Assembly: GCF_964355755.1 (NCBI RefSeq)
Contig: NC_092673.1
Span: forward strand, 25,737,001 to 25,801,000
DNA from: Antedon mediterranea
Lineage: Eukaryota > Echinodermata > Crinoidea > Comatulida > Antedonidae
Length of the DNA: 64,000 bases
Direction of reading: 5' to 3'
Positions 1 to 64,000 of the stretch are shown here, piece by piece. Within the stretch, counting starts at the first letter, position 1. Each line of letters opens with the position of its first letter. The position numbers and the translations under genes were made by a program. The notes beneath the pieces were generated by a model, which saw nothing but the letters and a program-made list of their open reading frames with translations, did not search any database and was not told the origin of the DNA.

Positions 1-923
1 TCTCATATGTACTGTACTTTCGTGTTGATTTGAACTATATTGCCCTCAACATTAAAGGATAAGCAGAACATGTATTATAACTTAAATTTAAATAACATCG
101 GATTAACGTCCGGAAACGAATTAGTTCAGAATAGACCTATATTTATATGTCCGTGCCTTAGAGTAAAGGTTAGTGTTCTTTTGAGGCCTATTTGGGCTAA
201 TGACGCCCCGCCGAATGTCGATTGTAGTGTATTTGCAAAACCATTGTTGAAACATGTGCACATCTGATCTAAACAAAACCCTTCTAAACAATATCCGTAC
301 TATAATTGTGCGCGCGTGTGTGTGTGTATTGACCTATAAGATCACGTACTTAGTAAAATGAAACTGGTCGATAAACAATATTATTGAACAAAAAATCCAA
401 AATTAGACGTTTTCTCCATTAAAACGTTGAATAGTTGCTCTCAGTTGTATTATTGTATTCTTGTCCGTATTTGTCTAGTTATAGTTTGATAATTAAATAT
501 AGAATTCTGATAGAATAGGTAACCACAACAATACACGAAATAACGTCACGGTACCTATAATGTTAGACTACTCAGTCCATTTATAGACAGTTTCCCTATA
601 TCCGGTTGTAACATACATGACCCTTAAAGTCAATGTCTATGCTAACTAACAACAAACGACGTAATTGTGGTTGATAGTAGATTAAATGATATATAATTAA
701 TTACTGTACTTTTCTGCTATCGCGTATTATTCTACCTTTGAAACACGTGGTTTCTTTTCTGGAAACACAAATAAATATGTTTTTTACATATACTGAATGT
801 CAATTTCCAGCTGTGTTCTAAGTATTGTTGACGATCATCAAGACCACTCTAATGGTAATAAAATTGTAAACAGGGTATACTGGTCTTTAGATACCATTTG
901 AGATATTTGTTGTGATGTTGCTT

Positions 924-994
924 ATTAGTCGCGTGGAAGCGACTCTATAGTTCACTTTTTCGGTCGGTTGGTCTGTCTGTCTGTCTGTCTGTCG

Positions 995-1045
<51 letters not shown>

Positions 1046-1075
1046 GGTCCGGTATCACTATGCGTTTTATCGCTT
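924..1075. repeat. Dispersed repeat with CTGT microsatellite core
   Basis: About 90 bp of CTGT/CGGT tetranucleotides sit between conserved flanks: a left flank containing GCGACTCTATAGTTCACT and a right flank containing GGTCCGGTATCACTATGCG. The same flanks recur near 1528-1645 and 12205-12330, so this is a mobile or dispersed unit and not just a microsatellite. Confidence 0.7.
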
Positions 1076-1527
1076 TCTGACCTTATCTTGATATCAGTTT
1101 AATCTAGCTAAGTCAATTTTTCAAAGAATATTCCTTATGGCCAGGAATCGATGTGGTTATGTTTTCACGGTGCGCAATAAAAAATTACGCGGTCTACGCA
1201 CGATTTAACGAAATCACGTTTGTAATCATATCTTCACAACCATGAATCACAATTAAATAAAATTTGGTACTCATAAATTTCAGGGCATAAATCATCATAT
1301 GGCAATACAATTACGTGCGTAGCGCATGCGTACGCGCGCTTAAAATTTTCAAAATTTATTTTCGATGAAATAAGAGTACGTTTCAGGCAATTTTCTGTTT
1401 TCTTGACTTACTTTTCAACTCGAAATTACGTTATACGAGCACGTCAAAAGTGACAGGCTACGCACGTGTGAATTAAAAAAATATAAATGTTTTTAATCAT
1501 TTCAACATTTTTAAACATGTTCAGTAA

Positions 1528-1645
1528 TTTCGGTCAGTATAGTTCACTATGTCGGTCGGTCTGTCTGTCGGTCTGTCGGTCTGTCTGTCGGTCCGGTATC
1601 ACTATGCATTGTAGCACGCGACTTAATGGCTGTTGGCCTTGTTTT
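1528..1645. repeat. Second copy of the CTGT-core dispersed repeat
   Basis: It has the same TAGTTCACT left part and GGTCCGGTATCACTATGC right part as the 924-1075 copy, with a shorter core. It continues into GCACGCGACTTAATGGCTG, which is also present in the third copy near 12205-12330. Confidence 0.65.
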
Positions 1646-1838
1646 TTATACAGTGCAAATGGGAATAAAATAAACGTTTTTAACCATTTCTTCGGCGAAT
1701 TAATGAAATGTATTGATTAATGTAACTGAATATTTGATTATTAACAGGGTATCCCATTCTTACTGCATTAATTCGGATATTAATGAAGGTAATATATTTA
1801 CATAAAAAGTACAATATTGTCAGCCATCCGCATCTCTA

Positions 1839-2030
1839 TTGACTAGCCCTCACATCACTTCGACCACCCAAATTCCACACCTTCACATCCCTCGATCACC
1901 CATTCAGATCCCTTCGACCACTCAAATTCCTCAACCGCTCCTTCGTATCTCGATCACCCCTTCACATCCCTCTAGCCAACTTCACATCCCTCTAACCCAC
2001 TTCACATCTCTTCAACCACTCAACCTCTGA
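1839..2030. repeat. C-rich tandem repeat (CACTTCACATCCCTC-like)
   Basis: Irregular units of about 15 bp built on CTTCACATCCCTC and CGACCACTCAAATTCC. The open frame across it is Pro/Ser/Thr/Ile low complexity created by the repeat, not a gene. Confidence 0.6.
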
Positions 2031-2479
2031 GATACAAAACACGAATTTCGATTATAATGCTCTAGCTTTATTTTAAACTGAAATTTATTCCATATTCATA
2101 AAACAAAAATACATGGCGATACTTAATAATTAGAGCAACAAAATCGTTAAATAATAGAAACTATACATTATATTGTAAGTAATGACATTGTTCTAAGCCA
2201 CGCGGTAAATAGGCCTTCATCACAATGATAAAACGCCTGTTTAAAAACTATGAAGTTAAATATAATATATAAATAGTACATGTTTATTTAGAATGATCAG
2301 TCTATTTTTTTTATATGCAGGTGGGAATTATATTAGCAATAGGCCTATATTTAAAACTGACTGTATTAATTTGGAAGACTATTTTGGATTTTCTTTTATA
2401 TTCGTTGAAATATATCGTAACGATGGGCAGTAAGCAATTGAAAAGGAGTTGAAAAGTTTGTGGGATGCAAAATATGAAC

Positions 2480-2502
2480 AATTATTATTATTATTATTAT
2501 TA

Positions 2503-2535
<33 letters not shown>
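2480..2535. repeat. ATT trinucleotide microsatellite
   Basis: About 18 ATT units with one GTT interruption. It lies just downstream of the gene A stop codon and produces a spurious poly-Ile frame on the minus strand. Confidence 0.9.
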
Positions 2536-2536
<1 letters not shown>

Positions 2537-2585
2537 ACCTAATCGCAAACGTGCTGATGTGACTGTCATAAAAAGCAATATAAAT

Positions 2586-5500
2586 TTAAACGTCACCCAT
2601 GCTAAAAACCGATTGAGCTTCCTTTAGGTACTCGTTATATTTCCCCAAAATTTCGAATTTTGCTTTCTTGAAATCGATTTGGCCCGCACCACCTGTCGTA
2701 TGTGCCAATGGTGTGACTATCAATGGCTAATAAAAAAACAAAAGGTTTTTATCAATGGTTATTCACTCATAATGGTTGTTCACTTTGACAAAAAAATTGG
2801 ATCAAAAAACAATTTATTTACCTGCAAAACTGTAATTTATGACAAAAGTAGTCAAACGGTCTGTCAGACGATGTGTTTTTGTTGAATTTAACTGTTTATT
2901 TTGTCATTTTATAAGTGAAAACATTATTTTTGGTAGTGATTAACTTTATTGAAACTACAAAATGGCATATTCAAAGTCTGATTTTATTCATCTTCAATGT
3001 TCATGCTTTTTGGGGATAATACATCATTCTTTAAGCAAACATTGATTGAAAACAAAGGAAAAACAACTGAAAATAGATAATAGGCCTATATTTAAAGATG
3101 TATTGTCCCTTGAAACACAAAAAATGAAGGTCAAAATATTTTTAATTTAAATTGGCCATATCAAAATATTAACGTTATTAAATTTAAGTCGAAAATTCAA
3201 GGCAAAAAAAATAAGTTTACGTAATTAACAGGTAAATTAATTTGATTACATTTCGTCTGAAAAATCGTCGTTGTTAAACAAAAAACGTCTGTATTTCATT
3301 TTTTTCGACTCATTTTTGGTGAATGTTAATAACTATTATGATACTTCAAAATGACCCACTTTTTTTAAAAATCTTTTATCTTTTTTGGAATTAGTTAAAA
3401 GAACAATACACCTTTAAAAGAAATTAATTTCAATTTAAGAAAGATCCCTTGAAACCGTACAATGCTACTTAGACATAATACCTTGGCAGGTAATTGGTTG
3501 CATGCATTTACTGACCGTGTGAGATGTTTTGTGTTAGTAATTAAATTTTTTAAGCGTGGGTTCCTACTACAAGCAAAGATTGTATAACAATCTTTACTAC
3601 TAGGACATAGCGTAAGTAGTTTGATCAATCACAAACAACATTTCGAATGACACGCCACCTGTGATTGGTTCAACTTACAGAGTGCAAAACTTACATTAGT
3701 CTGAAGCTTATCAATAATAATTTTTGTATCATCAATGATGTCTTGAAAATCTTGGCCGTGGTGGACAGTCGGATTGTCTTTTAAGACTTTGTAGAGTTCC
3801 AGTTCTATTGTCTTAAGTTGCTTCATGCAGCGATTGTAAAGTTCCAAGTTATTCATGACAGCTTCTAGTAAATATCGTTTTTCTCTATCCTGTTAATGAA
3901 ATAAATAAGCACATACAATAAAAAAAAAAGGTAAAAAGAAAAACAATGATTGGAGATGATAATGGGTGCTCGCATAGGAAAGGTATAGATGATGTTATAA
4001 TGATATTGTTTGTGCTTTATCTTGTGCCTCTAAAATGTGTTTTAAAAATAAGAAAATTAAAATTGTGTCTTAAAACAAGTTGTTGAATGTTATTCTTGGC
4101 AAAATAGCCCTGTATTATGCTTGATTTCTTGATGCCTCTAAGGCATATGATATATGATGAGTAAATCACTGGACTCTTTAAAAAAAATTTTATTAAACAG
4201 AAAGATGCCAACCGCAATTGTACAAATGTTATCGTGTTGGGGAAGATCCATCCCCCGATGGTTCTATGTAAGAAGCGGAGTGCGACAGGGCGGAATTATG
4301 TCTCCATTACTGTATAATGTTTTCATGATCTGAATGGAGCACTTAGTAGATGTGGTTACGGGTGTAGAACTTAAAATAATGTCCTAAATAATTGAAGTTA
4401 TGCTGATGACATGACTATGATGTTGTATATAACGCAAAAACATATGTCTGTATGGTTATTTCTCCAAAGAAGAAACATGGTGAAGTGGTATCAAATATTA
4501 TGCTAAATAATGATATATTATCTTACGTCAATAAAGTGACTTACCTAGAACATATTTTACGTAATAATTTAGATGATTCTAATGACATTATTCGCCAGTA
4601 TCGAGCTCTTTACATTCGAGGTAACACTCGTAGTAGACGCTTTAGTAGATGTAATGAGAATGTTAAGTGTAATTTATTCAGGTCGTTTTTTACTAATCTG
4701 TACTGTTGTATGTTATGGTCTAACCACATTGTAAAAACGATAAAATCGCTGGAGGTGTGCTACAGCAACTCATTGAGAATGTTGCTAGGCTTACCTAAGC
4801 ACTGACGTAGTGCTAGTAACATGTTTGTCACGAGGAGAATTCCCCTTTTCTACGAGCATGTACGCAAGTGCGTCTATGGTTTTAGATTAAGAGTTGTGAA
4901 TAGTGAAAATGATCTGGTTAGGTGTACTACGAACTATATTGTTACGATATTAAAATCTCTACGCTAAGTGGGAAAAAATCCTATTTTATTTTGATTTTCC
5001 GTTTTGTATTATTTTTTGTTGTAGACCCACAGTATATATGGAATATTTATTCTGAAATAAAGTGATCAAATCAAAAATTTATAATTAATAAATACCAGAT
5101 CGATTGGTAGTCTAGTTGAAATTTCATTCTCTTGGGCATTGCCAATTGTCCCACCATTGTTAACCTGAAATAAAAATATAAAACTTAATGTCAAAAAATA
5201 ACTAAACTATAATAATAACTAAAATAAATCCATATTATACATTATTTTATAATATAATATCTAAACAATTTAAATGACGAAACACGAATATTTAAATGGT
5301 TTCATAAAAGAGTGGGAATAATATGGGCTTTCTGTTATTACACTTATTATAATGTTATCGATATTACACAAACAGTGTCATTTTTTTAGCATCTTTCAGT
5401 TAGTAAAATGTTTTTCCTAAATCGCAACCATTCTGTCAAAAGCTCTACACTCTAACAATATATTTTAATTTAAGAGGTTTGGTTTTTTTTTTCTATTTAC

Positions 5501-8481
5501 TGTAATGCCTAACATTTTCGCGGCCATACATTTTCGCGATTTTACATTTTAAACTATTTCGCGACCTTTTATTTTTGCGATTTGAATTTCTTGTGTAATT
5601 TTTCTAATTAAATTGGCGAATGTATTTCACCTCCGCGATGAAAGTCAAATAACAATTGAATAGCATGAGAAACATTACACACGTAGAATAACATAACGTA
5701 ATAATAACTTTATGGACACACTACAACTGTTTATATGATTTAATGGACAAAGGATTCGTAAAGCAAGTACACTATACATATGATTTCATCAAAATTTACC
5801 GAAGAAATGTCTAACGCCCGTATTCTTAAACCGGCCTTTAGTCGTAGTTCGAGCTAAAACTTTAAATATGACGTCATTTTAAGTCATAAACCGAACTTCA
5901 ACTAAATCGCTGACTAAATCAGGCCAACTTCGAGTAAATCGAAACGGATTTTGATCGATTTTTTAAGTCCTGGAGGGGGCAGGCTAAATCGCCGACTAAA
6001 TGGTTTTTAAACGAGGTTTATAAAAATGTAACAGTTATTGAGTTGTTATATTGGCCATATATTGAAGAATAAATCAACGCGTATGAAACTCGACTTCATT
6101 AAGACTGTATAAGGGCGCACGAACATGTTATAAGGCTTTACAGTAATCTATTGGTTTTTTCCACTCTGGATTCACCACCCATTTCGCCAGAAAAACTCAA
6201 ACCAATTCCAGTTCTGTGTGGGACTCATTAACCTCATACACAACACACTTGGTGCCTTGCTATAATAATAATATACTTACATATTTGTTTTTCAGTGTTT
6301 CGACCTTTGCACGCAGAGTTTCTATTGTTGCATCGTTCTGATGATAATGTAAGTATAAAACATAAAAATATTAATAGCGATATAAACAACATATTTTGTA
6401 ATAATTTAAAATAATATAATGATCAACTGATGCTATCTAGCGGCTTACCGCCCAATGCACGGGCGCCATCTAATCAGTGAATGAATTTTTAGTTTTACGA
6501 CCTAAATGTGATGTACAGAATATGACAAATAGTTACCAATCGCCTGTCGCAAAGAAATTCTAAAAACCCAATCGAATGGATAAAAGGGAATTACGGTTGT
6601 AGTTTCGGTCATGCGGTATTTATATAGGGATAGTTTGATAGGATTAGTGCTATTACGTAGTGTTAATTCATTGTGCGCATGCGGAGATTATTAGGACGTG
6701 TGTCCCCGCTCGACCCACCTCGATACATAACAGGTTTGATGGTTTCTATTTCAAGGCGACGACCGACGACACATCAATTGACCTGATCTAGGTTGGTTGT
6801 CAATCGTCGCGAATCGAAACCTCCCTATTAACTATATATAAATTTACGTAAGGGCAAAATTTGGTAAATCGCGCCTTACTTCTAGAATTTTTACTCGATG
6901 GTATATAAAGTTGGTTCGTACTTTCGGTACTGATTTTAACCACCTGATGTAACCATGTTTACTAATTAAATTAAGTTAGATAATTAGTTATTGACGATTA
7001 AAACGAATTTAGGTTCAACGATTTGCCCCAAATAGGGGTGTTTTCCGATCGTGGTATACACTGTCTAATGGATGTCCATCTTGAAAAATACCCGCCACAA
7101 AAATGCGAGGAGGCTTCGCATTTTCCTATCTCCTCCTACGATAATTGTTTTTAACAGCATCATAATGTTGAAGACAGGCCGATTTTTTTTTTTAAATACT
7201 ATTTTGATAGATTTAATATACGATTATACAAATGTATTGATTTTCGATGAATGGAACATCCCAATCTCTCAGTCGGCCAGAGTTTGGTTTAACACAAGTA
7301 GGTAAATTTATGAGCCCTTGGTTTAACACCTACGGTAGGTAAATATATGGGCCCTTTGAGAATAAACTTGCAATACTTTGACAATACTGTAAATACCTAT
7401 TAACTATTTTTGGTCCTCATTTGAATCGAACATTTCTTACTGTGAATGTTCGTACTGTTAGATGTAATATAAAAATATATACAAATAAACTTTATTACTG
7501 AGATTGTGGTTAGGCTCTACTGTTAGATATATAAACACATATACAAATAAACTTTATACTGACAGTTCCTTCTCAACGTTTGTATCAATTAATAATTACC
7601 AATAATACAAACGTCGTAGTGGTGTATCGTGACATGTACTTTAATATTTCAATCGATTATGACAGTGACAGTTTTAACAAAGTATTAAATCGCAAATGTT
7701 TTACTGTATTTAGAGGTATATTATTTATAGGCCTATAAAACATGAACAAAATATTTCGTTACTGAGTGGATAAAGAATATATTTAAAAATTGTTCCTCTT
7801 TGTACCTATCCGCTTTCCCATCCCTCAACCCTAATGTTACATACAAAACACAAATTGGGTTTCTTTAAATGAGTTCAAATCAAAAATGTGGACTCATTTT
7901 TTGATAAGTTTCTCCTTCGGAAGTAATTCCCAGGGTGCTAATTTTAGTTGACTACATAAATCATCGTGTCTATTTATTCGTTTCTGTAAACGACAATGTA
8001 TTGTAGTCCTGCGGTACGTACATTTGAAATCGCCAGTTTTGTTACGCTGAAATTACTGTGTATTCGAGAACCATCTGTGGGCACGACCTAGATGGTACGC
8101 GAGCTGCAGTGACATTAAAACAAAACGTAAACATCACATACAGGATTGATGCCACGAAAACATACCCAACGTAGCGCTCAAATAGACACCTATGAAACAG
8201 AGGAAACGACTTGGAAGAAACTCGTTTTAACAAACCTGAAGAAAGACTAATTTATCGAGGTAAAACACGACATGTGACGAAGGCGAAGTCTAAGATGGAC
8301 AAAAATTCAGGTATTTTGTATTCGTAAAACTCCAAAATTCAGGGATTTTGTATTTGTAAAACTCCAACAGAGTGCTATATTGATGAAAATTGACAATAAC
8401 AAATGTAGATAAGAAAATGTAAAAACAACTTACATTGTCATTAGATGCCACCGATTGAGATGATTCCCCTTCACTCGACAT
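2586..8481 (-). CDS. Gene A: divergent, apparently leaderless member of the small helical protein family
   Basis: Function unknown. Exons in coding order: 8481-8434 (16 codons, ATG start), 6337-6281 (19), 5164-5096 (23), 3889-3695 (65), 2726-2586 (46 plus TAA). All junctions are phase 0 with GT-AG signals, giving about 169 residues. Exon 6337-6281 ends in KNKY before the donor, matching the Tyr that ends exon 3 in every paralogue. The 65-codon exon carries a charged amphipathic block (NNLELYNRCMKQLKTIELEL) and then a second helix-like block; the last exon contains FEILGKYNEYLKEAQSVF, like the last helix of the others. The first exon (MSSEGESSQSVASNDN) is polar and not a signal peptide; a TATA-like box lies about 105 bp upstream. 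Either this paralogue lacks a leader, or another first exon was missed. Internal exons are firm, the 5' end is not. Confidence 0.65.
4195..5070 (+). pseudogene. Non-LTR retrotransposon (LINE) fragment, reverse transcriptase
   Basis: A broken reverse transcriptase reading with the sense strand, antisense to gene A, inside the intron between gene A exons 5096-5164 and 3695-3889. Visible motifs are GVRQGGIMSPLLYN at about 4279-4320 and the catalytic YADDM at about 4399-4413, with stops between them. The largest open piece (4452-4805) includes FSRCNENVKCNLFRSFF and ends SLRMLLGLPKH, typical of jockey/CR1-like LINEs after the catalytic core. An AT-rich 3' tail runs to about 5070. The 5' end and the endonuclease are missing, and in-frame stops show it is dead. 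Confidence 0.85.
5490..6040. repeat. Gene A intron: probable MITE-like repeats
   Basis: In the intron between gene A exons 5096-5164 and 6281-6337. The segment 5500-5650 repeats the word TTTTCGCG at least three times; 5820-6030 repeats CGACTAAAT and AAACCG(G/A). Both look like degenerate short transposon sequence. No exon of the gene family was found here. Confidence 0.35.
6845..7300. repeat. Dispersed repeat beginning TTTACGTAAGGGCAAAATT
   Basis: Shares long blocks with 51776-52238, including TCTAGAATTTTTACTCGATG, the GGTGGTTAAAATCAGTACCGA block (here in opposite orientation) and CCTACGATAATTGTTTTTAA. The order of the blocks differs between the two copies, so one is rearranged. It lies in the long intron of gene A. 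Confidence 0.6.
8042..8233 (-). other. Hydrophobic open segment in the gene A first intron, role unclear
   Basis: The frame contains a 20-residue hydrophobic run (YVGYVFVASILYVMFTFCFN) followed by VTAARVPSR, resembling a signal peptide with a cleavage site. A good acceptor (TCTTTCTTCAG) precedes it in a phase that would fit a phase-1 first exon, and a weak donor (ACA/GTAATT) ends it in phase 0. I found no matching first exon, and it cannot follow the exon at 8434-8481 in frame. It could be an alternative leader exon of gene A or chance. Confidence 0.25.
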
Positions 8482-8579
8482 CTTTGATTTCTTTACGTAT
8501 CCTGATACTATCAGTAATTTAGATTAGAACTGCAAATATACCTAGACGCTGATACCTAGTGAATCACGAAACAAACGTC

Positions 8580-8592
8580 GACTTTATATATA
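8580..8592 (-). promoter_or_regulatory. TATA-like box of gene A
   Basis: On the minus strand the sequence reads TATATATAAAG about 105 bp upstream of the proposed gene A ATG at 8481. The spacing matches the TATA-like boxes of genes C to G, which supports 8434-8481 as a real first exon. AT-rich DNA makes chance matches common. Confidence 0.4.
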
Positions 8593-9890
8593 CTGTATAT
8601 TACTTTACTGACATATTACTGGCCAATCGTAATTCGTTTCCTTATTCGATGGATGATATTATTTATTACAAAGTGAACAATTATGTCTTTATTTTTGCTA
8701 GAAAATTAAGACTTTTAATAACGAAAAAAATATATTGTATTATTAAATCTTAAATTACAAATGAGTTTGTTATTTGAAAATTAGTTTCGTTTTGAATTCT
8801 TTTACTATTTTGTATATAATGTTAATATTGTATTTGTAATATCGCTGGTTTTAGAAATAAAGACAAATAAACTTTAAATAATATATTAATGATTTGGTCG
8901 TAGATAAAAAATTCCAAAAAAAGTCTACAGAAATTTTTTTTTTTAATAATTAAAAAATTATTAAAATTTAACATGAAGAAGTTTACAACAAAGAATAGGG
9001 ACCTGTATCTCCACATCACACAATGTTATTATTATCTGTCTGCAAATTCTTTAATGCCGTGTTGCATGTATAACATGTGACACCTGTGTTATGGTTAAGG
9101 CCTTATACAGGTATCACATGTGATGCATGCACCAAGAGTCTTCTATCTGCATCATGTATGCTTAAGTATTCATTTTGATAATTTTAGTTTTTCTGATATT
9201 TTATTATAAAACAATAATGTTATTGTTCTTTCTCTTTTCAAAGAAATGTATCAATTCAAATTTCCACGACGTAATCGGCGCATATGATTTTCCAGGTGCC
9301 TATGCCTTTGTTTCATTTTCACTTTGAGCTCAAAGTACAAAAAAGAAAGAAATATTATTGAAAATGTAGGTTTTCAAAACAAAGGATACTTGACGGTTAT
9401 TGCCCTTTACCTCCATCAAAGAATAATTTTTTTGTCGGTTTGTCTGTTTTATATAAAACATATTTGTTCCAATCGTTTGGATATTTTCGTCTGGACATGT
9501 ATTATGTTCCGTAACACAGGACAATCGACGTGTATGGTCCGAAATTATAAATGATTGTTGTGGATTTTTCTTTTAAAAATGGACTAAAAATAGTATATAA
9601 AATGTGAACAATAACTACAAAACTGCATCATTAAAATATACATTATATGACACTAGCGATGCCCTCATATATCGTCAAGCAAAACCTCGGAGTTGGGTTG
9701 TGACCTTTCCCCCTTCAAATTGATAATTACCCTTCAAAATCGAACTCCGGTGATATTTTAGGTCGTAGAACATTGTGGTTAAGGTTGGTGAGATTCGAAT
9801 AAAAACGGTGGAATATCGCACAAACACTATAGACAGACGAGCGGTAACGATAATACAAATATAGAATCTTATGTTATTCTTTGAGAACAT

Positions 9891-10036
9891 TAAAGCGTGG
9901 TTCCCACTAACGTAACGCAAGGACGTAAACGCAACGCAAGCGTTTTAACCAATAACAAGCGAAGTTATAGACAGTTAGCAATCACAAGCGAATAAGCCAT
10001 CCTTGCGTTGCGTCGCTAGTGGGAACCACCCTTTAC
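9891..10036. mobile_element. MITE, GGTTCCCACTAG family, copy 1
   Basis: Inverted ends: left AAAGCGTGGTTCCCACTA, right CTAGTGGGAACCACCCTTT. The interior carries ACGCAAGGACGTAAACGCAA, also found in copies near 44800 and 56160. There is no coding capacity, so it is non-autonomous. Confidence 0.8.
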
Positions 10037-10161
10037 AAAAAAAAAGAACAGACGGGCGGGAGGTTTCCTCTCGGATTCGACGTAAGACAAGATACGCGTT
10101 GTATAAATTGGCCTTTATTTGTTATAGACGGAGGTAATAACGTGTTCCCACTAGAACAATT

Positions 10162-10302
10162 TAAAGCGTGGTTCCCACTAGAGCGCAAAGCAGCGACGTA
10201 TTGACGCAAAGTGGCGAGCGCAAACACAATTATTGGAAGGGCATTTTCTTACGCTGCGTAGGTTGCGTTACGTTGCGTCGCTACTGGGAACCAAACTTAA
10301 CC
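10162..10302. mobile_element. MITE, GGTTCCCACTAG family, copy 2
   Basis: Left end AAAGCGTGGTTCCCACTAGA, right end CGCTACTGGGAACCAAACTT. The interior (ACGTATTGACGCAAAG, GGAAGGGCATTTTCTTACG) belongs to the second interior subtype, shared with 55902-56082 and 62516-62727. Confidence 0.8.
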
Positions 10303-11105
10303 AATCATGACGCGATTAATCGTTGCGATTGTACAATTACTTGGGTGAAAAATATAACAAAATGTTCGTTTTATGTTTATATAAACAAAACAAATTATAA
10401 GGAAATAGAGCGTATGTTTTTATTGCATAAAAATATAAATACTATAATTTAATATATTGCTATTTTTGGTTTAAAGCTAGCAAACGTTAAATATTGAGTA
10501 CTTGCAAGACTAATGATTAAATATTAATCTTAAACTTAATTAAATTAAATTTTTCTTTTTACAAAAGACATTTCTATTTCTTAACATCAAGAAACATAAT
10601 ATTTCTTATTATTCTTCACTTAAAAAATATCCTTGTATATAATACAATGTTAGGCCTACTCCCATAATGAATAACCTATTGCAATATTCGTAACTTTAGA
10701 ATTTCAATTTTAGAATTTAAAAACAATACATGTATGATTTATTTCTTTTTTATTTTTAAATGCGCCTTGAGCACTCTGGAGTGGTATGTGCGCTATAAAA
10801 ATCTTATTATTATTATTATTATTATTATTATTTTAATGTTATTAGTTGCAAACTGCATTGTTTTTTTTTGTACCACTATAACCTTCTTAAATCATGTATT
10901 TTATATGAAACACAGGTAAATTTGTTTTACCAAATCATTTTTTTATATCAGCAGCTTAAATAAAATAGAGCTAAGTTATGAAATCCCATTGAATAAGAAT
11001 TCACTTATATTAATGTGTTACTTCTAATATATTGCCTTATCTGAACCAACCAAATATTGGCATACTATATTTTATTTTGTAATTCATATATCACAAATAA
11101 TTTGA

Positions 11106-11242
11106 AGCTATGTCGACTATCAAACTAGTTTGTCAAAAAAGTGTTATTTGCCCAACTATTGTAGTGATATGACATCACCATGTCCATATATGGGCACATC
11201 ACTTTTTTTGTCACAAAGTTTTATAGTGCATACAGAGCTTAA
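11106..11242. mobile_element. MITE, CTATCAAAC family, copy 1
   Basis: A diverged copy of a palindromic element whose ends read CTGTCTACACTATCAAACT. It keeps the core GTAGTGATATGACATCA(T/C)CATGTCCATATATGGGCACATCAC and the right end ATACAGAGCTT. At least nine copies occur in the window. Confidence 0.7.
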
Positions 11243-11293
11243 GGATTGAATCAAATGGTGTGTGTTTGTTTTATCTTTATACTGGGTAACCTC

Positions 11294-11576
11294 TTCAGTC
11301 AAAGACTGATCTCCCAGAGGGCCCAGTTGGTGATCAGTGGCTGTGATGTACTAATACACCGGGGTAACCCCCTACTCGTCTTGAAAGATGTACTAGGTTC
11401 TTTAAAGTGCACACGAGCAAGTTGTGTACACTGGACCTACGGTTTATAGTCCTTATCCGAGAAGACTCGTTCTACCACCAGAACCATGGAGTGAGTGAGC
11501 CTCGAACCCCTGCCGATGTTATGGCTACGTGATTACGGTTCCACTGTCTTAACCGCTCGGCCACTCACTCACTGTG
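11294..11576 (-). mobile_element. tRNA-derived SINE, subtype 1
   Basis: On the minus strand a tRNA-like head carries an A box (TGGCCGAGCGG, near 11560) and a B box-like GGTTCGAGGCT (near 11500), followed by a tRNA-unrelated body containing GAGTAGGGGGTTACCCCGG. A second copy lies at about 61383-61582. No intact tRNA fold is expected; this is a SINE, not a functional tRNA gene. Confidence 0.7.
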
Positions 11577-11614
11577 CGTAATACTCTAAAAGCGAGGACA
11601 CCTCATAAGCACTT

Positions 11615-13956
11615 TTAAATATACACCTCAAAGTCTGTTACAGCTCTTTGGAGATACATTTCATATTTCTTCAAAAATATAAGAGTTTCGCAATCCAAAG
11701 TCAATTTTTCTGATGACATGTTATAATCGCATGAGTTGCTTGTCAGCGATGTTCCCGTCAAGTTGTTCTCTTGTAACTACAAAACAACAATATTATCATA
11801 AATCAATATTATTATGTTAGGATTTGAAATATTATAGTTATTATAATAAGCAGACTGTTGTTCTACATTTTAATTATTGGCCAATCAAATTCTTTTAAAA
11901 ATGTTAAGGTTATATTACTATGTAAATTATTTATATACATTCTTATAAATATCTTATTTCACTAATGTGTAAAATGAGACGTAACACATATTTAAAAATT
12001 CAACCAATTGCAAGCACACAAAGAAAGGATAGTGTGTGTTAAGCTATAGATGTCTACTAGACTTAAACTAGTTTGATAAAAAAAGTGTGATGTGCCCAAA
12101 TATGGTAGTGATATGACATCATCATGTCCATATATGGGCACATCACATTTTGTTGTCACATAAAGTTTGATAGTGTAGATACATAAATACAGGTGTAGTT
12201 CATTTTTAGTCGCCTGGACGCGACTCTATAGTTCACTATGTCGGTCAGTCTGTCGGTCTGTCGGACTGTCGGTCGGTCCGGTATCACTATGCGTTTTAGC
12301 ACGCGACTTATGGCTGTTGGCCTTGTTTACTTACTATATTGTTTATCTTGCTAATAACACTATCTGTAGATGTAAGAATGCTCTGAAATTCGTCGACGTA
12401 GTCAATAGGATAATTTTGGTGTAGAGTTGCCTCAGCAGATGTAATTTCTGTCATGAATTCCTTGTAAACTGTTATGTCATTCATGTAAGTTGCTAGCATA
12501 TCTCCCTCCTGCCAAATGATATTAAATATACAATTTACTGGCCTAAAATTTACTGCTTCTTTCAGAAAAGTATTACTTAGATTTAAAACAATAAACAGTT
12601 TGCAAAAAAAAATCAAAAACTAGAAAATTGCTGATTAAATTGTATAAACTTGACTAAAAATGAAAATTCACCATAGAAATATTATACATTTAGTTTATGT
12701 CAATTAATTATCATTAATATCATACAGTATTAAGTAAATTTCCTGCCCATGAATATGATGCTTCATCAATGAAGGTTAGGTTAAATGTTGGTTCATATAC
12801 TGCTAACGATATCGAACGACGAACTACTAAAAAATCGAAAACGTTTTCATCTTGGAATTATATAGGATAACCATTTATGCTGTCTTTGATAAAAATATTT
12901 TTTTCAAAATTCCAATCAAATGACTAGACTATTAAGAGCAATAGTATTGTGACGATACATCGATTATGTTGTTCTTATTGATCATGACGTCATTTGATTA
13001 GATTGTAAACAATATTATTATCAGACAACATAAATGTTATTCTATAATTCTAAAATGTAAAAACTTTGTTATCGTCCTTAGGTTATGGTCTATACCACAT
13101 AATTGATGTTTTCTATGATCTGAACCAAAGTAATCTTCTTAAATTGCCTTGACTAGACACATTAGTTAGAATCGGCCACAGCGTATCACCAAATAGTAAC
13201 TAAATTCGTTTTACAACTTACTGTTATAGAAAGGGTATTGAATACGCTTGGTGGCTGAAGTTCCTCTTCCAGATTAATGTTAGAAGAATCAAATCTACAA
13301 TCGAATTATGAAACTCATTATAAAAACATTGAACAGTATAAGAGAAAAGAAAAACAAATCTCGGCCCACTGAACATCCCCAATAACTGAATATCACGCTG
13401 TTTTAATTTTTCTTGACTACAGTAGACACATTACTTAGAATCGGCTAAAAAAACTTACTGTTATATTATTGCAATTATAAAGTCCCAGAATAATGTCAGG
13501 AGAATTAAATCGGTCCACTATCTACAATCAAAATATGACAATCATTACAAAAATATTGAACTTTTAAAGTTTAAAAAAAATCTCCGGTCCACTAAACATC
13601 CCCGATAACTGAACATCACGCTGTTATCTATTTCCATTAAACTGTATGTTTTAGAGAATATCAAAACCAAAAGAACAGGAAAATGGGATGCTTTTCCCTC
13701 ACCGTCCCATGACTCCGGGAGCAGAAGTTGCACTTTAATAATCTGGAAAATTAGGCTTTAAAATCACAAAGACAGGAAATAAAATGATATAGAATGAATT
13801 TGTAGTCGCGGTTCTATATTTAAAATATATGTTTGTATTTATTTGTTTATAATATATTTGCTTTAGCTTATTTTATTTGATACTTACATAACTGTTAAGA
13901 ATATTTTCTTCAAGTGTTATTAATTCGGCCGTTGCTCTTACAAGCACACCGTATTT
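11615..13956 (-). CDS. Gene B: family member with no visible signal exon; exon 4 duplicated
   Basis: Exons in coding order: 13956-13888 (23 codons, ends ILNSY), 13521-13459 (21, starts IVDRF), an extra exon-4-like block 13294-13222, 12508-12335 (58), 11776-11615 (53 plus TAA). Apart from the extra block, junctions are phase 0 with good GT-AG sites. The 58-codon exon shows VYKEFMTEITSAEATL and YVDEFQSILTSTDSVISKI; the last exon has MSSEKLTLDCETLIFLKKY. The extra block is 73 bp with an early TGA in the expected frame, so including it breaks the protein. No signal-peptide exons were found upstream: sequence homologous to the intron between exons 2 and 3 of its paralogues appears at 14680-14770 and passes into 5' flank by 14830, suggesting loss of exons 1 and 2. 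It is probably a pseudogene or uses a distant leader. Confidence 0.65.
12043..12182. mobile_element. MITE, CTATCAAAC family, copy 2
   Basis: Contains AAACTAGTTTGATAAAAAAA, the core GGTAGTGATATGACATCATC and the right end CATAAAGTTTGATAGTGTAG. It lies in the last intron of gene B. Confidence 0.75.
12205..12330. repeat. Third copy of the CTGT-core dispersed repeat
   Basis: Flanks GCGACTCTATAGTTCACTAT and GGTCCGGTATCACTATGCG with a short CTGTCGGT core, followed by GCACGCGACTTATGGCTGTT. It abuts the 3' end of gene B exon 12335-12508, so the intron begins within a few bases of the repeat. Confidence 0.7.
13120..13640 (-). repeat. Tandem duplication containing gene B exon 4
   Basis: Two units of roughly 230-250 bp, each with an exon-4 copy followed upstream by related intron sequence (compare AAACATTGAACAGTATAAGA near 13325 with AAATATTGAACTTTTAAAG near 13551, and GAACATCCCCAATAACTGAA with AAACATCCCCGATAACTGAA). 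The 13459-13521 copy is open and in phase. The 13222-13294 copy appears to lack 11 bp just after the acceptor and is out of frame. Confidence 0.75.
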
Positions 13957-15717
13957 CTGTTTGTAGAAAGCAAAATATGCAATTATGTTATAGCTAAGAT
14001 AGAAATTATCAGTCATTATGAAATATACCTGATGTATTAGCGTATAAAAACGTTATTCGTTAAAATGTTGCTTAGGATGTTCACGGATTTAACGAAGATA
14101 TTCAAAACCACAAATTCTAAAAAAAAGAAAAAAGCTTTTGTGGCGGAAATATTTATAGATAGAATTATACAAATTAAGAAAATTGAAAACCACTCATAGG
14201 TTATAATAGTGGTAAAACGAAGTATTACTTCCTCTTTCTATAAAAATTGCTCAAAGAAGCTTGAATTGTACGTTTTAGTTGGAAAACATAAGAAAAAGAC
14301 AGCCAAGAACCAAGCAACGGATCGGAGTTTCTAAAGTTATTTTTAATTTTTATCTTAAAGGATATTGGAAAGGCATGCCAATTAGAAATAATTACAGTTA
14401 TTTAAAAAAATTGCACATAGAGTTTAAATGTGAGTGTGACAAAGTCATTATTGGTTATTCTAAGACTATACATTGCCGTTTCTTGTCTTCTGAATGCAAT
14501 CTTTCTTCCACTAAGAAAATGTACCTCTTTTCAAATACGTTTTTTTAACGCTTTTCGGCAAGCCAGTTGTTTGAATGAATGGTTTGGTTTTAACGTTATA
14601 TCCAGCAGTGAAAGAGAGGTTATCTCTAGATTCGGGGTGTTATGGATTGGCCCGTTACCGTCGTTTGACATGAATACCCCCACATTTTGTTGTCTCTAGA
14701 CATAGTACCGTTCAAGAATCGCCAGAATTAGACAACCCTTTCACACCTGAAAAATCAGTGTATTGGCTCTGGTACCTATAATATTTAACGTGTAGCCAGT
14801 CTATAGTTTCTTGAGTGTGGTAATATGAATATAACCATGAGTAAAATGAATAAAATGGGAATATCGGAAATAAACATGGATTTACGGATGTGTAATTTAC
14901 AATAAATAGCATTTTTAATTTTCTATTTTAAAATTTATAATCTAAAAACATTTCCGGTAACTTTATTCGATATATTTTCGAAATAGTGCAATCAAGGTTC
15001 GTTTTGTGTTTATCTATCTTTATAGTATTTGTTGTTATTGTGTGGTATGTTATTTAGGTAGCTGTTTCGTTCTTTTTAAAATGTATCTTTCTACAATGTC
15101 ATATTTTAACATAATTTTTGTTTTGAATATTGGCATACTGTATAAATGTAGGTATGCCTACCGTTCTTTATTGAAACTTTCTTCTTAGCATTTTTTGTTT
15201 TGTTTATTGTTTTGCGTTGACTAATAAGGAAACTCGATACCAACTGACTGATCTCATCTATGTTCTTAAATACAGTTATGTAATGTTTGGTATTAATTTC
15301 TTTGAGGCAGCTTTAATGGTACTTATTTTTTGTTAATGTTCAATTAAATAGAGCAATACTATAAAAATAGTTGAGTTTCCCCACCACCAATATTCCATAA
15401 TTGAAATACCGCATACCGAGTCGGTAACATTATAGGCATAAATATCGACCATCCGCCCAATATGACGTGGTGGTGGTTATGTGGTCTTCTGCGCGTCCTC
15501 TTTATATATGCTGTAGAGTAGAAATTGGGGCTTTCTTTCTCATAACCGCAATATGCCTTTATTGAAATACAAACTTCCACCCAACAGGGTGTGGTGACGG
15601 TGGTTATTTAATTCCGCATAGATCCTACCCAATTTTTAAAAGTTTCATATTTGGGATTTCAAAATTCGGCTACTGTAGGCCTATAAGGCTTAGTGACGTA
15701 AGATATATATTTTAATA

Positions 15718-15720
<3 letters not shown>

Positions 15721-15776
<56 letters not shown>

Positions 15777-15782
15777 ATATAT
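15721..15782. repeat. AT dinucleotide microsatellite
   Basis: About 60 bp of AT repeats. The matching site in the other spacer copy (35697-35802) has about 100 bp, a length difference that arose after duplication. Confidence 0.95.
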
Positions 15783-15912
15783 AAACACAAGAGGCAAACA
15801 ACATTAATTCTAAACCGCCCGGTGATATACTGACATTTAATTAATTTGACACGATAAAGATGAGGAAATCTGTGAGAATGAGAAAAAGTCGCCCCAACCG
15901 AGACTATATATA
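15783..15912 (-). repeat. tRNA-associated repeat fragment
   Basis: On the minus strand it begins with the 3' part of the tRNA-like sequence found at 20877-20948 (AGTCTCGGTTGGGGCGACTT) and continues through the same downstream sequence (CACCGGGCGGTTTAGAATTA). The 5' part of the tRNA has been replaced by AT repeat. A matching fragment lies at 35810-35935. Confidence 0.7.
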
Positions 15913-16354
15913 TATATATCAAATTCTGATTAATCTTCATTTTTAATATTTTTGGGGTACATTACATCTTTAAAGGACGTCCAACCAAGATCAATGATAA
16001 TAAGAAATCATATTTTCTTGACTTGATTTTAGCAGCACGTCTTTATTTCTTAGAACTATCAATAAAACAATGTAAGGTATTACTCCATACTGTAATTCCA
16101 TATTCAGTAAACAAAAATGTTCAAACAATTTGACTAGACTATATTGTCATACACCTGCTGAACTCATTCCCAGGTGTGCTTCCGTCGGACCCATTCCCAG
16201 GCGATTTGTCTGAGATGATCATTGAAGTTACCTACTGAAAGACGAGTATCCCATGAAAAACCAATATATTTAGATGTAGTAAATTGCTTATTTTTACGAA
16301 TAGAATAAATACGATATTAAATGCATTATTCAACCTTAATGCTGTTTTAAATTG

Positions 16355-16497
16355 TAGATAGGTACTGGATGTTTCGTGTTTGTATTTCCTTTCTCAAAAT
16401 CGTATTCGGCTATTTGAAGATATTCACCATATTCTCCCAACCTTGAGCGTTTCGGCTTTCAGTATCACTTTTTTCAAGTTGTGGTGTAAAGTGTTGG
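16355..16497 (-). pseudogene. Relic last exon of an F-like gene (copy 1)
   Basis: The minus strand matches the end of gene F exon 46145-46336: GCCGAAACGCTCAAG, GAATATCTTCAAATAGC, CGAATACGATTTTGAG and CATCCAGTACCTATCTA align in order. Relative to gene F it lacks two bases after CTCAAG, so the frame breaks. It lies about 600 bp beyond the gene C stop. The same relic follows genes D and E, so it was part of the unit that duplicated. Confidence 0.75.
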
Positions 16498-17097
16498 CAT
16501 AAGTAACAAATATGATAGGATGAAAATCATTCGTATACTTCCGTTTTATTTTATTTTGCAATTAAACTAATATATATTTATTACACAATTATTATAAATA
16601 GCATATAACAAGGGTAAATAGTTTAAAAGAAAATAGGTACGTAATATATATACTTCATTAAGGTTCTGTAGCACACATAATTATAAATTACCCATGACTT
16701 TTACTATCATTTACAATAAATAAAGTAAATTTATTTTGTGTTTAATTAATTCAATTTAAAATTTAAATTATCTTTATTAATCCTTTTGAAAATTCATTGA
16801 CATATATATATATATCAATATTAAATTAAATGTACAAAAACATCATATATAAAATATATACATATCTATTTCAATACTTCTTTAAATATAGGACTATGTG
16901 ACTTTTTAATGTCATCCTGTATAAATATTAAATAGTTAAATACAAAAATAAATATTCGTAAAATTTATAAAACGCGCTATAATATAATAAAGATAAAGTT
17001 ATATTTGTATCCATTTTAATTTCATTTTATATTAAAATTGAACTATTTAAAAACTGATAGAACTTATTGCAATCTGCTCTGGAAAACTGTAATATAG

Positions 17098-19680
17098 CTA
17101 ATCTTCAATTAATGGATTTTGAAAATCTGTTACAGCGACTATAAGGTTTCTGTCGTATTCTTCCAATACCGTTACCGTTTCTTTGTACAATTTAAGCTGC
17201 TCTGTTGATATATTATAATTGACTGATGATATTTCCGTTGGAGTTTCTTCTCCTAACTCGTTTAACTAAAAAAAAATTATTATTATTATCGTTAACGTGT
17301 ATCAACACAATTATATTAGTATATAAAAGTTCATCATTGTTGCTAGTTTTCTAATCTGAGTTTCCAGTTTCTAATTGCAGACAAAAGTCTATCAACTTCC
17401 AAGAACTCAACACATAGACTTGTGTTTACCATATCACTTTTAGATTATAGTAAAGTCTACATTTTTTAAATAATTGATAGTAGATTGGAATTCTGTTTCC
17501 TATTAAATTATCGACCAATCAACTTCTGTCTTTAAAAAATGTTTTCGTTTGTATTATTATAGTGTCATTAAATATTACATGTTAATTTGTATGATGTTAT
17601 TAATAAAGATCAAAGACGTTTGTTATAATTATTAATACGAAATTTAACCAATTTGGGCAAGATTAAGAAAAGATGGAATTACTCTCCCATTCCGGTCTTT
17701 TTTAATGTATTACGTTTATTGAGTTTTATGTTAGTTTACTGTTAATATATGATTTTAAGTATTATACAATAAAGTTATAGTTCTGTTCTGTACTTACTTT
17801 TGTCTTTATCATTGTTAAAACATAATTTGTAGATGTAATAATGCTCTGAAATTCGTCGACGTAGTTAGTAGGATAATCTGTGTATGCAGTGACTTCAGCA
17901 GATATAATTCGTATGATGAATTCCTTGTAACCTTCCAAAGTATCCAGGTGCATAGTAAGTATAGCCTACAAAATAGTAATGAATATGCTTGTAAATCCAC
18001 TGACCTTAACTTCTACTAAGACTATTAATTGTGTAGGCCTACAACAAGCTTAAACAGTAGTAAATCAAAAGTTTATCAGACAAATATTTATTATAATGGA
18101 AGAGGTTACATAATTATTACATTATTATTATATTATTACATAATCGTCCAATGAAATGTAATAACCCATGTGTCCAACTAACACCACGGTAAAAAGAAAC
18201 CATCTGACCATGAATTAGTAATGGCTACAATTCGAGAGTAGAACCTAAATAATGCAGTATTTTCTACTTATAAGAGCAATATAATAATGTTCCTTTTTTT
18301 TCGTGATCCATGCTCACGAGACTTTTCAGAATAAAGTATTTATCCAAACAATTATCGTCTCTTTGTGTTTCTCTCTTTGTTTTAACACATGAGCAAGCCT
18401 AACTGAAAAATAAAATTATTTTTACCTGATTTGTGTTAGCAATTGCTGATTGTGGTAGTTCGGATCTTATGGATGCGCTTTCCGAGTCTTTATCAAATCG
18501 GCTTATTTTCTACAATCAAAATATGAAATATTATTTATAGTTATATTAAATATAACTGAATATTAAATAAGTATTCCCCTCTTATGAATTGTCATTAAAC
18601 TGTTAGATAATGATTGCAAATGTAAATTGTACAGGATTATACTAATATTAAAAAATAATTATTAATTATAATAATATGGAGAGAATAGAGCATGTAGGAA
18701 TATGTTCACTGTATTTCTCAAACTTGTGTCAGGAATTTGGCACTACAACTTTACCGATTCTCAATGCTGTATATACGACAATATTCGAATTTAAGTAACA
18801 TAGGAATTCGGTAATAAGCATCTCATGTGTATCACATGTAGGGTCTGTATCATGTAAGGTTACAAATACTTACATAATTATTAAGAGTGTTAAGCGTAAG
18901 TTCTTTTAATTCTGCTGCTGCCGTTGCAAGTTCGGACCATGTCTGTACAAAACAAAATGTTCAATATTATTGGGGGTAAAATAATATACTATTTTGATAA
19001 GTTATACCTTATTCATGGGCCAGTTGAAAAATAGCCTCAATTAAAAACCCTTTTCCGACCTAAAAGACAGCGTACGGTACGCAAGGTACCGTAATAATAA
19101 ATTAAACCTGGAGTACTTACAGGTACGTTTCTTCGTGTTGGTTTTGCTGATGTACATAGTACAAACACAGTCACTAAATAAATAGAGAAATGGAATGATT
19201 ATAATTTAAATATAAATTTTTGAATAAGATTTGATTGTGATAGAATATTAAAAGATAACTGGTTTATTTTTCCATTTTATGTAAAGTTGAAAGTTAATCT
19301 AATAATTATTGGCCTTCTTTTAAAATATTAACACACGTTATACACATTTTGGGGCCCAAAAAAGTATGAAAAAAAAAATAACGAAAGATATGGTTATAAC
19401 TATGAAACATTTATAAGTTGTACAATATACGTAGGCCAAAATAGTCTAGGTTCTAGACGGAGTTCTGACTTAATTTTTGTAAAAACCTTAATATTTTTGG
19501 CCCACATGGCGTTTCATACGTATACTATTTTATAGCTCGTAGTTAAAAACAAAAATAAATACAGACTTGGACAAGTCTATAAGGCCAATATTAATTATAT
19601 ATGAATAAGTAAAACTTAAAATATTATTTAGAAAACTTACTAATCAAACAGCAGATAGTAGCTACTTTTGTGGCCTTCAT
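17098..19680 (-). CDS. Gene C: small secreted helical protein (putative cytokine-like)
   Basis: Exons in coding order: 19680-19641 (13 codons plus 1 base), 19173-19121 (2 bases plus 17 codons), 18942-18874 (23), 18509-18426 (28), 17965-17798 (56), 17265-17098 (55 plus TAG). All have GT-AG borders; the phases are 1-0-0-0-0. The product is 193 residues. The signal peptide joins exons 1 and 2 (MKATKVATICCLIM, then TVFVLCTSA), with likely cleavage after TSA. The mature part is about 170 residues and has no Cys. Helix-like segments: WSELATAAAELKELTLNTL; LEGYKEFIIRIISAEVT; VDEFQSIITSTNYVLTMI; TEQLKLYKETVTVLEEY. One N-glycosylation site (NIS) is in the last exon. A TATA-like box lies about 95 bp upstream of the ATG, and ATTAAA lies about 80 bp after the stop. 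The family is unknown to me. A four-helix bundle is inferred from pattern and intron phases; another secreted helical fold is possible. Confidence 0.85.
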
Positions 19681-19770
19681 CTTTTAAAGAAATCTTCTTC
19701 GTTGTTCGTTAAGTTAGGTTAGGTCTGGTAGTCAATATAGTCGTCTTCTTAATGTCGATACGATGTTGAT

Positions 19771-19784
19771 GTTTAAATAAATAT
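19771..19784 (-). promoter_or_regulatory. TATA-like box of gene C
   Basis: Minus strand CATATTTATTTAAAC, about 95 bp upstream of the ATG at 19680. The same spacing and similar sequence occur upstream of genes D, E and G, and F has a comparable box at about 110 bp. The following 5'-UTR sequence is conserved between C and E. Confidence 0.55.
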
Positions 19785-20876
19785 GTCTTAGCCTATAAAC
19801 AGGGTGATCTTCGTATATACGGTATCTGATGTGTCTCGTTGAATCGGGTAGTTGGTACTTATCTGCAGTCTCAATGTTAGTTTGATTTTATATACATTTT
19901 GAACAGGATTTTCTGATACCAGACCCGACGTCATAAATAAAAAAATAACTAAAACGGGAATATTTTAAGGAAATAAACGGGAATATTTTAAGGAAATAAA
20001 CATCAATCTAAAGAACTTTGGTGTAATTTACAATTAATAGAATTTTTAATTTTCTTTTTAAAATTTCTAATGTGAAGATTTTTACCGGTAAATTTACACG
20101 AAATTATTATTTACGAGATACTGCAATAAATGTCCTTTTTTGTTTTTATCTATCTATAAATAGTAGGCCTATTATTATTTGTTGTTGCTGTAGGATATGT
20201 TATTTAGGTAGCTTATCGTTCTTTTTTTATAAATTTATCTTTCTATATGTAACATTTTAACATATTATTGTTATTGTATAGGAATTTAGGTAGTCCTATT
20301 GTTGTATTGTCCCCCAAAAACATGGAAAATTAAAATCAAAATAATTAAGAATTAAATCAGACTTTGAATATGTTATTTTGTAGTTTTACTAAAGTCAATC
20401 CCTTCCGTAAAAAAACTGAATATCAAATGACAAAATAAATGGTCAAAATCAATCAAAAACCCATAGGGCTGGCAGCCAATTTTGCTTTAAATTACAGTTT
20501 TTTCAGGTAAATAAATTTAGTTTTTCAATCAATTTTTGGTCAAAGTGGATAACTATTATGTGACATTAAAATGGCGTATTCAACAAGAAATTGCAAAAAT
20601 TAAGTGGACAGGTGGACAATACATCTTTTATTGAAACTTTCTATAACACATACAATTAAACTTATAATATGTTATCTTAGCATTTCTTTTTGTTTTGTTT
20701 ATTGTTTTACGTTGATTACCCTGCCCTGCGGCAGCTGTGAGGGTGCTTACTTTTGTTTTTAATTTCAATAATCTCTGTTGCGCGTGCGTACAACTGAGGA
20801 CTAGTGCTGTTCCGCCGTACCACGCCGAGAGTGTTAAAGAGTCGTTATCCAATCGAGTTCGAACAATACCATGAAA

Positions 20877-20948
20877 GCCCCAGTGGTCTAATGGTTAGGA
20901 CATCTGCATATCAAGCAGGCGGTCCGAGTTCGAGTCTCGGTTGGGGCG
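20877..20948 (+). tRNA. tRNA-like sequence (Glu-type body, anticodon-loop change)
   Basis: 72 nt with a closed acceptor stem (GCCCCAG with TTGGGGC), A box TGGTCTAATGG, B box GTTCGAGTC, and an anticodon stem TCTGC/GCAGG. The loop is ATATCAA where the neighbouring copy has ATTTCAA, so the anticodon would read ATC instead of TTC. That change suggests a decayed copy or a SINE head rather than a working tRNA. Confidence 0.45.
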
Positions 20949-21240
20949 ACTTTTTCTCATTCTCACAGATTTCCTCATCTTTATCGTTTCAAATTAATTA
21001 ATTAAATTTCAGTATATCACCGGGCGGTTTAGAATTAATGTTCTTTGCCTCTTGTGTTTATATATATAAAAGTATCTCTTCGGAGATCCCGCCTCGTGAA
21101 TAAAAATACTGAAAGATGAGGGCGTATCAATTTGATCTCTGTTGCGCGTGCGTACAACTGAGGACTAGTGCTGTTCCACCGTACCACGCCGAGAGTGTTA
21201 AAGAGTCGTTATCCAATCGAGTTCGAACAATACCATGAAA

Positions 21241-21312
21241 GCCCCAGTGGTCTAATGGTTAGGACATCTGCATTTCAAGCAGGCGGTCCGAGTTCGAGTC
21301 TCGGTTGGGGCA
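21241..21312 (+). tRNA. tRNA-Glu (TTC) candidate
   Basis: 72 nt with all four stems: acceptor GCCCCAG/TTGGGGC, anticodon stem TCTGC/GCAGG with loop ATTTCAA giving anticodon TTC, and a T arm around GTTCGAGTC. A T run follows immediately, as expected for a Pol III terminator. It could be a genuine tRNA gene or the head of a repeat, since its neighbour and two truncated relatives (15783-15912, 35810-35935) lie in duplicated spacers. Confidence 0.6.
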
Positions 21313-22820
21313 ATTTTTTTTTTTTGGATCTCAATGGAGATACAAAAATAAAAAGCGAAAAGCTAAATCAAAACGATAAAGTAAACAGCCAGAAAAGTTA
21401 GCAGAGCTTTCGGGCAACACTAGGCCTTCATCAGTGCAAGTGAAGGAATTTGGATAACGTCATAGTATAAAGCTGGCAAGTGCTGCCTGGGTGGACAGGA
21501 ATAAAAGAAATATGACAAAGGGAGCCAGGGTGGAGTCTGAATAAGAGTAGAAAACAAAGAAGGTAGCTTGGTAGAGATATAAACAATTTTGGAATGAGAC
21601 TAAAAAACAGCTAAAATGGTGGTTAATATTGAAACTTAAATTTTGGTAGTCAATGGAATAATTTTACCGATCTGGGAGTATGTATATATATATATCAAAG
21701 TCTGATTAATCTTCATTTTTCATGTTTTTGGGGGACAATACATCTTTAAATGACGTCCAACCAAGATCAATGATAATAAGAAATCATAATTTCTTGACTT
21801 GATTTTAGCAGCACGTTTTTATTTCTTAGAACTATCAATAAAACAATGTAAGGTATTACTCCATACTGTAATTCCATATTCAGTAAACAAAAATGTTCAA
21901 ACAATTTGACTAGACTATATTGTCATACACCTGCTGGACTCATTCCCAGGTGTGCTTCCGTCGGACCCATTCCCGGGCGATTTGTCTGAGATGATCATCG
22001 AAGTTACCTACTGAAAGACGAGTATCCCATGAAAAACCAATATATTTAGATGTAGTAAATTTGTTATTGTTACGAATAGAATGAATACGATATTAAATGT
22101 GTCATTCAAACTTAATGCTGTTAAAGTGTTGTGTGTGAACCAACATTTTTAGTCAGATTTAGTTCGTTCATGTTCAAGCTGAAATGATCATCAATTTGTA
22201 TCCAAGATATTGAACTGATTGTTCCAAATTCTCCACAAACATTTAGAGTTATATTTGATTTTAGATCGAAAAAAATTCATTCATCCGATAAAACCGTAAT
22301 TTAAAGAAATAAAATATTCAATTGCAAAGCACATAAACGTCAATGTTTTTCTGGTTAAATTTAATCGTTTTTTACCCAATATGGTTGTTTTCTTTTTGGC
22401 AAAAGTGAGGTTTAGGAAAAAAAAGTCGATTCTCACCTGCGGCAGTACTACTGTATGAGTGTATTGTCTCTGACGTAATACTGTACCGTACGAGTATCGA
22501 ATAAGGAAACATTTTGTTGTCTTATGTAGGATCGACCCACATTTATTTCTTCATCAATGTTCGTTTACAATGCATTGCACTTGATGTAATATTACCATAC
22601 AATACAACTGAATATAAATCACTTTCAGTACATCTTATATCTCACTCCTACCATTGCATTTTATAATAGTAAGGAAAGAAGAAAAAAACAATATTTTCCT
22701 CTATGTTATACCTCTTACACGTTTTTCAATCCTCAACAATGTACGTATAATATAGCACAGAATTCTATATTTTATAACTCTTTTTATCTATTTCAGGCGA
22801 ATAGGAAACCATTGTAACTT

Positions 22821-22950
22821 TAGATAGGTACTGGATGTTTCGTGTTTCTCAAAATCGTATTCGGCTATTTGAAGATATTCATCATATTCTCCCAACCTTG
22901 AGCGTTTCGGCTTTCAGCATCACTTTTTTCAAGTTGTGGGGTTAAGTGTT
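22821..22950 (-). pseudogene. Relic last exon of an F-like gene (copy 2)
   Basis: Near-copy of the relic at 16355-16497, following gene D. Minus strand GTGATGCTGAAAGCCGAAAC matches gene F GTGATGCTAAACGTAGAAAC, and the same two-base loss after CTCAAG breaks the frame. The shared defect shows it was already dead before the block duplicated. Confidence 0.75.
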
Positions 22951-24050
22951 GGCATAAGTAACAAATATGATAGGATAAAAATCATTCGTATACTTCCGTT
23001 TTATTTTATTTTGCAATTAAATTAATATATATTTATTACACAATTATTATATATAGCATATAACAAGGTTAAATAGTTAAAAACAAGAAAATAGGCACGT
23101 AATATAATATACTTCATCAATGTTCTGTAGCACACGTAATTATAAATTATCCATGACTTTTACTATCATTTACAATAAATAAAGTAAACTTATTTTGTGT
23201 TTAATTAATTTAATTTAAAATTTAAATTATCTTTATTAATCCTTTTGAAAATTCATTGACCTATATATATATAAATATTAAATTAAATGTACAAAAACAT
23301 CATAAATAAAATATATACATATCTATTTCAATACTTCTTAAAATAATATAGGACTATGTGACTTTTTAGTGTCATCCTGTATAAATATATTAAATAGTTA
23401 TATACATAAATAAATATTCGTAAAATTTATAAAACGATGGAGACACCTGTAATATATTATATTTTCTAAAGGCATTGTAACCTATTACACAATTATTATA
23501 AAAGCAAGTAAAATCGAGAAATCTTAGCATTATTGGAGCACTTATGAAAGACAAAACATTACATTCAGCAAAATAATTCAACCAATCACTCTTGAAGCAT
23601 CTTCTATAATCTATATCATTACATAGTTTTATCATTCACTGAATATCATATAAAAATATGTAATTAATAGTAAATTATTGCTTCTTTCTGATTGGTTTAA
23701 AGCTAACACGCTATAATTTAATAAAGATAAAGTTATATTTGTATCCATTTTTATTTCATTTTATATTGAAATTGAACTATTTAAAAAACTTTTAGAACTT
23801 ATTGCAATCTGCTCTGGAAAACTGTAATATAGCTAATCTTCAATTAATGGATTTTGAAAATCTGTTACAGCGACTATGAGGTTTCGATCATATCCTTCCA
23901 ACACCATAAGCGTTTCTTTGTATAAAGTAAGTTGTTCTGTTGATATAGTACAATTGACTGGTATTTTCGTCGAAGTTTCTTCTACTAGCTAAAAAAAAAC
24001 AATAATTAGTATCTTTAACGTGTATCAACAATATTATATTAGTATAAAGT

Positions 24051-24133
24051 TCAGTCTACACTATCAAACTATTTTGACATATCACATATTTTGTCGCATA
24101 ACATTTGAAGTATAGACAGAGCTTAAAAGTACA
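24051..24133. mobile_element. MITE, CTATCAAAC family, short copy in gene D
   Basis: CAGTCTACACTATCAAACTA at the left and TATAGACAGAGCTT at the right, with most of the core deleted. It is in the last intron of gene D and has a matching copy in gene E at 38285-38359, so it predates the D/E duplication. Confidence 0.65.
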
Positions 24134-24261
24134 TCTAGTGTTCTTTGTTTTGTTAAACGTACTGTACCTCTAATATGAGTTGCCAGTTCAGACGAAAGTC
24201 TATCAACCAAGAACTCAACTCCATATTACTTACAGATTACTAATATAGTGTAGCTTATATA

Positions 24262-24515
24262 AGCCGGTGAGGTTAGGTGAGTCCCGTGTTATCTGAACGT
24301 AGGGGAATGAGCTGTTGGCTCATTGTACTAAGCCTCGGCATTATGTGGTAGGGTGGCCAGTTCCGTGTCGCCTTTTTTCTCCCTAGTATTTTTCAACAAG
24401 GTACTTATTTTACAGCTGAGTGGACTGGGAGTTGTCGGGAATTGAACCCGGGTCTATCTGTATGATATTCAAGTGTTCTAACCACTCGGCTATCCAACTT
24501 CCCCTATGAGCCGGT
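24262..24515 (-). mobile_element. tRNA-derived SINE, subtype 2, in gene D last intron
   Basis: The minus-strand head has A box TAGCCGAGTGG and B box GGTTCAATTCC, followed by a body of about 170 bp. It is flanked by AGCCGGT on both sides, a likely target-site duplication. The same insertion at the same site is in gene E (38497-38742) and absent from gene C, so it dates between the C and D/E splits. Confidence 0.75.
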
Positions 24516-25524
24516 ATGATTGTGTAAATAATTGGTACTAAATCAGCAGATTGGAATTCTGTTTCCTATTAAATTACCTTCCAATCAAATTCTGTCAAAA
24601 TTGTTTTCGATTGTATCTCTTACTTTCTTAATATTATTAACTATTATGTAACACGAGTTCATAAAGATTACAGACGTTTGTTATAATATTATTAATAACA
24701 ATAGGCTAATAATAATAATACAAATAATACAAATTTAACAATTTAACGAATTCAAGCAAGATTAAGAAAAGATGGAATTATTTTTCCATTCTGTTTTAAT
24801 ATAATATGTTTATTAAGTTTTGTGTTAGATTATATTTCATTGTTCACAGGTTATTTTTGAGTTCCGTACTTACTTTATTCTTTATCTTGCTAATAACTTC
24901 ATCTGTAGATGTAATAATTTTCTGAAATGCGTTAACGTAGTTAGTAGGATAATCTTTGTATACAGTAGCTTCAGTAGATTTAATTCGTAAGATGTATTCC
25001 TTATAACCTTCCAAGGTGTGCATGTTCATATCAAGTATATCCTACAAAATAGTAATAAATATGCATGTAAATTCACTGTCCTTACTTTTTCTACATTAAG
25101 AATATTAATTAAGATGTAGGTTTACAACAATGCTTAAAAAGTAAATTTCAGACAAAAACGGAGCAAATTACATAAAGTTGCAAAGTATAAAGCACATGGA
25201 GTAATCATAATGGAAGAGGCAACATAGTTATTATGTGACGAATCGTCAAATGAAATGTTTAATAACCTATGTGTCCAAACATTTCCCCTGTAGGACTGCA
25301 TTTCACGGTGCAAAAAACCATACTGACCGTTTACATGACCATGGGTACAATTCGAGATTAGCGCCTAAATAAAGTAGCATCCTACAGTATTTTATATTCA
25401 TCATCACTTATAAGGGATATAATATTAATAGTAATAGGTATAATTATGTTCTTTTTGTCGTAATCCGTGCTCACGAGACTTTTCAGAATAAAGTATTTAT
25501 CCAAACCATCATCGTCTCTGTTTT

Positions 25525-25548
25525 ACACACACACACACACACACACAT
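25525..25548. repeat. CA microsatellite in gene D intron 4
   Basis: About 12 CA units next to gene D exon 4. The gene E counterpart near 39771 is short and interrupted (CACACACACCCATACACA), so its length changed after duplication. Confidence 0.85.
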
Positions 25549-26465
25549 AGCAAGCCTAACTGCAAAGTAGTAATTATTTTTACCTGATCTGTGTGATTTA
25601 TATTAAATGCTGATTCTGGTAATCCACCACTAGTAGGCATGTTAAGGTGCATATTTTAGGCAAATCCTTCAAATTGTGATAATATTTTGAAACTTTGCAC
25701 AGTTATTCATTAGGGTGTCAAAAACATAAAATGGAAGGGTTGCACAAAATTTGGTCAGGGGAAAGCCGCCATTTTGGATTTCAAAATGGCGGACCCCAAA
25801 TTTTCACTTTTCAGGTATATCTCTGCTAAAAAGGCACCTAGAGTTCTGATTTTAGTTGCAAATTATATGGTAGTGGGGTCACCAAACATATTGGTATAAC
25901 TAAAATTTTGATTGCATGGCGGCCATGTTTGATTTCAAAATGGCGGACCCCAAATTTTCACTTTTCAGGTATATCTCTGCTAAAAAGGCACCTAGAGTTC
26001 TGATTTTAGGTGCAAATTATATGGTAGTGGGGTCACCAAACATATTGGTATAACTAACATTTTGATTGCATGGCGGCCATGTTGGATTTCAAAATGGCGG
26101 ACTTCAAATTTTCACTTTTCAGGTATATCTCTGCTAAAAAGGCACCTAGAGTTCTGATTTTAGGTGCAAATTATATGGTAATGGGGTCACCAAACATATT
26201 AGTATAACTAACATTTTGATTGCATGGTGGCCATTTTGGATTTCAAAATGGCGGACCCCAAATTTTCACTTTTCAGGTATATCTCTGCTAAAAGGGTACA
26301 CAGAGTTCTGATTTTAGGTGCAAATTATATGGTAATGGGTCACCAAACATTGGTATAACGTCTTTGATTGCATTGCCGCCGGCGGCCATTTTGAACGTAG
26401 CTCAAACTGTACTGGCTTTACACTATTTGTTTATGTTTATAGTTACATGCATTTAACATGGACAC

Positions 26466-27371
26466 TTATTGTATGTCACATTTTCCCTGGCAACCACACA
26501 GCTCTGTATATCGTAAATCACTCTTTCTGCATTTACAGCGTCCAAGATCACATTCGGTGTGTCCACAGCGAATTAAAACCTTTGTGACATCTGAGAGTGT
26601 GGAGCACTGTGGCGCAGTGGTTAGAGCATTGGACTTGCAATCAAGAGGTTGCTGGTTCAAGCCCGGTCGGTCACTGCAGTGTTGGGTCCTTAAGCAAGAT
26701 TCTTTATCCACATTGTTCCTCCCCACCAGATGATAGAAATTGGTACCGGTATGTAAAAAGTACTGGGAAGGTAAATCAGACTCGTTTGTGCGGGAGGAGT
26801 GGCGTACCCCCACAAACATACACACTTAGTGGAGTCTGGCACAAACGCTAAAGAAATGGAGATGGGCACCACGGCCATTATCATTAGCTTAGGTCTCGAC
26901 ACTTTACCTTACAGACAATGACATCCTATCGAAAACTGAAGTCATTAATGGCATCTTTTTCCAAGTCGGGTTAAATGTAGCTTTACCTTTTCCTTGAACA
27001 GATGAAGTTGTATCACAACCGCTAAAGGAATGAAAGAACAAGTAAGCGGCTGATGCTTGTGGTCCAAGAGAAGAAACAATCTCGTGTATTGGGATGTGCT
27101 TCCCCACTCCAAACTCGATTCAAAACTTGTGGATCCTAGGTATTCTGTGGAAAGCTGACAATGCAATAACAATAACATCACTGTCTACAGTCTTGACAAG
27201 AATGCGCGGAAAAATTTCAGCGGCATGTTTAACATGAACAAACATACATTCATCTGCCTCTATGTTACATGGCATCAGCAGTTGTATATTTACAGACTGG
27301 TTTGTTGCTGCTCTGTCTCCTAGAGACCCTACAAACATTCCGTGATTTGTGTCAACTTCGATCAGTGACAC
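26466..27371 (-). pseudogene. Transposon ORF, left-arm copy (broken)
   Basis: Pieces read from 27371 down: GMFVGSLGDRAATNQ, CNIEADECMFVHVKHAAEI, VKTVDSDVIVIALSAF, GKHIPIHEIVSSLG, then SGCDTTSSVQGKGKATF, and a Cys-rich end RCKCRKSDL...CGCQGKCD near 26466-26590. The motif order (EEAD-R-M, TVDSDV, IPIHEI, SGCDT, then a CXC-like Cys cluster) belongs to a multi-copy ORF family I recall from marine invertebrate genomes but cannot name. Stops, frameshifts and a nested SINE (26596-26880) interrupt it. The aspartates of VDSDV might be metal ligands; this is inference. Confidence 0.6.
26596..26880 (+). mobile_element. tRNA-derived SINE, subtype 3, nested in the transposon (copy 1)
   Basis: The head has the A-box-like GGCGCAGTGGTTAGAGC and B box GGTTCAAGCCC. 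It is followed by TTGGGTCCTTAAGCAAGATT, a body motif typical of marine tRNA-SINEs. It interrupts the left-arm ORF where the right arm still has coding sequence. An identical copy is at 30330-30614. Confidence 0.75.
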
Positions 27372-27399
27372 GACTAGATTGGTTTTTCGATAGATACTT

Positions 27400-28412
27400 T
27401 AATGACAGTTTAAAGTCTGGTACGCGTTCAAACCGCGTTTCTGGTGTAAGGAGGGTCGTTAAAGCCAGCGGGAGCATGCCCAACAATTGGACCACATTTT
27501 TTAGATTTGATGACAACAAATCAGAGTTGTTTTCATTTATTGTAACTGAAGTAGTAGAGAACATTGGCACAAATCAAGGAATGTTTGTAGGGTCTTTGGG
27601 AGACAGAGCTGTAACAAACCAGTAAATATACAATCGCTGATGCCATGTAACATAGAAGAGGCAGATGAACGTATGTTTGTTCACGTTAAACTTGCCGCTG
27701 AAATTTTCGACGCATTGTCAAGACTGTACACAGTGATGTTGTTGTCAGCTTTCCACAGAATACCTGGCATCCACGAGCTTCTGATCGAGTTTGGAGTGGG
27801 GAAGCACTTGAAGTACATCCCAATACATGAGATTGCTTCTTCTCTTGGATCACAAGCATCAGCCGCTTACTTGTTCTTTCATACCATTAGCGGTTGTGAT
27901 AGAACTTCATCTGTTTAAGGAAAAGGTAAAGCTACATTTAACGAGACTTTGAAAAAGATGCCATGTATGACTCCAGTTTTTGAGAGGATGTCATTGTCTG
28001 TAGGGCATGTTAATGAAACAGACACAGATTATCTAGAACAGTTTGTTGTAACTATGTCTACTGCAGAACATTTAATGATGCAAGACGATATCTTTTTACA
28101 AGAGAAAGACTATTGAAAATATCCCCCAACATCTGCGGCATTAAGAGAACATGTGAAGCGGAAGCCAGGAAGTGGTACGAATGTCTAGATGCATTCAGGG
28201 TTGAACAGGACCCAGCAAACTGGGGATAGAGGAAGGACGGCAACAAATTTAGTCCAGCTTGGAGTTCATTGCTTGGAGAACTTTCAGATGTCACAAAGGT
28301 TTTAATTCGCTTTGGACACACCGACTGTGATCTTGGATGATGTAAATGCAGAAAGAGTGATTTACGATGTACAGAGCTGTGTGGTTGCCAGGGAAAATGT
28401 GACCTACAATAA
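27400..28412 (+). pseudogene. Transposon ORF, right-arm copy (broken)
   Basis: Pieces on the plus strand: GVRRVVKASGSMPNNWTTFF, RFDDNKSELFSFIV, EEADERMFVHVKLAAEIF, IPIHEIASSLGSQASAAYL, FHTISGCDRTSSV, then a stop in place of the next codon. It continues through KMPCMTPVFERMSLSV and a Cys cluster CKCRKSDLRCTELCGCQGKC near 28330-28405. It is the mirror copy of the left-arm ORF and more complete, but still carries several stops and a frameshift. Confidence 0.6.
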
Positions 28413-30199
28413 GTGTCCGTGTTAAATGCATGTAATTATGAACATAAACACATATTGTAAAGCCAGTACGGGTTGAGCTACATTCAAAATGGCCGCCATG
28501 CAATCAATGACGTTATACTAATATGTTTGTTGACCTCAATACTATATTATACTTTGTACCTAAAATTATAACTGTAGGTACCGTACTGAAACATTTTGAG
28601 TTCGCCATTTTGAAATTCAAAATGACCGCCATGCAATAAAAATGTCAGTTAAATACCAATATGTTTGGTTACGCATTACCATATAATTGGCACCTAAAAT
28701 CAGAACTCTGTACCTTTTTAGCAGAGATACCTGAAAAGTGAAAATTTGAAGTCCGCCATTTTGAAATCCAAAATGGCCGCCGTGCAATCAAAATGTTAGT
28801 TATACCAATATGTTTGGTGACCCCATTAACATATAATTTGCACCTAAAATCAGAACTCTAGGTGCCTTTTTCGCAGAGATATACCTGAAAAATGGAAATT
28901 TGAAATCCGCCATTTTGAAATCCAACATGGCCGCCATAGAATCAAAATGTTAGTTATACCAGTATGTTTGGTGACCCCACTACCATATAATTTGCACCTA
29001 AAATCAGAACTCTAGGTGCCTCTTTAGCAGAGAAATACCTAAAAAGTGAAAATTTGAAGTCCGCCATTTTGAAATCCAAAATGGCCGCCATGCAATTAAA
29101 ATGTTAGTTATACCAATATGTTGGGTGACCCCATTACCATATAATTTGCACCTAAATTCAGAACTCTAGGTGCCTATTTAGCAGAGATATACCTGAAAAG
29201 TGAACAATTTGGGTCCGCCATTTTGAAATCCAAAATGGCGGCTTTCCCCTGACCAAATTTTGTGCAACCCTTCCATTTCATATTTTTGACACCCTAATGA
29301 ATAACTGTGCAAAGTTTCAGAATGTTATCACAATTTGAAGGATTGGGTCACTTAACAGGCCTACTAGTAGGCATGTTAAGGTGCATATTTTAGGCAAATC
29401 CTTCAAATTGTGATAATATTTTGAAACTTTGCACAGTTATTCATTAGGGTGTCAAAAACATAAAATGGAAGGGTTGCACAAAATTTGGTCAGGGGAAAGC
29501 CGCCATTTTGGATTTCAAAATGGCGGACCCCAAATTTTCACTTTTCAGGTATATCTCTGCTAAAAAGGCACCTAGAGTTCTGATTTTAGTTGCAAATTAT
29601 ATGGTAGTGGGGTCACCAAACATATTGGTATAACTAAAATTTTGATTGCATGGCGGCCATGTTTGATTTCAAAATGGCGGACCCCAAATTTTCACTTTTC
29701 AGGTATATCTCTGCTAAAAAGGCACCTAGAGTTCTGATTTTAGGTGCAAATTATATGGTAGTGGGGTCACCAAACATATTGGTATAACTAACATTTTGAT
29801 TGCATGGCGGCCATGTTGGATTTCAAAATGGCGGACTTCAAATTTTCACTTTTCAGGTATATCTCTGCTAAAAAGGCACCTAGAGTTCTGATTTTAGGTG
29901 CAAATTATATGGTAATGGGGTCACCAAACATATTAGTATAACTAACATTTTGATTGCATGGTGGCCATTTTGGATTTCAAAATGGCGGACCCCAAATTTT
30001 CACTTTTCAGGTATATCTCTGCTAAAAGGGTACACAGAGTTCTGATTTTAGGTGCAAATTATATGGTAATGGGTCACCAAACATTGGTATAACGTCTTTG
30101 ATTGCATTGCCGCCGGCGGCCATTTTGAACGTAGCTCAAACTGTACTGGCTTTACACTATTTGTTTATGTTTATAGTTACATGCATTTAACATGGACAC

Positions 30200-31105
30200 T
30201 TATTGTATGTCACATTTTCCCTGGCAACCACACAGCTCTGTATATCGTAAATCACTCTTTCTGCATTTACAGCGTCCAAGATCACATTCGGTGTGTCCAC
30301 AGCGAATTAAAACCTTTGTGACATCTGAGAGTGTGGAGCACTGTGGCGCAGTGGTTAGAGCATTGGACTTGCAATCAAGAGGTTGCTGGTTCAAGCCCGG
30401 TCGGTCACTGCAGTGTTGGGTCCTTAAGCAAGATTCTTTATCCACATTGTTCCTCCCCACCAGATGATAGAAATTGGTACCGGTATGTAAAAAGTACTGG
30501 GAAGGTAAATCAGACTCGTTTGTGCGGGAGGAGTGGCGTACCCCCACAAACATACACACTTAGTGGAGTCTGGCACAAACGCTAAAGAAATGGAGATGGG
30601 CACCACGGCCATTATCATTAGCTTAGGTCTCGACACTTTACCTTACAGACAATGACATCCTATCGAAAACTGAAGTCATTAATGGCATCTTTTTCCAAGT
30701 CGGGTTAAATGTAGCTTTACCTTTTCCTTGAACAGATGAAGTTGTATCACAACCGCTAAAGGAATGAAAGAACAAGTAAGCGGCTGATGCTTGTGGTCCA
30801 AGAGAAGAAACAATCTCGTGTATTGGGATGTGCTTCCCCACTCCAAACTCGATTCAAAACTTGTGGATCCTAGGTATTCTGTGGAAAGCTGACAATGCAA
30901 TAACAATAACATCACTGTCTACAGTCTTGACAAGAATGCGCGGAAAAATTTCAGCGGCATGTTTAACATGAACAAACATACATTCATCTGCCTCTATGTT
31001 ACATGGCATCAGCAGTTGTATATTTACAGACTGGTTTGTTGCTGCTCTGTCTCCTAGAGACCCTACAAACATTCCGTGATTTGTGTCAACTTCGATCAGT
31101 GACAC
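30200..31105 (-). pseudogene. Transposon ORF, left-arm copy in element copy 2 (broken)
   Basis: Same sequence as 26466-27371 shifted by 3734 bp, with the same stops, frameshifts and nested SINE (30330-30614). Confidence 0.6.
30330..30614 (+). mobile_element. tRNA-derived SINE, subtype 3, nested in the transposon (copy 2)
   Basis: Identical to 26596-26880. Because it is present in both copies at the same place, the SINE was inside the element before the two transposon copies arose. Confidence 0.75.
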
Positions 31106-31133
31106 GACTAGATTGGTTTTTCGATAGATACTT

Positions 31134-32146
31134 TAATGACAGTTTAAAGTCTGGTACGCGTTCAAACCGCGTTTCTGGTGTAAGGAGGGTCGTTAAAGCC
31201 AGCGGGAGCATGCCCAACAATTGGACCACATTTTTTAGATTTGATGACAACAAATCAGAGTTGTTTTCATTTATTGTAACTGAAGTAGTAGAGAACATTG
31301 GCACAAATCAAGGAATGTTTGTAGGGTCTTTGGGAGACAGAGCTGTAACAAACCAGTAAATATACAATCGCTGATGCCATGTAACATAGAAGAGGCAGAT
31401 GAACGTATGTTTGTTCACGTTAAACTTGCCGCTGAAATTTTCGACGCATTGTCAAGACTGTACACAGTGATGTTGTTGTCAGCTTTCCACAGAATACCTG
31501 GCATCCACGAGCTTCTGATCGAGTTTGGAGTGGGGAAGCACTTGAAGTACATCCCAATACATGAGATTGCTTCTTCTCTTGGATCACAAGCATCAGCCGC
31601 TTACTTGTTCTTTCATACCATTAGCGGTTGTGATAGAACTTCATCTGTTTAAGGAAAAGGTAAAGCTACATTTAACGAGACTTTGAAAAAGATGCCATGT
31701 ATGACTCCAGTTTTTGAGAGGATGTCATTGTCTGTAGGGCATGTTAATGAAACAGACACAGATTATCTAGAACAGTTTGTTGTAACTATGTCTACTGCAG
31801 AACATTTAATGATGCAAGACGATATCTTTTTACAAGAGAAAGACTATTGAAAATATCCCCCAACATCTGCGGCATTAAGAGAACATGTGAAGCGGAAGCC
31901 AGGAAGTGGTACGAATGTCTAGATGCATTCAGGGTTGAACAGGACCCAGCAAACTGGGGATAGAGGAAGGACGGCAACAAATTTAGTCCAGCTTGGAGTT
32001 CATTGCTTGGAGAACTTTCAGATGTCACAAAGGTTTTAATTCGCTTTGGACACACCGACTGTGATCTTGGATGATGTAAATGCAGAAAGAGTGATTTACG
32101 ATGTACAGAGCTGTGTGGTTGCCAGGGAAAATGTGACCTACAATAA
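31134..32146 (+). pseudogene. Transposon ORF, right-arm copy in element copy 2 (broken)
   Basis: Same sequence and defects as 27400-28412, shifted by 3734 bp. Confidence 0.6.
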
Positions 32147-34696
32147 GTGTCCGTGTTAAATGCATGTAATTATGAACATAAACACATATTGTAAAGCCAG
32201 TACGGGTTGAGCTACATTCAAAATGGCCGCCATGCAATCAATGACGTTATACTAATATGTTTGTTGACCTCAATACTATATTATACTTTGTACCTAAAAT
32301 TATAACTGTAGGTACCGTACTGAAACATTTTGAGTTCGCCATTTTGAAATTCAAAATGACCGCCATGCAATAAAAATGTCAGTTAAATACCAATATGTTT
32401 GGTTACGCATTACCATATAATTGGCACCTAAAATCAGAACTCTGTACCTTTTTAGCAGAGATACCTGAAAAGTGAAAATTTGAAGTCCGCCATTTTGAAA
32501 TCCAAAATGGCCGCCGTGCAATCAAAATGTTAGTTATACCAATATGTTTGGTGACCCCATTAACATATAATTTGCACCTAAAATCAGAACTCTAGGTGCC
32601 TTTTTCGCAGAGATATACCTGAAAAATGGAAATTTGAAATCCGCCATTTTGAAATCCAACATGGCCGCCATAGAATCAAAATGTTAGTTATACCAGTATG
32701 TTTGGTGACCCCACTACCATATAATTTGCACCTAAAATCAGAACTCTAGGTGCCTCTTTAGCAGAGAAATACCTAAAAAGTGAAAATTTGAAGTCCGCCA
32801 TTTTGAAATCCAAAATGGCCGCCATGCAATTAAAATGTTAGTTATACCAATATGTTGGGTGACCCCATTACCATATAATTTGCACCTAAATTCAGAACTC
32901 TAGGTGCCTATTTAGCAGAGATATACCTGAAAAGTGAACAATTTGGGTCCGCCATTTTGAAATCCAAAATGGCGGCTTTCCCCTGACCAAATTTTGTGCA
33001 ACCCTTCCATTTCATATTTTTGACACCCTAATGAATAACTGTGCAAAGTTTCAGAATGTTATCACAATTTGAAGGATTGGGTCACTTAACAGGCCTACTA
33101 CACTAAATACGTCTTCCGTTAAGCCTACTTTATCAAATCGGCTTGTTTTCTACAATCAAAATATGAAACTCATTGCTACAAATTATGTATCACTGTAATA
33201 GTAAATAAGTACGATATTCCCCTCTTATGACTTTTCATTTGTTAGATAATGACTGGTAAATTGTACAGGAATATTCCAATTAATAATTAATTATAATAAT
33301 ATGAAGAGAATATTAATTTGGCAGTCGGTCACACACTACATCTTAACTGTCTCAGTGTCGTATATCTTCACATAAATATTTTGTATCATAGGAAGATTCG
33401 GTAATACAGCATCTCATGTGTTTCATGTGTGGGGTGGTCTGTATCATGTTACAACATTACAAATACTTACATAATGATTAAGAGTGTCAAGCGTAAGGTT
33501 TTTTAATGCTGCTGTTGCCGTTGCAAGTTCAGACCATGTCTGTACAAAACAAATGTTCAATAGTTATAGGAGATGAAATAATAATTATACTGTTTTAATA
33601 ATAGATATCTATTATCTAGGTGACTTGGAAAGTCAAAACTATCCTTTTTTTTGTACGTACGTACCATGCGAGAGAAAATAAACAGGACCTGTAGTTTCTC
33701 GTCATTGGGTATTTTTTAAATACGTTATGTCAACGCTTTTGTTCTTGGCTGAATAATGGTGTTTTAGATTCCCAATCATAAAGGCATGTTTGAACTCCTT
33801 AATTTTTTTTCAGTATTAGGCTATACATGGAAAACGATATCCTATGTTTAGGATTCGGTTGCTATGGCTTACCGTCACGTGACGTGAAACAGTCACACGG
33901 TTTATTGTCTCTAGACATAGTACAGTTGAAAAATTGCCTGAATTAACAACCCTTTTCCGACCTCAAAAACAGCGTACGGACCCCCGATTTTCATCCTAGC
34001 AAGGTACCGTAATAATAAATAAAACCTGGAGTACTTACAACGTTTCTTCGTATTGGATTTGCTGATGTACACTGTACAAAAACAGTCACTAAATTGATAG
34101 AGAAATAGAATGATTATAATTTAATTATAAACTTTTGAATGAGACTTGATTGTGAATAGAATATTAAAAGATAACTGGTTTAGTTGTTTCAATTTTAAGT
34201 CAAGTTAAAAGTTAATCTAAAAACTATTGGCCTTCTTTAAAAATATTATTACACAATTGTTTATACACATTTTGGGGCCCAAAATATTATAAAATAAAAA
34301 TAACGAAACATTGATAAGTTGTACAATATACATAGGCCAAAATAGTCTAGGTTCTAGACGGAGTTCCAAATATTTTTGGCACACATGGCGTTTAATACGT
34401 ATACTACTTCATAGCTCGTAGTTAAAGACAACATTGAAACGCCGACTGCTGGTGGACTAACATAAAAAAAATAACTACAGACTTAGGGCAAGTGTATAAG
34501 GCCAATATTAATTATATAATAATTAAAACTTAAAATGTTGTTTGTTTAAACTTACTGTAAATCAAACAGCAGATAGTAGCTATTTTTGTTGCATCCATCT
34601 TCATTCTATATTCGTTAGGTTAAGTCTGGTAGTCAGTAGTCTTCCTCTCTCTTATTGTCGATGCGATTTGGCTGATTAAATGATGATCCTAAACCA

Positions 34697-34710
34697 GTAT
34701 TTAAATAATC
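34697..34710 (-). promoter_or_regulatory. TATA-like box of gene D
   Basis: Minus strand GATTATTTAAATAC about 95 bp upstream of the first ATG at 34604. The position matches C, E and G, but the sequence is a weaker TATA than in F. Confidence 0.45.
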
Positions 34711-35695
34711 TTTAATAAATGTGATTATTCGATGAGTTAGGTAGTTATAGTACTTTTCCAAAACATGAGTTTGACTTTATATAAGAAAATTAAAGCTATA
34801 TTGATACCCGACGTCATGAATAAAAAATAAATAAAATAGGAATATCGGAAATAAACATGGATTTACGGATGTGTAATTTACAATAAATAGCATTTTTAAT
34901 TTTCTTTTTTAAAATTTATAATCTAAAAACTTTTCCGGTAACTTTATTCGATATATTTTCGAAATAGTGCAATCAAGGTTCGTTTTGTGTTTATCTATCT
35001 TTATAGTATTTGTTGTTATTGTGTGGTATGTTATTTAGGTAGCTGTTTCGTTCTTTTTAAAATGTATCTTTCTACAATGTCATATTTTAACATAATTTTT
35101 GTTTTGAATATTGGCATACTGTATAAATGTAGGTATGCCTACCGTTCTTTATTGAAACTTTCTTTTTAGCATTTTTTGTTTTGTTTATTGTTTTGCGTTG
35201 ACTAATAAGGAAACTCGATACCAACTGACTGATCTCATCTATGTTCTTAAATACAGTTATGTAATGTTTGGTATTAATTTCTTTGAGGCAGCTTTAATGG
35301 TACTTACTTTTTGTTAATGTTCAATTAAATAGAGCAATACTATAAAAATAGTTGAGTTTCCCCACCACCAATATTCCATAATTGAAATACCGCATACCGA
35401 GTCGGTAACATTATAGGCATAAATATCGACCATCCGCCCAATATGACGTGGTGGTGGTTATGTGGTCTTCTGCGCGTCCTCTTTATATATGCTGTAGAGT
35501 AGAAATTGGGGCTTTCTTTCTCATAACCGCAATATGCCTTTATTGAAATACAAACTTCCACCCAACAGGGTGTGGTGACGGTGGTTATTTAATTCCGCAT
35601 TGATCCTACCCAATTTTTAAAAGTTTCATATTTGGGATTTCAAAATTCGGCTACTGTATAAGGCTTAGTGACGTAAGATATATATTTTAATAAAC

Positions 35696-35806
<111 letters not shown>

Positions 35807-35809
35807 ACA

Positions 35810-35935
35810 AGAGGCAAAGAACATTAATTCTAAACCGCCCGGTGATATACTGACATTTAATTAATTAATTTGAAACGATAAAGATGAGGAAACTTGTGAG
35901 AATGAGAAAAAGTCGCCCCAACCGAGACTATATAT
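35810..35935 (-). repeat. tRNA-associated repeat fragment, copy 2
   Basis: Same truncated tRNA tail plus downstream sequence as 15783-15912, adjoining an AT tract in both spacers. Confidence 0.7.
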
Positions 35936-37053
35936 ATATATAAAATTCTGATTAATCTTCATTTTTAATATTTGTGGGGGACATTACATCTTTAAAGGAC
36001 GTCCAACCAAGATCAATGATGATAAGAAATCATAATTTCTTGACTTGATTTTAGCAGCACGTCTTTATTTCTTAGAACTGTCAATAAAACAATGTGAGGT
36101 ATTACTCCATACTGTAATTCCATATTCAGTAAACAAAAATGTTCAAACAATTTGACTAGACTATATTGTCATACACCTGCTGGACTCATTCCCAGGTGTG
36201 CTTCCGTCGGACCCATTCCCGGGCGATTTGTCAGAGATGATCATCGAAGTTACCTACTGAAAGACAAGTATCCCATGAAAAACCAATATACTGTATTTAG
36301 ATGTAGTAAATTGCTTCTTGTTACGAATAGAATAAATACGATATTAAATGCATTATTCAACCTTAATTTAATGCTGTTTTAAAGTGTTGTGTGTAAACCA
36401 ACAGTTTTATTCAGATTTAGTTCGTTCATGTTCAAGCTGAAATGATCATCAATTTGTATTCAAGATATCGAACTCATTTATATTAAGAGTTATATTTGAT
36501 TTTAAATCGGAAAACAATCATTCATCCGATAAAACCTTAATTTTAAAAAATAAAATATTCAATTGCAAAGCACATAAACGTCAATGTTTTTCTGGTTAAA
36601 TTTAATCGTTTTTTACCCAATATGTTTGTTTTCTTTTTGGCAAAAGTGAGTTTTAGGAAAAAAAGTCGATTCTCACCTGCGGCAGTACTACTGTATAATA
36701 TAGTGTATTGTCTCTGACGTAATACTGTACCGTACGAGTATCGAATAAGGAAACATTTTGTTGTCTTATGTAGGATCGACCCACTTTTATTTCTTCATCA
36801 ATGTTCGTTTACAATGCATTGCACTTGATGTAATATTACCATACAATACAACTGAATATAAATCACTTTCAGTACATCTTATATCTCACTCCTACTATTG
36901 CATTTTATAATAGTAAGGAAAGAAGAAAAATACAATATTTTCCTCTATGTTATACCTCTTACACGCTTTTCAATCCTCAACAATGTACGTATAATATAGC
37001 ACAGAATTCTATATTTTTATCTCTTTCAGGCGAATAGGAAAACATTGTAACTT

Positions 37054-37183
37054 TAGATAGGTACTGGATGTTTTGTGTTTCTCAAAATCGTATTCGGCTA
37101 TTTGAAGATATTCATCATATTCTCCCAACCTTGAGCGTTTCGGCTTTCAGCATCACTTTTTTCAAGTTGTGGTGTAGAGTGTT
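37054..37183 (-). pseudogene. Relic last exon of an F-like gene (copy 3)
   Basis: Follows gene E. It shares with copies 1 and 2 the two-base loss after CTCAAG and the final CATCCAGTACCTATCTA. Its constant position relative to the C, D and E stop codons defines the duplicated unit. Confidence 0.75.
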
Positions 37184-38067
37184 GGCATAAGTAACAAATA
37201 AGATAGGATAAAAATCATTCGTATTCTTCCATTTTATTTTATTTTGCAATTAAATTAATATATATTTATCACACAATTATTATAAATAGCATATAACAAG
37301 GTTAAATAGTTAACAACAAGAAAATAGGCACGTAATATAATACACTTCATCAATGTTCTGTAGCACATGTAATTATAAATTATCCATGACTTTTACTATC
37401 ATTTACAATAAATAAAGTAAACTTATTTTGTGTTTAATTAATTTAATTTAAAATTTAAATTATCTTTATTAATCCTTTTGAAAATTTATTGACCTATATA
37501 TATATATAAATATTAAATTAAATGTACAAAAACATCATAAATAAAATATATACATATCTATTTCAATACTTCTTAAAATAATATAGGACTATGTGACTTT
37601 TTAATGTCATCCTGTATAAATATATTAAATAGTTAAATACATAAATAAATATTCGTAAAATTTATAAAACAATGGAGACACCTGTAATATATTATATTTT
37701 CTAAAGGCATTGTAACCTATTACACAATTATTATAAAAGCAAGTAAAATCGAGAAATCTTAGCATTATTGGAGCACTTATGAAAGACAAAACATTACATT
37801 CAGCAAAATAATTCAACCAATCACTCTTGAAGCATCTTTTATAATCTATATCATTACATAGTTTTATCATTCACTGAATATCATATAAAAATATGTAATT
37901 AATAGTAAATTATTGCTTCTTTCTGATTGGTTTAAAGCTAACGCGCTATAATTTAATAGAGATAAAGTTATATTTGTATCCATTTTTATTTCATTTTATA
38001 TTGAAATTGAACTATTTAAAAAACTTTTAGAACTTATTGTAATCTGCTCTGGAAAACTGTAATATAG

Positions 38068-41000
38068 CTAATCTTCAATTAATGGATTTTGAAAATCTGT
38101 TACAGCGACTATGAGGTTTCGATCATATCCTTCCAACACCATAAGCGTTTCTTTGTATAAAGTAAGTTGTTCTGTTGATATAGTACAATTGACTGGTATT
38201 TCCATCGAAGTTTCTTCTACTAGCTAAAAAAAAACAATAATTAGTATCGTTAACGTGTATCAACAATATTATATTAGTATAAAGTTCAGTCTACACTATC
38301 AAACTATTTTGACATATCACATATTTTTTCGCATAACATTTGAAGTTTAGACAGAGCTTAAAAGTACATCTAGTGTTCTTTGTTTTGTTAAACGTACTGT
38401 ACATCTAATATGAGTTGCCAGTTCAGACGAAAGTCTATCAACCAAGAACTCAACTCCATATTACTTACAGATTACTAATATAGTGTAGCTTATATAAGCC
38501 GGTGAGGTTAGGTGAGTCCCGTGTTATCTGAACGTAGGGGAATGAGCTGTTGGCTCATTGTACTAAGCCTCGGCATTATGTGGTAGGGTGGCCAGTTCCG
38601 TGTCGCCTTTTTTCTCCCTAGTATTTTTCAACAAGGTACTTATTTTACAGCTGAGTGGACTGGGAGTTGTCGGGAATTGAACCCGGGTCTATCTGTCAAG
38701 TGTTCTAACCCCTCGGCTATCCAACGTCCCGTATGAGCCGGTATGATTGTGTAAATAATTGGTACTAAATCAGCAGATTGGAATTCTGTTTCCTATTAAA
38801 TTACCTTCCAATCAAATTCTGTCTCTTCAAAATTGTTTTCGATTGTATTTCTTACTTTCTTAATATTATTAACTATTATGTAATACGAGTTCATAAAGAT
38901 TACAGACGTTTGTTATAATATTATTAATAACAATAGGCTAATAATAATAATAATACAAATAATACAAATTTAACAATTTAATGAATTCAAGCAAGATTAA
39001 GAAAAGATGGAATTATTTTTCCATTCTGTTTAAATATAATATGTTTATTAAGTTTTGTGTTAGATTATATTTCATTGTTCACAGGTTATTTTTGAGTTCC
39101 GTACTTACTTTATTCTTTATCTTGCTAATAACTTCATCTGTAGATGTAATAATTTTCTGAAATGCGTTAACGTAGTCAGTAGGATAATCTTTGTATACAG
39201 TAGCTTCAGCAGATTTAATTCGTAAGATGTATTCCTTATAACCTTCCAAGGTGTGCATGTGCATAGCAAGTATATCCTACAAAATAGTAATAAATATGCA
39301 TGTAAATTCACTGACCTTACTTTTTCTACATTAAGAATATTAATTAAGATGTAGGTTTACAACAATGCTTAAAAAGTAAATTTCAGAAAAAACGGAACAA
39401 ATTACATAAAGTTGCAAAGTATAAAGCACATCAGACCATGGAGTAATCATAATGGAAGAGGCAACATAGTTATTATGTGACGAATCATCAAATGAAATGT
39501 TTAATAACCTATGTGTCCAAACATTTCCCCTGTAGGACTGCATTTCACGGTGCAAAAAACCATACTGACCGTTTACATGACCATGGGTACAATTCGAGAT
39601 TAGCGCCTAAATAAAGTAGCATCCTAGTACAGTATTTTATATTCATCATCACTTATAAGGGATATAATATTAATAGTAATAGGTATAATTATGTTCTTTT
39701 TGTCGTAATCCGTGCTCACGAGACTTTTCAGAATAAAGTATTTATCCAAACCATCAGCGTCTCTGTTTTACACACACACCCATACACATAGCAAGCCTAA
39801 CTGCAAAGTAGTAATTATTTTTACCTGATCTGTGTAATTTATATTAAATGCTGATTGTGGTAATCCACCACTAAATACGTCTTCCGTTAAGCCTACTTTA
39901 TCAAATCGGCTTGTTTTCTACAATCAAAATATGAAACTCATTGCTACAAATTATGTATCACTGTAATAGTAAATAAGTACGATATTCCCCTCTTATGACT
40001 TGTCATTTGTTAGATAATGACTGGTAAATTGTACAGGAATATTCCAATTAATAATCAATTATAATAATATGAAGAGAATAGGAATTTGGCACTGTCTCAG
40101 TGCCGTATATCTTCACATAAATATTTTGTATCATAGGAAGATTCGGTAATACAGCATCTCATGTGTTTCATATGTGGGGTGGTCTGTATCATGTAACAAC
40201 ATTACAAATACTTACATAATGATTAAGAGTGTCAAGCGTAAGGTTTTTTAATGCTGCTGTTGCCGTTGCAAGTTCAGACCATGTCTGTACAAAACAAATG
40301 TTCAATAGTTATAGGAAATGAAATAATAATTATACTGTTTTAATAATAGATATCTATTATCTAGGTGACTTGGAAAGTCAAAACTATCCTTTTTTTGTAC
40401 GTACGTACCATGCGAGAGAAAATAAACAGGACCTGTAGTTTCTCGTCATTGGGTATTTTTTAAATACGTTATGTCAACGCTTTTGTTCTTGGCTGAATAA
40501 TGGTGTTTTAGATTCCCAATCATAAAGGCATGTTTGAACTCCTTAATTTTTTTTCAGTATTAGGCTATACATGGAAAACGTTATTCTATGTTTAGGATTC
40601 GGTTGCTATGGCTTACCGTCACGTGACGTGAAACAGTCACACGGTTTATTGTCTCTAGACATAGTACAGTTGAAAAATCGCCTGAATTAACATCCTTTTC
40701 CGACCTCAAAAACAGCGTACGGACCCCCGATTATCATCCTAGCAAGGTACCGTAATAATAAATAAAACCTGGAGTACTTACAACTTGCTGTAGGCCTACG
40801 CCCACGTTTCTTCGTGTTGGATTTGCTGATGTACACTGTACAAAAACAGTCACTAAATTGATAGAGAAATAGAATAATTATAATTTAATTATAAACTTTT
40901 GAATGAGACTTGATTGTGAATAGAATATTAAAAGATAACTGGTTTAGTTGTTTCAATTTTAAGTCAAGTTAAAAGTTAATCTAAAAACTATGGGCCTTCT

Positions 41001-41378
41001 TTAAAAATATTATTACACAATTGTTTATACACATTTTGGGGCCCAAAATATTACAAAATAAAAATAACGAAACATTGATAAGTTGTACAATATACATAGG
41101 CCAAAATAGTCTAGGTTCTAGACGAAGTTCTTAATTTTGTAAAAACATTAATATTTTTGGCACACATGGCGTTTAATACGTATACTACTTCATAGCTCGT
41201 AGTTAAAGACAAAATTGAAACGCCGACTGCTGGTGGACTAACATAAAAAAAAAACTACAGACTTAGGGCAAGTGTATAAGGCCAATATTAATTATATAAT
41301 AAGTAAAACTTAAAATGTTGTTTGTTTAAACTTACTGTAAATCAAACAGCAGATAGTAGCTATTTTTGTTGCCTTCAT
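38068..41378 (-). CDS. Gene E: intact recent paralogue of gene D
   Basis: Exons in coding order: 41378-41336 (14 codons plus 1 base), 40852-40782 (2 bases plus 23 codons), 40284-40216 (23), 39917-39825 (31), 39276-39109 (56), 38223-38068 (51 plus TAG). Phases are 1-0-0-0-0 and all borders GT-AG; the product is 199 residues. The signal peptide is MKATKIATICCLIYM then TVFVQCTSA. Helix-like blocks: TWSELATATAALKNLTLDTL; LEGYKEYILRIKSAEATVY; YVNAFQKIITSTDEVISKI; TEQLTLYKETLMVLEGYDRN. N-glycosylation sites: NLT, NYT, NCT. Exon 2 is seven codons longer than in D because of a 21-bp insertion beside the donor that contains TAGGCCTA. A TATA box lies about 95 bp upstream and AATAAA about 80 bp past the stop. 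It is probably the functional sister of the broken gene D. Confidence 0.87.
38285..38359. mobile_element. MITE, CTATCAAAC family, short copy in gene E
   Basis: Counterpart of 24051-24133 with the same internal deletion, in the last intron of gene E. Confidence 0.65.
38497..38742 (-). mobile_element. tRNA-derived SINE, subtype 2, in gene E last intron
   Basis: Same insertion as 24262-24515, flanked by AGCCGGT. It is slightly shorter because of a deletion in the anticodon region. Shared position with gene D confirms descent by duplication. Confidence 0.75.
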
Positions 41379-41468
41379 CTTTTAAAGAAATCTTCCCCGG
41401 TGTTCGTTAAGTTAGGTTAGGCTTGGTAGTCAATGAGTTCTTCTTCTTAATGTCGATGAGATGTTGAT

Positions 41469-41480
41469 TTTTATATAAAT
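41469..41480 (-). promoter_or_regulatory. TATA box of gene E
   Basis: Minus strand ATTTATATAAAA about 95 bp upstream of the ATG at 41378. It is in the same place as the gene C box, and the intervening sequence is related to C (CGACATTAAGAAGA near both). Confidence 0.55.
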
Positions 41481-42239
41481 ATGCCTTATATAAAGTCTTT
41501 AAACAGGGGTGATCTTCCTTGCAAATTCTTCTATACGGTAACTGATGTGTCTCGTTGAATCTGGTAGTTGGTACTTATCTCCAGTCTCAATGTGAGTTTG
41601 ATTTTATATAGATTTTCAATAGGATTTTGTGATACCAGAACCGACGTCATAAAGGAAAACATAACTAAAACGGAAATAAACTTGAATCTATTGAACTTTG
41701 GTGTAATTTACAATTAATAGCATCCTTTTTTGTTTGTTTATTGTTTTACGTTGATTACCCTGCCCTGAGGCAGCTGTAAGGGTGCTTACTTTTGTTTTTA
41801 ATTTCAATAGTGCGAACCAAAATAGCTGAGTTTACTACCACCACCAATGATTTCATATTAGGCATAAATATCGACCCTTCGCCAAATATGGTGTGGTGGT
41901 ATGGTCATCATGTGCACGTCCTCTTAAATTATACTGTAGTTTTTTGACAACGCTTAGGCGTGACTCAATAAAATGTTTGTATTTATTTTTTTTTAAATGC
42001 AGTACGGTAGGTCTTCATTGAAATACCCACCACCCCTGTAACATGATATTTCAAACCACCCAACAGGGTGTGGTGATGGTGGTTATTTTGGTTTTCCGCA
42101 TAGATCCTGCTTTAAAAAAAAATTCATGTTTGGGCGTTTAAAATCCTGCTACTGTATAAAGCTACGTTCACATCAATCCCGGATTCGGGCCGGTGGCCGG
42201 AGAAAAATTCGGTCCGCGTTACGTTTTTAAATCAGTGCG

Positions 42240-43041
42240 TTCCCATCGCCGTGAGGTAATTTCCCGATTGATCGTAATCAAAACTGTACTGGGTTTGGTC
42301 TACTATCGTTCCTGCTCCCCTCGTCATCTATTCTTAGAAGCCTTGATGAAGTAAGCCTACCTGGTAGTGACTATAGAATGGTCCCGAGATAACGACTATA
42401 CTTCGGCTTTAGTCGATAGAAGATTGAAATATTGGTTAGAGAGAGTATACGGTGTGTGATTACATTAGTGCAGACGTGTGTCAACGTCTGTATTGAATTG
42501 ATGTTCCGCATTATTATAGATAGGAAGATGAAGATGGTAGTTGGATGTAATGATCTTGAATGATCACTTGAACTTGAATATCGAAATGTGGCAGGCTATA
42601 GGCGCTTGACTTTTGACAAGATCACCTAACATTTAAAACTTTAAACTTACGATACTTAGTATTGTAGTTTAAGAATAGCCGCTCCATAATATCTTTGCTT
42701 TTTTTCCTTATATCTATATTTTGTTATTTTATGAAATTATTTATAACTAACACATATCACTGTTTTCTATTGATATTTATAATAAAACAATATATTAACG
42801 TATACCTATATATAAAATGTATAATGAATTAATTAATTCATCACATATCAAACTAATCTTATAGATATAATATACAAAAACGTTACACTATAATCAAACA
42901 TCGTGTAATCTATCTCTAACAAAACATTTCAATCTTCTTTAGACTAGTTGGGAGCAGGAACGCTAGTATACCGTACCAAACCCAGTACTGTTTTTGATTG
43001 CGATCATGCGGGAAATTACCTCACGACGTTCAATATTTAAT

Positions 43042-43073
<32 letters not shown>

Positions 43074-43985
43074 TTTTTATTTCTCAAATAAAAACAAAAA
43101 AACAGTTAACATTTTCTAAAAATAATAGATAATAAATGAGAAAAAGGGGTACCCCACTGGAAGCTTAAGCTTTAAAATGTGGGGTCCTGGCAACATAATT
43201 AAAAATAAGGTAAGGTAAGAAATATATATAATATATGATAATGAACATAAAAAGACATTTAACTTAACAAATGCAGTTATTATTTGACTTAAGACAGATA
43301 TATGATCAACTTAAATAATAATAGTAGAAACAAGGTATTCATGTAGTTTGAACTTAAATGAAGATATAAAATTAATAATTGTAATTTCATCTGGTAAAGA
43401 ATTCCAAATTTTTGGTCCTTGAAAAGTTATATCATGCTTGCCAATATTGAAACGTGGCAGGCTAAAGGCGCTTGACCTTTGACAAGATCAACTAAAATTT
43501 ATAAATTAAACTTACAATACTTATTATTGTATATTCAGAAATAGCCGCTCCATAATCTTTTGCCTTTCTTCTTTATATCTATTTTTTTATGACATTTGTA
43601 AATATCCTTTTTATCAATATTATAATCATAACAAAAAAATATGTATAAAATAATATGGATTAATCAAAACGACATAGATTAACCCATTTACCGCTTGACA
43701 ATCTAATTGATATACAAAATCATTACATCCAACTACCATCTTCATCTATAATAATGTGGAACAGCAATTCAATATAGACTTTGACACACATACTCTCTCT
43801 AACCAATATTTCAAACCGAAGTATAGTCGTTATCTCGTAACCATTCTATAGTCACCACCAGGTACGCTTGCTTCATCTACGCTTCTATGAATGGATGACG
43901 AATTGGGAGCAGGAACGCTAGTAGACCAAACCCAGTACCGTTTTGATTACGATCAATCGGAAAATTACCTCACGATGTAGCTTAA
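42240..43985. mobile_element. Compound foldback element
   Basis: The word GTGAGGTAATTTCCCGATTG near 42250 recurs inverted near 43012 and again near 43960, each next to CAAACCCAGTACTG/TTTTGATTACGATC and GGGAGCAGGAACGCTAG. Blocks such as GGCGCTTGACTTTTGACAAG (42600) recur in direct orientation at about 43465, and CCATCTTCATCTATAATAAT (43736) is the reverse of 42520-42540. At least three arms of one inverted-repeat element are present, partly nested, with no coding sequence. Confidence 0.65.
43042..43445 (-). pseudogene. LINE 3'-end fragment with TCAA microsatellite tail
   Basis: The minus strand encodes FQGPKIWNSLPDEIT...SSFKFKLHEYLVS, the classic end of a CR1/jockey-type reverse transcriptase ORF, followed by 3' UTR and a (TTGA)n tail at 43042-43072. 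It is inserted between the arms of the foldback element; CAATATT near both borders may be its target-site duplication. Confidence 0.7.
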
Positions 43986-44004
43986 TACTTAGTGACGTAA
44001 GATG

Positions 44005-44150
44005 ACAATCAACATTTATGTGACAAAAAAATATGATGTGCCAATATATGTACATGAATATGTAATATAACTACTACCATATTTAAGCATACCACTATAT
44101 TTGGACACATCAAACTTTTTTTTTGCCAAACTAGTTTGATAGTGTAGACA
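44005..44150. mobile_element. MITE, CTATCAAAC family, copy near 44 kb
   Basis: Palindromic: the left part has TTTATGTGACAAAAAAATAT and the right part CCAAACTAGTTTGATAGTGT followed by AGACAG. The core contains TACTACCATATTTAAGCATA. Confidence 0.65.
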
Positions 44151-44799
44151 GTGCAGTACAGGAAGTGAAGCAGCGATTAGTTGCCATCTGGTGTCAGTGC
44201 GAAATGTAAAATAATAATGAGCTATGTGAAAAAGAAAACAACTCATAGAATTTTTTTTTTTGTATTTATTAATAAACCCATGCTCAATTCTAATTACTGT
44301 AATGAAATATTATAAATGGAATATTATTGGAAAATAAACACAATAGTGTATTCTACCAATACGTTGTAATATAGTTTTTATTCAATTCAATGATTTATGC
44401 CATTGTCCCATTATAATGAGAAAATCATAAATTAGCCTCACAAAACTAGACCTGGAAAGTTGTTCAAAGATCATAAAAACTGTACAGTTGCAACTATCCC
44501 AAGTCTATCTTAAATATAGAGAAATAGGTAATGATTCATTTTGTGGAGATATGCAGTAATTGTTTAAAAAAGAACTATTTTAATTTTAAACCGCATAAAC
44601 CTTACTAAAACCGCTACAAAATACAAAAATAAATAACTTAAATGATCTAATAATTGCACATAAAACATAAATACATTGATTGAGGTTTATGTGTATACAA
44701 ATACCTAATTTACTGCCTGTTCTAAAGACTACGTATTTGATAAAGGTTGTCATGCGACGTACCTTGGGTATCAGTAGATAAAGGAAACGAACTGAGTTA

Positions 44800-44982
44800 A
44801 GCTTGGTTCCCACTAGAACGTAACGCAAGGACGTAAACGCAACGCAAGCGTTTTAACCAATGACAAGCGAAGTTATAGACAGTTAGCAATCACAAGCGAA
44901 TAAGCCATCACTTGTGATTGGTCAATTCACTAGCGTTGCGTTTACGTCCTTGCGTTACGTTCTAGTGGGAACCAAGCTTATG
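44800..44982. mobile_element. MITE, GGTTCCCACTAG family, copy 3
   Basis: Ends are near-perfect inverted repeats: TAAGCTTGGTTCCCACTAGA and TCTAGTGGGAACCAAGCTTA. The arms extend inward through CGTAACGCAAGGACGTAAAC, a strong foldback. It is the most complete copy in the window. Confidence 0.85.
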
Positions 44983-45473
44983 GGGCAAAATGGCAAAATC
45001 AGTATTGTGTTACGTTACCAAGTTGTTGTCAAAACAATCAGATAGATTGTCTGATAACTTAATCACTAAAACTACTAAAAAGTAGGAAGCCTTTTGCCAT
45101 TCTTCCCCTGACTGGAAATAGAGATTGCTTCTATAGAACAACAATTTCGTTGTTTACATAGTTACAGTTATGGTATTCCCTATTGTACAGAATATCAACT
45201 TTCATTTAAAAAGGTATCTGTTTGATATAAGTTGTACAGTTTTAGATCTGTATACCTAGATAATACAAATTGATGTTGTGGACACGCACGCAGTCTCCAA
45301 ATATATATTGAATATGTCCGTTTAATGTTATAAATTATAAAAGCAAAAAAAAAACAACAATTATTGAAAATAGATAGTTGATGTACTACACTATACTATT
45401 TCTCCTGAAATTGTAAGACATTGATGAGCACGTGCACACAATAAATTTGAATTCCTTATACAGAGAATCCCCT

Positions 45474-45575
45474 CTTGTGATGTGCCCAAATATGGTAGTG
45501 ATATGACATCATCATGTCCATATATGGGCATATCACATTTTGTGTCAGATAAGGTTGATAGTGTAGACATGGCTT
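45474..45575. mobile_element. MITE, CTATCAAAC family, truncated copy
   Basis: Contains TGTGATGTGCCCAAATATGG, the GATATGACATCATCATGTCC core and GGTTGATAGTGTAGACATGG. The left end is missing. Confidence 0.7.
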
Positions 45576-45794
45576 TAAATGCAAACGACGACTGACACCT
45601 ATTTTGGGGAATTTTTGTTCAAGAAGATGCCAAAATCAGTTGCGATTTGTATTTAAAAGGAAAGAGTGAAATTATTTAATTTTTAATTTAAATTTTCAGC
45701 CAATTTCTTTGCATAATGTTATAGCAATATGTCCCTTAATTAGTAAAACCAATATTTTTTAATAATTATAATGTTTTTGTTAATAACTTGAGAA

Positions 45795-46144
45795 ATAGTG
45801 TTCCGTACCTCTAGACAGGTACTGGATGAACGTTTTACAGTTATAGGAAAAAACAATGTGCCGTACCTCCAGACGTGTTATACTGGATGAACGTTTTGAA
45901 TTGTAGGAGAGACAGTGTGCCGTACCTCTAGCTCTGTACAGGTACTGGATTAAACGTTTTACAGTTGTAGTAGAAATAATGTGCCGTCCCTCTAGGCAGG
46001 TGGTGGATGAACGTTTTGAATTGTATAGGAGAGACAGTGTGCCGTACCTCGACAGCAGCTGTTATCGTACCTCCAGACAGGTAGTTAATGAATGTTTTAC
46101 AGTTATAGGAGAAACAGTGTGCCGTACCTAGACAGGTAGTACCG
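45795..46144. repeat. Minisatellite abutting the end of gene F
   Basis: About five and a half imperfect units of roughly 60-70 bp containing GTGCCGTACCTCTAGACAGG, TACTGGATGAACG and TTTTACAGTTATAGGAGA. The unit's CTAGACAGGTACTGGATGAAC closely resembles CTAGATAGGTGCTGGATGTTC at 46145-46165, which is the stop codon and last codons of gene F. The array therefore seems to have grown from the end of the coding exon and forms the gene's 3' flank. Confidence 0.7.
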
Positions 46145-49109
46145 CTAGATAGGTGCTGGATGTTCATGTCCGTACTTCATTTCCTCGAAATCGTATTCTG
46201 CTATTCTAAGATATTCATCGTATTCTTCCAAAATCTTGAGCGTTTCTACGTTTAGCATCACTTTTACAAGTTCCGCTGTAAAGTCATCACACGAGTTACT
46301 GGTCAGCGAATTTCCATTGAATTTTTCTTCCGTTGTCTAAAAACAATATTTATTATTTATTGATTTCAAAAAAATAATATGGTTGGACACAATATTGTGT
46401 TAAGGTTTAGGCTTATGGCCTATGATACTGGCATCACATGCTAAAACATTGCTAAAATGATTTCTTATTCTGGTACCTATAATGGACCGATGTTTGTGTT
46501 GAGTTTCTCTAATATAACGTTTAGTAGGCAATGCGTGGTATATAATTGGAGGCATTTTTAAAGCACTTACTAGTTCCGTTATCTTGGCAATAACATGTTC
46601 AGTAAACACAATAATTTCTTGAAATTTGTCAACATAGTTTTTAGGATCTTCCTTGTATAAGAGGTCTTCAGCAACTTTAATTTGGCTGATGAATTCCTTG
46701 TAAACTTCTAAGTTATCCATGTGAGTTGCAAGCAGGTCTTCCTCCTACAAAATAGTAATAAATATACAGACACATTTACTGAGCCATACTTTCTTTTAAA
46801 TTCCGTTCCCGCTTGGATGCTACGCAATGACGTTAAGCGCATCGTCCCTCAGTTCGGACACCCCTTTAAGGGGACACTTTCCAGTAGAATGAAAGATGTA
46901 TGTATATTTAAACATGGCCAACGCATTGGGAAAGAAAGGGGGGGGGGGGGCATCGTGATAATAAATTCGTTTTTACCGTAGCTTCAAGTCGTAGTTGTAG
47001 TGTCAGTTGGCTTGGTAGTCCAGGTATGATTATGTTGTTGGCTGTTGCGTCGGGATCCCCAAATCGGTCTACTCTCTATAATCAAAATATAAAACGCTTT
47101 GTTAAAGAATATCCTTAAATAGTAAAGGAATTTTCCTTTTTCATAAAAATTGTCATTCAATTTAGATCGTAGTGTGACAGCTGCATAACCTCTACCCAAC
47201 TCCCTATACCCACCCCTCTCCAACTCCCTAACCTCTCCCCGACTCCTTAACCCTTCCCTAACTACCTAACCCCTCCCCGACTCCTTAACCCCTCCCTAAC
47301 TACCTAACCCCTCCCTAACTACTTAACCCCACCCTAACTACTTAACCCCACCCTAACTACCTAACCCCTCCCTAACTACCTAACCCCACCCTAACTACCT
47401 AACACATCTGATGTTGCACGCATTACTTACATAACTGTCAAGGGTGCCTTTCTCAATCTTATTCAAGGTCACTGTTTCTTCAACCAGCTTATCGTGTTGT
47501 TGTATAACGATGTCATGTTGCGGCATCGATGTTGGAACGGGCGTTGCTGACGTAACGTGTAAAACACACAAGGCTAAATGAAAAAAATTATAATTATAAA
47601 TTCGTTATAGTTGCAGATAAATAATACAATTTAAAATGAAAGGGAAATTATTTCAATATTACATGGTTTCGTCGGTGTTAATTTTAATTAAGCCTACACT
47701 ATATGATCGTAGCGGTTGGTATAGCGACTAACTCGTGAAATCGGTCAGTCAAGTATAATTTGTGGAAGTTAACTACAGGAGCCCTCGAAAGAACACATAC
47801 TGTACTGAAGATAGGTTTAACACTCAATTTCACAATTCTAATTTCCTATTTTAAAATTCCGACCTTGTGTCGATGCCTAGTCTCCCTTATTGATTTGGGT
47901 GCTTTAACATAATGAATAATAATAAAAGCGCATCTGAGATTTAATTTACTGATGGTAAGTACTGTAATGGAAATTGTCTGAATATCCCGCTACTAAATTG
48001 CCGCTGCGCCTCTTTACCCACTGGAAATGGATTCATGCATTAAATCCTAGCCTAAGCCCTTTTGTAGCCCTGGTCGATATACAGGTAAGCATTTTTCAGA
48101 CGGCCTGTCTGTATTAGGGTATGCAAAATTTTAGTTTAAAAAAATTAGGTTCGTTCGTTATTTTTATGAATTTATTTATGTGAATAAATAGTATACTCAT
48201 TGTTTATCTATAAAACAAATGTTGAAACATTTGTAAATTTTAGCCTCATTATATAATCTACTATTGTAAAACTGATGAGTTATATCATTTCAACTGACGA
48301 AGTGTATGAATATTGTTAGACTATGATTATTATAATTATGATTATTATGATTATTTTTTATATCTATTAATGCATAATACAGTATTCTATTGCCCTTGAT
48401 AAATACATTAACGATATCGTATCAATTGATTATGTAATGTTTTGATGTGGTAGGCTAAGTTTATACGAAATATCGTGGAGCTTTTGGTTGGTGGTTAAGG
48501 TCCCGGGGGTAATCCTCTATTTACCTCTAGCCCTCAGCCTCAAGTGAGACTTAACTTTCCTTAAGCTGGACAGTGAGTTAAATTAATAATAGTAATAAAT
48601 ATATTATATGTTATGTTAAACTTTAAAAAAAAGAGAAGAAATACATTAAAAGATGATATGTATAAATTATAAGAGACAATATTGTAAGGAATGATAATGA
48701 ATAGAGAAAAGATTACAACAAAAATCATGTATGTAAAAACACGATAACATTACAATGTTAGAACAGTTGTGTATAAATTAATATACAGTATTTATATGAA
48801 AATGTATATGATGAAAATAAAAAAATATATTTTAGTTTTATATCCATCATAATCGGCGCGGTTATTTCTGTTGGATGATGCGTATCAAATAAAATAATAA
48901 GTTTATGATGAGACCTTCGATAAAAACGGGCGAGAAATTTGGCATGTAAAATTATATGAAAAAAAAATAGCCAGGCTCAGATTAAATAGGAGATCAATAT
49001 CTATAACTACAGATTTTGCTCATGTGCAAATAAAATAAAGCTTATGTCTGTAAAATTATATTGGAAACTTACCGATCAAAAAACTGTAAACCATTTTTCT
49101 CTCATCCAT
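46145..49109 (-). CDS. Gene F: small secreted helical protein, five-exon form
   Basis: Exons in coding order: 49109-49073 (12 codons plus 1 base), 47573-47431 (2 bases plus 47 codons), 47075-46977 (33), 46744-46571 (58), 46336-46145 (63 plus TAG). Phases are 1-0-0-0, all borders GT-AG; the product is 214 residues. The signal peptide is MDERKMVYSFLIA then LCVLHVTSA. The second exon corresponds to exons 2 and 3 of C/D/E fused, and still ends in Tyr (TLDSY). Helix-like segments: VEETVTLNKIEKGTLDSY; LEVYKEFISQIKVAEDLLY; YVDKFQEIIVFTEHVIAKI; LKILEEYDEYLRIAEYDFEE. The linker exon starts RVDRF as in B. A clear TATA box lies 110 bp upstream. Its 1-0-0-0 phase pattern is the one I associate with long-chain helical cytokine genes. 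The function is unknown. Confidence 0.87.
46939..46950. repeat. Poly-G run in gene F intron
   Basis: A run of about 12 G residues in the intron between exons 4 and 5, 27 bp from exon 46977-47075. It would read as poly-C upstream of the next acceptor on the transcript. Confidence 0.8.
47195..47401. repeat. CCCTAACTACCTAAC minisatellite in gene F intron
   Basis: About 12-14 units of 15-17 bp such as CCCTCCCTAACTACCTAAC and CCCACCCTAACTACTTAAC. It contains the word CCCTAA at nearly every unit, reminiscent of degenerate telomeric repeat, but the units are longer than six bases. It lies in the intron between exons 47431-47573 and 46977-47075. Confidence 0.75.
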
Positions 49110-49218
49110 TTTTGTTCACAATTTTCCTTACAGTTTCAACCTAATTTTGTCAACAATGTTGCTTAACCAATGTTTCTGCCGGTGTTTGAATGTATAACGA
49201 AACATTCTCAGATGTGCC

Positions 49219-49229
49219 TTTATATATAC
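49219..49229 (-). promoter_or_regulatory. TATA box of gene F
   Basis: Minus strand TATATATAAAGGCAC, a near-consensus TATA box 110 bp upstream of the ATG at 49109. It is the clearest core promoter in the cluster. Confidence 0.65.
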
Positions 49230-51329
49230 CTACTAGCAATACAAAAACAAATAGTAATGCGCTAAAAATAAGTGATTTAAAGTGTAAAACCGAAAAAAGA
49301 CAATGTCCCCTCATATCCTAACCTACTCAGAATTCAGTTAACTTGAATCGATCTTAAAATATTGTATTCTCTGTGTTTGTTTAGTGTACTAAAATCAACT
49401 AAGTATATATACATTATAAATATAGATTAGATCGCCATAGGCATGATATTTATCCTAGTAACGAATGTGTGTTTACATACTGCAAAGGGGTTGTAGCCGT
49501 TTTCTCGGAAATTAATTTAAGGTAAACTGCCCTCTATAATATTTTCGAAGTAAGCTTTGTTGAAGTCTATTAGGGTATTTCCCTATTACGTCATTTGCGA
49601 ACGTATTCAAAATGCCTTATATGAAAATAATACTGTCATGAACTAAAAGTATATTGTTATTAAGAAAATTCGGTCGTATGATACGTTCTTCTTTGTTGTT
49701 GTGTGTTTGTTTGTTTGTTTTAGTAAGGCGTGATTGATTCTGATGTAAACAAAAACAAATCGTATTTTCTAGTGAAACATAGGCGTAGCCTAATATTATT
49801 ATGAACGGTAACGAATGTCTTAAATGGATATGAACGGGTTCCTAGCAATATTATTTTATTGGCTCAACGTGTAGATTAATCAGTTTTTCATATCCACTTA
49901 ATATGGATAAATGATTCAGATTCAGATTCAATTTTATTTTGCCACTTAAAATATGGAGTACTAAATAAGTAGTAAATAATAAATATGAGTACATTTTAAA
50001 AAATGTATATTAATAAAATTATTATACAATATTTAAATGCATTGGTTTATCCTACATTATGCATATTATGTTTTTTTATAATTGTTTTATACTTTTACTA
50101 CATTTTGATAATGAAAAATACAAATAATGAAATTTTTTCTGTGACATATTTGATTGTTATCTCATTTTCAATTTCAATTGGGGGAATTGCGATAATGTTT
50201 TCTTTTAATGTATGTATACATTCTTGGTTAATCGAGGTTTATCAGTATATCTAATTTAATCAAGATTTCATATGAAATGCTTTTCGACGGTTTTTAGTTT
50301 TCAGAATTATAACAGCACGGGCTTTTATTTACAATGTACACAGTGAAATCAGAATCACGCTTCTCATTTTTTTTTTAGACCAGCCTAAACCATCAAATCA
50401 GTTTATGAATGTTATGTGTTGCTTTCGTTAAGAATTTTAGCTCTAAGTGTGGGCTACTTAGGCCTACTTGGAACGTAGTAGCACGTGTAATCATTTATAT
50501 GTAAATGTGAACTTTATTCAATCAATCGTACATTTTTTGGGTATTATAACGGTAACCAAAATAACGTATATTTACAGTGACTTTTTACAAAAAAATATTA
50601 AATATAAAGTATATACAGTGATTATTTACAGTAATGATAATAATACAAATTAATTGTTTATATTGACTATTATTGGAAACAGAAGTTGAATAATAAAATA
50701 CTGAATAAATACAAAGTTTCATTAGAGGTTTACAATAAATGGAAAAGATGAATACGTATAATATTGTAAGTATAAAAAATAGGAAATAGTAATAAGGATT
50801 ACTGTATATTGGGAACGGCCTACAAATGAACATAGTTATAAGCAAAAGTTCCATTGATTCATTTGCGTGATATAAACGGTTAGATAGGCTGGTGATATTT
50901 TACCAGCAGATCTATTGGCAATTTACCACTGTTGATTAATATAATAGTATCCAATATAAATGTATATCCAAAATAACTAAATCGCCTAATCCCGCGGCTA
51001 CAAGGTGTACGGCCAATTCTAAAATTACTAGCCGGATCGTTATCCGGATCCGTTTAATATCAAATGTGTCATAAGTTGGAATTTACTTAGGTAAACTTCG
51101 TTACTTTTTACAAATATTCATTTGTTGTTCATATTTGAATTCCTTGTTGGTTGTGGTTTATCTACAAATTTCATTTTTTATCAATGCGTATTTTTCTTTT
51201 TTATTTTTCCAAGGATTTTTATACATCCTATAGGCCTACGTCACTTAATATTCATTGTTTGTCTATGACTACCTCAAGATCATAATAAACCTAAACAATT
51301 AATAAATAAAATATTTAGTTATTATGTCA

Positions 51330-51428
51330 TACCGTAAAACCTCGAAAACTGTAGAGGGGGGCTTCTTTTCGAGATGGGCTTCTTTTCGAGGTTTAAGCCC
51401 ATGGGCTTCTTTTCGAGGTTTTACGGTA
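51330..51428. mobile_element. Short foldback hairpin (TACCGTAAAACCTCGAAAA)
   Basis: 99 bp with perfect inverted ends TACCGTAAAACCTCGAAAA / TTTTCGAGGTTTTACGGTA, and GGGCTTCTTTTCGAG repeated three times inside. Probably a tiny MITE. Confidence 0.75.
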
Positions 51429-51775
51429 TCTTAAAAACTGATCAGCTCGTTTTAAATAACATAAAATATAACACAATGGGTTATCTGCCAAGTGCGAATA
51501 ACCAAATGGAACATGGGATTCATCATGGGTATAGAGACATTATTCCACAACGCCAATCCGATACCGGGGGTTCACAATAAATCTTTAAGACATTGTTAAT
51601 GAATTCATCATTTCATTTTAAATTATGCCGATTTAATTTTATCTTTAGGCCCAAAAAGGTAGTCCCCTTTCATGAATACAGGCCCTATTTAAATTGACCA
51701 GTACGGTTTTGGATTCTTTTCTCATTTTCTCAGGCTATTACTACTATAGTCTTGTATCTACGGTATATATAAATT

Positions 51776-52238
51776 TACGTAATGGCAAAATTCGGTATAT
51801 TCGGTTGGTCCGCACACAATAATACGAGGATGCTTCACATTTACCTATCTCCTTCTACGATAATTGTTTTTAATAGCTTAAAACAGTGGAACAGCTCGAG
51901 TACAGCATCATAAATATTAAAGACTGGCCGATTTTCTTTAAAAAAATACTATTTTGATAGATGTAATATACGTTTATACAAATATATTGATTTGCGATGC
52001 ATGGAACATTCCATAGGCATCCATTAGACAGTGTATGTACACCACGATCGGGGCAAATTGTTGAACCTAAATTCGTTTTAATCGTCAATAACAAATTATC
52101 TAACTCAATTTAATTAGTACAGGGTTACATCAGGTGGTTAAAATCAGTACCGAAAGTACGAAACAACTTTATATACCATCGAGTAAAAATTCTAGAAGTA
52201 ACACGCGATTTTCCAATTTTGCCCTTATTACGTAAATG
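51776..52238. mobile_element. Element with TTTACGTAA inverted ends
   Basis: The left end TTTACGTAATGGCAAAATTC and right end TTTTGCCCTTATTACGTAAA are inverted repeats 463 bp apart. The interior shares long blocks with 6845-7300. No coding sequence. Confidence 0.65.
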
Positions 52239-52526
52239 TATGCATCCCTCGATTTTGTTTGTTCCAATTTACTTTCAATAATCATCCGTTACTTTTTATA
52301 AATATCATATTTGTTATTTCCTAATTAATTGCTTCCGTTCGTTGGCCTCATATGTACTTTTGATTGTTTGTTTGCTTTTATTTTTCCTCGTTGTCTTTGT
52401 TGTTTACTGTTTTGTAAATCACAGGTTTGCCCGCTGGGTATGTGATGTTTTTAGGTTGAATAAATAAATAAATAAAATAAATTTGCTATATTTAGTGAAT
52501 AAATAGAGAATAAAATATATACATAT

Positions 52527-52603
52527 TGACATGATGATGTCATATCACTACCGTATTTGGGAATAATATGACCATAAACTAGTTTGATAGTGTGGACAGA
52601 CCT
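52527..52603. mobile_element. MITE, CTATCAAAC family, half copy
   Basis: Keeps GACATGATGATGTCATATCA and AAACTAGTTTGATAGTGTGG followed by ACAGACCTT; the other half is missing. Confidence 0.6.
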
Positions 52604-53188
52604 TAAAAGGTAATGTGTATTCTTTATTATTGTTATTTAAAAAAAAATAGAATAAGTCTATAAATAAATGTAATAATGAGGATTATGCCTTGCATCCACG
52701 TGGAAACCAGTGGAAGAGATTTATATATAGGCCTACATTTATGTTTACACATTAACCTACAAATTGAATATCAAGTCATGTAATCATGTCCTTATTTGTT
52801 AAAGCCATTGACTAGACAGGGAGTATAATATATTTTGACGTCATATATCATGTATTACGGTATTTTTATACCCTTTTATTTATTTTTATATATTTGCTGT
52901 ACTATTGTGGTTGTTGAACAAGGTATTGTCGTGTATACTTTTAAATTGACCTTGTTGTCCATATATTGACGTGCAATTTTAAGAACTATGAAAGGAAGGA
53001 AGGAATCACCCTATTCCGGATTCAGGGAATTGTTGACTACGGGGCGCAGTTTAAAACTTTCTACTTTCTCATTTAAAAAAACTCTTAACTAAACGCAGCC
53101 ACGAATTAATAGTAATAATAATGTAGGTATGTGTATAGCACTAGTAATAGTATCAACTAAACCGAAGTAAAAATCAAAGGCGCTTGTA

Positions 53189-53540
53189 TTAGATGTTAAC
53201 AAGATGCGTTTTAAGTTCTTTTTTAAATATAGCAATAGATTTTGATTTAGTAATATGTCGGGGGAGAGAATTCCAAGGAGAAGCAGCAGAGAACATAAAA
53301 TACCTTTGTTCATAGGATTTGGTGTTTATTCTAAGAACAATCAGTAGGTTCTGATCAGCCGAACGAAGACTAGCAAGATGGGTGTAGGAGGGAAGTAGAA
53401 CAAGTATATAGGTTGTTTTAGAAGTAGCGTTTTAAATGTTAGTAAAAGGATCTTATATTTTATACGGGAGTCAATAGGTAGCCAATGAAGGTTATATATA
53501 ATAGGAGATATGTGTGAGGATCTTCTAGTAAGTGTTAGAA
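53189..53540 (-). pseudogene. LINE 3'-end fragment, frameshifted
   Basis: The minus strand encodes LHWLPIDSRIKYKILLLTFK, then after a frameshift SLRSADQNLLIVLRINTKSY and SPWNSLPRHITKSKSIAIFK, ending KTHLVNI and a stop. These are the diagnostic C-terminal motifs of a CR1/L2/jockey-type reverse transcriptase ORF. It is truncated at the 5' end and broken. Confidence 0.85.
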
Positions 53541-53552
53541 TTTAACCCTACA

Positions 53553-53672
53553 GCTTCTCACTAGGACGCAATGTAAAGACGTTAACGCAACGCGACCCAT
53601 AACAAGCGATGGATTATGCGAAACTTGCGTTGCCTTTATGTTTTTGCGTCCTTGTGTGAGAACAAAGCGCAC
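53553..53672. mobile_element. MITE, GGTTCCCACTAG family, decayed copy
   Basis: CTTCTCACTAGGACGCAATG at the left and TTTTGCGTCCTTGTGTGAGA at the right keep the palindromic layout, with several substitutions in the ends. Confidence 0.55.
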
Positions 53673-54026
53673 AAATAGGTTGACCAATCACGACGCGATT
53701 GGTGATGGGTGACACAGCTATATCCACTGTGCTATTCAGACTGTAGGCCTACTATATTGTCCACGAATTACTGTGGTGTATAACTGTCAATATTGTAGTA
53801 ATGTTTCAAATGGCGCCTCATAAGATATACGGTTTACGTAGACGCACAGACACACCCATTATTCCATTATTATTATTATTACAATACACGTACGTTATTA
53901 CTGATGGCTATATAAAAAGTGTCATCTCATCGTGACAAAGATCACTGGCAAATAGGCCCATTGAAAAATAACCAAATAGATAACATAAATATAGTGACTT
54001 CCTTTCTTATATCTATTTTTCGATTC

Positions 54027-54196
54027 GTGTCTAAAGCTCTGTCTAGACTATCAAACTTTATGTGACGAAAAAGTTTGATGTACCCATATGGTAGTGCTAT
54101 GCTTAAATATGGTAGTGATATGACATCATCATGTCCATATATGGGCACATCACATTTTTTTGACACATAAAGTTTGATAGTGTAGACAGGGCTTAA
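54027..54196. mobile_element. MITE, CTATCAAAC family, full copy
   Basis: Left end AGCTCTGTCTAGACTATCAA, right end TTTGATAGTGTAGACAGGGC. The interior has TATGGTAGTGCTATGCTTAA and TATGGTAGTGATATGACATC. A second left half starts directly after it (54196-54245), as if two elements were joined end to end. Confidence 0.8.
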
Positions 54197-54245
54197 AGCT
54201 CTGTCTACACTATCAAACTTTATGTGTCAAAAAAATGTGATGTCA
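54196..54245. mobile_element. MITE, CTATCAAAC family, left half only
   Basis: AAAGCTCTGTCTACACTATC followed by AAACTTTATGTGTCAAAAAA and TGTGATGT, then unrelated sequence. Confidence 0.65.
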
Positions 54246-54499
54246 CCATATTCCATTTGTCCTAGTTTGAATGGAAATTACTATGATTTGATTAAGTAAA
54301 CACCGCCTATTCACAATAGTATATTTGAGATATATGTACGTGATAACATTTTCATCCATCACAAAAATAAAACAACATATTAATAAAACCCAATACCAAA
54401 CTTTATTGCACAGATCGCATTTTAAAATGAGAATCACAGTATACAAACATATCCAAATGTCTTAATTACAAAATCTTGCTACTAATGATAATGATAATA

Positions 54500-54670
54500 A
54501 TATTCGTTCTTACATAGCGCTTATTGCACAATGCTTCTAAGCGCTGAACATTATTACCCCGGTCATTTGTTGTGGATCAAACACGTATGGAAACACACTC
54601 CAATAATGCAGCTAGTACTCAGCGCAAAGTTGTGTCTTGATCTAACCGGGTAGGCCTACACATGGGAAAC
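54500..54670. repeat. Dispersed repeat with AGCGCTTA...AAGCGCTGA
   Basis: Contains TACATAGCGCTTATTGCACA, TGCTTCTAAGCGCTGAACAT and TTATTACCCCGGTCATTTG, words I associate with common short repeats of marine invertebrate genomes. No second copy was found in the window, so the call is tentative. Confidence 0.35.
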
Positions 54671-55633
54671 GAAAGTAAAATATCGTCGCCCCGTATCAAG
54701 GCAAATGATGTAATACATGTCACACATATATCACATGTACTTGTCACTCTCTTAACATAATAGTTTAATATAAAACTTAACATTAACAAATAAAACTATT
54801 CGAGTGTTGTCCTTTAACGTAAAATGCATTAATAATTAACACAATTGATTGTAAAGTTAAATTAAATAAGTTTAAATATAATAGTATATAATGTTATTTA
54901 TCTTAAGCTTATTTCAAAATAAAGACTAAGCATGTTTTTCTAGTAGATAAGGTTTAAAATTAAAGAGTTTCTTTGAGGATATTTTTCTATTAAGTAACTC
55001 CTGTATCATACGTCCTCCAACCATTGCGGATGATGAACATCCATATTAAATTTAAGCATATCATTAAACACCATTAGTAAAAAACATTTTGAATACCAAT
55101 TAGGCCTACAGACATAATTTAAATTCAACAGACGTTTTTTTAAATCATAACAATTTCAATACAACAATACGTGTGGGATCAATAACTGGCTTTAACCATT
55201 AGGCCTATTATGTTTATTTATTTATTTGTTTACCGGATACACAGTATCCCAATACAATTGAATGTTGATCGGAGTCAAGTTTCAGAATAAAATGGATACC
55301 ATTTTCCAAAAATTAATAATTAAGTTTTCAAAATTTTCAATAATTACGCTTTTAATAAATACGTTTTATATAATTAAATACTTTAAAATAATACTGTTTA
55401 GTTTAGAACCGATTAAAGTGATAAAAATACATATTTGATATGCAATGGAATTAGTTTTGACAAACGTTATTTACAGTTGCATAGCAACAACTATCCACCT
55501 TTTTATCAATAAGAAATTGCATCAATATTTTTTATAAATATAATAATTAATTGCATCTAATTACTACTTACAGTCTAGGTAAATTCGTTTAAAACCCTGT
55601 CGTAAATGCACCGGGATATCTTCCTAATAAGCT

Positions 55634-55797
55634 AAACAGTAGAACCACTCCTTTCGGGACACACCCCTATTAAGGGTGACACCCCTATTAAGGGTGAAAC
55701 TTTAACATGAAACGAACAAATAAAAACCTTATTGAGAGGAAAGTTTGTTCAGTCCCGGAAGTGTCTTCTTAGTAGGAGTTCTACTGTTGTCATTACA
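55634..55797. mobile_element. Possible MITE with AACAGTAGAAC ends
   Basis: AAACAGTAGAACCACTCCTT at the left and AGTAGGAGTTCTACTGTTG at the right form imperfect inverted ends. The interior has a direct repeat of CACCCCTATTAAGGGTGA, itself palindromic. Confidence 0.5.
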
Positions 55798-55901
55798 TTA
55801 CGGTTATATCATGTAGCGTTTATAATAAATATTCAATGAAAGCTTATTATTCATGATATTAGGATAGATATCCCGGTGATAAATATTCCAGTGGGTACAA
55901 T

Positions 55902-56082
55902 AAAGCGTGGTTCCCACTAGCGACGCAACGTAACGCAACGCAGCGACGTTTTGACGCAAAGTTCTATATTGCGTAATCACAAGTGAGAACGACGACGAAA
56001 TAGTGTTGCATGCAAGCGGGGCACAACACAATTATCGGAAGGGCATTTTCTTACGTTGCGTCACTTGTGGGAACCAAGCTTA
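55902..56082. mobile_element. MITE, GGTTCCCACTAG family, copy 4
   Basis: Left AAAGCGTGGTTCCCACTAGC, right TTGTGGGAACCAAGCTTAAG. The interior belongs to the subtype with GGAAGGGCATTTTCTTACG, like 10162-10302. Confidence 0.8.
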
Positions 56083-56157
56083 AGCATTGTTCTTGCTCTA
56101 AAGCAAGACACGTACGTCAAAACAACAGTAGGCCTACTGCCAAACTGTGACACGGGC

Positions 56158-56342
56158 TAAAGCTTGGTTCCCACTAGAACGTAACGCAAGGACGTAAACG
56201 CAACGCAAGCGTTTTAACCAATGACAAGCGAAGTTATAGACAGTTAGCAATCACAAGCGAATAAGCCATCGCTTGTGATTGGTCAATTCACTTGCGTTGC
56301 GTTACGTCCTTGCGTTGCGTCGCTAGTGGGAACCACGCTTAA
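56158..56342. mobile_element. MITE, GGTTCCCACTAG family, copy 5
   Basis: Left AAAGCTTGGTTCCCACTAGA, right GCTAGTGGGAACCACGCTTA. The interior subtype matches 44800-44982 (GCGAAGTTATAGACAGTTAG). It lies only 76 bp from copy 4 and 165 bp past the gene G stop. Confidence 0.8.
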
Positions 56343-56508
56343 GTACGTACAAATGACGCGCTTGCGTAATGCATACGTACTATACCACATTGGTGCATTG
56401 AACTATTTGCGAACTACACAGTGACGCATTTACATACTAACGTGACGGGCTTGATTACTTAATTGACGTATTTGCGTAAAATACAACGCATTGCACATTT
56501 TAAAAGTA

Positions 56509-59500
56509 TTACCCTTGTGATGTTGTTGTAGGCATATAGAGTGCAGTTACGTGGAAATCAACGTCAATGACATAGTGTGTTGTAGTCAATAGAAGTTCCA
56601 TTGCATAATCATTTAGATCGGCCTTTCTGGTCTTGTTAGTATAATCAACTGTCGTAGCGTTTCTTATTAATACTGCGTTTTGATTTCTATGTTTTATCTG
56701 CAAGAAAAAAGTTATGTTATTACATTTATTTAATGTTAAGTAGCTGTGCTGTTACTAAATGCATATTTTGTGAATTATGTAATTTGTGTAAATCACTCAC
56801 GCGCGCCCAAACATGATTAACAAAAATATGGGTTTAATCAGGTAGCTGATGTGTTTGTGTTTTTAAGTGTTAATTGACCAAATAGAACTAGTAAATAGTT
56901 CCATGTCCGGTTTTTGACATATTTGCGAGTGAGAGTAATAACTATTATGAAGCGAGGGAAAAAAATCAGTAATATTCGATTTGTTTATTTAAAACAGGGA
57001 TGAGTGACACTTCCCTGTTTAGATTTTTAAAAAGACCGAAAATGTGGAAAATGCTGTTTTGATAGAGGTGGAATGAATCGCATAGAAGCGTGACGGAGCT
57101 ATGTATGTAGGCCTACTGGTGTAACAAGAAAATAAGTAAGTAGGTCTAAAACGACAATTTAACAATCAAATTGTACTTACAATATTTGACATTTTATCAC
57201 TGATGGTCGTCATCAAATCAGATACTTCCTGAAATTCATTGCTGAAGTTTCTTAGAGATTGGCTATATAATCGGGCTTCGTTCACCTTTACTTCTTGAAA
57301 GACAGTGCGGTATATACCGAGATCAGTTACGTATGTTAATAACAAGTCCACTTCCTGACGATTAAAAAAATATAGTAAATCAAACTGAACGGAATATATT
57401 TCATCAGTGTGGCATATGTTTATTAAGCACGTAATAGAGTAAGATTGTTCATCGTAATAATCAACCTTACAAGGTAAGAGGGACTAACATAAGAAAAATG
57501 CCTACAAAATGATCTAATCTTTGTTACACCTGCTGGTTTCTACGAAATTCATTGACGGTGAATATAAGGACTGAATTCAGTATATGATATAATACGACGA
57601 ACTATAAAGGGTCTATAGTTCGGTATTGTACTAATGTGTGAATTGTTCCATGGTTAAATACTACAGAGAACAGTCATTGTTGATCGACGTAAAGCGTTAA
57701 TCAAGTGGAAACTATTCTTTGTGAATTCCTATAGTGCCATATGAATTACATGTTATATAGTATTATAACGATTGTTATGGATCACCGGTGTCCGGATAAA
57801 AATCCCGCAGGCAGGATCCAGGACATCCGGTCCCGTCCCTTTATGTCTATCCTGTTGTCAGCCATAGTAGGACTGAAGCTCTGTCTACACCTCTGTCTAA
57901 ACTATCAAACTAGTTTGACAAAAATGTGTGATGTGCCGAAATATGGTAGTGATATGACATCATCATGTCATTTGTTGTCACATAAAGTTTGATATGTACG
58001 TAGACAAGGAACAAGCAAATTATGTGAATAAAGCTCTGTCTACACTATCAAACAAAAAGTTTGATGTACCCATATATGGTAGTGCTATGCTTAAATATGG
58101 TAGTGATATGACATCATCATGTCCATATATGGGCACATCACATTTTTTTGACACATAAAGTTTGATAGTGTAGACAGAGCTTTATGGATAGTATTATTTC
58201 AGTACTAATACTAACCCTTGCATTACGGGCGTCTTCAAACGCAAGATGAGGTACAGTAATGTTAATGTCGTTGGTGTTGAAGTGTCGTCTACGGAAACGT
58301 GTCCGATTCTGTAAAAAAAAACAAGCTAATAAGTAAAAAATATTACACTGAATAACATTAAAAGCATCATATCAGATACAATACTAATTTTAAAAAATAC
58401 ACCATGCTAGACATACACCTGAGTTTGTTTATAATATTTAAAAAATAGTGTGTACTAATTATTAAAACAATTTTCAGAATAAAAGTCCTTATATCATATT
58501 AAAATGAAAGTGATAGTAGGCCTAAGTTAAGTAAACACGTTAGTTATTTTTATTGTAAGAATATTATACAACAAACAGAACAATAGTATGAATAGGAAAA
58601 ACATCCTAAAGAACATTTACGTCATTAGTTACCGTAATCGTTTTGATTGTAGAAGAATTCTAATAATGCGTCGGTAGGCCTATAGTTTATCAATCGTTGT
58701 CTTTTTAGGAGTATGATAATAAGGATAAGAATGATGATGGTAACCATGAATGATGAGATGATGATGGGATGTTGTTGGTGATGTTACTGGTGATGTTACT
58801 GGTGAGTGGGAGGGTGATAAGATAGTAACATTGAGAATTAAATGTTAGAGATTGAGATGAGGATGGTAATATTGATGCGGATTTTGTTGATGAGTTTAAA
58901 TCATAATGATAATGATATTGATGGTGATAGTGGTGTTACTGGTGACGAGGAGGATAATAAGATGGTTACATTGCGAATGTTAAAGATAGAGATGGGGATG
59001 ATAATGTTATTGAGATAGAACATTCACTAACTGTGAATTGATTATAATTGTGGAAAATCACTTACGTATTCGTTAACAAATGCACTGCAAGACCTCTGTA
59101 ATTCCGTGATTTTCTCAATAAGAGATGTGTGATGTATTGTCCCTGCTAATGACACAGACGTTTTGAAGCAGACCAGTATAAACAATGATCCTGAAAGATC
59201 AACGTAAAATGATTATTATCTTTTTTAATTTCAATTCACACTCGGAGAGCCCATCACTTACTAATTGGAATACATAGCAATACGAGACAACATGACAAGA
59301 GCAAAACACAATGTGAACTTTGTTGTAATAATTTGTTTGTAACTTTCAGCTATGGGTTACCCTCATGGTATCGTGTTTGAGTATCGATTAAAGCAAACAA
59401 ATAAACCAACTTAAAATATTTCTTAATTTTGGATTTATTTAAAGATAAACTATGACAGAAAATATCAATATAATGCATGAAATATTAATTAAATAATCTC

Positions 59501-60376
59501 GGAAGTCTACAAATAAATTTACTGTACACATCCGTTTGGAGGTATCACTTATGCCTACTTAAATGTTGCTTACTGCACGTATAAACAAAACCTATCACAC
59601 ATGGCGTGCTTATTCACTCTTCCCTGGCTTATTTACCGATAAACATAATGACCGATTTTTCATGTAGTACCGGTATAAAAATAGATAACATGCTACTTTA
59701 TTTAATGTCACAATTTTCTACATTTACTATCATGAAAAGTCGGACAACTGTAATGTTATGGCTAAATTAGTATATTAAATATAAAAAAACTCGTAATAGT
59801 TCACTACATTTGTTTGGCCATGTAATTATTGTTTATTTGCATTATTATTATGTATTATGAAATATTGCTTTAATTTAGAAATAATTACCAATTTATACAG
59901 TTTTTAATTGATTAAAATAAATCATTGCGTGCCACAGAAAGTGTAAATGGGTCATGTTTACAAATGAAATACCCTTATAGGCATATACCATTGCAAATAA
60001 AAAATTCGGATACATCTTAATATTTCGTATCGTTAATTTTCATGAGCTGTGATAGTGAGAGAACAGTTGTAGTAAGGAGACAAGAAACTGCACGTGCTGT
60101 CTATGTATCTAGACATAATACCGTACGGGAATCGGGTATTCGAAAAAGTATACATGCCTCAGTAAAATACATCACGCATGCAACCGAATAGGCGTTGCAG
60201 TAAAATCAACCAAACAATTGTACTGCAGTAAAAATAATACGTTGCTAAGAAGCGTTGCAGTAAAAATACATTATCCAACATCTTGAAAACAACGATAAAA
60301 TTGCCGTCAATTTATCGTATATAATTATCTTAAGTAAATTAAAAAATAACTTACCAAATATATTAATAACCATCAT
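56509..60376 (-). CDS. Gene G: most divergent complete family member
   Basis: Exons in coding order: 60376-60355 (7 codons plus 1 base), 59190-59066 (2 bases plus 41 codons), 58308-58216 (31), 57354-57181 (58), 56697-56509 (62 plus TAA). Phases are 1-0-0-0, GT-AG throughout (one donor is AGG/GTTAGT); the product is 200 residues. The joined N-terminus MMVINIFGSLFILVCFKTSV followed by SLA is a clear signal peptide. Exon 2 is fused as in F and ends VNEY. The linker starts NRTRFRRRH, sharing the Arg-Phe. The 58-codon exon shows YRTVFQEVKVNEARLY and NEFQEVSDLMTTISDKM, aligning with YKEF...Y and DEFQ...T..V in the others; sequence identity is otherwise low. Glycosylation sites: NIT, NAT, NKT. An alternative ATG exon near 59262-59291 was rejected because its donor is out of phase. 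Confidence 0.8.
57874..58005. mobile_element. MITE, CTATCAAAC family, copy in gene G intron (a)
   Basis: CTCTGTCTAAACTATCAAAC at the left and CATAAAGTTTGATATGTACG at the right, with a partly deleted core. It is preceded by an extra CTCTGTCTACAC start. Confidence 0.7.
58029..58183. mobile_element. MITE, CTATCAAAC family, copy in gene G intron (b)
   Basis: Full copy: AAGCTCTGTCTACACTATCA to TTGATAGTGTAGACAGAGCT, a near-perfect palindrome. Together with copy (a) it occupies much of the intron upstream of exon 57181-57354. Confidence 0.85.
58735..59005. repeat. GATG-rich degenerate tandem repeat
   Basis: Purine-rich stretch with repeated GATGATG, GGTGATGTTACTGGTGATG and GATAATGATATTGATGG, in the gene G intron between exons 59066-59190 and 58216-58308. 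Confidence 0.6.
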
Positions 60377-60467
60377 TATAGCAATATACAGCTTTAAATG
60401 TAAAGAATCGAAATGATTGGTAAGTCGGTGAGTAAATTTTTGCTTGTTGGTCCTATTAACAATTTTA

Positions 60468-60479
60468 GTTTATTTATGT
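60468..60479 (-). promoter_or_regulatory. TATA-like box of gene G
   Basis: Minus strand CATAAATAAACT about 95 bp upstream of the ATG at 60376, at the same spacing as in C, D and E. Confidence 0.45.
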
Positions 60480-61382
60480 TGATGAAAAACTCAGAAATGA
60501 TGGATGCATTGGTTTAAACTGTTGCTTTTATTTGTTTTTAAGAGGATTTACAATTGAATACTATTGTAAATTATTATTAGAAATCTTTGTCAAAGCCGGA
60601 CCGACGTGACGCAAAATCTATTTTTGGGTTTAAGGATTCGTGAAGGAAAAGGGTTGACCTTTAACGAATTTTGTTGCTATCTAAAAGCACAATAATATCA
60701 ATTGTTTTGTTATTTTTAAGTTTCATTTTTTATAAGTTTTCCAAGAAAATTTTTAAGAGTTGGGCTTACTTGATTTTTTTTTGTTTTTTGTAGTGCCTTA
60801 TTCATTAACTTGTTTCATTTTTTAGATTGAGGTTTAAACCGTGGGAGTAAGGGACAAAACCAATAAAACACAATTTTAAATTATTACAAATGTTGTTTTA
60901 TTTTATTTGTTATTACAATTTTGAATAACATTAGGACTAATTAATTGGTAGTAATAAAAGTATATGTTTAATGTGCAGAGCTTTCAACAAAATTCCCGTG
61001 ATGTACGTATGACGAGGCCCTTTCATGTATAGCTTAAGTGGGTGATGCCTTAAGTGAAATAAGGAGGCAAAGATTATCACTCGTATAATACTCCTGTGAG
61101 CCGTTACTTTTATTGGATGGCTATATTATTGCTATGGGTATTTTAATTAGTAAGCGTACAGTCTTACCGGTTTTTCAATTATTCAAGTATTATATTTTGA
61201 ATCATGTAGGTCTTTCAAAGTTATTTCCCGTGGTTTACATGCACTTTATATTAGGTCTACAATTTCATTATAAGTATAAGTTGGTTATACATCATGTTAC
61301 CCATCTAACAGGTTGCAGAATTATAAGTATATTTTGAAAATATGTTTTCCATGGTTTACGTACTTTATGATGAGTGTGTGAC

Positions 61383-61582
61383 AGTGGCTGTGTGTATACT
61401 AGTACACCGGGGTAACCCCCTACTCGTCTCGAAAGATGTACCAGGTCCTACGGTTTATATTTCTTATCCAAGAAGACTCATTCTACCATACCGCCAGAAT
61501 CATGTAGCAGGCGAACCCGGAACCCTTGCTGATTTTATGGCTAGATTTTATGGTTCCACTGTCTTAACCGATTAGGCACCCA
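61383..61582 (-). mobile_element. tRNA-derived SINE, subtype 1, copy 2
   Basis: Shares TACACCGGGGTAACCCCCTA, CTCGTCTCGAAAGATGTACC and GGTTCCACTGTCTTAACCG with 11294-11576; the tRNA-like head is decayed. Confidence 0.7.
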
Positions 61583-62515
61583 CTTGATAACAATAATATA
61601 ATATTATTCATAGTATTTGTGTCGACAACAATTCCTTCTTTTCCTCGGTCAATAATTATCATCATCGTGTAATCATCTGTACCTGTCATTGTCATCACCA
61701 CCATCATCGTATTCATAACCATCACCATCATCAGTACGGTGATCAACATCATTTATTATTAAGATTTATCTTGTTTTCCCATTATATTCGTTCAATGTAT
61801 TAACGAAATACAGGAACAAAACATAATTCATTATTTCAAGTTACTAACCAGTACCAACACGACCGAGACTAGAACTCGGAATCTTCTGCCTGATATATCT
61901 ACCATTTAGGCTATCATTATGATAGTCAAATTACTCATATATGTTTTGGTTTTAACCATTATTTAAACATAGGGCCACTAATCAGTTTCTCTCTTTCGTT
62001 AGAACAATATACAGTACTGAAAAAAATGTTGTTAGACCTATTTATTGATAAACGACTTATTCCTATATGCATTTATAAAAAAATGAATAATATAGAACAT
62101 TTGATTATAAAAAAAATAAGAATAGAATTAAGTTTAATATAGAAAATAACAGAGATGTTCACAGAAATTATTAAAAGAATTGTTTCCTTTTTTGGTATGA
62201 TTGATGCGCTATTTATACCGGCATCAAAGAGGGTTTGGCTTTGTGCTTCCGACCAATTACAAATGGATTGCTTCCAGAACAGATTAACAATATATCGTTG
62301 TATAGGATAATACAATATAGAATCACTTCAAATATATAATTAATCCTCATCGGTTAATAGATTAAGGCCATCTATCCTGCTGCGATTATCGGCCAAGGAA
62401 TTAGCACGTGTGTGGACGTTCCATTGTCCACGATACCAATTTTGGTAGTCCGGACCATCTATCGTGTCGTGATTGGTCAATTTACTTACGTCGCATCCAA
62501 GTGGAAACCAATCTC

Positions 62516-62727
62516 TAAAGCGTGGTCCCCACTAGAACGTAACGAAGTGACGTATTGACGCAAAGATAATTATGTATTGCGTAATCAGAAGTGGGAACCG
62601 ACGACGCAACAGTGCTGCAAACATCGAAGGTTTGATTTCACGCAGACGGGGGAAACATATTGGAAGGGCATTTTCTTAGGTTGCGTCGGTTGCGTTATGT
62701 TGCGTCGCTAGTGGGAACCAAGCTTTA
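62516..62727. mobile_element. MITE, GGTTCCCACTAG family, copy 6
   Basis: Left AAAGCGTGGTCCCCACTAGA, right CGCTAGTGGGAACCAAGCTT. The interior has ACGTATTGACGCAAAG and GGAAGGGCATTTTCTTAGG, the same subtype as 10162-10302 and 55902-56082. Confidence 0.8.
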
Positions 62728-63103
62728 GGGAGGCTTCAACAAATATTATTAGCCAGTTTGAATCGAAAGGAATGGTCACTCTGCTAGATAAATCTTAAAG
62801 ATGTATTGTCCCCCAAAAACATAACAAAAATAAAGATTAATAAAATTAGACTTTAAATATGCTATTTTTGCATTTTATAGAGCAGAGGAATGAAAGTTTT
62901 CCTTATAAAAAGAAAGCATAAATTCTTCAATGTAACCAATTATTGTCTGACAGAAAATTTACTATATTTTGCTTTGAATTACGTTGATTTAGGTAAATGT
63001 TTTTCTCTTATGTGTCATTAAAATGACATATTCAACATACACACTTAAAAAAGGTATTTTTTTCGAGAGGTGGAGGGGTGACAGTATATCTTTAAAATTT
63101 AAA

Positions 63104-64000
63104 ATTGTCATTTACATAGATATATTATTGTACTTCCTGTTCATTTTTAAATACAGTATTGTTATTGTTTTGTTTATTATATCAATATTCCAGTTATTAA
63201 TCGGCAACAATAATACAGAAGTGTCGGGAATTAAACGTCAGGCAAAAACCACAACTAAGCTTACGATGCATGTTACGGCGTGTTACCTGATGGAAAAAAC
63301 CCCACCCTTCAAAGTGACAAATTGAAGGAAGATTCCTTGGAACTAAACGATCTTAGTGTTACATACGCCCACTAAATAATCAATCTTCTGGTATCAAAAT
63401 AAACTCTTCCTTAAACACACAAAAATAACAACGAAATATGAAATAAGTGTTCCTTCTAGAACAGTGTAAATTATTTTTTTATAAAAGGAAAAAAAACGTT
63501 TTATCGATGTTAATATTATTACAATCAAAATAGGCATAGATCAGCATAAATTATATTCAATGAGGTAAATTGTCATTTACATAGATATATTATTGTACTT
63601 CCTGTTCATTTTTAAATACAGTATTGTTATTGTTTTGTTTATTATATCAATATTCCAGTTATTAATCGACAACAATAATACAGAAGTGTCGGGAATTAAA
63701 CGTCAGGCAAAAACCAAAACTAAGCTTACGATGCATGTTACGGCGTGTTACCTGATGGAAAAATTCCCACCCTTCAAAGTGACAAATTGAAGGAAGATTC
63801 GTGTTACATACGCCCACTAAATAATCAATCTTCTGGTATCAAAATAAACTCTTCTTTAAACATACAAAAATAACAACGAAATATGAAATAAGTGTTCCTT
63901 CTAGAACAGTGTAAATTATTTTTTTATAAAAGGAAAAAAAACGTTTTATCGATGTTAATATTATTACAATCAAAATAGGCATAGATCAGCATAAATTATA
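63104..64000 (+). repeat. Tandem duplication, unit about 465 bp
   Basis: ATTGTCATTTACATAGATAT at 63104 recurs at about 63569, and the following sequence repeats with few changes until the window ends. Each unit has a frame with a hydrophobic stretch (SIVIVLFIISIFQLLI) and then EVSGIKRQAKT...KLTMHVTACYLMEK. The two translated copies differ at three residues after the hydrophobic stretch. Whether this is coding cannot be decided here; no start context or splice evidence is compelling. Confidence 0.75.

Follow-up and report, generated by a model that had tools for sequence, protein, structure and literature searches.

A 64,000-nucleotide window of the Antedon mediterranea genome (positions 25737001-25801000 of contig C4; 354.4 Mb in 18 contigs) raises the question of whether a repeated series of short exons belongs to real genes and, if so, what kind of protein the genes encode. 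The first-pass annotation had described a seven-gene tandem array of small secreted helical proteins of an unrecognised family. When the models were rebuilt from the DNA, we found seven related gene copies (A to G), all on the minus strand as described and spanning 2586-60376, from the end of the stop codon of A to the first base of the ATG of G. From the sequence it is fairly likely that the array is a local expansion, in an ambulacrarian, of genes whose secreted products are signalling proteins of long-chain class I helical cytokine type.

The array and its gene copies

The rebuilt models are given in Table 1. C, E, F and G carry an AG acceptor and a GT donor at each internal junction; as had been claimed, their reading frames are complete and open, 193-214 residues long, and their intron phases match. 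Also present in the rebuilt models were the divided signal peptide, the Tyr-terminated exon, the exon of 56-65 codons and the last exon; the Arg-Phe linker, which had been ascribed to every copy, was found in B, C, D, E, F and G but not in A.

Table 1. Gene models and last-exon relics in the window (exons listed 5' to 3' of the gene)
Feature	Span (strand)	Exons	Product and structure
Gene A	2586..8481 (-)	8434-8481, 6281-6337, 5096-5164, 3695-3889, 2586-2726	169 aa
Gene B	11615..13956 (-)	13888-13956 (helix A), 13459-13521 (linker), 12335-12508 (B+C), 11615-11776 (D)	
Gene C	17098..19680 (-)	19641-19680, 19121-19173, 18874-18942, 18426-18509, 17798-17965, 17098-17265	193 aa; six coding exons, phases 1-0-0-0-0
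Gene D	23833..34604 (-)	34556-34604, 34039-34088, 33471-33539, split exon 4 (about 33101-33149 and 25584-25627), 24874-25041, 23833-23988	
Gene E	38068..41378 (-)	41336-41378, 40782-40852, 40216-40284, 39825-39917, 39109-39276, 38068-38223	199 aa; six coding exons, phases 1-0-0-0-0
Gene F	46145..49109 (-)	49073-49109, 47431-47573, 46977-47075, 46571-46744, 46145-46336	214 aa; five coding exons (37/143/99/174/192 nt including stop), phases 1-0-0-0
Gene G	56509..60376 (-)	60355-60376, 59066-59190, 58216-58308, 57181-57354, 56509-56697	200 aa; five coding exons (22/125/93/174/189 nt including stop), phases 1-0-0-0
F-type last-exon relics		16339-16458, 22791-22913, 37012-37146	

In the leave-one-out searches, profiles from six copies were used to find the seventh among 3,777 frames of the window and its left flank. 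Exon numbers in these searches and in the substitution analysis follow the six-exon plan, in which exon 5 carries helices B and C and exon 6 carries helix D. We found that exon 5 was recovered in all seven copies at E values from 4e-31 to 4.9e-7 (A, 7.3e-8; G, 4.9e-7), with the top non-copy frame at 0.05-0.34. Exon 6 was recovered in five of the seven at 1.4e-7 or better; among the 3,777 frames it was not recovered for A (E 0.28) or for G (E 18), and in these two copies it was placed by position, phase and reading. Profiles from all seven copies were not counted as evidence because such profiles find the copies by construction. The exons of C and E differed in length by 3, 18, 0, 9, 0 and 12 nt, each divisible by three, and intron lengths varied freely. 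The leave-one-out recovery and these frame-preserving lengths indicated that A to G are a real multigene family. The earlier claim that the repeated plan exceeds chance was thus borne out, and the prediction of an eighth gene and a second locus, both described below, bore it out further. TATA-like sites were seen upstream of six of the seven ATGs examined (A, C to F and H, not G) and were not counted, since about one per 300 bp is expected, by our estimate, at such base composition.

Only four of the seven copies are intact secreted genes, A, B and D being the exceptions. The description of a tandem array of small secreted helical proteins therefore holds for C, E, F and G, and for gene H outside the window, but not for the leaderless A, the truncated B and the split D. 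Gene A starts with MSSEGESS, and its best Kyte-Doolittle mean over 9 residues is 0.11, so it lacks the hydrophobic leader seen in C to H (2.46-3.00). CNTF is likewise leaderless, and by analogy A may act in a CNTF-like manner or may be a relic. Gene B is truncated, with exons 1 and 2 absent relative to E; its upstream DNA tracks that of E to about 14865 and picks up again at 14762 with intron 2 of E. Gene D is close to E, and the two parts of its exon 4 flank an insert of about 7.5 kb made of repeats (a tandem pair of 3,734-bp units, in which there are 154-bp repeats and inverted arms). The damage to B and D, and the fact that the gene models are known here from DNA alone, would fit a reading in which the copies are relics of pseudogenes in decay, or open frames arisen by chance, and make no protein. 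We find that reading very improbable, given the exon-5 recovery in all seven copies, the frame-preserving lengths, the successful prediction of H and the matching exons at the second locus.

The substitutions between C and E also bear on this point. C, D and E belong to one duplicated block, in which remnants of an F-type last exon are also found. The full-length comparison of C with E gave a dN of 0.168 against a dS of 0.283 (ratio about 0.59), and exon 6 gave a pN of 0.09 against a pS of 0.34 (dN 0.09 against dS 0.46), both of which argue against pseudogene decay, but the substitutions were spread evenly over the codon positions (31, 31 and 34), as relics would predict. In exon 5, pN and pS were about equal (0.18 and 0.19). 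The sequence comparison indicates that change between C and E is fast yet constrained. Fast but constrained change is common in immune ligands.

Relatives outside the window

The seven-gene extent of the original description did not hold, for the family continues beyond the window. A weak exon-5 match 44 kb to the left (E 0.61) led to four further exons that fitted in size, phase and motif, and together they make up gene H, a complete eighth gene 41-48 kb left of the window. It encodes 206 aa with a leader in exons of 37/134/99/168/183 nt and phases 1-0-0-0. In the chance control, 4, 3 and 4 open exons on H's strand of 100 kb passed the size, phase and donor filters, H's own included.

The whole genome was then searched with three queries. 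All 15 matches of the E query lay inside the window. The G query returned five matches, two to G itself, two weak ones to B and F, and one on contig C9 (E 1.93) that was taken as chance. The H query returned eight: four to H itself, and four (best E 2.8e-6) elsewhere on the chromosome of the array, at 20.41-20.43 Mb. This second locus, 5.3 Mb from the array, contains exons 4 and 5 (five-exon numbering) in order, twice over, in two partly read relatives, I and J, of opposite orientation. In J we read exons 2 to 5, of which exon 2 has three possible acceptors, exon 3 has 99 nt with Gly-Leu-Pro, exon 4 has 168 nt and exon 5 has 180 nt. Exons 4 and 5 of I have 168 and 174 nt, and its likely exon 3 has 105 nt. 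The second locus yielded no exon 1 for J and no exons 1 and 2 for I. More copies may lie to the right of the window.

No neighbour genes typical of cytokines were recognised near the array. By eye, a NOP14-like gene lies about 92-95 kb left of the window, and C-type lectin-like and kringle-like exons lie nearer to the array than that gene.

Exon plan and helix order

A phase-1 intron within the signal peptide, followed by phase-0 introns, was found in C, E, F, G and H and in the first three exons of D, but not in A or B. The additional phase-0 intron of C and E sits directly before the putative helix A. In the five-exon numbering, exons 1 and 2 divide the signal peptide in phase 1, and exon 2 holds the leader end and the putative helix A; the last residue of the helix-A exon is Tyr in A to G and Phe in H and J. 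Exon 3 of F to J is a linker of 31-35 residues with Leu-Pro or Val-Pro, exon 4 carries helices B and C, and exon 5 carries a loop and the long helix D. This order of helix A, AB loop, B+C and loop plus D over five coding exons is complete in F, G and H, and exons 2 to 5 of J fit it.

The helices were examined with AlphaFold2 using single exons (contiguous translations), not spliced proteins, as input. The B+C exon was predicted to form helices at 2-32 and 37-57 (mean pLDDT 80.8, five models 66.2-80.8; pTM 0.51), and the last exon a 14-residue loop followed by a helix at 15-55 (mean pLDDT 74.7, core blocks 91-96; pTM 0.43). Averaged hydrophobic moments exceeded the per-window 95% null (0.320) for helices B, C and D, and helix A stayed below it (up to 0.31); none of helices A to D passed the maximum-based null (0.493).

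A phase-1 intron in the signal peptide followed by phase-0 introns is a family-defining trait of long-chain class I cytokines. The genes for IL-6, G-CSF and EPO have phases 1-0-0-0, the same pattern of exon sizes and the same allocation of helices (A, AB linker, B+C, D). The agreement in gene plan and helix order with the long-chain class I helical cytokines (IL-6, G-CSF, EPO) is clearest in F, G and H. Excerpts of the literature describe five exons for the IL-6 gene (PMC5165036) and for the G-CSF gene, with carp forms of 194-225 aa (PMC6389648).

Class II cytokines (interferons and the IL-10 family) are likewise multi-exon, helical, secreted, often clustered and fast-evolving, and interferons typically form tandem arrays and change fast. 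The array might then be a class II family whose signal peptide acquired a 5' intron, which we regard as improbable. IFNL2/3 comes near to C and E (1-0-0-0-0) with a short phase-1 first exon and then five phase-0 exons (excerpt of PMC2654155). However, the usual class II gene has five coding exons with all phases zero (excerpt of PMC8863823), whereas the first intron is in phase 1 in C, E, F, G and H. Class II genes also divide the helices otherwise among their exons, whereas in F, G and H a five-exon gene already includes the phase-1 intron, B and C are joined, and helix D has no intron before it. Some motif likenesses may point in the direction of the long-chain class I cytokines: the Tyr ending helix A, the x-Phe motif after it, and Leu-x-Val-Leu-x-Glu in helix D.

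A candidate ligand family and its setting

None of the seven proteins scanned (A to C and E to H) matched a Pfam family over cut-off, and a PDB sequence search gave no match (best E 0.27, to an integrin domain). A Foldseek search with the B+C hairpin gave two weak matches, both non-cytokine. Sequence thus leaves the family unrecognised, as had been stated, but its exons are laid out as in genes for long-chain class I helical cytokines.

We then aligned family profiles by hhalign in global mode to 26 templates (13 long-chain class I, 2 short-chain, 4 class II and 7 helical controls). CLCF1 ranked first with both the seven-member profile (score 13.5, z 6.5, 171 columns) and the nine-member profile (score 16.0, z 7.2, 173 columns), and the alignment was full-length and collinear from helix A through helix D. 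The seven-member score was reached by 0/60, 0/40 and 1/500 shuffles and by 0/136 E. coli windows (highest 11.2), but hhalign's own probability for CLCF1 was just 0.8-3.4%. Without H the score fell from 13.5 to 2.5, and the other leave-outs gave 7.2-16.3. With H left out but I and J included, CLCF1 had z 1.8, and 2/25 shuffles reached it. With only H, I and J in the profile, CLCF1 dropped to z -0.5 and GH was preferred, at z 6.2 in an alignment of 169 columns, uninspected at residue level. Taken as a class, the long-chain cytokines did not reliably outscore the remaining templates across eight profiles (one-sided p 0.05, 0.075, 0.29, 0.52, 0.21, 0.25, 0.34 and 0.71). The likeness to CLCF1 is a lead from sequence profiles and no proof of homology.

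IL-10 reached z 4.3 over 41 columns with the H-I-J-F-G-A profile and z 3.1 with H+I+J, which speaks for the class II alternative, but IFN-beta, IFN-gamma and IFN-lambda1 were at or near chance in most profiles. Several other matches were rejected: EPO (z 6.3) and TPO (z 5.1) came out on top with a profile of H only, with helix A or D aligned to the wrong end; the LEP match was out of register; and local-mode hhalign was unspecific, giving z 3.2 for the control ApoA-I.

The fragility of this cytokine profile evidence, the lack of a sequence match to any curated family, and the commonness of phase-0 introns in any gene would suit an unrelated lineage-specific family of secreted helical proteins, for example a coelomic effector or a carrier, whose gene plan is convergent. 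We judge such convergence unlikely, if worth keeping in mind, because the split leader, the helix-per-exon order, the long-short-long loops and the size of 200 residues all fit one known gene class, and among the 26 templates only CLCF1 was matched in register and full-length at z >5 (the 169-column GH alignment being uninspected).

Our best reading of the sequences is a candidate JAK/STAT cytokine family that probably works like the long-chain class I cytokines. The proteins would be secreted, helices A to D would pack as an up-up-down-down bundle (helix A itself being putative), and the ligand would bind a gp130/IL-6R-like receptor and signal via JAK and a single STAT locus, probably in immune or regenerating tissue. 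They resemble the IL-6/G-CSF/CLCF1/CNTF group in being predicted secreted helical proteins of about 200 residues with five coding exons and the same helix-exon order. They differ from that group in having no Pfam or PDB similarity here, in the extra intron before helix A in C and E, and in belonging to another phylum; the CLCF1 gene itself has three exons (excerpt of PMC8780587).

How far this fits what has been described outside vertebrates can be judged from several excerpts. One states that IL-6 superfamily members were not located in invertebrates and cites Drosophila Upd3 as IL-6-like (PMC8226699). In another, IL-6 is confined to vertebrates and IL-6R is traced to Mollusca, with Saccoglossus and Strongylocentrotus receptors in the tree and insect Upd named (PMC13203501, 2026). 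Since IL-6R-like receptors, as given there, go back to Mollusca and include echinoderm and hemichordate forms, the ligand is the missing piece. The Upd ligands of Domeless are invertebrate JAK/STAT ligands likened to IL-6, by description only, and are given for insects only in these two excerpts. Amphioxus has GH-like and other divergent type-I cytokine genes, with none in acorn worms or sea squirts (excerpt of PMC9010856). The amphioxus GH-like hormone, described in the same excerpt, is a type-I helical cytokine of 208 aa from a non-vertebrate deuterostome and is divergent from vertebrate forms; it belongs to a different animal group and is set beside the array by description only. No report of such cytokine genes in echinoderms or hemichordates was among the matches listed, a scope that leaves aside subscription papers and preprints.

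We tentatively go further, with a little less than even confidence, and propose that IL-6/CLCF1-type cytokines existed in the chordate-ambulacrarian ancestor and that the genes encode the ligands of the echinoderm and hemichordate IL-6R/gp130-like receptors, expanded into an innate immune array. If true, this would place IL-6-type cytokines in early deuterostomes and would mean that cytokines missed by sequence search can be found by reading exon plans. The exact gene models make the candidate ligand family testable.

The genome was also searched for components of the putative pathway. With PF09240, no cytokine-receptor match over cut-off was obtained in the genome, and three were sub-threshold; the best, on contig C10, has no WSXWS motif and no convincing coding exon and looks like chance. 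One STAT locus was found, with two exons seen. A search for COX1 turned up no mitochondrial contig. In a homeobox search, the matches listed fell on contigs C1-C11 only and included a compact cluster at 7.79-8.21 Mb of contig C2; some 11 large chromosomes would suit a crinoid. A homeodomain was present in 12 of the 13 pieces read from this cluster, and by eye, from their signatures, we take the 12 to be Hox1-8, 9/10 and 11/13a-c, one of them inverted, which is an ambulacrarian set.

Relics of a lost neighboring gene

Three relics of the last exon of the type found in gene F, a complete five-exon copy, lie between the genes. These relics show that the duplicated block of genes C, D, and E formerly included a second gene, which has since decayed. 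In gene B, a truncated copy, we also read by eye an extra, damaged exon-4-like piece at about 13240-13320 (entry span 13264-13521), which adjoins the linker exon at 13459-13521.

Repeats and tRNA genes among the copies

In the insert that splits exon 4 of gene D, a 3,734-bp unit occurs twice in tandem, together with 154-bp tandem repeats and with inverted arms that are long. Two tRNA-like matches, both sub-optimal, were found inside this insert. Two tRNA genes were called between genes C and D. The six copies of a short interspersed repeat are 73 to 109 nt long and are 68 to 92% identical to the reference copy.

Features located in the window, on its chromosome (C4), and on another contig of the genome (C2)
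Feature	Position	Strand	Remark
tRNA-Asp gene	20877-20948	+	Anticodon ATC as called; between C and D
tRNA-Glu gene	21241-21312	+	TTC; between C and D
Short interspersed repeat	11135, 12079, 45469, 54086, 57920, 58074		Six copies
F-type last-exon relics	16339-16458, 22791-22913, 37012-37146		Intergenic
Insert in gene D exon 4	25628-33100		Tandem and inverted repeats
Second family locus	C4:20406801-20413500 (L056), 20425001-20432000 (L057)
Hox cluster	C2:7793481-8206232 (L042-L054)		Compact, ordered; homeodomains read

Family extent and genomic surroundings

The second locus holds two genes of the same family, partly read and in opposite orientation. Since the 100 kb to the right of position 64000 (C4:25801001-25901000) consists entirely of N, the family copy number is a lower bound. 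On the plus strand to the left of the window, frames read by eye resembled NOP14 (about 92-95 kb away) and C-type lectin and kringle domains (about 56-62 kb away). The Hox cluster on C2 yielded 12 homeodomains, three of them of the posterior 11/13 type, and one of its genes is inverted.
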